This document shows positions 1-34,029 of a DNA stretch of 34,029 bases, one piece after another (the stretch's first letter is position 1; each line of letters begins with the position of its first letter). A program made the position numbers and the translations under genes. The stretch is from assembly GCA_029260215.1 (NCBI GenBank), contig JAJDDQ010000002.1:1-34029 (forward strand). Direction: 5' to 3'. Source of the DNA: Phycisphaerae bacterium (GTDB lineage Bacteria > Planctomycetota > Phycisphaerae > UBA1845). The notes below the pieces were generated by a model. The model was not told the DNA's origin. It searched no databases and saw only the letters and a program-made list of their open reading frames with translations.

Positions 1-2
1 CG

Positions 3-113
3 GGCATGAAGTGGGATCACGCCAACGCCGCCGGCATGATGAACCTCGTCGCCCTCCAGGAAAGCGGCCAATGGGATCAGTATTGGACCACCCGGAAACG
101 ACAAGCGGCGTAG
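3..113 (+). CDS. C-terminal end of a truncated gene, possibly transposase-like
   Basis: The window opens inside a plus-strand reading frame that ends in TAG at 111-113. The 36 visible residues include GMKWDHANAAGMM, then a WDQYW pattern and a basic tail (RKRQ). The Gly-Met-Lys-Trp start, the run of small residues with Met, and the closing Trp-Asp-x-Tyr-Trp recall the extreme C-terminus of ISKra4-like transposases. That is a resemblance from memory and the fragment is too short to prove it. Its stop lies 11 bp from the stop of the convergent minus-strand gene at 125-391. No inverted repeat marking an element end was seen. Confidence 0.4.
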   Translation, partial: GMKWDHANAAGMMNLVALQESGQWDQYWTTRKRQAA

Positions 114-124
114 TGCCAAAAAAA

Positions 125-391
125 CTAGCCAGACCCGGTGAGCGTGATGGCGCCTACCTGAACCGTAACAGATGCGGTAACCTCGTCATCGTCAAAGGCT
201 CTGACCGCTCTCCGGATTTCCCGAGTATTTTCGCCGTTCACCGTAAGTTGGGCCGGGCAGGTATCAGCAACGACCATCTCCAGAAACTTCAACCAATCAT
301 CGACCGAAGTTTCGAAAACGTACAGATCGCGAAGGGATCCGTCGGGCTCAAGTTGGCCGCGAATATCGCCGTAGCTCAATCGTTCAATCAT
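125..391 (-). CDS. Small hypothetical protein (88 aa) coupled to the DUF4279 gene
   Basis: I do not recognise a family. The ATG at 391-389 was chosen over an upstream in-frame start at 508 because it overlaps the stop of the DUF4279 gene by 8 bases (ATGATTGA) and has an AAGAAGG ribosome site just before it. The protein begins MIERLSYGDIRG and contains YVFETSVDDWLKFLEMV, an acidic/aromatic stretch expected to be helical. There is no signal peptide or membrane segment, so it is probably cytoplasmic. The overlap implies translational coupling with the DUF4279 protein, so the two may act together. A degenerate copy of residues 1 to about 50 lies upstream at 841-991. Confidence 0.6.
   Translation of the reverse strand: MIERLSYGDIRGQLEPDGSLRDLYVFETSVDDWLKFLEMVVADTCPAQLTVNGENTREIRRAVRAFDDDEVTASVTVQVGAITLTGSG
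239..390. repeat. Direct repeat copy 1 (about 150 bp), partner at 841-991
   Basis: From CACCGTAAGTTGGG at 239 the sequence matches 841-991 at roughly 80% identity, counted by eye, in the same orientation. The match covers the first part of the small gene at 125-391 read on the minus strand. Similarity stops abruptly at the CACCGTAAG edge. This marks a partial gene duplication of about 150 bp on either side of the DUF4279 gene. Confidence 0.65.
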
Positions 392-788
392 CGCCTTCTT
401 CTTCGACGTACATGTCGAAAATAAGCGCCCAGCCGCGTTGTCCGAGCTGTTCCAATATGTCAGGGGCAATCTCAAAACCACTTTGGTTTCGCACGCCAAA
501 TAGTCCAATAAGAATGTCTTGGGAAGTGCTTAGTTCACTCAAGAGTTTGAGTTTTTCTTCAGAAACGAGTTTCGTGAATTCTCGCAAGATGCTCTCGAAA
601 TCTGCATGCGATCCGTTGCGTTCAAGGGACCATTGACCGTTCGTGTGTTTCTTGTCTGCCGCCGAGTATTCACTAATCCTGTCGCCCCGGCTGTACTGCG
701 ACGTTGGTTCGGTTCCGAGAATCTTCGTTACGTTATCTGGGTCGAGTTCTTCCGAAAACACTCGAAGGGTAACAATCACTCTTTTCAT
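384..788 (-). CDS. DUF4279 family protein
   Basis: This 134-aa protein has the layout I associate with the DUF4279 family: an N-terminal strand (VIVTLRVFSEELDPDNVTKIL), then a GTEPTSQYSRGD motif, then a W(S)LE strand followed by an amphipathic helix and a GLFGVRNQSGFEI strand, with an acidic C-terminus. No biochemical activity is established for the family as far as I know. It is sometimes found as a small stand-alone protein in polymorphic-toxin or immunity-rich regions. There is no signal peptide, so it is likely cytoplasmic. Its stop overlaps the start of the small gene at 125-391, indicating a two-gene unit. The stretch upstream holds a decayed copy of that partner. Confidence 0.72.
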   Translation of the reverse strand: MKRVIVTLRVFSEELDPDNVTKILGTEPTSQYSRGDRISEYSAADKKHTNGQWSLERNGSHADFESILREFTKLVSEEKLKLLSELSTSQDILIGLFGVRNQSGFEIAPDILEQLGQRGWALIFDMYVEEEGDD

Positions 789-840
789 AACGATGTGTTC
801 CGTGTCCCCTCGTAGCCATCAAAGATGGTCGAGAATGGGT

Positions 841-991
841 CACCGTAAGTTGGGTCGGCCAGGCACCAGCAACGGCCATCTCCAGAAACGTCAACCAATC
901 ATCGACCGAGGTTTCGAAAACGTACACGTCGCGCAGGAAACCGTCGGCCCCGGATTCGCCGCGAATATCGTCGAAGCTGAACTGCTCAATA
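841..991 (-). pseudogene. Decayed partial duplicate of the small gene at 125-391
   Basis: Read on the minus strand this stretch encodes a close relative of the first 50 residues of the small protein: IEQFSFDDIRGESGADGFLRD followed by YVFETSVDDWLTFLEM, against YVFETSVDDWLKFLEM in the intact copy. The initiator ATG is replaced by ATT, and the only in-frame codons before it are ATA TGG GAA CCG after the stop of the zinc-ribbon ORF. Past the homologous part the frame stays open to 733 but reads through unrelated sequence into the start of the DUF4279 gene. The loss of the start codon and of the C-terminal half argues for a remnant, although a rare ATT start cannot be excluded. Confidence 0.6.
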
Positions 992-1005
992 ATCGGTTCC
1001 CATAT

Positions 1006-1161
1006 TCAGTGTTTCGTTTGTGTAGGCGCGCCGAGACGGTGCGAACTCGGATCAGTCGAGTCGAAAACGAGGCCACATTGGTCGCATTTCGGATCGGCAA
1101 GGTCGTTGAGCAAGCGACCGCAGCCCTTGCAAAATGCGAATTCGGAAAATCTGTGAAGCAT
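1006..1161 (-). CDS. Short zinc-ribbon protein (51 aa), possibly truncated
   Basis: The frame from ATG 1161-1159 encodes FAFCKGCGRLLNDL, then KCDQCGLVFDSTDPSS. The two CxxCG knuckles are 15 residues apart and would bind one zinc ion. The second knuckle's trailing FDxTDP matches a zinc ribbon often found at the N-terminus of longer planctomycete proteins, frequently ahead of membrane segments. Here the protein stops after 51 residues, so it may be a free-standing ribbon or the stump of a longer gene. The neighbouring decayed duplicate, which begins right after its stop in the same frame, favours local rearrangement. It starts 50 bp downstream of the permease gene on the same strand and has no clear ribosome site. 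Confidence 0.5.
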   Translation of the reverse strand: MLHRFSEFAFCKGCGRLLNDLADPKCDQCGLVFDSTDPSSHRLGAPTQTKH

Positions 1162-1210
1162 AATCGGTTCGCTGCGACGGTAGCCGCGTTCGCGAAAGGC
1201 GCAGCGTCGT

Positions 1211-2401
1211 TCAGGTGTTTTCCGCCACAACCTGCACGTTCTTCAGCTTCAACACCCAGCGACGATAGTACGCCAACCCGAGGCACGTCAACGGAATCGC
1301 CAGCACCACCCCGAGAAAACCGAGAACCTTACCCCACACAAACACGCCCAGAAGAATGATCGCCGGTCGCAGGCCGGTGGCCTTGCCCATGATGCGCGGC
1401 ACGAGCACGGCGTCCTGAATCACCTGAACAACCGCGAACACCGCAGCCGTCATCGCCAACATCACCCAGATGGTTGTGTCACGCTCCAACGCGGTCAGGA
1501 TGGCCAACACCGAAGCGGGCAGCAGTGCGACCATCTGAAGATACGGCACCATGTTCAACAGCCCCACGAACAGACCCAGCACAATGCCCATCCGAAGCCC
1601 GATGACCGAAAAACCGATCGCACACAACAGCCCGACAGCCGCCGCCACGACGAATTGGCCACGGAAGTAGCGACTCATCGCCAGTGCGAATTCGTCCAGA
1701 AACTGCACCAACGGCGCTCGATAGGCCGGCGGAAGCTGATCTTTCCAGGCTTTTTGCACAATGCTGAAGTCGTTGAGCAGGAAAATGACATACAGCAGCA
1801 CAACGATTAGCCCAGTCAACCCGAGCAGAAAACTGATTGCCCCGGTCACCACGTCCCAAAGCTCGGGCGCGACTTTCTTGGCCAGCGCGACCAGCCGCTC
1901 CCCGATGTCGAAATCCTCGGACGCAGCCATCTCGCGCACCTTCGAGAGAACCCAGCGGACGCGCTCGTCTGTTTGGCTTTCAATCAAAAGGTCGAAGCGA
2001 TCCGACAGAGTCAGGGCGTCAGCCTCATCGCCCGTCGCGGCCACCGGCTGCTCCGATTGCCCGCGAAGCTCGTGGATCAGCCCGCTGAAATCGTCGATTT
2101 GAGCGGCTACGAGCGGAATCGACACCGCGACCCCGATTCCGATGATAATAAGCCCCCCAAACACCGTCAGCAGAACGGCTGCGGGCCTGTTGCCGATGCG
2201 ACGTTCGACGAAACTGACCGACGGGTTCAGCAGGTAGGCGAGGAGCATCGCGATAACGAACGGGATGAGCGCGTCGGACAAATACCGAAGCAAAAGGACG
2301 ACGGCCACGAGCGTTCCCACGGAGATGAGGGAATGCACGATCCGATCGAGGTCGTAACGCGGTGCCGCAGTTCGTTTCTTGGTCATCGCTTCGACATTCA
2401 A
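1211..2401 (-). CDS. AI-2E family transporter (permease)
   Basis: This 396-aa protein has the features of the AI-2E/UPF0118 family of inner-membrane permeases. Two hydrophobic helices lie near the N-terminus (residues about 25-65), a third at about 73-95, then a soluble segment at about 95-185, a helix at 185-210, and a C-terminal block of four to five helices (about 245-380). The family signature shows in the PYLQ loop, in VPRIMGKATGLRPAIILLGVF, and in the closing Gly-rich FLGVVLAIP helix. Members have been linked to autoinducer-2 export or to Na+/H+ exchange, so the substrate cannot be named. The start could instead be the Met at residue 6 (2386). The gene is monocistronic or leads the small zinc-ribbon ORF. 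Confidence 0.9.
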   Translation of the reverse strand: MNVEAMTKKRTAAPRYDLDRIVHSLISVGTLVAVVLLLRYLSDALIPFVIAMLLAYLLNPSVSFVERRIGNRPAAVLLTVFGGLIIIGIGVAVSIPLVAAQIDDFSGLIHELRGQSEQPVAATGDEADALTLSDRFDLLIESQTDERVRWVLSKVREMAASEDFDIGERLVALAKKVAPELWDVVTGAISFLLGLTGLIVVLLYVIFLLNDFSIVQKAWKDQLPPAYRAPLVQFLDEFALAMSRYFRGQFVVAAAVGLLCAIGFSVIGLRMGIVLGLFVGLLNMVPYLQMVALLPASVLAILTALERDTTIWVMLAMTAAVFAVVQVIQDAVLVPRIMGKATGLRPAIILLGVFVWGKVLGFLGVVLAIPLTCLGLAYYRRWVLKLKNVQVVAENT

Positions 2402-2489
2402 CCCCGACGCGTTCGATCCCGCAATCCTGCCCCACGAGCATCGTCCCAGAGTGAGCGTGAAACCACCTGTGATGTGATGGTTGATTGGC

Positions 2490-2518
2490 TTGTAAGCTAT
2501 TTACAAAAATGATGTTAT
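2490..2518 (+). promoter_or_regulatory. Candidate promoter with overlapping palindrome upstream of the PEP-CTERM gene
   Basis: TTGTAA (2490-2495) and TGTTAT (2513-2518) are separated by 17 bp in an AT-rich island. The -35-like box forms an inverted repeat with TTACAA at 2501-2506 (TTGTAA, 5-bp gap, TTACAA), which could be an operator. The site lies about 125 bp before the gene start. This is pattern matching only. Confidence 0.3.
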
Positions 2519-2641
2519 GGATTCTCTGTGTCGAATTTTACAGGCGTGACGAATATTTAGCTTGTGAGTTTCATGTGAAACCGGTAGCTTATCGGTCGCT
2601 GCAAGGGGTTGCCGCAAAGATCAACATCCGGAGGTTGTTTC

Positions 2642-3376
2642 ATGGGCCGTGTTCATTCACGCCGTTTTTCGGCGTCTGCGTCGGTTGTTATCGGAATCGT
2701 GCTTCAGGCATCGGTTGCGCGTGCGGGGATCATCGAGACGTTCACAAACGACGCGCCCTTCAGCTCGATGTCCGTCAACACGTTCGACGGCATGGCCAAC
2801 GGCAATATTGAGACCCTCTCCGACGTCAGCGTCGGCGACGCCACGTTGCTGTCCATTCCCAACATTTTCGCCGTCGATGGCGGCTACAACGACGGCGTGG
2901 CTGGTCCGCTCGGCGCGGGTTCGGTTCCTTTGATTTCGGCCAACGGCAGCGATTTTCTGTCCTCCGAGGCGGTGTCGTTCGCCGAAGCCACCATCGAAAT
3001 CGAATTCGACTCGCCCATGACAGCGGTGGGTTTGAATCTTGGCGGATTGCTGCATGTGGGGATGGGTGCTGAGATCGGTATCGAGTTTGAGGACATCAAT
3101 GGTGGGTTTTCCGCTGCCACGATCGAATTCGCGGAATTGAATACGTTCTCCAACCTCGACACCTTCGCGTTTCGCGGTTTCACCTTCGACGGCCCTGGAA
3201 TCACGCTTATGAGCATTTCGCTCTCTCACGGGGTCGAGGGGATCAATGCGCTGGGGGTCGATAATCTCTTTTTCGGCAGCGCTTCTGATCTTGTGACGGT
3301 GCCGGTACCGGGTGCAGCCGTGCTTGCGATTGTTGGTTTTGGGGCTGTGGGCTGCGTTCGTCGGCGATTCGCCTGA
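2642..3376 (+). CDS. Secreted PEP-CTERM-like protein
   Basis: Start ATG 2642 is set by the ribosome site GGAGGT at 2630-2635. The 244-aa product begins with a basic n-region and hydrophobic segment ending near ARA-G, a typical signal peptide. The body is a beta-rich, Asp/Asn/Gly-rich domain with single beta-strand motifs such as TIEIEFDSP and GIEFEDINGGF. The C-terminus has VPVPGAA, a hydrophobic helix (VLAIVGFGAVG) and a CVRRR tail. This is the tripartite PEP-CTERM sorting signal in the Pro-Gly variant common in planctomycetes, expected to be processed by an exosortase-like enzyme encoded elsewhere. The function of the body is unknown. It lies between two AT-richer gaps and appears monocistronic. 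Confidence 0.8.
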   Translation: MGRVHSRRFSASASVVIGIVLQASVARAGIIETFTNDAPFSSMSVNTFDGMANGNIETLSDVSVGDATLLSIPNIFAVDGGYNDGVAGPLGAGSVPLISANGSDFLSSEAVSFAEATIEIEFDSPMTAVGLNLGGLLHVGMGAEIGIEFEDINGGFSAATIEFAELNTFSNLDTFAFRGFTFDGPGITLMSISLSHGVEGINALGVDNLFFGSASDLVTVPVPGAAVLAIVGFGAVGCVRRRFA

Positions 3377-3429
3377 CGTTCTCCGCCCGCCACGCACGAA
3401 AACGTCGCGGCTGGCAGCACCTTCACAAA

Positions 3430-3458
3430 TTCGCAAATCCTCGATTCAACGCTACAAT
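3430..3458 (+). promoter_or_regulatory. Candidate promoter for lepA
   Basis: TTCGCA (3430-3435) and TACAAT (3453-3458) are spaced 17 bp apart, about 178 bp upstream of the lepA start. The -10 match is good and the -35 match moderate. Confidence 0.3.
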
Positions 3459-3635
3459 GGGCGGTTCGATCCCGGTTTTTGCGCTGGCTTCGCGCAGTAT
3501 GCGCTCTGGCCCGGCCAAGCCATCCCAGACATGGATCAAAGCGGAGATTCCGCGGGATTTTGACGATTTTCTTTTCTTGAGAAGATGGTGCGCCCTGTTT
3601 TTCGGGTGATCGCTCCATTCGCAACAGGTACGTTC

Positions 3636-5438
3636 ATGGCTGACCGGAAACTCATTCGTAATTTTGGCATTATCGCCCATATTGACCACGGCAAGAGCAC
3701 GCTGGCCGACCGGCTCCTCGAACGCACGGGTTCCATCAGCAAGCGCGAGATGCGTGAGCAGTTCCTGGACGATATGGACCTCGAACGCGAGATGGGCATT
3801 ACCATCAAAGCCAATCGTGCGACCGTCAAGCACACGCACGACGGGCAGGAGTACATGCTCAACTTGATCGACACGCCAGGCCACGTCGATTTTCACTATG
3901 AGGTATCGCGTGCGATGGCCGCCTGCGAAGGCGTGTTGCTGTTGGTCGATGCGACGCAGGGTGTGCAGGCTCAGACCGTTGCCAATGCGTATCTCGCGGT
4001 GGAAGGCAATGTCGAGATCGTTCTCGTTATCAACAAGATCGATCTGCCCGGTGCCAATCCGGACGAGACTGCGCTCGAGGTCGAACACATTTTGGGGCTG
4101 GCAGCCGAAGAGGCGATTTACACGTCTGCCAAAACGGGCGAGGGGCTTGATGAACTGCTTACCGCCATTGTGCAGCAGGTTCCGTCTCCGGGCGGGGATG
4201 AGAATTCGCCGCTTCGCGCCCTCGTTTACGATGCCAAGAGCGATCCGCATCGCGGTGTCATTTGCAACGTGCGCCTTGTAGACGGTGTTGTGAAGCGCGG
4301 CGACAAGATTCGCATGATGGCCGTCGGCAGCGAGCACGTCGTGACCGAGGTCGGCAAATACATGCCCAAGGCGACGGCCGTTGCGGATTTGGCTGCGGGC
4401 GAAGTCGGCTACCTTGTGGCTGGCATCAAGACTTTGGCGGACGTCAACATTGGCGACACCATCACGCACGCGAGCAGGCCGGCTGAGACGGCGTTGCCCG
4501 GTTACGAAGCGCCCAATCAGATGGTGTTCTGCGATTTCTACCCAGGCCCCGGTACGGACACGGCTGAGCTGCGTGAGGCGATGGAGGAGTTGTGGGTCAA
4601 CGATTGCTCGTTCACGTACGATCCTGCCACTTCGGATGCGCTGGGTATCGGTTTCCGCTGCGGGTTCCTGGGCCTGCTGCACATGAAGATTATTCAGGAG
4701 CGGCTGGAGCGCGAAAGCGATGTGAACGTCGTGCAGACGGCGCCGACTGTGACCTATGAGATCGCCATGAACGACGGTTCGGTCAAGCAGATTCAATCGC
4801 CCAGCGAGATGCCTGATCCGTCGAAGATCATGGAAATTCGTGAGCCGTTCTGCACCGCGAATATCATCGTGCCGGCTGAGTACATCGGTGCGGTGATGAG
4901 TCTTTCGCTCGAACGTCGCGGTGTGCATAAGAAGACGGAGTACCTCTCGCCCGCGCGCGTCATGTTGACCTACGAGTTTCCGCTTGGCGAAATCATCTAC
5001 GACTACTATGACAAACTTAAAAGCTGCACGCGTGGATATGGCACTGTGGATTACGAAATCACCGATTTTCGCGGGGGCAAGCTCGTCAAGATGGACATTC
5101 TGGTGAACGCCATCGCGGTCGACGCGCTCTCCGTCATCGTCCACGCCGACAAAGCCGCGCGCCGCGGCAGAGCGTTGATTTCGCGACTCAAAAAGGAAAT
5201 CTCGCGTCATATGTTCGAGATACCGTTGCAGGCTGCCATCGGTGCGAAGGTTATCGCCCGCGAGACCATCAAAGCCTTCCGCAAGAACGTGACGGCTAAG
5301 TGTTACGGCGGCGACGTATCGCGCAAGCGCAAGCTCCTCGAAAAGCAAAAAGAGGGCAAGAAGCGCATGAAGCAGGTTGGCAGTGTTGAAATCCCGCAGG
5401 AGGCGTTCATGTCGATTCTTGAGCCGGAGGATGGCTAA
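3636..5438 (+). CDS. lepA: Elongation factor 4 (LepA) GTPase
   Basis: The 600-aa product matches the usual length of LepA/EF4, a ribosome-bound translational GTPase that promotes back-translocation or helps 30S maturation. Visible GTPase motifs are G1 AHIDHGKST (residues 14-22), the switch I region with GITIKA, G3 DTPGHVDF (79-86), G4 NKID (133-136) and a G5-like TSAKTG. The LepA-specific C-terminal domain ends in the hallmark basic stretch GGDVSRKRKLLEKQK, then EGKKRMKQVG. The ATG at 3636 was preferred over 3585 because it gives the conserved start before RNFGIIAHIDHGK; the ribosome site there is weak. One oddity is His in place of the usual Ser after DTPGHVDF. It probably has its own promoter. 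Confidence 0.97.
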   Translation: MADRKLIRNFGIIAHIDHGKSTLADRLLERTGSISKREMREQFLDDMDLEREMGITIKANRATVKHTHDGQEYMLNLIDTPGHVDFHYEVSRAMAACEGVLLLVDATQGVQAQTVANAYLAVEGNVEIVLVINKIDLPGANPDETALEVEHILGLAAEEAIYTSAKTGEGLDELLTAIVQQVPSPGGDENSPLRALVYDAKSDPHRGVICNVRLVDGVVKRGDKIRMMAVGSEHVVTEVGKYMPKATAVADLAAGEVGYLVAGIKTLADVNIGDTITHASRPAETALPGYEAPNQMVFCDFYPGPGTDTAELREAMEELWVNDCSFTYDPATSDALGIGFRCGFLGLLHMKIIQERLERESDVNVVQTAPTVTYEIAMNDGSVKQIQSPSEMPDPSKIMEIREPFCTANIIVPAEYIGAVMSLSLERRGVHKKTEYLSPARVMLTYEFPLGEIIYDYYDKLKSCTRGYGTVDYEITDFRGGKLVKMDILVNAIAVDALSVIVHADKAARRGRALISRLKKEISRHMFEIPLQAAIGAKVIARETIKAFRKNVTAKCYGGDVSRKRKLLEKQKEGKKRMKQVGSVEIPQEAFMSILEPEDG

Positions 5439-5481
5439 CGCTCGGCGTGTAGGCTCCTTGCTACCCGTAGCGGTATCCCTG

Positions 5482-6544
5482 ATGTCCAAGACGCGGCGAT
5501 TTGATGTGCTGGTTGTCCCTTCGGATCCGCCGGAAATCGAGAATACGGACACAGCCAGCCTCGAAGAAGAATTGCACGATTGGGAATCATTTCGCAAGTC
5601 AAATATCCAACTGGCTCCCCAAAATATGGGTTGGAGCACCGAAGGATTGGGACTGGGAATCGATTATGATCGCTTGCCTTCCCCATGGATTCAAGCTCGA
5701 CCCGCGCTCAATGGATGCACCGTATTACGCGCTTGTCCGCGAGATTGCGCAAGCGGAGTGGCCGAAGGATTGGGATTGGGATAAGAAACTGCAAGGGGCA
5801 TTGGCGCTTTCGCGCTTGGTACACTGCCATTCGGCTGGAAACGCATTTCGAGCAAGAGTCACGTTCGATGGCGATGGGCGGATGTCGGAAGTGTTCCCTC
5901 CGTACTGGACCAACGATCAGGCGTACCACCCCAATATCTTGCGTAACTACCTCAAGCCGGAGGAGTGGCGAGAAGTGGGCCGATTGTTGGCCTGCTACTC
6001 GCAGTCCGTCGCAAGGAAATCAAGGCGCATTACCAGTGCGATGTGGTTTCGCGAAAAGGCTGCGATCGAATATTGGCACGATGTCGCGTGGGCGTTTATC
6101 GGGTCGGCCATCGATCGGCTCGTCGGACCGGATTACAGCGTCAAGCGATGGCAAGCGGATGACGAGTCGTGCGCACCGCCGGAGCGACGTCCGATAGATG
6201 TGACGTGTGCCGTGGACAAACCTCCTCGTCGTGGCCCTGCGAATCGACTGCCAAGGGGGAAAATCTTCAAGAGTCGCCTGTTTCAACTTTCGAAATTCAT
6301 AGGTCATCAACTGTACTGGGGCGACGTTGAAGACGCTTGGGATTTGCGTTCGCTGGGTGCGCACGGTGAATGTCTTACGTCGCATCCGATGCCGGGCGAT
6401 AGCTCCGACAAGCCGATTCGCGAAGAATTGTATCACCGCGTGGTTCTGCTGCTCAATGCGGTCCTGCGTCGTGCCATCATGGACGATGATTTCGCGCTAC
6501 ATTTTGAGTCGGAATGCTCGGTAAGGGAGTTTCTGGATCGGTGA
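5482..6544 (+). CDS. Probable Apea-like HEPN-domain protein, apparently frameshifted
   Basis: The open frame from 5501 to 6544 has an N-terminus that looks out of frame. A better start is ATG 5482, giving MSKTRRFDVLVVPSDPPEIE, then an acidic helix with HDWESFRKSNIQLA. Coding then shifts +1 into the second frame near the CCCCAAAA run at about 5614-5621. The remaining protein has two PKDWDW motifs, a helical region with AIEYWHDVAWAFIGSAID, and near the C-terminus LRSLGAHGE followed by a long helix. The Arg-x4-His in LRSLGAH matches the HEPN RNase motif, and the overall plan resembles Apea-type HEPN proteins. This assignment is inference. The gene lies 43 bp after lepA and 23 bp before the MntA gene. 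Confidence 0.55.
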
Positions 6545-6567
6545 CCGCCGGGTAGGATGAACTCGCA

Positions 6568-6864
6568 ATGCAGGAATCAACACAATCACTCGTGGCTCGT
6601 TACCGCGACAGAATCCTCACCATCGCGGAGTCGCACGGAGCGCGAAAAATCCGTTTGTTTGGTTCGACTGCCAGGGGAACGGCGACAGGCGACAGCGATA
6701 TCGATCTTCTGATCGATCTCGAACCGGGCAGATCCCTGTTCGATATCGTTGCGATCAAACAGGATATTGAAGATGTTCTGGGGCGTCGGGTTGATGTCGT
6801 CACGCGAGCGGCTCTGAGTCCTTACATCCGCGAACGTGTATTGGGCGAGGCTGTTGATTTATGA
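6568..6864 (+). CDS. mntA: MntA-like nucleotidyltransferase antitoxin (MNT family)
   Basis: This 98-aa protein is a minimal nucleotidyltransferase. It carries GSTARG (residues 32-37), followed at the usual spacing by DSDIDLL with the two catalytic aspartates, and a third acidic strand at RVDVV. In the established MntA-HepT type VII system, the MNT protein inactivates the HEPN toxin by adding AMP units to a tyrosine. The start has a GGTAGGA ribosome site. Its stop overlaps the next gene by 4 bases (ATGA), the standard order and coupling for this pair. The upstream HEPN-like gene ends 23 bp before it, so the three may be one transcript. Confidence 0.92.
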   Translation: MQESTQSLVARYRDRILTIAESHGARKIRLFGSTARGTATGDSDIDLLIDLEPGRSLFDIVAIKQDIEDVLGRRVDVVTRAALSPYIRERVLGEAVDL

Positions 6865-7208
6865 GCGCCGACTTCATGTACTTGCGTCATATTCTGGACG
6901 CGATCAAGAAAGTCGACAGATACGCGGCTGTGGGCAAAGAGGCGTTCATGGGCGAGTCTCATTGGCACGACGCCGCGATTCGTCAGCTCGAAATAATTGG
7001 AGAGGCCACCAAGAATCTTTCGGACGCGATTCGAACAAAACACGCCGACGTTCCGTGGCGTCGAATGGCTGGCATGCGCGATGTCTTGATCCACGGATAC
7101 ATGGGTGTCGATTTGGAAGCTGTTTGGGAGGTCGCCCAAGCTCAACTGCCGCCGCTCAAAGAACAAATACTTCGGATTCTCCATGAACTCGATACGGAAA
7201 CGAAGTGA
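6861..7208 (+). CDS. hepT: HepT-like HEPN RNase toxin (DUF86)
   Basis: This 115-aa, largely helical protein has the HepT/DUF86 architecture: an N-terminal helix (YLRHILDAIKKVDRY), the conserved AIRQLEIIGEATKNL helix, the WRRMAGMRDVLIHGY segment, and a C-terminal helix LPPLKEQILRIL. RDVLIHGY contains the catalytic R-x4-H-x-Y motif, where Arg and His cleave RNA and Tyr is the residue modified by the cognate MNT enzyme. All key residues are present, so it should be active when unmodified. The 4-base overlap with mntA supports co-translation. The pair may act as an abortive phage-defence or plasmid-stability module. Confidence 0.92.
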   Translation: MSADFMYLRHILDAIKKVDRYAAVGKEAFMGESHWHDAAIRQLEIIGEATKNLSDAIRTKHADVPWRRMAGMRDVLIHGYMGVDLEAVWEVAQAQLPPLKEQILRILHELDTETK

Positions 7209-7305
7209 AACTGGCTCAGGGTTTCGCGTTCGGCTTTTGAAGTTTCCCAATTAAGGCGTTCATTTCCATCCTCGAACCGGGGGAATAAGAGAGGACGGTA
7301 GCGAA

Positions 7306-7941
7306 GTGCGTATCCTCATCACAGCCGGTCCGACGCGTGAGTTCTTCGATACCGTGCGGTTCATCTCCAACCCGTCCTCGGGCAAGATGGGCTTTGCGTT
7401 GGCTGATCGGGCACGTGCTCGGGGGCATGAGGTCGTGCTGGTGGCTGGTCCGGTCGCGATTCAGCCGCCTGAGGGCGTTCGGACTGTTCACGTGGTTAGC
7501 GCCGACGAGATGTTTGAAGCGAGTTGTGCGGCTTTTGAAACCTGCGACGCAGCCATCATGACCGCAGCCGTCTGCGACTACAGGCCCGCCCGCCGCCTGG
7601 ACCACAAACTCCGCAAGCGATCCACGCCGCGGGCGATCAAACTCGTCCCCACGCGCGACATCGCGGCTACCCTGGGCCGGGTGACGCGAGGGCGGGTACT
7701 GATCGGTTTCGCGATGGAGGATCACGATCACCACGCCCACGCCGAAGAAAAACTTGCCCGAAAACGCTGCGCCGCCATCGTGCTCAACGGCCCGGAAAAC
7801 GTGGGGGCTGACGAAGCCACCGTCGAGATTCTTCGGGCGGACACGGGCTGGCAGGAGCCGATTCGTGGGACAAAATCGAAAATTGCGGATGAGATTGTTT
7901 GCCTCACGGAAGACCTGGCGGAGGCTGGCCTGAGAGCGTAG
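7306..7941 (+). CDS. coaB: Phosphopantothenate-cysteine ligase, stand-alone CoaB domain
   Basis: Translation starts at GTG 7306 after a GAGAGG ribosome site. The 211-aa protein begins [20 protein letters not shown] with the NPSSGKMG loop right after it, the signature of the CoaB half of CoaBC/Dfp. Next come a Rossmann-like strand (HEVVLVAGP), TAAVCDYRP, a Lys-rich segment (DHKLRKRS), PTRDI, and IGFAMED. CoaB joins 4'-phosphopantothenate to cysteine during coenzyme A synthesis. Most bacteria encode CoaB fused behind the CoaC decarboxylase, but here there is no CoaC domain, so CoaC must lie elsewhere. The family's NxxxxD-type substrate loop appears as [10 protein letters not shown]. It looks monocistronic, with a possible terminator 29 bp downstream. 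Confidence 0.9.
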
Positions 7942-7969
7942 CCGCAAGTGAACACGGTGGGCAGGCGGC

Positions 7970-7997
7970 GTCGCAGGTTAGTCGCGACTTATTTTTT
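7970..7997 (+). terminator. Possible intrinsic terminator after coaB
   Basis: GTCGC (7970-7974) pairs with GCGAC (7984-7988) across a 9-base loop and is followed by TTATTTTTT. The stem is short, so termination is only plausible. Confidence 0.4.
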
Positions 7998-8086
7998 GTA
8001 ACCATATTGAATAAATGATCTTGTGTGTGTTTTGGGTTGGTCGGCGGGCGAATGTGGCGCCTGTGAAATTTTTCAATTCAAGGTCA

Positions 8087-8312
8087 ACCTGTCTCGCGTT
8101 GCGGATCGCTTGGCGCATCTGAAAATCGGGCTTGCGACGCTGGCAGCGGCCTGTTTGTGGTCTTGGGCGGCTGCAATAGTTCAAGCGATCGCAGTTGAAG
8201 CGCCGATATCGCGGAATCGAGGGCGCGGGCTTTGCTCGTGCCACCGGCGACGATGGATCGTCCGTCCGGCGTAGGTGCGAGCGAGGTTATTTGCTATTTT
8301 TTCGTTGATTAG
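8087..8312 (+). pseudogene. Possible remnant of a small lipoprotein gene
   Basis: Within the 783-bp gap between coaB and the first giant lipoprotein, one frame reads RLAHLKIGLATLAAACL. The next frame, taken up at about 8150, continues LFVVLGGCNSSSDRS and then a stop. Joined by one frameshift these form a convincing lipoprotein signal with lipobox LGGC. After the TGA the same frame stays open with SADIAESRARALLVPPATMD up to TAG at 8310-8312. This looks like a short lipoprotein gene broken by a frameshift and a stop, but the fragment is small and could be chance. Confidence 0.25.
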
Positions 8313-8315
8313 GTG

Positions 8316-8343
8316 TTGACGGCCAAGTGGCAATTCCTACAAT
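8316..8343 (+). promoter_or_regulatory. Candidate promoter for giant lipoprotein A
   Basis: TTGACG (8316-8321) and TACAAT (8338-8343) lie 16 bp apart, about 380 bp before the start codon at 8725. This is the best sigma-70-like match in the gap. Apart from a possible remnant gene (8087-8312), I see no gene between 7942 and 8724. Confidence 0.4.
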
Positions 8344-8724
8344 TCGCCCGCATTGGGAGTGCTGCTTGCCCCGAGGTTTTGTGTTTCGTGAAGTGGGGTG
8401 GCGCATTTATGCATGGAGGCAAGTCGTAGCGGATGAAGGCGCGTTCATCGTTGCGGCAGCCAAACACCTCCGTACACAAAGCTGCGATCGGACTCGTAAG
8501 GTTTTTTGGGCATCGGTTTTTCGATGCGGCGCGGCAGTAAACGAGTTCTGTTTGGAGTGGCGTCTGATCGGTAACCATCCAAACGAGTGTAGGTTGAATG
8601 TTAATGGCTTCGCGCGCTGTGTGCGGGGTCGTCGGTGATATGCGATTTGGGTTGTACGTCACAATAATGAGACCGCGTGGACCGCATGACGCACGCGAAG
8701 GAATTCACTGGAGGTCTAAGTAGA

Positions 8725-11700
8725 ATGGTAGGAACAACGAAGTCTGGTTTCTGGAGCCGAATCGCGGCAACGCGCGGTCTCCTTGGTGTCTCCGCCGTGA
8801 TGGGGCTGGCTGCTTTGCTGCCGCTCGTCACCGGCTGTCCCCTTTTCCCTGGTTTTGGTGCGACCGACTGCGAAGACAATGACGGGTGCACGACCGATGC
8901 TGCTCCGTTTTGCCTGATCGCAGACGGTGAGACCAGCGGAACGTGCGTCGCGTGCCTTGGTAATGCAGATTGCGACAACGGCACGTTCTGCGATGGTGCC
9001 GAAACTTGCAGCGACATGAATGCCTGCACCGAAGGTACCGCCGAGTGCGATGCCGAATCGCAGGAGTGCGATGAGGACGCCGACATGTGCGTCGATGTCT
9101 GCACCGACGACACAGAATGTGACAATGGCGACTTCTGTGACGGCGACGAGACGTGCGTGGAAGGTCTTTGCACCGATGGCGATAGCCCGTGCATGGACGA
9201 TGAAGTCTGCGACGAAGAGGGCGACGCTTGCGTCGAGTGTCTGGTCGACGGCGATTGTGCTGACGGCGGAACCTGCGTCGAGAACGCTTGTACCGCTGTC
9301 GCGGCTGAGTTCAGCGTGACCATCGATGGTTGCCCGGGCGATGCTAACCTCAACGATACGTTCTCGTTGACGGCCAGCGCTTCCGGTGCGGCGGGTGATT
9401 CGACTTCGTTCGCGTGGAGCGGTACGGACAACGTCACCATCACCGGTGACGATGATGACGATGCCAGCACCGTCGATGTCGAAATCACCGGCACGGGTAC
9501 GTACACCGTCACCGTGACGGCCAGCGACAACGAAGTCGTTGCCGGCACGGATGCAGTTGTGTCCGAAACCGTGTGTGCCGACGACACCGAGTGTCCTGAT
9601 GGCGACACCTGCAATGCTGATGGTTTCTGCGAAACGCCTGGCACGGACGACACGGTGACCGAGCTTGATTCCGCCACCGATGATTGTTCTGGTGCGGTTG
9701 TGAATGACGAGCCTATTCAGGTGAACGCCGGTGCCGATCGTTCCGCCAACGTCGCCTTCGCGGCCAGTCAGCCGATCATTTTTGACACGAACAACCTAGT
9801 TCCGTTGTTGCAGGCGACCGGATTTGATCCGAATGCCGAAGCCGGCGACTCGCTCCTGTTCCAGTGGACCGTGGTGAGCACGCCGGATGAGACGCTTCAG
9901 CCGGCGAGCACGGTGTCGATTCTTCAGCCGAATTCAGCCGGCGATGGTGCGACCTCGGTGGACGTTCTTATCAACCCGCCGGGCATCGCGTCGACCCAGA
10001 CCCGTCTCAAGCAGGACGGCACGACGACGACGCTGACCAACATCCCGGTTCCCGGTCCGTACAACTTCATGGTCACGGTGACGAGTTCACGTGGTCAGAC
10101 GGCTTCGGACACGGTGGTGCGTACGATCACGCCGACGTGGGTACCGCAGGCCGCGGTTGGCGGCAGTGGTGCGGGCTTGGCCGCCAACAACGGCATCTAC
10201 AGCATGGTCACGAATCCGACCACCGGGTTGGACCTTGACATCCTGTCGCTGTCCCGCGTGACCGGCACGGTCGATTTCACTGCTCAGGACGATGATACCG
10301 CCACGAGCATGCAGGATCTCGCATCCGTCTCCGTGACGCCGAGTGACACGCCGGCTGCGATCATGCCCGCGTTCCCCGCCAGTGCTCGTGGTACCTGGTC
10401 GATCAACGCCGGTTTGAATTCCGGTGAAGTCAGCGTCGCGTCCGGGAACACCGGCGTGGACGTTCTCGTCGGAGCCGACCTCTCGTCGACGACGGCTGGC
10501 ACGCAGCTTGACATCACGGCCGCCCAAATCGGTGCGCCGCAGTCCAGTGCTGGTGGTCGTCTGTACGCCGGTCGTGCAAATGACGATCTCGGCAGTGCTG
10601 CGAACACCACCGCCAACAGTGAGGCATTGCGTGGTCAGAATGTCTTGTTTGCCGACATCAAAGGCAACGGCGACCTGCACCTGATCGTGTGGGGCGGCGA
10701 CGATGCGAACAACAACTACGACGCTCAGGACGTTCGCATTTACGGTCCGTTGAACAATCAGACCGGAAACATGAACACGCTGGATATTGAGCGTGAGAAC
10801 TTCCTGTTCCTCGAGCAGATCGATACCGGCTGCACGGTGAGCGACGTTGCGGTTGGTCCGCTTCGTGGCAATGCAGCTTTGCCGGAAATCGTCGTCGCGT
10901 GCAATGCGGCTGACCCGCTCGTGAAGGTCTACCAGAATAACGGAACCACTGGTTTGACCGACAAGGTCTACTCGGTGGCTGCTGACCAGACGACGGCGGC
11001 TGCTCCGAGCACGATTACGTTCGATTACACCAATTCGAACGTCGCTAACCTGCCGCCGACGCTTGAGCTGGCTCCGTTCTCGAGCACCAGCTTCGACGAC
11101 CTGATCCTTGGCGATCCGGGTTTTGATAGTGGCGCGGACGGCTTTATCGAAGGTCGCGTGAACATCCTTCAGGGTGGTACGGCTGGTGCGATTCCGGCGG
11201 CGGGCTTCTCGCAGTCGACAGGCGCTGCTTACGCCAACCTGCCGAACAACAAGTGGGACACCTACTCCGGTGTCGGCGAAAACGGCACGACGACGGACGC
11301 GGACGATGAGCCGTTCTTCGGCTTCTCGCTGGCGACCGGGTTGTTCACCAGCACGTCGCAGATGGACATCTACGTTGGCGCGCCGGGTAACGACGCTGCC
11401 ACGCAGAACTCCGTCGATGTGGCTGGTTCGGTGTACCGTATCCCGGCTGGCAGTGCTCTGAACAGCACCGATGCCGAGAGCGACACGCTCGCGGTCGGTT
11501 GGGATGGCGAAGCTGACGGCGATCAGTTCGGCTTCAACATCGCGACCACCGCTTCCGGTCAGGTTTGCGTCGGCGCGACCCAGAATGGACACACGGCGAA
11601 CAATGCCAACGGTAACGGCAAGATCTACGTCTATCCGGCGGCCACTGCCAATGCAGCGGGCGCGGGTACGATTCCGGGTCTCGCAGGAGAGCAGGCCAGT

Positions 11701-11967
11701 GACTTCTTCGGTCAGCGTTTGGCGACCGGTAGCTTCGAGGGCAGTCCGGTTCTGCTGGCTGCTTCGCCGGGTGGTAACTATGTCCGGATCATCCAGACGG
11801 GCGGAACGCTTTCGAATCCGATCGTTGCCCAGACCAAGGTCACCATCACTGACGTGGATACATCGCAGAACCTCGTCATCGGCGACTTCAACGGCGACGG
11901 CAAGAACGACATCCTGACGTCTGAGCAGGATGCCGATCTCGTCACAGCCCTTTGGGGTCGCAGCTAA
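8725..11967 (+). CDS. Giant lipoprotein A: Cys-rich stalk, PKD-like domains, FG-GAP propeller
   Basis: Start ATG 8725 is fixed by GGAGGT at 8710-8715. A signal sequence ends in the lipobox LVTGC with lipidated Cys38, so this 1080-aa protein should be anchored to a membrane. Residues about 45-190 form cysteine-rich units (CDNGTFCDGAETC, CDNGDFCDGDETC). A PKD/Ig-like domain follows at about 193-285 with an unusual TGDDDDD run, then another Cys unit (CPDGDTC) and a second beta-sandwich at about 330-470 (QVNAGADRSANV...FQWTVVSTPD). The C-terminal 450 residues hold FG-GAP/VCBS-type blades (FADIKGNGDL, DLILGDPGFD, FFGFSLATG, DQFGFN, GDFNGDGKND), as in integrin-type beta-propellers that bind calcium. 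Surface adhesion or ligand binding is likely. It is paralogous to B over its full length. Confidence 0.85.
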   Translation: MVGTTKSGFWSRIAATRGLLGVSAVMGLAALLPLVTGCPLFPGFGATDCEDNDGCTTDAAPFCLIADGETSGTCVACLGNADCDNGTFCDGAETCSDMNACTEGTAECDAESQECDEDADMCVDVCTDDTECDNGDFCDGDETCVEGLCTDGDSPCMDDEVCDEEGDACVECLVDGDCADGGTCVENACTAVAAEFSVTIDGCPGDANLNDTFSLTASASGAAGDSTSFAWSGTDNVTITGDDDDDASTVDVEITGTGTYTVTVTASDNEVVAGTDAVVSETVCADDTECPDGDTCNADGFCETPGTDDTVTELDSATDDCSGAVVNDEPIQVNAGADRSANVAFAASQPIIFDTNNLVPLLQATGFDPNAEAGDSLLFQWTVVSTPDETLQPASTVSILQPNSAGDGATSVDVLINPPGIASTQTRLKQDGTTTTLTNIPVPGPYNFMVTVTSSRGQTASDTVVRTITPTWVPQAAVGGSGAGLAANNGIYSMVTNPTTGLDLDILSLSRVTGTVDFTAQDDDTATSMQDLASVSVTPSDTPAAIMPAFPASARGTWSINAGLNSGEVSVASGNTGVDVLVGADLSSTTAGTQLDITAAQIGAPQSSAGGRLYAGRANDDLGSAANTTANSEALRGQNVLFADIKGNGDLHLIVWGGDDANNNYDAQDVRIYGPLNNQTGNMNTLDIERENFLFLEQIDTGCTVSDVAVGPLRGNAALPEIVVACNAADPLVKVYQNNGTTGLTDKVYSVAADQTTAAAPSTITFDYTNSNVANLPPTLELAPFSSTSFDDLILGDPGFDSGADGFIEGRVNILQGGTAGAIPAAGFSQSTGAAYANLPNNKWDTYSGVGENGTTTDADDEPFFGFSLATGLFTSTSQMDIYVGAPGNDAATQNSVDVAGSVYRIPAGSALNSTDAESDTLAVGWDGEADGDQFGFNIATTASGQVCVGATQNGHTANNANGNGKIYVYPAATANAAGAGTIPGLAGEQASDFFGQRLATGSFEGSPVLLAASPGGNYVRIIQTGGTLSNPIVAQTKVTITDVDTSQNLVIGDFNGDGKNDILTSEQDADLVTALWGRS

Positions 11968-11977
11968 TTTCGGAACG

Positions 11978-11997
11978 TTCGACCGTAATCGGTCGAA
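11978..11997. other. Perfect 8-bp inverted repeat after gene A
   Basis: TTCGACCG (11978-11985), loop TAAT, CGGTCGAA (11990-11997) lies 10 bp after the stop of gene A and upstream of the strong terminator. It may be an mRNA-stabilising hairpin or a dyad protein-binding site. Confidence 0.4.
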
Positions 11998-12020
11998 GGC
12001 TCTGATCAGGTAAACAATTG

Positions 12021-12053
12021 AAAGCCCGGCGGTTTCGTGCCGCCGGGCTTTTT
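12021..12053 (+). terminator. Strong rho-independent terminator after lipoprotein A
   Basis: AAAGCCCGGCGG (12021-12032) pairs perfectly with CCGCCGGGCTTT (12040-12051) across a 7-base loop, with further T residues. It separates lipoproteins A and B into different transcripts. Confidence 0.88.
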
Positions 12054-12227
12054 CGTGCGCGGAAGGCAAGAGATTCGGCTGACGGCGGGTTGTTGGGCGG
12101 AGTCTGCGCCAGCAGTGTGTGGTGCGGTTGTTCTGACACTTTGGACAAGGGACAATGACTGAGGTCCACGGCGTGATGGCGGACGCTTGGGGCTGTGGTT
12201 GATTAACTCAGCACAAGGAGTCAGATC

Positions 12228-15200
12228 ATGTGGCCGGCGAATTGGACGACGCGCACGAGGGTAACTGAGAGTTTCGAACACGAGCCGTCGGATATGAATA
12301 GCGAGAATTCAAGATTGGCCGTTCGTCGTAATGGCAGGTGTGCCTTGCGTCCGGGGCTTCGGTACGCGGCTGCATTGTGTCTTGGTATGTTATTGACGAT
12401 TGCGGGGTGTCCATTCGCACCGGCTGGTCGAACGTGTTCGACGGACGCCGATTGCCCGGTCGGAGACTTGTCTCGTTGCCTGGTCGAGGGCGACGGAACC
12501 GGAACGTGCGTGGCCTGTCTGACATCGGCGGATTGCGACAATCTCCTATTCTGCGACGGGGCAGAGGTCTGTACCGGGAATATTTGCGAAATCGGCGTCG
12601 ATCCGTGCGGTGACGACGTCTGTCTCGAAGACGTCGACGGATGCTTTGCCCGTTGCCTGGAAGAAGCGTGTGACGACGGCTTGTTCTGCAACGGTGAAGA
12701 ATTCTGCGATGCCGACGGTCTGTGTCGTGATGGCGAGATTCCCTGTGCCGACGACGAAGTCTGCCTCGAAGATTCCGGCTGCGTGGAATGCGTGACGGAT
12801 GACGACTGTGGCCAGGGCGAAACGTGCGAGGACAACGAATGCGAACGTACGTCCCCTTCGTTTTCGGTGACGATTGAAGGCTGCGATGAGGAAGAATGCC
12901 GCGACACAAACGAACGAATGTTGACGGCGGTTCTTTCCGGAAATGTTAGTGACGGAGATTTTGGTTTCGAGTGGACCGTGTCCGACGGTGCCAGTCTGAC
13001 AGGCGACGACGATGATACGCCGGAGTCGGTCGTCGTGACGGGACGCTCCGGCACAATCGTCGTCGAACTCGCTGTTCGGAAACTCAGTCCCAGTAGTGAA
13101 GGTGAGTCAGTCACTGATTCTTGTTCTTATTTCGCGTTTCATGCAGAGACGCAACCTCAAGTGAATGCAGGCACTGACATGAGCCATCATGTAGAACTTG
13201 CAGTTGGCGAATCCGTCACGTTCAGCCAAGTGGATATCCCTCTGCTCAGCGCCGTGGGATTCGATCCTTGCGATCGGTCCGGCGAGTTCTCGACTTATGA
13301 ATGGACAGCCGTGAGTACTCCGGATTCCGTCAATCAGCTACTGTCAACCGTGCAAGTTCTTCATCCGGTGGAACCCGGAGACGGCGAGACAACGGTCGAC
13401 GTGCAAATCGATCCGCCCGTTGCCGCATCTTCGGTCACCATACTCAAACGCGACGGCACGACGGGCACCGTCTCGAATATTGTGTTTCCAGGCCCCTACG
13501 TGTTCATGGTCAGCCTAACGACGTCAGATGGGCTTACCGCGGCGGATACTGTCCAGAGAATCATCACAACGCCGTGGCTGCCACAAGCTAGCGAAGCCGG
13601 CGATTTCGCGGCGTTGGCTGTCTCAGACGGCGTGTACAACAAAGTTATCGAATCCAACGTCGCCACCAATATTTCGATGCGATCTCTGTCCCGCGTGACG
13701 GGAACGATCGACTTCGCCGCCGTTGATATTCACGATGAGACGAACGCGAGCGACCTGGCTTCGATCAGTGTGACACCCGGTGACGCTGTTATCGCGATCG
13801 CGCCGCCATTCCCGGCCATGAACTCGGGCACGTACCGTATCGACGCTGGCCTGAACGCGGGCCAAGTCAGCGTTGCGTCGGGCGACACAGGCGTGCGGTT
13901 GCTTCTGGGTGACGACCTGTCGTCCGACACTGCCGGCCAAACGCGGAACATCGCAGCCGCAGCCGAACTCGGCGTACCGCGAACGGGTACGAATTTGCGT
14001 TACGCGGGTTTGTCCGGTGATGCGGTAGGGACAGCCGGTGAGACGGCTGAGGCGCTGCGCGGGCAGGGCATCTTGTTTGCGGAGATAAAAAACGACGGCC
14101 GACAATACCCAATCGTCTGGGGCGCGGACGACGCGGGCGGGAATTTCGACGATCAAGACGTACGCATCTACAAGCCGCTGAATTCGCTGAAAGGCAATGC
14201 CAACACGATGGGCTTTGATGTCGCCAACTTCGAGTTGCTGGAGAGGGTGGATACCGGTGCAACGGTCGCGGACGTCGCCGTCGGGTTCCTACGCAACGGA
14301 ACCGTTCCCGAGTTGGTCGTCGCCCAGGCCGGAGTCAGCGGGCCGGTGATTCGTGTTTATCCCAACAACGGCGATTCGGGCGAGAATGACAAGGTGTACA
14401 CCGTTCTTCCCGGCCAAGGAGCACCCTCAACGCCCGCCACCGTCACGCTCAACTACAGCGGGGCGGGTTCGACGGCCCCTGTGATTGAGTTGGCATCGTT
14501 CGGCAGTGCGACGGGCACGGACCTGATCGTCGGCGATCCTTTCTACGACGCCAATAACGACGGATTCGCCGAAGGCAGGGTGACCATTCTCGAAGGCGGT
14601 GCGGCCGGTGCGATTCCCGCCGCCGGTTTGGCGATCAACGTGGGGGCCGCCTATGAGAATCTGCCGCCCAACACGTTCGGCAGCTACTCCGGCGTGCAAG
14701 CCTCCGACGCGAACGACACGGAATTCTTCGGGTTTGCGTTGGCTGCGAGCGTCGCCACGGGTGCGTCGCGTGCGGATGTTTACGTAGGTGCTCCGGGGCC
14801 TAATACGGGAAGTGGCGCGCTCACCGGTCGCGTGTATCGTATTCCGCCGCTGGCATTGACCGGTGCGGATGTGCCCGCGTCGTCTTTGGCGGTTTGGAGT
14901 GGTGAGTCCGTCGAGGATCAGTTCGGTTTCACGCTCAACGCGACGACTGATGGGCTGATATGCGTCTTCGCGCCGATTGACACGACGGCTGCCGGAAAAA
15001 TCTATCTGTTCGACCGCGACACGCCTGCCACAACGCCCGCAGCCAACATACCCTCAGTCGTCGGTGAAGCGGATTTCAATCTCTTTGGCCTGCGTATGGG
15101 GTCGGGCGTGTTTGAGGGGCGGGCTGTCCTCATTGCAGCCTCCCCCGGCGGCGGGTATGTGAAGATCATTCGAACCGAGTCGCCGTTGAGCAACCCCGCA

Positions 15201-15344
15201 TTCGTGACCACCCGCTTGCAACTCGCAGCCGTCGATGAATCGGCTGCGTTGGTCGTGGGTGACGGCAACGGCGACGGGAAAAACGACCTGCTCGTTTCGC
15301 GCAGCGACGCCGACGCAGTGACAGCCGTCTGGGGACGGCGGTAG
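12228..15344 (+). CDS. Giant lipoprotein B, paralogue of A
   Basis: The start at ATG 12228 is supported by AAGGAG seven bases upstream, giving 1038 aa. An alternative ATG at 12294 would put the lipobox cysteine (LTIAGC) at residue 39, almost exactly as in protein A (38), but lacks a ribosome site. The order of parts matches A: Cys-rich stalk (CDNLLFCDGAEVC, CDDGLFCNGEEFC, CGQGETC), PKD-like domain with a TGDDDDT run, a second beta-sandwich (QVNAGTDMSHHVELAVGES...YEWTAVSTPD), then FG-GAP-like blades (FAEIKNDG, DLIVGDPFYD, FFGFALAAS, DQFGF, VGDGNGDGKND) and a near-identical WGRR end. The match runs the full length, showing a tandem duplication followed by clear divergence. tsaD begins 69 bp downstream. 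Confidence 0.85.
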   Translation: MWPANWTTRTRVTESFEHEPSDMNSENSRLAVRRNGRCALRPGLRYAAALCLGMLLTIAGCPFAPAGRTCSTDADCPVGDLSRCLVEGDGTGTCVACLTSADCDNLLFCDGAEVCTGNICEIGVDPCGDDVCLEDVDGCFARCLEEACDDGLFCNGEEFCDADGLCRDGEIPCADDEVCLEDSGCVECVTDDDCGQGETCEDNECERTSPSFSVTIEGCDEEECRDTNERMLTAVLSGNVSDGDFGFEWTVSDGASLTGDDDDTPESVVVTGRSGTIVVELAVRKLSPSSEGESVTDSCSYFAFHAETQPQVNAGTDMSHHVELAVGESVTFSQVDIPLLSAVGFDPCDRSGEFSTYEWTAVSTPDSVNQLLSTVQVLHPVEPGDGETTVDVQIDPPVAASSVTILKRDGTTGTVSNIVFPGPYVFMVSLTTSDGLTAADTVQRIITTPWLPQASEAGDFAALAVSDGVYNKVIESNVATNISMRSLSRVTGTIDFAAVDIHDETNASDLASISVTPGDAVIAIAPPFPAMNSGTYRIDAGLNAGQVSVASGDTGVRLLLGDDLSSDTAGQTRNIAAAAELGVPRTGTNLRYAGLSGDAVGTAGETAEALRGQGILFAEIKNDGRQYPIVWGADDAGGNFDDQDVRIYKPLNSLKGNANTMGFDVANFELLERVDTGATVADVAVGFLRNGTVPELVVAQAGVSGPVIRVYPNNGDSGENDKVYTVLPGQGAPSTPATVTLNYSGAGSTAPVIELASFGSATGTDLIVGDPFYDANNDGFAEGRVTILEGGAAGAIPAAGLAINVGAAYENLPPNTFGSYSGVQASDANDTEFFGFALAASVATGASRADVYVGAPGPNTGSGALTGRVYRIPPLALTGADVPASSLAVWSGESVEDQFGFTLNATTDGLICVFAPIDTTAAGKIYLFDRDTPATTPAANIPSVVGEADFNLFGLRMGSGVFEGRAVLIAASPGGGYVKIIRTESPLSNPAFVTTRLQLAAVDESAALVVGDGNGDGKNDLLVSRSDADAVTAVWGRR

Positions 15345-15413
15345 AACTTTCTGCGGACGCGGGCGTCGCGGTTTCGTCCCCTGTATTCCGAAGAGCCTGG
15401 AGATAGAATCCAA

Positions 15414-16430
15414 GTGACCACAATACTACTAGGCATTGAGTCTTCCTGCGACGAAACAGCGGCTGCGGTCGTTGTGGACGGGTTCGAGGTGCGGTCGAGC
15501 GTGGTAGCCTCACAGATCGACCTGCATCGCAAGTACGGCGGCGTGGTGCCGGAGATCGCTTCGCGGGCGCATATCGAGCGTATCGACGGCGTCATTCGGG
15601 AGGCGATGGAGCAGGCCGACGTCACGCGGGATGATATCGACGCGATCGCGGTAACGCGAACGCCGGGCCTGATCGGCTCGCTGCTCATCGGGGTGACCGC
15701 CGCCAAAACGCTGGCATGGCATTGGGGCAAGCCGATCGTGGCGGTGAACCACGTGCTTGCCCACGTGTGTAGCCCATCGATCGAAGCTGGTCGAGGCATT
15801 TGGCCTGCGGTGGCGCTGGTCGTATCGGGCGGGCACACCTCGCTCTACCACGCGGCTGACTTCGACGACATCACGCTGCTGGGCCAAACGGCCGACGACG
15901 CAGCCGGCGAAGCCTTCGACAAGGTCGCGACGATTCTCAATCTGCCCTACCCCGGCGGCCCGGAAATCGACATGCTCGGCAAGAAGGGCAACGTGAAGGC
16001 TGTGGCGTTTCCGCGAACCATGCTAAAACGCGATTCACTCGATTTCTCGTTCAGCGGAATCAAAACCGCCGTCCTTTACCACGTCCACGGCCCCGGCAAG
16101 ACATCGGGCGGGCTTGAGAAATTGACGGAGGCTGACATCGCCGACATCGCCGCGAGCTTTCAGGAGGCCGTCGTCGATGTACTGGTAGCCAAGACGATGC
16201 GGGCCCTCGATCAGACGGGTTGCGATTGTGTTGCGCTTTCGGGCGGCGTGGCTGCCAACAGTCGTCTGCGTCAGGCTATGGAGTGTGCATGCAGCCAGCG
16301 CGGTGCGACGTTTTACGCGGCAAGGCTGGCCTACTGCGTGGACAACGCAGCGATGATCGCAGCCCTTGGATACCATCAATTCCAACGCGGCCAAACCGCG
16401 ACGCTGTGTTTCGACGCAGCCGCTCGGTAA
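15414..16430 (+). CDS. tsaD: tRNA threonylcarbamoyladenosine transferase TsaD
   Basis: Translation starts at GTG 15414 after a GGAG site. The 338-aa protein is the normal TsaD length and begins with LLGIESSCDETAAAVV, the conserved ASKHA phosphate-binding region. The iron-binding histidines are His113 and His117 in VNHVLAHV. SGGHT (138-142), DDAAGEAFDKVA, the GGP segment, SFSGIKTAV and SGGVAANSRLR all follow in the expected order, with the metal-binding Asp in YCVDNAAMIA. TsaD, with TsaB and TsaE, transfers threonylcarbamoyl to A37 of ANN-decoding tRNAs. The gene sits only 69 bp after lipoprotein B with no terminator between, so read-through is possible. Confidence 0.97.
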   Translation: MTTILLGIESSCDETAAAVVVDGFEVRSSVVASQIDLHRKYGGVVPEIASRAHIERIDGVIREAMEQADVTRDDIDAIAVTRTPGLIGSLLIGVTAAKTLAWHWGKPIVAVNHVLAHVCSPSIEAGRGIWPAVALVVSGGHTSLYHAADFDDITLLGQTADDAAGEAFDKVATILNLPYPGGPEIDMLGKKGNVKAVAFPRTMLKRDSLDFSFSGIKTAVLYHVHGPGKTSGGLEKLTEADIADIAASFQEAVVDVLVAKTMRALDQTGCDCVALSGGVAANSRLRQAMECACSQRGATFYAARLAYCVDNAAMIAALGYHQFQRGQTATLCFDAAAR

Positions 16431-16971
16431 GCGGTTACCGGTAAGAACTTCAGGGTCGCGAAACGGCGCGCGACACGACGATTGGAACCGCGTCCTCATT
16501 CGCAAATGCCGTACGCTGTCACCCAGGCGATGCAAGTATCGCGGCGCATGGATCAGCGACAGTTCACAATGCGCATGACAGTAGGCAATTCGCACCAGTC
16601 GAAACTGTGAGTTTGTCGATGATAAGTTTGACGGGACCAATGACTGCGTCGTGGTCGCGCAGTGGTCGCGTCACGCATTCCTTAATGAGCTTTACTAACA
16701 CTCCCGGAAGGGTTGTATTGGGCTATGCAACTGATCGCCAATCGACCTGCTCGATTGCGGCAAACGTTCGACCCCGAAGAGCTGTCGCGAAGCCCATACG
16801 GGTCAACCCCGGCCACCACCGGGTTTGCGAGGCGTTTTGCGACGCTGTTCAGGGCTGCGGGAGTCCCGTCAAACGGCATGCGAATTGCGTTGACACTTTA
16901 GTGTGCCCTCTGGCGGCCTCAAAAACGCGGTTTCCCCCGTTGAACGGCAGCCCGTTTTTTTACAAGGATAC
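16431..16971. other. Long non-coding stretch after tsaD
   Basis: I see no convincing gene here. Several frames are open for 60-200 codons, but they lack a ribosome site, a signal peptide or any motif. The least unlikely is ATG 16725 to 16901 (PARLRQTFDPEEL, ATTGFARRFATLFRAAGVPS), which might be a small gene or a remnant. AACGG-CAGC-CCGTT followed by seven T residues at about 16942-16961 is a minimal terminator-like hairpin. Confidence 0.4.
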
Positions 16972-17000
16972 TTGCATTGGCGTTACCGATCTGATACAAA
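16972..17000 (+). promoter_or_regulatory. Candidate promoter for protein C
   Basis: TTGCAT (16972-16977) and TACAAA (16995-17000) are 17 bp apart and follow an AT-rich stretch. Transcription from here would give a leader of about 400 bases before the start of protein C at 17409. Confidence 0.35.
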
Positions 17001-17015
17001 TGCCCCTGTTGGATA

Positions 17016-17244
17016 CTCGGACCGTTGAGGGTCCGGGAATTCTGAGGCTTTGCTTGCCCGGGCAGGCTTTTGGGGAAGGGTGGCTCTTGCGAGTCGCTCG
17101 CTACGGGCACGAGTTTGGAGGAACTCGGAGCGGGAAAAGCGTGGGTGTCGGCTCTTTGCATGGGGATGCGGTGCCAACCTTCCAGCCTATTCTTGCTTTC
17201 GATCGCCTCCATTAACGAGGCGTCAGCCGTGTAGCGGCTTGACG
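17016..17244 (+). promoter_or_regulatory. Structured leader: four successive hairpins upstream of protein C
   Basis: Four stem-loops are visible. CGGACC/GGTCCG (17018-17035) extends by two pairs. CGAGTT/AACTCG (17110-17127) has TGGAGG in its loop. CGCCTC/GAGGCG spans 17204-17222. Immediately adjoining is CGTCAGCCG/CGGC-T-TGACG (17221-17244), a nine-pair stem with one bulged base. The loop of the second stem resembles a ribosome site. No known riboswitch consensus was recognised. It could be a regulatory leader RNA or chance structure in a GC-rich gap. Confidence 0.3.
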
Positions 17245-17408
17245 AGGTGTAAATGTCTGAAATGTACTGCTCAGAACGGATTCGACGTGATGGCGATGTG
17301 GTGCTCCGCAAGGCGGGGTGCGTGGGTCGGCGTTGCGGATGAGTTTGGTTTGAGTGGTTGCTACTTTTAATGAGGTTAGCAAAGAAGTCTATTCGGAGGC
17401 CCGTGGTA

Positions 17409-20400
17409 ATGAGATCTGATTCGAATGGTTGTTGTGGAAGCATGAGGTCCGCTTGGCGATTGGCCTTGTGCGGTCTCGCTGTGGCGATGGTTTTCGGCGT
17501 ACAAGCCGATCGTGCATCAGCCCAAACAGAAGAAGGGGCACTAACGGTAGTGCCAACAGCAGAGCTGCAAAGCCCTGTTGCAACGCAGCCCGGCGGGAAG
17601 GTGAAGGTTACGACCGATTCCGCACAGTCTGCCCAGCGTTCGCAGCAAATCATCCGCAAGGGTGGGGGTGTTGTCGAGCAGGCTCCCGAGGGGCCAGCGC
17701 CGGCCAACGATCTTTGTGCGAATGCCATCGACATTTTCGATGGCTTGAACGCAATCGATACGACGGGCGCGCTTACCGATGGTGTCGGTCATCCTGGGAC
17801 CGGTTGCGAGTACATGACTGACGGTGGCCAGTTGTCGTTAGACATCTGGTTCGACTATTCTGCCACATGCTCGGGTATTCTCACGCTCAGCACGTGCAAC
17901 GATGGCGATCCCGCGACTGGCGATTCCACCTTCGATAGCCGCTTGGCGCTCTATGACTGTGGTGGCGCGGGCACTGCCTGTGACACGCTGCCTTGTCCGC
18001 CGACCGCCACCGAATTGCTTGAATGCAATGATGATGGCCTTGGTTGTGCTGGCTTTTCGTCGATTCTGACCACTTCCGTGGTCATGGGCAACGAGTACCG
18101 CGTTCGCGTTGGTGGATTCAATGCTGCCGCCTTCGGAACTGCAACGTTGTCCATTTCGTGTGTGCAATCCGTATGCGGCGATGCGTCTTGTGGCGTGGGC
18201 GAAGATGTCTGCAACTGCCCGGCCGACTGTGGTGCGCCTGCGGTGGACGAAAGCGGCCTTTGTGCCGACGGCATGGACAATGACTGTGACGGCGACATCG
18301 ATTGTGCCGACACGGATTGCCAGGTCGGAACGGAGTCGTTGTGTGCGGATGGTATCGACAACGATTGCGACGGAATTATTGACTGTTTCGACGTCGATTG
18401 TGTCGCTGCCACCCCGGATTGCGACGGCCCGTGCAACGAGTCTGGTGCCAATTGTCAGCCCTTCGACCTCGCAAACGCGACGGTTTCCGATACAACATCC
18501 CAGACCACTGCCGACAACTTCCTGCCGGATGCGGCTGGCTCGATTTCGAGCGTCTGCTTCTATGGTGCTTACCTTCCGGCGGTAGTCTCCCCGGATGCGT
18601 TCCAGATTACATACTACGCAGACGCCGGTGGAATCCCGGGTGCCATCGTTGGTGGCCCCTTCGTCCAGGGTGTAGACCTCGTCGTGAGCGCCCCGTTTGA
18701 TACGGGTCAGCTTGTTGCGGGCCTTGCCCCGATTCAGGAATACACCGCTACGCATGCTGCGGTTGCCGTCACGACTGATTGTCACTGGATTGAGATCACG
18801 AACGACGTGGTCACTTGGTTCTGGCAGGATTCGCTTGATGGCGACTTGACGGAAGTCATCGATATTGGTGCGACCGGATACGACGTTGGCGACATTGACA
18901 ACACCAACGACCGTGCGTTCTGCCTCGACATCACGCACAACGACACTGGCTGCTTCGTCAGTGCTCCTGAAATCTGCAACGACGGCATCGACAACGATGG
19001 TGACAGTCTTGTGGACTGTGATGATGTTGTCGACTGTGCAGCCGACCTGAACTGCCAGCCCCCGGCCAACGACGATTGCGTCGCCGCGGTTGTGGTAGGC
19101 GATGGTGATTCGGCGTTCGACACCACCAACGCCACACTTGACGGCACGGCTCCTGTTGCGTGTGACCCCAACCTGACCGAAGACGTCTGGTTTGTTTACA
19201 CCGCCACCTGCAACGGTTCGGCGGTCGTCGGAGCCGGTTGTAACGACTTGGCGGCTGATGAACCCGATACGGTTGTCGAAATCTTCGGCGAAGGCACCTG
19301 CCCGCCGGCAACATCCATCGGATGTGCAGACGACAATTGTGGTAACGGCTCAGGATTTGCCGCCGAAGCAACGGGCGCGGTGGTCATGGGCAACGATTAC
19401 CTCATCCGTGTCAGCGGATTCAATGGTAGCGACGAGACAGGCATACTCAGTATCGCCTGTGTGGCTGACGGCGCCTGTTGCGACGATGCGACGGCCACCT
19501 GCAACGATCCTGTTTCCGCTGCCGCGTGCCCCGCTCCCATGCGTTTTTCGCCGGGCGAGACATGCATGACGCAGGATCCGCAGTGTGGCACCAGTGCTTG
19601 CTGCCTGCCGGACGGTACGTGTCAGAATGTTCTGGACGCGACGGCCTGCACGACCATCGATGCGGACGGCCAGTTCCGTTTGGGACTTTTCTGCAGCGAC
19701 ACGACTTGTAACGCTGCCGATGATTGCGATTTCGACAACGGAGCGCCGACTGCTGACGCCAACGGCCTGATTAGTCAGTACGACCCGGTGGCCATGGACT
19801 ATGTCGAAGCCGCCGATGACTTCATCCTCAAGGGCACGCCCAACGGTTGCGACATCGACAGCCTCACATGGTTTGCCGCTTACGGTCCTTGTGACGCGCT
19901 TGTTGATCCGACGTGCCTCGGCGATCCCTCTGACTGGGACGCGATCCGCGTTGTGATCTACAACGACGGCGAAGATGCAGGCGACAACAAGCTGATCGAG
20001 TCGCTCGACTGCGGATCGCTGCTCATTCCGGACAACGACAATCAGCTCACCTGCACCGTGGACGCGGATTGCGTCGATGGCGGCACGTGTGTGGACTCTG
20101 ATGGCGACGGCATTGACGACAGTTGTGGTGCCGAATGCGACATTGTTGTTAGTGCAATGAACACCATCGATGACTTGGATGTGGATCTCCTCATCGCCCA
20201 TACGTTCCAGGGTGATGTGACTGCCCGCCTGACGCACCTCAACACAGGTACGTCCATCCAGCTCATCAATCAGCCCGGACTTTGTGGAGGTGCCAATGCA
20301 TTCGGCTATGGTTCCGCCAACTTTGGTGATCCGATCGGACAGGCTCCTGCGGACAATCTGATCCTCAGTGATGAAGCCCTGTTCGGGATTGATGTTTACG

Positions 20401-21947
20401 GTGGATGTCCGGGTGCCGGCGGTATTGCGGACTTCGCAGGACCGGCCCAGCCGACCGAGCCGCTGGCCGCGTTCAATGGCGAGACCAAGGAAGGCACGTG
20501 GCGTATCACGGTCGTCGATGCGGAAGTTACTGGAGCGGACTCGGGTACGCTGATCAACTGGTCGTTGCACTTCAACAACGCCCCGTCAGCACCGAAGGGT
20601 CCGACTGGAAACCCGGTTGTCGATGGAATGGGTATTGCCGACGGAACACACACCGGCACGCCTGCTCCGAAGGTCGACATCACGACCACCAATTACACGT
20701 TCGTCGCGGGTCCGGTGGCCGACACGTGGGAGATCCTGATTGATCTCTCCGCTGAAGGCATCACCCTCGACAAGAACAAGAAGAACTGGTTGGCAGTCTC
20801 GGCTGAGCATGACGCAGCCGTCGGCGTTGTCGGCTGGATGTTCTCGCAGACGTCGAACAATAACGACGCCCAGCAGTACAACGGCGCCATCCCAGCGGGT
20901 TGGGCACCGACCGGTACGGACTTGGCGTTCGTTCTCAACGGCACAAAGGAGATGACCGGATCGAGCTGCCCGAACTTCCTCACGGAAGAGTGTGCGGACC
21001 TTGTCGACAACGGCACGTTGCTGCCGGGAGCAGACGGCACGACCGACGATGTTTGCGTCTGGTGGCAGTGTGGCGAGGGTACGTGCATCGGCGACCCGAC
21101 CCAGCCTTGCGACTCGGACGGCGACTGCGGCGGCGCGCCTGGTTCGTGTGTGCCCAGTGCTCCGGACGCCTGCTTGGCTGTTGCGTTGACCGAGCCGTCT
21201 GATATGGGTGGTGGATTCGGCAATTGTGAGCCGGACGGTTTCTGCAACAACTCCGACATCAACCATGCGTTGTTGGCCTTTGCCACGGCGAACCCGTGTC
21301 CTGGCATTAACATTGACGCAGGCAGCCCGTTTGGTGCATGCCCGCCGGATGGCTTCAGCAACCTGTTTGATGCCAACCACGCAGGTGCCTGTTTCGCGAC
21401 AGTAAACGCCTGCAATTGCAGTGGCGGCCCCGCTCCGGAGATCGGACCGAATGTTGTTGGTGGTACAGGCCTGGCGCTCGAAGCCAGCAACCGTACGGTG
21501 CGTCGCGGTGCGACCATCCAGGTTCAGGCGTACATCAGCAATCCGCTGGCCGCTTTGAGCGGATACCAGGTACACACGGGTGTGACCGGTGGTCGCAGCG
21601 GCTCGCTTGACTTGGTGGACGTGTCGATCGCGGATCGCGACGACAGCGTGTTCGCCAAAGCCAGTGGCGTGTTCGACGCTTTCAACGTGGACAACAGTCA
21701 GGTACTCAGTGGTCTGCATTACGGCAGCGGTGCTGTCGCGACGGCGGGCAAGGGTTATCTGGCCACGTTCACTTATCGTGTATCCAATGATGCGGTTGGT
21801 ACGTTCGTGATCGACATCCTGCACAACGAGGCCGCCGGCGACCAGACGTTCCTGGTTGGCGCGACCGATCGTGACAAGATCGAAATCACAAGGACGACCC
21901 CGGCTGTTGTTGTTGTCACTTCGGGTGCTTCACGAAGCATCCGTTAG
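17409..21947 (+). CDS. Giant secreted protein C: CUB/PPC-like repeats, MopE-like motifs, P-domain, dockerin, cohesin-like end
   Basis: ATG 17409 is chosen for GGAGG at 17395-17399; the 1512-aa product starts with a signal peptide cut near ASAQ. Parts in order: beta-sandwich 1 (about 99-252, ANDLCANAIDIFDG to LSISC); MopE-like metal motifs CADGMDNDCDGDIDC and CADGIDNDCDGIIDC (about 285-340); a further beta-domain; a third MopE-like motif (about 520-545); beta-sandwich 2, paralogous to 1 (about 552-690); GACC/CCLPDGTC units; a P-domain as in proprotein convertases (about 905-1060), without any protease; a dockerin-like pair (about 1264-1337, CEPDGFCNNSDINH and CPPDGFSNLFDANH); and a cohesin-like domain to the end, closing TTPAVVVVT...SRSIR. 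It is probably a surface or matrix protein. The C-terminal module recurs in protein F. Confidence 0.85.
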   Translation: MRSDSNGCCGSMRSAWRLALCGLAVAMVFGVQADRASAQTEEGALTVVPTAELQSPVATQPGGKVKVTTDSAQSAQRSQQIIRKGGGVVEQAPEGPAPANDLCANAIDIFDGLNAIDTTGALTDGVGHPGTGCEYMTDGGQLSLDIWFDYSATCSGILTLSTCNDGDPATGDSTFDSRLALYDCGGAGTACDTLPCPPTATELLECNDDGLGCAGFSSILTTSVVMGNEYRVRVGGFNAAAFGTATLSISCVQSVCGDASCGVGEDVCNCPADCGAPAVDESGLCADGMDNDCDGDIDCADTDCQVGTESLCADGIDNDCDGIIDCFDVDCVAATPDCDGPCNESGANCQPFDLANATVSDTTSQTTADNFLPDAAGSISSVCFYGAYLPAVVSPDAFQITYYADAGGIPGAIVGGPFVQGVDLVVSAPFDTGQLVAGLAPIQEYTATHAAVAVTTDCHWIEITNDVVTWFWQDSLDGDLTEVIDIGATGYDVGDIDNTNDRAFCLDITHNDTGCFVSAPEICNDGIDNDGDSLVDCDDVVDCAADLNCQPPANDDCVAAVVVGDGDSAFDTTNATLDGTAPVACDPNLTEDVWFVYTATCNGSAVVGAGCNDLAADEPDTVVEIFGEGTCPPATSIGCADDNCGNGSGFAAEATGAVVMGNDYLIRVSGFNGSDETGILSIACVADGACCDDATATCNDPVSAAACPAPMRFSPGETCMTQDPQCGTSACCLPDGTCQNVLDATACTTIDADGQFRLGLFCSDTTCNAADDCDFDNGAPTADANGLISQYDPVAMDYVEAADDFILKGTPNGCDIDSLTWFAAYGPCDALVDPTCLGDPSDWDAIRVVIYNDGEDAGDNKLIESLDCGSLLIPDNDNQLTCTVDADCVDGGTCVDSDGDGIDDSCGAECDIVVSAMNTIDDLDVDLLIAHTFQGDVTARLTHLNTGTSIQLINQPGLCGGANAFGYGSANFGDPIGQAPADNLILSDEALFGIDVYGGCPGAGGIADFAGPAQPTEPLAAFNGETKEGTWRITVVDAEVTGADSGTLINWSLHFNNAPSAPKGPTGNPVVDGMGIADGTHTGTPAPKVDITTTNYTFVAGPVADTWEILIDLSAEGITLDKNKKNWLAVSAEHDAAVGVVGWMFSQTSNNNDAQQYNGAIPAGWAPTGTDLAFVLNGTKEMTGSSCPNFLTEECADLVDNGTLLPGADGTTDDVCVWWQCGEGTCIGDPTQPCDSDGDCGGAPGSCVPSAPDACLAVALTEPSDMGGGFGNCEPDGFCNNSDINHALLAFATANPCPGINIDAGSPFGACPPDGFSNLFDANHAGACFATVNACNCSGGPAPEIGPNVVGGTGLALEASNRTVRRGATIQVQAYISNPLAALSGYQVHTGVTGGRSGSLDLVDVSIADRDDSVFAKASGVFDAFNVDNSQVLSGLHYGSGAVATAGKGYLATFTYRVSNDAVGTFVIDILHNEAAGDQTFLVGATDRDKIEITRTTPAVVVVTSGASRSIR

Positions 21948-21966
21948 TTCAAGAAAGAAAGAGTGC

Positions 21967-21992
21967 GGGGCGGGCCTGTGCGGGTCCGCCCC
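21967..21992 (+). terminator. GC-rich hairpin after protein C, weak terminator
   Basis: GGGGCGGGCC (21967-21976) pairs with GGTCCGCCCC (21983-21992), with one G-U pair and a 6-base loop. There is no T-tract, so it may be a rho-dependent or attenuating hairpin rather than a classic terminator. Confidence 0.45.
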
Positions 21993-22069
21993 TCCTCTCC
22001 CGGTACGATCTGTTTTGGCGTACTCGTTTGTGGGGATCAATTATGAGGAATTGTGGAAAGGAACGAGGC

Positions 22070-25000
22070 ATGAGTTTTCTCAAGAAGTGTTGTGTATGTA
22101 CATGTGTGCTGAGCCTGTCAGGACTGGCAGCGCTCGGTCAGGAAAACCCGCGTGCGTTTTTGTCGCGCCCGGGTGAAGAAGGCGGTCAGCCCACTTCGGG
22201 CAATACCAGCCTGTCCATGAATGCTGGCGAAAATGCCGTCATTCATGCGTTCGTGGACGGTACGGGTGATGCCCAGGAGCTTCAGGGCTATCAAATGGTT
22301 TGGCGCGACGTTGCGACGCCGCAGGCGGGTGCCACAGGAACGGTAAGCTATCGTGACTTGCCGAACTTCACGTTCCCTCAGCCTGGTCCGCCGCCCTTGG
22401 CGAACAGCAATACGGTGAATTTCGATTTGGGGAATGGCAATCCTGCCCTCAATTGCACCGGGCTTGGCGCGTTGACCACGACCGAGATTCTCGGAGGCAC
22501 GAACGTTAATGGCTTTGGCATGATCCAATCCAATGGCAGCCTGTTCATTGGTTGTGCTGTGCCTGGCATCGCGTACCTTGGCGAATTCGAGTTCACGGCG
22601 TCGCCGGATGCGTGCGGCACGTTTGTGCTTGATTGGGTTCCCAATGGCGGCGTTCCGAGTGGTGGTACCGGACTCACGATCGCTTCGGGTCTTGAGTATG
22701 TCCTGGGCACCAGTGATCTTCAGAGTCTGACGATCACCGTTGGTGGCGGCGATGACTGTGCCGCGCCGAACATGGCCAGCGATGGCACGAACAGCTACAC
22801 CAACACCTGTGCGACCGAAGATGGTACGGATACCTGTGACGCCAGTGGCGACACGTGGTACTCGTACATGGCGACCTGCACCGGTACGCTCAATGTGACG
22901 TCCAACGGAACGGCGATCCCGGCTGTCTACGACACGGCGAATGCATGCATGGCCAGCGATGGCAACAGCATTCTTTGTGGAAACGGTGATGCAGCCGGTC
23001 TGGTCAGCGCAGGCCAGACGTACACCATCCAGCTCAACGGAAGCGACAACAACACGTTCGACGTCACTTGTACGGCGGCGTGCAACATCGGCGACACTTA
23101 CTCGGCTGGCGATGCATCCAACCAGCTCGTTCTCGATTGTGTCGACAACTCGGGACTTACCGATGGTGTCGATGTCGACCTCCAGTGCACCGATATCGCT
23201 TGTACCGCTTCGGGCTGCATCTTCAGTGCCGGCAGCTCCGCTTGTTCTGACGGCGACGTCTGCACGCTCACAGATAGCTGCAGCGGCGGACCTCTTGGAG
23301 CTACTGGTGGTGCCAGTTGTGCGGGTAGCAATATCAATACTTGCAACGACTTCAGCGACTGCACGGCCGACAGCTGCGACGACGCCAACGGTGGCGACGG
23401 CTGTGCCAATGCGGATCTCAATGGCGCTGCCTGCACCCCCGGTGCGGCTGGCGACATGTTCTGCCAGTCAGGTGGCAACCTGAGCGCGTCCTGCTCCGCA
23501 GGCGGCACTTGCGATTGCACCTCTGGTGTGAGCACGTGCTGTGATAACGCTCTGTGCCTGGACGTCCGCAATGCGGGCGACCGTGTTGGTGGTCCTTCTT
23601 GCGAGACCGATGCGGATTGCATGGGTGGTTTGAGCTGTGTTGATACCGACATGGATCCGATCAACGGCAACAGCATCTGCGTTGACCAGGCTTGCTACAA
23701 TCCTGGTGAGCAGATCATCGTCGATGTCGAATTTGGTAATGCGACCGAGGTCATCAACGGCGCCCTCAACGGTGCTTGTGGTGCTCAGTTGTTCCTGGCC
23801 TACGACAACACGACGTTGGATCTGAAGAGCGTCGAGACCGATCCCGACGGCGAATTCAACTGGGGCTTGGTCCTTGTGAACATCGCCAACGAAAGTGCCG
23901 GCGAAATTGATCTCGCTCTGGGTCTGCCGGTTGGTACCACCTGTGGTGGTGCGAACATGACGGTCACGGGTGGCACGATCGTCCGCTTGACGTTTAACTC
24001 CATCGCCGACTGCAAGAGTGGTGGCGTTTGGTTCCGCGGTCACAATCCGCCGACCAAGGTCTCCGGTCCCAAGGGTGGCATCAATCTCCAGCCGTGCTCG
24101 AACGACACGGTCACCGACGAGATCGACGTGAATCCGGCTCCGGAGTGGAGCTGCCCGCCGAACATGGATCTGGATTCGGATTGCGGAAGCAATCTGGCCA
24201 CGATCGATATCGATCCGATCTCGGCGAACGATGCCTGTGATCAGGTCTCCGATCCGGGTGCGGATTGCACGATCTCCTACTCGCCCGCTTGCACCGATTC
24301 GCTGGATTGCGAATTGGGTGATCTGTGTGCGGACGGCAACGATTGCGGAAGCGGAATCTGCATCGCGGACGGCTTGGCGGCTGGCTTCAACGGTGGCACC
24401 TGCACCGGTGCCTGCACCGGCTTCTGCGAGGTCACTGCCTGTGTCGATGGTCTTTGTGCCAAGTCGATCCAGTTGCCGGGTCTTACCGACATCCTTAACG
24501 GTGGCGTGCATAGCCTGCCGCCTGGACAGGTTTCGATCAGTTGCTCGTCGACGAATAGCTGTGGCCAGACCGGCTCGTGCGATTCGACGATCAGCAACAG
24601 TGGTTTGAACCGTCTGTGCATCGATGTCGAAATGTCGCCGTCGATGGCTGCCGGCTCTGCCAACAACACGATCGATCGTTGTGTTGACTTTGAGCTGAGC
24701 ATTTGCGATGACAATGGCCAGACGACTGTCCATGCGTTCTCGCAGTTGATCACGTTCGGTGCTCCGTTCAACATTCCGGGTCACGGCTCAACCTGTGTCA
24801 AGGTTCCGCCGGCGAACTGGACTTGCCTGACGGCCAAGGATCCGAAGCATTCGCTGACGTCAACTTGCTTCATCGAGTGCGTTGATGATGAGTATCGGGC
24901 TGAGTTCAAGGGCTCGCCGACCACGAATCCGCTTTGCCACTGGTTGATCCAGGGTAACGTGGATCAGGACGAGCGCATTGACATCTCCGATTACACGATC

Positions 25001-25411
25001 CTCGCCGGTCAGTACCTGCAGGTTCTTGGCAACGACACGCCGTGCAAGAACGAAACCCCGATGGGCAACAACTTCCATTCCGATCTCAATGGAGACGGAT
25101 TGGTCACGTTGGCCGACTTCACGTTCGTGATCTTCAACTTCTTCGAGCTTTCGAAGGATGCATGCGACGTCATCTGCGGCGGTTCGCCGGCGCCGGTGAA
25201 CGTTCCGCAGTCTGAAATCACGGTTCGTGAGCTGACGGCTCGTGGCTTGGGTGAGTATGCTCAGGCTGCTGACGTGAACGGCGACGGCAAGGTCAACCTG
25301 ACCGACGTCGGCCTGTTCCTCGAGGTCAATGGTGGCAACGACACCCTGACCCGCGACCTCAAGGACGCGGTTCAGAATCGCGCCGCTTCGAGCTCGAACA
25401 GCCTGCGCTAA
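22070..25411 (+). CDS. Giant secreted protein D: two cohesin-like domains, Cys-rich centre, dockerin-like C-terminus
   Basis: ATG 22070 was chosen over upstream starts because AAAGGAA lies six bases before it and it gives a compact signal peptide (MSFLKKCC to ALGQ). The 1113-aa protein has an N-terminal cohesin-like domain (about 25-225, with LQGYQMVW and GEFEFTASPDACGTFVLDW), a beta-sandwich like those of C (about 228-335), a Cys/Asp-rich zone (about 336-520), and a second cohesin-like domain (about 544-680, GEQIIVDVEF, LFLAYDNTTLDLKSV). Then come more Cys-rich sequence and dockerin-type calcium loops: NVDQDERIDISDY and DLNGDGLVTLADF (about 962-1025), and DVNGDGKVNLTDV (about 1066). It ends SSSNSLR. 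It is a probable extracellular scaffold. It lies between C and the strong terminator at 25442. Confidence 0.85.
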   Translation: MSFLKKCCVCTCVLSLSGLAALGQENPRAFLSRPGEEGGQPTSGNTSLSMNAGENAVIHAFVDGTGDAQELQGYQMVWRDVATPQAGATGTVSYRDLPNFTFPQPGPPPLANSNTVNFDLGNGNPALNCTGLGALTTTEILGGTNVNGFGMIQSNGSLFIGCAVPGIAYLGEFEFTASPDACGTFVLDWVPNGGVPSGGTGLTIASGLEYVLGTSDLQSLTITVGGGDDCAAPNMASDGTNSYTNTCATEDGTDTCDASGDTWYSYMATCTGTLNVTSNGTAIPAVYDTANACMASDGNSILCGNGDAAGLVSAGQTYTIQLNGSDNNTFDVTCTAACNIGDTYSAGDASNQLVLDCVDNSGLTDGVDVDLQCTDIACTASGCIFSAGSSACSDGDVCTLTDSCSGGPLGATGGASCAGSNINTCNDFSDCTADSCDDANGGDGCANADLNGAACTPGAAGDMFCQSGGNLSASCSAGGTCDCTSGVSTCCDNALCLDVRNAGDRVGGPSCETDADCMGGLSCVDTDMDPINGNSICVDQACYNPGEQIIVDVEFGNATEVINGALNGACGAQLFLAYDNTTLDLKSVETDPDGEFNWGLVLVNIANESAGEIDLALGLPVGTTCGGANMTVTGGTIVRLTFNSIADCKSGGVWFRGHNPPTKVSGPKGGINLQPCSNDTVTDEIDVNPAPEWSCPPNMDLDSDCGSNLATIDIDPISANDACDQVSDPGADCTISYSPACTDSLDCELGDLCADGNDCGSGICIADGLAAGFNGGTCTGACTGFCEVTACVDGLCAKSIQLPGLTDILNGGVHSLPPGQVSISCSSTNSCGQTGSCDSTISNSGLNRLCIDVEMSPSMAAGSANNTIDRCVDFELSICDDNGQTTVHAFSQLITFGAPFNIPGHGSTCVKVPPANWTCLTAKDPKHSLTSTCFIECVDDEYRAEFKGSPTTNPLCHWLIQGNVDQDERIDISDYTILAGQYLQVLGNDTPCKNETPMGNNFHSDLNGDGLVTLADFTFVIFNFFELSKDACDVICGGSPAPVNVPQSEITVRELTARGLGEYAQAADVNGDGKVNLTDVGLFLEVNGGNDTLTRDLKDAVQNRAASSSNSLR

Positions 25412-25441
25412 TCGCGTAGGGTCCCGTAAGGGAAGACATCC

Positions 25442-25488
25442 AAACGGCGTGCGGTGCCCACGGGGGCATCGCACGCCGTTTCTTTTTT
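25442..25488 (+). terminator. Strong rho-independent terminator after protein D
   Basis: AAACGGCGTGCGGTGCCC (25442-25459) pairs with 25464-25481 over 18 positions with one G-U pair and a 4-base loop, followed by CTTTTTT. It ends the D transcript. The rest of the gap to 25739 shows no gene and no clear promoter. Confidence 0.93.
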
Positions 25489-25739
25489 GGGACACTGGCG
25501 GAGAGGTTCTTTTGGGACGTTGGTCGGTAACGATTGGGGACGGATGAACTTGTGGATTTGGGCTGATCGGCCTTGCGATTGGGTGGCGAATTCGGTATCA
25601 TTAGCCCTGCTGTCCCTTTGGTCGTGCTCGGCGCGGGGGTGCCAGGTCTCTAGTCGGCCAAGTTCCGAAATTACTCTTCGAGAGGAATTGCGTCGGTGAT
25701 TGTCCGACGTGGTTATGCGGGGAAAGGAAGCACATCTTG

Positions 25740-28700
25740 ATGGCTAAAAGAGGGGTTTACGTCACGATCGTTGGCGTGGCATGGTTGATGTGTGCGGAAG
25801 CGTGTCTCGCCCAATGCACCAGCGATCCAGACTGCGATGACGCTGTTGCATGTACGGTTGATCGTTGCACTATTCTTACGGGAGTGTGCACCAACACGGC
25901 ATTCGATTCGTTGTGCACCAACAACATCTTCTGCGACGGTGCTGAGCGTTGCGATGCCATTCAGGGGTGCCTGCCGCCCTTGTCGCCGGTGATTTGCAGC
26001 GATGGTGTGCCATGTACGGTGGATACCTGCGACGAGGCCAATAGCACTTGCGTGAGCACGCCAAACGACGCGTTGTGTGATAACACCTTGTTTTGTGATG
26101 GCATTGAAACATGCACGCTTGCGGGATGTGTGGCTGGTACGCCGATAGCTTGCGGCGACGGCATTACATGTACGATCGATACATGCAACGAAGGCACGGA
26201 TTCTTGTTCGAACAGCCCGACTGACAGTTTTTGCAACGACTTTCAGTTTTGCACGGGCACCGAGAGTTGTAACCCGAGCGATCCTGGTGCAGATCCAACA
26301 TCCGGCTGTCTTGCCGGGACGCCTGTCGCTTGTAACGACGGCATTGCCTGCACACAGGATACGTGCAACGACTTTATCGACACGTGCGAGTTTTTTCCAA
26401 ACGACTTGCTTTGCGACAACGGTATTTTTTGCGACGGTATTGAGGCGTGCGATGTGAACACGGGCTGTGTCATCATTTCGCTGCTCGACTGCGATGACGG
26501 CATAGCGTGTACGGTTGACACGTGCGACGAGATCAATCAGGTGTGTATCAACACGCCGTCCGACGCTCTTTGTGATAACGGTATGTTTTGCGACGGCGCG
26601 GAGACGTGCGATGCATTGCTCGATTGTCAGGCTGGCGCGGTCGTGAATTGCGATGACGGTGTCGGATGCACGGATGACTCTTGCGATGAGGTTGGGGATG
26701 CGTGCGTGAACGCCGCGAACGACGGTTTGTGTGATAACAGTTTGTTTTGCGACGGCGCGGAGACGTGCGACCCGTTGCTGGATTGCCAGTTGGGAATAAC
26801 CGTCAATTGTGACGACGGAGTCTTGTGTACGGTTGATTCATGCGACGAAGTGAACGACGTCTGTTCGAATCTCACGGACGACGTGTTTTGCGACAACGGC
26901 ATCTTCTGCGACGGGGCGGAGGTGTGCGACTCGGTGCTTGATTGTCAGTTCGTTCCGGCTGTTGATTGTAACGACAACGTGGGTTGTACGGTTGATTCGT
27001 GTGACGAAGTGAACGACACGTGCGTCAATACTATTGCAGACGCGCTGTGTGATGACGGACTGTTTTGCACGGGTGTCGAGACCTGTGACCCGGTTTTGGA
27101 TTGTCTGGCAGGCGGGAATCCGTGTCCTGGATTGGCCTGCGATGAGCCCTCAGGCCTGTGCGTGCCATGCACTGTGGATCCGGAATGTGACGACGGGCAG
27201 TTTTGCAACGGTTTGGAAACGTGTGTGGCTGGTGCCTGCATTGCGGGTGTTCCCGTAGTTTGCGACGACGGTATCGGATGCACACTCGATTCCTGCGACG
27301 AATTCGCGGATGTATGCGTTAATGCGACAAACGACACGTTGTGCGACAACGGCTTGTTCTGTGACGGTGTGGAGATTTGCGACGTACTGCTGGATTGCCA
27401 ACCGGGTCCGGCGGTGAATTGCGATGACGGCGTGGGTTGTACGACGGTGGATGTTTGCGATGAAGTGAATGACGTTTGCGTGAATACGCCAAGCGACGCA
27501 TTTTGCGACAACGGCCAGTTTTGCGACGGCGTCGAGACGTGCGACAGCATCCTGGATTGCCTCGCGGGCGTTGTGGTCAGTTGTGACGATGGGGTTCCGT
27601 GCACGGATGACAGTTGCGACGAGATTGGCAACATTTGCGTCAACGCGCCGAACGACGGGTTGTGTGACAACGGTCAGTTTTGTGACGGTGTGGAGACGTG
27701 CGACGCGGTTCTGGATTGCCAAGCCGGAACGCCGGTCAATTGTAGTGACGGAGTGAGTTGTACGAGTGACCTGTGCAATGAGACGATTGACGCATGCACG
27801 AATATGGCAGCTGATGTCCTGTGTAACGACGGGCAGTTTTGTAACGGGGTTGAAACGTGCGATGCGGTGCTCGATTGTCAGCCGGGGGTTGCGCTGACCT
27901 GTGACGACGGTGTCGCGTGTACCACTGATTCTTGCGACGAAATCGGGGACCAGTGCCTCAACATCCCGGATAACACGGCGTGCGATAACGGCTTGTTCTG
28001 CGACGGGGCTGAAACGTGCGATGCTGTGCTTGACTGTGTGGCTTCGACTTTTACATGTGACGACGCTGTTGGTTGTACCGTGGACACGTGCAATGAAACG
28101 ACGGATGTCTGCATTTTCACGCCGGTGGACGGTTTGTGCGACAACGGTATTTTTTGCGACGGGGCTGAGACGTGCGATTCGTTGCTTGATTGCCAAGTGG
28201 GAATCCCCCTTACATGCGACGATGCCGTGGTGTGTACAATCGATTCGTGCGATGAGTTGAACGCCGTTTGTGTGAATACGCCGGACGACACAGCCTGTGA
28301 CAATGCGGCATTTTGCGATGGTGTGGAAACGTGTGACCCGCTGCTCGATTGTCAATCCGGCGCGCCTGTTGATTGCAACGACGCCGTAGCCTGCACGATC
28401 GATACGTGCGATGAAGTCAACGATGTGTGCGCCAATACGCCAAGCAACGGGCTTTGCAATACGGGGCTGTTCTGTGACGGGAACTCCATTTGTGATGCGG
28501 TCTTGGACTGTCAGGTCACGGCGCCGCCCTGTAACGACGGCAATGATTGCACGACGGATGTGTGCGACGAAGGCACGGACTCCTGCATTTTTGTGCCGAT
28601 AGCGGGTTGTCAGGAGTGCATTGTTGACGGTCATTGCGATGATGGAATTGCCTGCACGCTTGATGAGTGCATCGGCTCGAGTTGTGTCAACACCCCGCTG

Positions 28701-30239
28701 CACAGTTCATGCGACAATGGTCTGTTTTGTGACGGTGCGGAGCTATGTGATACTTTGCTCGGTTGCCAGGCTGGCGACGCGACGATTTGCGATGACGGCA
28801 TCGCATGCACGACGGATGGGTGCGACGAGTCGACCGACACATGCATACGCACGCCTAATGACGCGTTGTGCGCAAACGGCCTGTTTTGTGATGGTGTCGA
28901 AGTCTGCGATCAATTTTCAGGTTGCGTGGCAGGCCCCTCACCGTGTGACGACGGCGTGGCTTGCACGGTGAACGCGTGCAATGAGTTTACTGACACGTGC
29001 ATCGTCCAGACGGTCGACAGTTATTGTGACAACGGTGTATTCTGCGACGGTATCGAAACGTGTCATCAGTTTTTCGATTGCGAACCGGGGCCCTTGTCTT
29101 GTGATGACGGCATCGACTGCACGGCTGACACCTGCAATGAGGCGACTGACGGATGTACGAACACGCCGCTGGACGGGTTGTGTGATGATGGTGTTGTGAT
29201 CAACGGTACGGAGATTTGTGACCCCGACCAGGGTTGCATACCCGGGCCAGCGCCAACCGTCGTTAGTGTTGTAACCGTGGTTCGGCAGGTGCCGAGCGGT
29301 GTGGACACCGCCATCGGCCAGCCGCCGGTGAGCGACGCTGAAATACGCGAAGGCTCTACTTTTGTGGTTGAACTCTGGGCTCAGCAGGCGATGAATCCGG
29401 CGACGCCGCCGATGAGCGGGCTTTGCTGTGCGTTCGTCGACTTGCAATTCGATCCGACATCCGTGTCGTGCCTGAGCGTCGCGCCGGGGCCGGACTACGA
29501 CAGTTTTAACACTGGGACGTGTGTGGCGAGCGGGACGGTTGACGAGTTGGGTGGTTGTACATTGATTGTTGATACGGGTGTGACGCCGGATTGGGTGCGC
29601 ATCTCAACCGTGACCTTGTCAGCCAATGCGACCCAATTTGGTGCGACGATCAACAGTGTTCCGGCGAATACTCCGATCTCCGTCTGTCAATTCGGCAATG
29701 TTGGCGTCAATCAGACTTCGTTTGGCGATGTGACGTTTAGCATTCGAACGCCGTGTATTTACGATCTGGATTCGGACGATAGCGTTGGGCCTGGCGACTT
29801 GGCGCTGCTCGCGCCGTGCTGGTTGCGTCTCGACACGGATCCGCTGTGGAATACATTCAGTTGTGCACGAGCGGACTTCGATTGTTCGAGCGTGGTCGAT
29901 CCGGGTGATTTGTCGTTCTTCGCGACGGCTTGGCTGCGGAGTTGCCAAGATCCTCTGATCGTTTTTCCGGCAGGGCCTTGTGGGGTTCCATCGGGGCAAT
30001 TCCTGCCTCCCGCAACACAGGAAATGGTTGAGTCATTTGGGCTTCCGTATCCGATCGATGACGATGATGAGGAAGATCGGGCTGTGCGAAGGCCAGCTCC
30101 TTCAGGCGCGGGCGGTAGCGGAACGATTTCGTTGGATTCTGAAAATGCGGTGCGTCCTGGTTCACGGGTTTCTGAAAAGGGCGGAGGCCGATCGGTCGGG
30201 CTTCGCGGATCAAACAGCTTGGAGGGATTAAAGCGATGA
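25740..30239 (+). CDS. Giant secreted protein E: about 21 eight-cysteine repeats, cohesin-like and dockerin-like C-terminus
   Basis: ATG 25740 has AAGGAAG nine bases upstream and gives 1499 aa with a signal peptide ending ACLAQ. Residues 26 to about 1170 are tandem repeats of about 53 residues, each with cysteines spaced C-x5-C-x4-C-x6-C-x8-C-x5-C-x5-C-x5-C. A typical unit runs CDDGIACTVDTCDE, NTPSDALCDNGMF, CDGAETCDALLDC. Next is a cohesin-like sandwich (about 1173-1340, TFVVELWAQQ, VDLQFDPTSVSCL), then two dockerin-like loops (DLDSDDSVGPGDL and DFDCSSVVDPGDL, about 1341-1400), and a low-complexity basic tail. With some 165 cysteines it should be an exported disulfide-stiffened rod, and the acidic loops suggest calcium binding. 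I know no named family for the repeat. Its TGA overlaps the ATG of F. Confidence 0.88.
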   Translation: MAKRGVYVTIVGVAWLMCAEACLAQCTSDPDCDDAVACTVDRCTILTGVCTNTAFDSLCTNNIFCDGAERCDAIQGCLPPLSPVICSDGVPCTVDTCDEANSTCVSTPNDALCDNTLFCDGIETCTLAGCVAGTPIACGDGITCTIDTCNEGTDSCSNSPTDSFCNDFQFCTGTESCNPSDPGADPTSGCLAGTPVACNDGIACTQDTCNDFIDTCEFFPNDLLCDNGIFCDGIEACDVNTGCVIISLLDCDDGIACTVDTCDEINQVCINTPSDALCDNGMFCDGAETCDALLDCQAGAVVNCDDGVGCTDDSCDEVGDACVNAANDGLCDNSLFCDGAETCDPLLDCQLGITVNCDDGVLCTVDSCDEVNDVCSNLTDDVFCDNGIFCDGAEVCDSVLDCQFVPAVDCNDNVGCTVDSCDEVNDTCVNTIADALCDDGLFCTGVETCDPVLDCLAGGNPCPGLACDEPSGLCVPCTVDPECDDGQFCNGLETCVAGACIAGVPVVCDDGIGCTLDSCDEFADVCVNATNDTLCDNGLFCDGVEICDVLLDCQPGPAVNCDDGVGCTTVDVCDEVNDVCVNTPSDAFCDNGQFCDGVETCDSILDCLAGVVVSCDDGVPCTDDSCDEIGNICVNAPNDGLCDNGQFCDGVETCDAVLDCQAGTPVNCSDGVSCTSDLCNETIDACTNMAADVLCNDGQFCNGVETCDAVLDCQPGVALTCDDGVACTTDSCDEIGDQCLNIPDNTACDNGLFCDGAETCDAVLDCVASTFTCDDAVGCTVDTCNETTDVCIFTPVDGLCDNGIFCDGAETCDSLLDCQVGIPLTCDDAVVCTIDSCDELNAVCVNTPDDTACDNAAFCDGVETCDPLLDCQSGAPVDCNDAVACTIDTCDEVNDVCANTPSNGLCNTGLFCDGNSICDAVLDCQVTAPPCNDGNDCTTDVCDEGTDSCIFVPIAGCQECIVDGHCDDGIACTLDECIGSSCVNTPLHSSCDNGLFCDGAELCDTLLGCQAGDATICDDGIACTTDGCDESTDTCIRTPNDALCANGLFCDGVEVCDQFSGCVAGPSPCDDGVACTVNACNEFTDTCIVQTVDSYCDNGVFCDGIETCHQFFDCEPGPLSCDDGIDCTADTCNEATDGCTNTPLDGLCDDGVVINGTEICDPDQGCIPGPAPTVVSVVTVVRQVPSGVDTAIGQPPVSDAEIREGSTFVVELWAQQAMNPATPPMSGLCCAFVDLQFDPTSVSCLSVAPGPDYDSFNTGTCVASGTVDELGGCTLIVDTGVTPDWVRISTVTLSANATQFGATINSVPANTPISVCQFGNVGVNQTSFGDVTFSIRTPCIYDLDSDDSVGPGDLALLAPCWLRLDTDPLWNTFSCARADFDCSSVVDPGDLSFFATAWLRSCQDPLIVFPAGPCGVPSGQFLPPATQEMVESFGLPYPIDDDDEEDRAVRRPAPSGAGGSGTISLDSENAVRPGSRVSEKGGGRSVGLRGSNSLEGLKR
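25816..29250 (+). repeat. About 21 tandem coding repeats of roughly 160 bp within gene E
   Basis: Units begin at each CDDG/CNDG-type codon cluster. Most encode 52-54 residues. Unit 3 has an insertion (NPSDPGADPTSG). Unit 8 is extended and followed by a half unit near 27106-27260. Unit 10 has one extra residue (CTTVDVC). Unit 17 is short (about 28525-28630). The last unit lacks the FCDG cysteine (VVINGTEIC), like a capping repeat. Protein sequence is tightly conserved while codons (TGC/TGT, GAC/GAT, GCG/GCT) are shuffled between units. Confidence 0.9.
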
Positions 30240-32728
30240 TCAAAGGGGCGTTGAGTGTGGCGTTGATGTTAACGGTCGTGGCGTCTGCGGGGCCGTCGGT
30301 GGTTTGTCCGCCGAATCCCACAGGGCCGACCCTTGTGTTGGTTGAGCCTGTTGTCTTGCAGAGTGCTTCCCCGACGAATACGACGGTCGGCGATCCGCCT
30401 AACGGCATGTCGCAGATTTTCACCGGGCCGTACGTGATTGAATTGTGGGCGACGCTATTTCAGGATCCTTCTTTGCCGGCGGGCGTGGGTTTCACCTGTG
30501 TATTCTCGGATGTCACGTTTACACCGACGGCGACGACTTGCGTCAGCGTTACGCAGTCGCCTTTGTTGACCGATTTTGATACCGGGACATGCGGGCCGAG
30601 CCTGGTTGATGAAGTGGGTGGTTGCAATCTGAGTGATCCCAACGGTGTTGGCGACGCTGACGGAACGTGGGTCAGGGTTGCCACGATCAACATGAACGCG
30701 GATTTCGCCCAGGCGGGGAACGTCGTGTCAGCCGTGGCTGCGTCCACCACGATTTCGGTTTTCGCCTGCGGCAACATGCCCGCGTCTCGCATCTCGTTTC
30801 TGAGCGCGAACTTCGACATTATTCAGCCATGCACCACGTCGGCGCAGTGTTCTGATGGGAATCTCTGCAACGGCATCGAGACGTGCAACTTGGTTTCGGG
30901 CCAGTGCGAGCTGGGCACGCCCGTGGTCTGCATGGGCGGAGACAACTGTAATCCTGCGGACGGCGCGTGCGTGGAGTGTTTTCAGGATATGCAGTGCGAT
31001 GACAACAGCGTGTGCACGTCGAACGTCTGCAATCTTGCGACGTTCACTTGTGAATTCACATCGATCGTTGATTGCAGCGATGGGAACCTTTGCACCCAGG
31101 ATGTATGTAATCCGAGCTTGGGCACTTGCTCGAATCCTGAAATCGATTGCAGTGACGGCAACAAATGTAATCTGGATTCCTGTGATCCCTTAACGGGCGA
31201 TTGCATTCACCGCAATGGCGTGGAAACAAATTTTGAGTTGCGACCCGGTGTGATCGCCGCGAATCTCGGTGAAATCATCACCGTTGACCTGTTCCTGAAA
31301 CCGACGGACAACGCAGCCGTGCTTACGGGCGGATTCCAAGCGGTGGTTTCGTGGGATTCGTCAAAGTTGAGGTTCGACGGGTGGACGGACAGCAGTCCTT
31401 ACAACTGGTTTTTCATCGGATTTCAGGATGATTCGGGAATCGACAACCTCAATGCCGGCTTGAGCAATCCGCCGATCGGATTGCCTGATAGCGACGGCGA
31501 TGTGTTCATTGTGGCGCAGGGGCAGTTCGGGGCACCGGCGGGCATTGGATCGGCCCAGATCCCGTTTGGCGGATTGCTGGCTGCAACATTTCATTTCGAG
31601 GTTCTTGACGTAGCGACGAATTCAATCTCAATCGCGCCGACGGCAGGAACATTTACAACCAGTGAAATCATTTGGGGCGGGGAAGATTTTCGTTGTGAGA
31701 TGAGCGGTTTGCCCTGTGATGGGCTGAACTGGCCCTCGGAGTGCGGTTTTCCGGTTGATACCTGTTCCGCTTTTCCGTTGTTCCTGCCCGCTGGCTGCAA
31801 CATTGCCAATGACTACGGTGAAACACTGGTTCTCGGCCCCTGTGTGACGGTTAGCGATTGTGCGGATCTCGTGGACAACGACGGAATGTGCGTGGGTGGT
31901 CCTCCCTGTCCGCCGGACGGTGCGACCGACAGCAACTGCTTCTGGTTCTCGTGTGATAACAATGCGTGCAACGGAGTCGAGCGTGTCCACGGAGATGTCG
32001 GTGGTGCCTTTGGCGATTGTGCTCTGGATGGTTTTGCCAACCTGTTTGACGCGAACCAAGTGCTCGCGTGCTTCGCAAATGTCAGTGCGTGCGAGGCCAT
32101 CAACATTGATCCAGGAGGGCCGTTCGGTGCGTGCGACCCCGACGGTTTCTGCAACCTTGCGGATGCGAATCACGCGTTGTTGGCGTTTGCCAATCAAAAC
32201 CCCTGTCAATGTCCGCTGGACCTCGTTGGCCCTGCGCCGCAGATGGCGATGGCTGCCGGTGGAGAATCCTCATTGACGCTGGTTGCCGACAGGCGCGTGA
32301 TACGGGCTGGCGAGTCAGTCGATATTGATGTGTATCTGGACGATGCGCAGGAAAATATTCAAAGCTACCAGTTGCACGTTGGTGCCAGTGGCGGTCGTCG
32401 AGGGCAGTTCGAGGTGTCGGATGTGCGCATTGATCAACGGTGGGACAATGTTTTTGGGGCGGAAGGTGACGCTTTCGAAGCGTTCGCGCCGCACAATGGG
32501 CAGATGTTGGCCGGTGTGTACGGCTCGGGCATAGCGACCCCAGGCAAACGCTATCTGGCGACCTTTACGCTTCAGTCTTCTGAGAACGCTGTTGGTCCGT
32601 TTGTAGTGGATTTGCAGCTTGACGGGCAGACAATGATTGTAGCTTCATATACAAGTGAAATCGAAGTTAAGACAACGACACCGGCAGTTGTGGTCGTGAC
32701 GCCGAATCCAGCCAGTTCGCTTCGGTAG
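30236..32728 (+). CDS. Secreted protein F: cohesin-like domains, Cys-rich linker, dockerin-like pair, cohesin-like end
   Basis: ATG 30236 overlaps the stop of E (ATGA) and has GGAGG at 30221-30225, so E and F form an operon with coupled translation. The 830-aa product has a short signal peptide (to about ASA). A first beta-sandwich at about 25-200 resembles the one near the end of E (YVIELWATLFQD, ending SFLSANFDI). A Cys-rich linker follows (about 201-330, CSDGNLCNGIETC, CSDGNLCTQDVC, CSDGNKCNLDSC). A classic cohesin-like domain spans about 328-480 (GEIITVDLFL, AVVSWDSSKLRFDGW). Then come a CADLVDN segment, a dockerin-like pair (about 587-660, CALDGFANLFDANQ and CDPDGFCNLADANH) and a terminal cohesin-like module (about 664-830) ending TTPAVVVVT...SSLR, closely matching protein C. 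Confidence 0.87.
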   Translation: MIKGALSVALMLTVVASAGPSVVCPPNPTGPTLVLVEPVVLQSASPTNTTVGDPPNGMSQIFTGPYVIELWATLFQDPSLPAGVGFTCVFSDVTFTPTATTCVSVTQSPLLTDFDTGTCGPSLVDEVGGCNLSDPNGVGDADGTWVRVATINMNADFAQAGNVVSAVAASTTISVFACGNMPASRISFLSANFDIIQPCTTSAQCSDGNLCNGIETCNLVSGQCELGTPVVCMGGDNCNPADGACVECFQDMQCDDNSVCTSNVCNLATFTCEFTSIVDCSDGNLCTQDVCNPSLGTCSNPEIDCSDGNKCNLDSCDPLTGDCIHRNGVETNFELRPGVIAANLGEIITVDLFLKPTDNAAVLTGGFQAVVSWDSSKLRFDGWTDSSPYNWFFIGFQDDSGIDNLNAGLSNPPIGLPDSDGDVFIVAQGQFGAPAGIGSAQIPFGGLLAATFHFEVLDVATNSISIAPTAGTFTTSEIIWGGEDFRCEMSGLPCDGLNWPSECGFPVDTCSAFPLFLPAGCNIANDYGETLVLGPCVTVSDCADLVDNDGMCVGGPPCPPDGATDSNCFWFSCDNNACNGVERVHGDVGGAFGDCALDGFANLFDANQVLACFANVSACEAINIDPGGPFGACDPDGFCNLADANHALLAFANQNPCQCPLDLVGPAPQMAMAAGGESSLTLVADRRVIRAGESVDIDVYLDDAQENIQSYQLHVGASGGRRGQFEVSDVRIDQRWDNVFGAEGDAFEAFAPHNGQMLAGVYGSGIATPGKRYLATFTLQSSENAVGPFVVDLQLDGQTMIVASYTSEIEVKTTTPAVVVVTPNPASSLR

Positions 32729-32757
32729 AAGCCGTTCGCTGGAATCAGAGACTTGTT

Positions 32758-32794
32758 TTCGGGCCGGTGTGCATAGGAAGCGCACCGGCCCGAA
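32758..32794. terminator. Long GC-rich hairpin after protein F
   Basis: TTCGGGCCGGTGTGC (32758-32772) pairs with GCGCACCGGCCCGAA (32780-32794) with one wobble and a 7-base loop. It lacks a T-tract in either direction. It most likely ends the E-F transcript or stabilises its 3' end. Confidence 0.55.
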
Positions 32795-33021
32795 ATTGTG
32801 CGCGTGGTGAATCCGATTATGCCGGTCAACAGAGTTCATTCATGCTTGCGTTCTTGACCCAAATTCGATAACCTCGTGGGGTAAGTTTCAGGAAGGGTGC
32901 GATCGCGTTTTCCAAAGGCTGTACGCGCTCCACACCCGTTGGCAAATGAGGTGCCTCGGTGTCTCAAGGTGCAAGAGTGTGCTGGTTGTGTATGCTCCAC
33001 ACTATTTCGTGAGTCAATTCC

Positions 33022-34029
33022 ATGAAAAGCGTGACAACAAATCTTTCGGGCTTCGTCGCATTGTGCTGCATTGTGTTGGCAATGGTTGCGGGCCCTGTGG
33101 CGGCGGTAGTGGTCAACATCGATTTCTCGACCGACGATGGCGGATTGCTTGTCGCCAACGGTCAGCGCGTCGAGTCACCGCAGCCTGATCCCTGGGCCGA
33201 CTATTTCATCATCACATCGACGGGCAACAATCTCGGTGCGACGATCTTTGACACGACGATTGGTGGCCCCAATGCTGCGGGCCCCGATTTCGACTTGCTT
33301 GTCGATTCGGGGAATATCCTGATTCTGCAGGATAATGTATCGCCCGCGATCTTCGGCGGCATATTCACCACGCCCGACGATTCAGGGATCGGCGGCAACA
33401 TCAATATCGATTTTTCGCCCGCGGTCGGCTTTGTGCGCGTGGTTGACGTTGATGTAGTCGATCGCGATGCCAACGGTGTGGTGATGATCACGCTGACCGA
33501 CTCGGCTGCGTTGACGCGGATGGTCACTGTTCCGGCGGAATTCACCGGTGAGGTACCAACTGATATCGGCATCGCCATGGTCGATCTGAGCTCTGGAATG
33601 CCGACGGAATCGCCGAATATCCCAGGCTTGTTCACCTCGGTTGTAACGGACCCGGGTTTTGATGGTGACGATATCGTTGGCCTCGATTTCCTGTTCCTGG
33701 GCTCGGGTGGCATTGATAATTTTCAGTTTGAGATCGTCGAATGTCTTGATTCCGGCGATTGCGACAACACCGACCCCTGCACCACGACCACGTGCAATCT
33801 GATTGGCGAATGTCAGTCCGATCCTGTTGATTGTTCAGGGTTAGACACTGCCTGTGAAACCTTCTCGTGCTCTCCGGGCGGGCTGCAAGGCAATTGCGAT
33901 GTCGTCACACCGATCGTGTCGTGTCCTGCCGACACGCTTTGCGAAACATTCGCGTGCAACCCGACCACGGGTGCCTGCGACGCGACTTCGATTGTGACGT
34001 GCCCGACTGACACCGCCTGTGAGACATTT
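33022..34029 (+). CDS. Secreted protein G, truncated at the window end
   Basis: From ATG 33022 the frame stays open to the last base (336 codons), so the 3' end is missing. A signal peptide (basic start MKSVTTN, hydrophobic LCCIVLAMVAG, cut near VAA) leads into a beta-rich domain of about 220 residues with no cysteines (VVNIDFSTDDGG, FTTPDDSGIGGN, VVDVDVVDRDANG, GSGGIDNFQFEIVE). Cys-rich repeats of about 27-31 residues follow from about residue 245: CDNTDPCTTTTCN, then DTACETFSC, DTLCETFAC and DTACETF, each closed by a VxC or IVxC turn. These differ from the E repeats (four cysteines, CETF core). The N-terminal domain resembles planctomycete surface proteins that often carry a sorting signal, but the C-terminus is not visible. 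Only a weak ribosome site is present. Confidence 0.82.
   Translation, partial: MKSVTTNLSGFVALCCIVLAMVAGPVAAVVVNIDFSTDDGGLLVANGQRVESPQPDPWADYFIITSTGNNLGATIFDTTIGGPNAAGPDFDLLVDSGNILILQDNVSPAIFGGIFTTPDDSGIGGNINIDFSPAVGFVRVVDVDVVDRDANGVVMITLTDSAALTRMVTVPAEFTGEVPTDIGIAMVDLSSGMPTESPNIPGLFTSVVTDPGFDGDDIVGLDFLFLGSGGIDNFQFEIVECLDSGDCDNTDPCTTTTCNLIGECQSDPVDCSGLDTACETFSCSPGGLQGNCDVVTPIVSCPADTLCETFACNPTTGACDATSIVTCPTDTACETF

Follow-up and report, generated by a model that had tools for sequence, protein, structure and literature searches.

The window, by which is meant the whole stretch of 34,029 nucleotides that was analysed, comes from an uncultured planctomycete of the Phycisphaerae and contains four neighbouring long open reading frames (ORFs) on the forward strand, encoding the proteins C, D, E and F. 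The N-termini of all four are Sec-like as judged by eye; the proteins are probably secreted and may be located at the cell surface. The start of F overlaps the stop of E by 4 bases, and an identical overlap is present in locus L081 of OFTM5, a Phycisphaerae MAG in which D, E and F are syntenic. The preservation of the D-E-F order in this second genome marks the locus as a unit. In the following, X denotes the GG-type cohesin, M the type of the middle cohesin of D, Y the sandwich type of E and of the N-terminus of F, and Cys pair the cysteine-rich dockerin-like repeats. The features are as follows.

17358..21947, + strand: protein C (1529 codons), multidomain, ending in a cassette of Cys pair and GG-type cohesin (ORF, translation, cassette profile matches)
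20463..20573, + strand: C, C-terminal part of a proprotein-convertase P-domain (PF01483, E 1.6e-4, 22.2 bits against a cut-off of 21)
21195..21437, + strand: C, cysteine-rich dockerin-like repeat pair (profile A3, E 7.7e-45, C being one of the two A3 rows)
21453..21902, + strand: C, X-type cohesin-like sandwich (profile A1, E 3.2e-71, C being a row of A1)
22028..25411, + strand: protein D (1127 codons), adaptor-like, two cohesins and C-terminal dockerins
22193..22741, + strand: D, N-terminal X-type cohesin-like sandwich (profile A1, E 7.9e-47, D being a row of A1)
23678..24115, + strand: D, middle cohesin (M-type), YD motif kept (Pfam Cohesin E 0.0058, below cut-off; hhalign)
24959..25132, + strand: D, dockerin type I (PF00404, E 1.3e-9, 38.5 bits against a cut-off of 22.9; genome search)
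25250..25309, + strand: D, third EF-like loop, second dockerin stretch (Pfam scan, genome search)
25737..30239, + strand: protein E (1500 codons), long cysteine-rich repeats, then a Y-type sandwich, then a dockerin-like pair
29250..29750, + strand: E, Y-type sandwich, candidate cohesin only (profile A2; hhalign 30.3% to cohesins)
29742..29966, + strand: E, dockerin-like pair (hhalign 88.5% to true dockerins, three-sequence profile)
30236..32728, + strand: protein F (830 codons), three sandwiches and a Cys pair
30317..30820, + strand: F, N-terminal Y-type sandwich, candidate cohesin only (hhalign 36.6% to cohesins)
31217..31687, + strand: F, middle sandwich, cohesin-like (hhalign)
31988..32242, + strand: F, cysteine-rich dockerin-like repeat pair (profile A3, E 4.7e-49, F being one of the two A3 rows)
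32255..32725, + strand: F, X-type cohesin and C-terminal tail (profile A1, F being a row of A1; AlphaFold2; VIA-align)

Cohesin-like sandwiches

The C-terminal sandwich of F (residues ~676-824) was modelled by AlphaFold2 with pLDDT values of 83-97 in 10-residue blocks over residues 681-820, and is predicted to adopt a cohesin fold. Of the sandwiches, it alone was modelled with confidence. Cohesin entries make up the majority of the matches listed (50 from Foldseek and 50 from VIA-align), among which the best by VIA-align is 4uyp (Z 14.6, rmsd 2.5, 135 aligned). The C-terminal sandwich of C is homologous to that of F (phmmer E 1.5e-30). Cohesin folds exist outside cellulosomes; a non-cellulosomal cohesin from Archaeoglobus fulgidus (2xdh) resembles the F domain with a VIA-align Z of 12.6 (rmsd 3.8, 131 aligned), but is archaeal and only 12% identical. 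A fibrillar-adhesin domain, 9ifr, also matches (Z 10.8).

The N-terminal sandwich of D is related to the C-terminal sandwiches of C and F by phmmer (E about 1e-5); the hhalign probability of 100% for the same comparison carries no independent weight, as some rows occur in both profiles. The profiles as first built held rows from the reference loci (9 of 14 rows for D middle, 4 of 9 for F middle and 2 of 99 for X), and the first D dockerin profile contained rows from cohesin loci; all were rebuilt without the reference loci. Against accepted cohesins the X type then reaches 87.0% (93.1% with the reference loci in) and the D N-terminal sandwich alone 70.0% (64.5% with them in). Compared with the sandwich profiles, two control profiles did not exceed 0.7%. 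In known complexes the YD motif of cohesins contacts the dockerin. This motif is absent from all 45 X cohesins, 44 of which have GG in its place, and the X cohesins may therefore bind no dockerin at all.

The middle sandwich of D belongs to the cohesin family, with an hhalign probability of 99.7% to 14 Pfam-accepted cohesins of relatives, the reference loci being excluded from the query profile (100% with them in). Its PF00963 score is 17.3 bits against a gathering cut-off of 24.1, which no sequence in this genome exceeds and which is exceeded in 32 of the 51 genomes of the same family. In each of the five ORFs with an M-type cohesin, the same reading frame contains a dockerin match at E<=0.01, which in three of them lies over the Pfam cut-off. 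A PDB sequence search with D gave chance-level matches only, and the AlphaFold2 model of D residues 540-1127 (mean pLDDT 40) is unusable because its alignment of four rows comprises too few relatives.

F holds two further sandwiches, N-terminal and middle, that were absent from the module list of the sequence-only reading. The middle one has no Pfam match; its five-row profile, free of reference loci, gives 94.9% to accepted cohesins and 92.6% to the middle cohesin of D (94.3% to accepted cohesins with the reference loci in). The Y type reaches only 30-37% to cohesins, with or without reference loci. A resemblance of the E sandwich to the middle sandwich of F (hhalign 80.6%) fell to 29.9% once the reference loci were excluded and was dropped as evidence; the main supports of the explanation favoured below are unaffected by the rebuilding. 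Alignment A5, in which the E sandwich was mixed with cassettes, was visibly misaligned and was not folded.

Dockerins and dockerin-like pairs

Within C-F, only D carries a PF00404 match over the cut-off. The layout first proposed for D, with cohesin-like modules at the N-terminus and in the middle and a dockerin at the C-terminus, is borne out. The genome as a whole has 73 ordinary dockerin matches at E<=0.01, of which 50 are marked as over the cut-off. The pair in E has no Pfam dockerin match in the window, and its OFTM5 homologue has one at E 0.22. The claim of a cohesin-like module followed by a dockerin in E stands in part for the dockerin, and the sandwich is a candidate cohesin only. The cysteine-rich repeats of E include Dicty_CTDC-like repeats below the Pfam cut-off.

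For C and F, which had been described as a dockerin followed by a cohesin-like end, the end is upheld, by fold in F and by homology in C. The Cys pair is termed dockerin-like only, because its profile-based assignment as a dockerin failed: it has no Pfam match and gives hhalign probabilities of 0.1-0.2% against true dockerins. It consists of tandem EF-like loops in which positions 5 and 12 are invariant, position 9 is nearly so, and positions 1 and 3 are unconserved. The cysteines of the two half-repeats covary perfectly (38/0/0/11 and 45/0/0/4, in 51 rows minus two upstream non-cassette matches), with p-values that are too strong, the rows being paralogues from two genomes. AlphaFold2 gives the pair a pLDDT of about 35-65. 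The sole NCBIfam dockerin family that matches it is NF041540, 'GC-type dockerin domain-anchored protein', with 6 of 16 cassettes of this genome at E<=1 (best 1.4e-4) and 3 of 24 sequences of a mostly-OFTM5 set at E<=0.01 (best 3.9e-4); the best score in this genome, 23.7 bits, lies below the family cut-off of 29.

A recurrent C-terminal cassette

C and F both end in the same cassette, a Cys pair followed by an X cohesin, which the sequence-only reading had missed. The cassette is present in 23 copies in this genome and in 26 in OFTM5. A search of genome_contigs with the whole F protein gave no match, and the cassette alignment was used in its stead; a PDB sequence search with the cassette profile gave chance-level matches only. 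In this genome the cassette is C-terminal in all 22 unbroken ORFs, and each of the 23 strong Cys-pair copies has an X cohesin downstream, after a gap of 12-108 nt. The two modules diverge jointly (Mantel r 0.57 in this genome and 0.46 in OFTM5, reached in 0 of 2000 permutations). A linker motif [GS]P[ASVTM]P occurs in 36 of 53 sequences, and Arg is the last residue in 17 of 23 ORFs and in 16 of 24. By a crude test, 18 of the 20 cassette ORFs that include their start have a signal-like N-terminus.

The proteins that precede the cassette are varied. A scan of 16 of the 22 unbroken cassette ORFs, namely C, F and 14 further ones, revealed an M12B reprolysin with a P-domain (M12B E 4e-13), a lamin-tail domain (LTD, E 1.1e-28) and a GSDH-domain protein; neither C-F nor these 14 showed a cellulase. 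X cohesins also occur without a Cys pair (13 of 36), several in tandem inside cassette ORFs and one in D. Counting the cassette X, four are present in an ORF of C53 (1783 aa), three in one of C84 (760 aa), and two each in ORFs of C84 (1997 aa and 985 aa), C73 (853 aa) and C53 (760 aa). The layout of these ORFs with two to four X domains is scaffold-like.

The C-terminal position with varied cargo, the obligate order with short gaps, the joint divergence, and the shared linker and terminal Arg also speak for a closed sorting or anchoring domain, in which the pair would fold on its own cohesin in cis and no polymerisation would take place. Such a unit might be the recognition site for a machine that secretes proteins or attaches them to the surface, by analogy with type IX cargo, whose C-terminal domains are recognised in this way. 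However, X cohesins that lack a Cys pair, including the one in D, would be needless for a pure sorting tag, and the Cys pair is modelled without confidence. We regard this alternative as a serious but distinctly less probable one.

The sequence-only reading had favoured a model in which C, D, E and F are joined head to tail as the subunits of one polymer that forms a surface layer or a fibre. Three observations speak for it: both partner module types lie within the same neighbouring, probably secreted proteins, the D-E-F order is kept in OFTM5, and a Pfam scan found no catalytic domain in C-F. The step from the missing enzyme to a private polymer is not supported, however, because the same cassette is carried genome-wide, by the M12B peptidase, lamin-tail and GSDH-domain proteins among others. 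In addition, of the 114 genomes of the order, 55 (its own included) have a homologue of the last 278 residues of D, against 26 for the Y family, so that the presence of D does not depend on E and F, and the N-terminal sandwich of F, like the sandwich of E, is not securely a cohesin. One polymer of these four subunits is thus improbable. There is likewise little likelihood that the sandwiches and loops merely build the stalk and the calcium braces of large adhesins, having a cohesin fold and no cohesin-dockerin pairing: the missing YD motif of the X domains, the known cohesin folds outside cellulosomes and the match to 9ifr would fit, but the ordinary dockerins of the same genome, the five ORFs that combine an M-type cohesin with a dockerin match, and the pairing of the two module kinds in every strong cassette copy argue against it.

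A putative surface assembly with two module sets

The recurrence of the cassette on some twenty other proteins points, at the sequence level, to a cell-surface protein-assembly kit rather than one private polymer. The explanation that we favour, with about even confidence, is that C-F are secreted structural and adaptor proteins of a non-cellulosomal, planctosome-like cohesin-dockerin surface assembly in which two sets of modules work in parallel. The first set would be canonical, comprising M-type cohesins, in which YD is preserved, and calcium dockerins of the ordinary kind. In the second, a disulphide-stapled dockerin-like pair directly before a GG-type cohesin would serve as a standard C-terminal connector of 22 different ORFs. 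C and F would plug in via the cassette and E via its dockerin, while D, having both cohesin kinds as well as ordinary dockerins, could bridge the two sets. In this reading the Cys pair would act as a functional dockerin, the modules would pair with one another, and the pairing would depend on calcium.

A more far-reaching reading, which we put forward tentatively and consider rather less likely, is that the cassette constitutes a second, orthogonal cohesin-dockerin system, a universal C-terminal connector of two dozen proteins. Here the Cys pair would be a functional dockerin with a seven-residue insertion in its calcium loop and its half-repeats stapled by two crossed disulphides, the partner cohesin would have a nearly invariant GG where others have the YD contact motif, and D would join this stapled system to the cell's ordinary one. 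Few non-covalent couplings between proteins are as strong as that of cohesin and dockerin, which has been described mainly in organisms that degrade cellulose. A lineage in which a cysteine-stapled dockerin and a cohesin are fixed together on many unlike C-termini would extend the role of this coupling to general surface display, and would offer protein engineering an oxidation-stabilised connector. It would also open the planctosome idea, at present a hypothesis drawn from genomes, to direct tests.

Cellulosome adaptor scaffoldins combine cohesins and a dockerin in a single chain. The favoured surface assembly resembles them in the layout of D and in the cohesin fold of the C-terminal domain of F; unlike them, it has a second module set that is cysteine-rich and GG-type. 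A closer counterpart is the 'planctosome', a hypothetical cohesin/dockerin peptidase complex described for the Nemodlikiaceae (Phycisphaerae) by Andrei et al. 2019 (PMC6461901). A Phycisphaerae protein containing both cohesin and dockerin has therefore already been published: the hypothetical planctosome adaptor of that paper contains a dockerin, HYR and a cohesin, and the joint presence of dockerin and cohesin is shared by D. An HYR domain between the cohesin and the dockerin of D had been suspected by eye after that paper, but a search of D gave no match at E<=10. As far as the planctosome passages of PMC6461901 go, cysteine-stapled dockerins are not mentioned, nor is a C-terminal cassette with two dozen copies, and E and F have no counterpart there. 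In the planctosome the lamin-tail protein and the M12B peptidase would be joined through cohesin/dockerin modules. The planctosome parts named there, lamin-tail, P-domain and M12B peptidase, are all present on cassette ORFs in this genome, and a P-domain occurs in C as well.

Domain architecture of proteins C to F

The window is one entire contig (34,029 bases) from a genome of 4.97 Mb in 88 contigs, and contains four neighbouring long ORFs whose N-termini are Sec-like by eye:

17358-21947, + strand: protein C, ending in the cassette
22028-25411, + strand: protein D
25737-30239, + strand: protein E
30236-32728, + strand: protein F, ending in the cassette

The cassette consists of a Cys-rich dockerin-like repeat pair (the Cys pair) followed by a β-sandwich. 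Pairwise comparison assigns the sandwiches at the ends of C and F and at the N-terminus of D to one family, X, and those of E and the N-terminus of F to a second, Y; two more are found in the middle of D (type M) and of F. Profiles were compared with a reference set of 14 Pfam-accepted cohesins of relatives, the reference loci being kept out of the query profiles. The D-middle sandwich matched these cohesins at 99.7%, F-middle at 94.9%, X at 87.0% (70.0% for the N-terminus of D by itself) and Y at 30.3 and 36.6%, and neither of the two control profiles (proteins A and B) exceeded 0.7%. Across the sandwich families a clear likeness is seen only between F-middle and D-middle (92.6%), and the X and M profiles do not recognize each other (9.4%). 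The AlphaFold2 model of F (24 rows) is poor overall, with a mean pLDDT of 53.5, but blocks within residues 681-820 have values of 83-97, and both Foldseek and VIA-align match this C-terminal domain to cohesins (4uyp: Z 14.6, rmsd 2.5, 135 residues aligned with 13% identity). The sequence-only reading had described cohesin-like sandwiches in all four proteins; this is borne out for the C-terminal fold of F, D-middle and the X family, and much less so for Y.

The Pfam scan finds two dockerin stretches in D, above cut-off at 38.5 bits, in agreement with the dockerin proposed there, and no catalytic domain in C-F, as had also been noted. Part of a P-domain in C and Dicty_CTDC repeats in F are barely above the Pfam cut-off; the Dicty_CTDC repeats of E are below it. 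Positions 25737-29250 of E encode approximately 1000 residues of Cys-rich repeats, Dicty_CTDC-like below cut-off, and the homologue in the related Phycisphaerae MAG OFTM5 is similar in appearance.

Copies, cargo and residue pattern of the cassette

A Cys-pair profile built from C and F gives 25 matches in the own genome, 23 of them strong, and the X profile gives 36. Each of the 23 strong Cys pairs precedes an X domain at a distance of 12-108 nt; neither weak match is followed by one, and 13 X domains lack a preceding Cys pair. The cassette is C-terminal in all 22 unbroken ORFs, one of which has a 28-residue extension and two of which reach past a contig edge at the 5′ end. A signal-like N-terminus is present in 18 of the 20 cassette ORFs with the start in hand (crude pattern). 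One copy (L146, contig C15, 1299-2626) is split over two frames, by a frameshift or an assembly error. A C-terminal Arg, often preceded by a small aliphatic residue, occurs in 17/23 cassette ORFs of the own genome and 16/24 of OFTM5; of the 119 long frames in the own-genome stretches, cassettes among them, 29 have Arg as the last residue, and both D and its homologue end in LR.

The cargo was scanned with Pfam in 14 cassette ORFs outside the window, which together with C and F represent 16 of the 22 unbroken ORFs.

Table. Pfam families on cassette ORFs outside the window
L133: M12B reprolysin and P-domain
L134: lamin tail domain
L137: GSDH
L135: LDL-receptor class B repeats
L142: Dicty_CTDC repeats and P-domain

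Galactose-binding-like domains are found on several cassette ORFs, some below cut-off, and five of the 14 show no Pfam family at E≤0.01. Because the scanned cargo families are varied, the cassette is a C-terminal part common to unlike proteins, some with enzyme domains.

An alignment of 16 of the 23 strong cassettes contains invariant cysteines together with EF-like loop residues. Covariation of the cysteines was analysed in 49 cassette rows (23 own, 26 from OFTM5), after two non-cassette matches had been dropped from 51. Cysteines occur in both columns 17 and 66 in 38 rows, in neither in 11, and never singly; the corresponding counts for columns 28 and 55 are 45, 0, 0 and 4, and crossed column combinations show no association in these rows (p about 0.56). 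Column 17 corresponds to position 8 of the first loop and column 66 to a residue of the helix that follows the second loop; columns 28 and 55 show the mirror arrangement. Two crossed disulphides joining the half-repeats would explain this pattern most simply, in agreement with the twofold symmetry that dockerins have. Both repeats have invariant residues at loop positions 5 and 12, and position 6 is invariant in the second repeat only; position 9 is Asn in 44/49 first and 48/49 second repeats, and positions 1 and 3 are unconserved in the 49 rows. Seven residues before position 1 there is an Asp (43/45 rows in column 3, 45/45 in column 41), as would be expected if the loop carried an insertion of seven residues. 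The YD motif that ordinary cohesins have at strand 3 is absent from the X cohesins (0/45), which carry GG at this site in 44/45, whereas D-middle retains YD.

Two module sets and their possible pairing

The own genome contains six M-type cohesins in five ORFs, all five of which also have a dockerin match (same contig, strand and frame length), above cut-off in three. Ordinary dockerin matches number at least 73 at E≤0.01 and at least 50 above cut-off (150 of 172 candidates scored). These data fit two module sets, one of M cohesins with ordinary dockerins and the other of the 36 X cohesins with the 23-25 Cys pairs. D could bridge the two sets, since it combines ordinary dockerins with one cohesin of type X and one of type M.

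Within the second set, the Cys pair may associate with the X domain of its own cassette as a closed unit, a reading that fits the fixed module order and the joint divergence of the two modules (Mantel r 0.57 in the own genome, 0.46 in OFTM5). Alternatively, it may pair in trans with the X domain of another protein, a reading that fits the extra tandem X domains. ORFs with two to four X cohesins, the cassette's own counted, lie on contigs C53, C84 and C73 (L140, L137, L138 and L134); these scaffold-like ORFs are candidate hubs of the second set.

Conservation, known systems and neighbouring genes

Cassette relatives with a named source all come from OFTM5 (29 loci), so the window is probably of Phycisphaerae origin. 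Its locus L081 contains D′ (5′ end missing), E′ and F′ in the order of D-E-F, and the E′ stop and F′ start overlap by the same 4 bases as in E/F. The gene after F′, in the place of gene G, has an M-type cohesin at its start (below the Pfam cut-off, with E 2e-4 to 7e-4). Gene G itself (33022-34029), downstream of F, is interrupted by the contig end, and its portion inside the window has no Pfam match. Locus L077 has a cassette ORF with another D-like ORF after it. Of the 114 genomes of the order, own included, 35 have cassette matches at E≤1e-6; among the matches listed, strong full-length cassettes are found in G000 (the own genome), G083 (apparently OFTM5) and G084, G054, G076 and others have weaker, nearly complete ones, and many matches span mainly the sandwich. 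G083 belongs to the family of the own genome, and its match positions and frame lengths coincide with those of OFTM5 loci. D-type C-termini are present in 55 of the 114 genomes and Y domains in 26.

Non-cellulosomal modules have reportedly been treated by Peer et al. The planctosome paper proposes cohesin/dockerin complexes in Phycisphaerae with lamin-tail, P-domain and M12B proteins, including an adaptor that holds cohesin and dockerin together (PMC6461901); these three families also occur on cassette ORFs of the own genome. A cellulosome survey names a relative among the planctomycetes that has a scaffoldin with two cohesins (PMC11557425). Among the open-licence dockerin papers listed (Planctomycetes, noncellulosomal, disulfide, C-terminal sorting), titles and abstract openings contain no description of a cysteine-stapled dockerin cassette, and 'GC-type dockerin' has no open-licence literature match.

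Upstream of C, the tandem, similar-looking proteins A (8677-11967) and B (12228-15344) have FG-GAP and PKD-like matches, above cut-off in A only, and N-termini that are lipobox-like by eye. A small ORF at 2609-3376 has a C-terminus resembling, by eye, a PEP-CTERM sorting signal.
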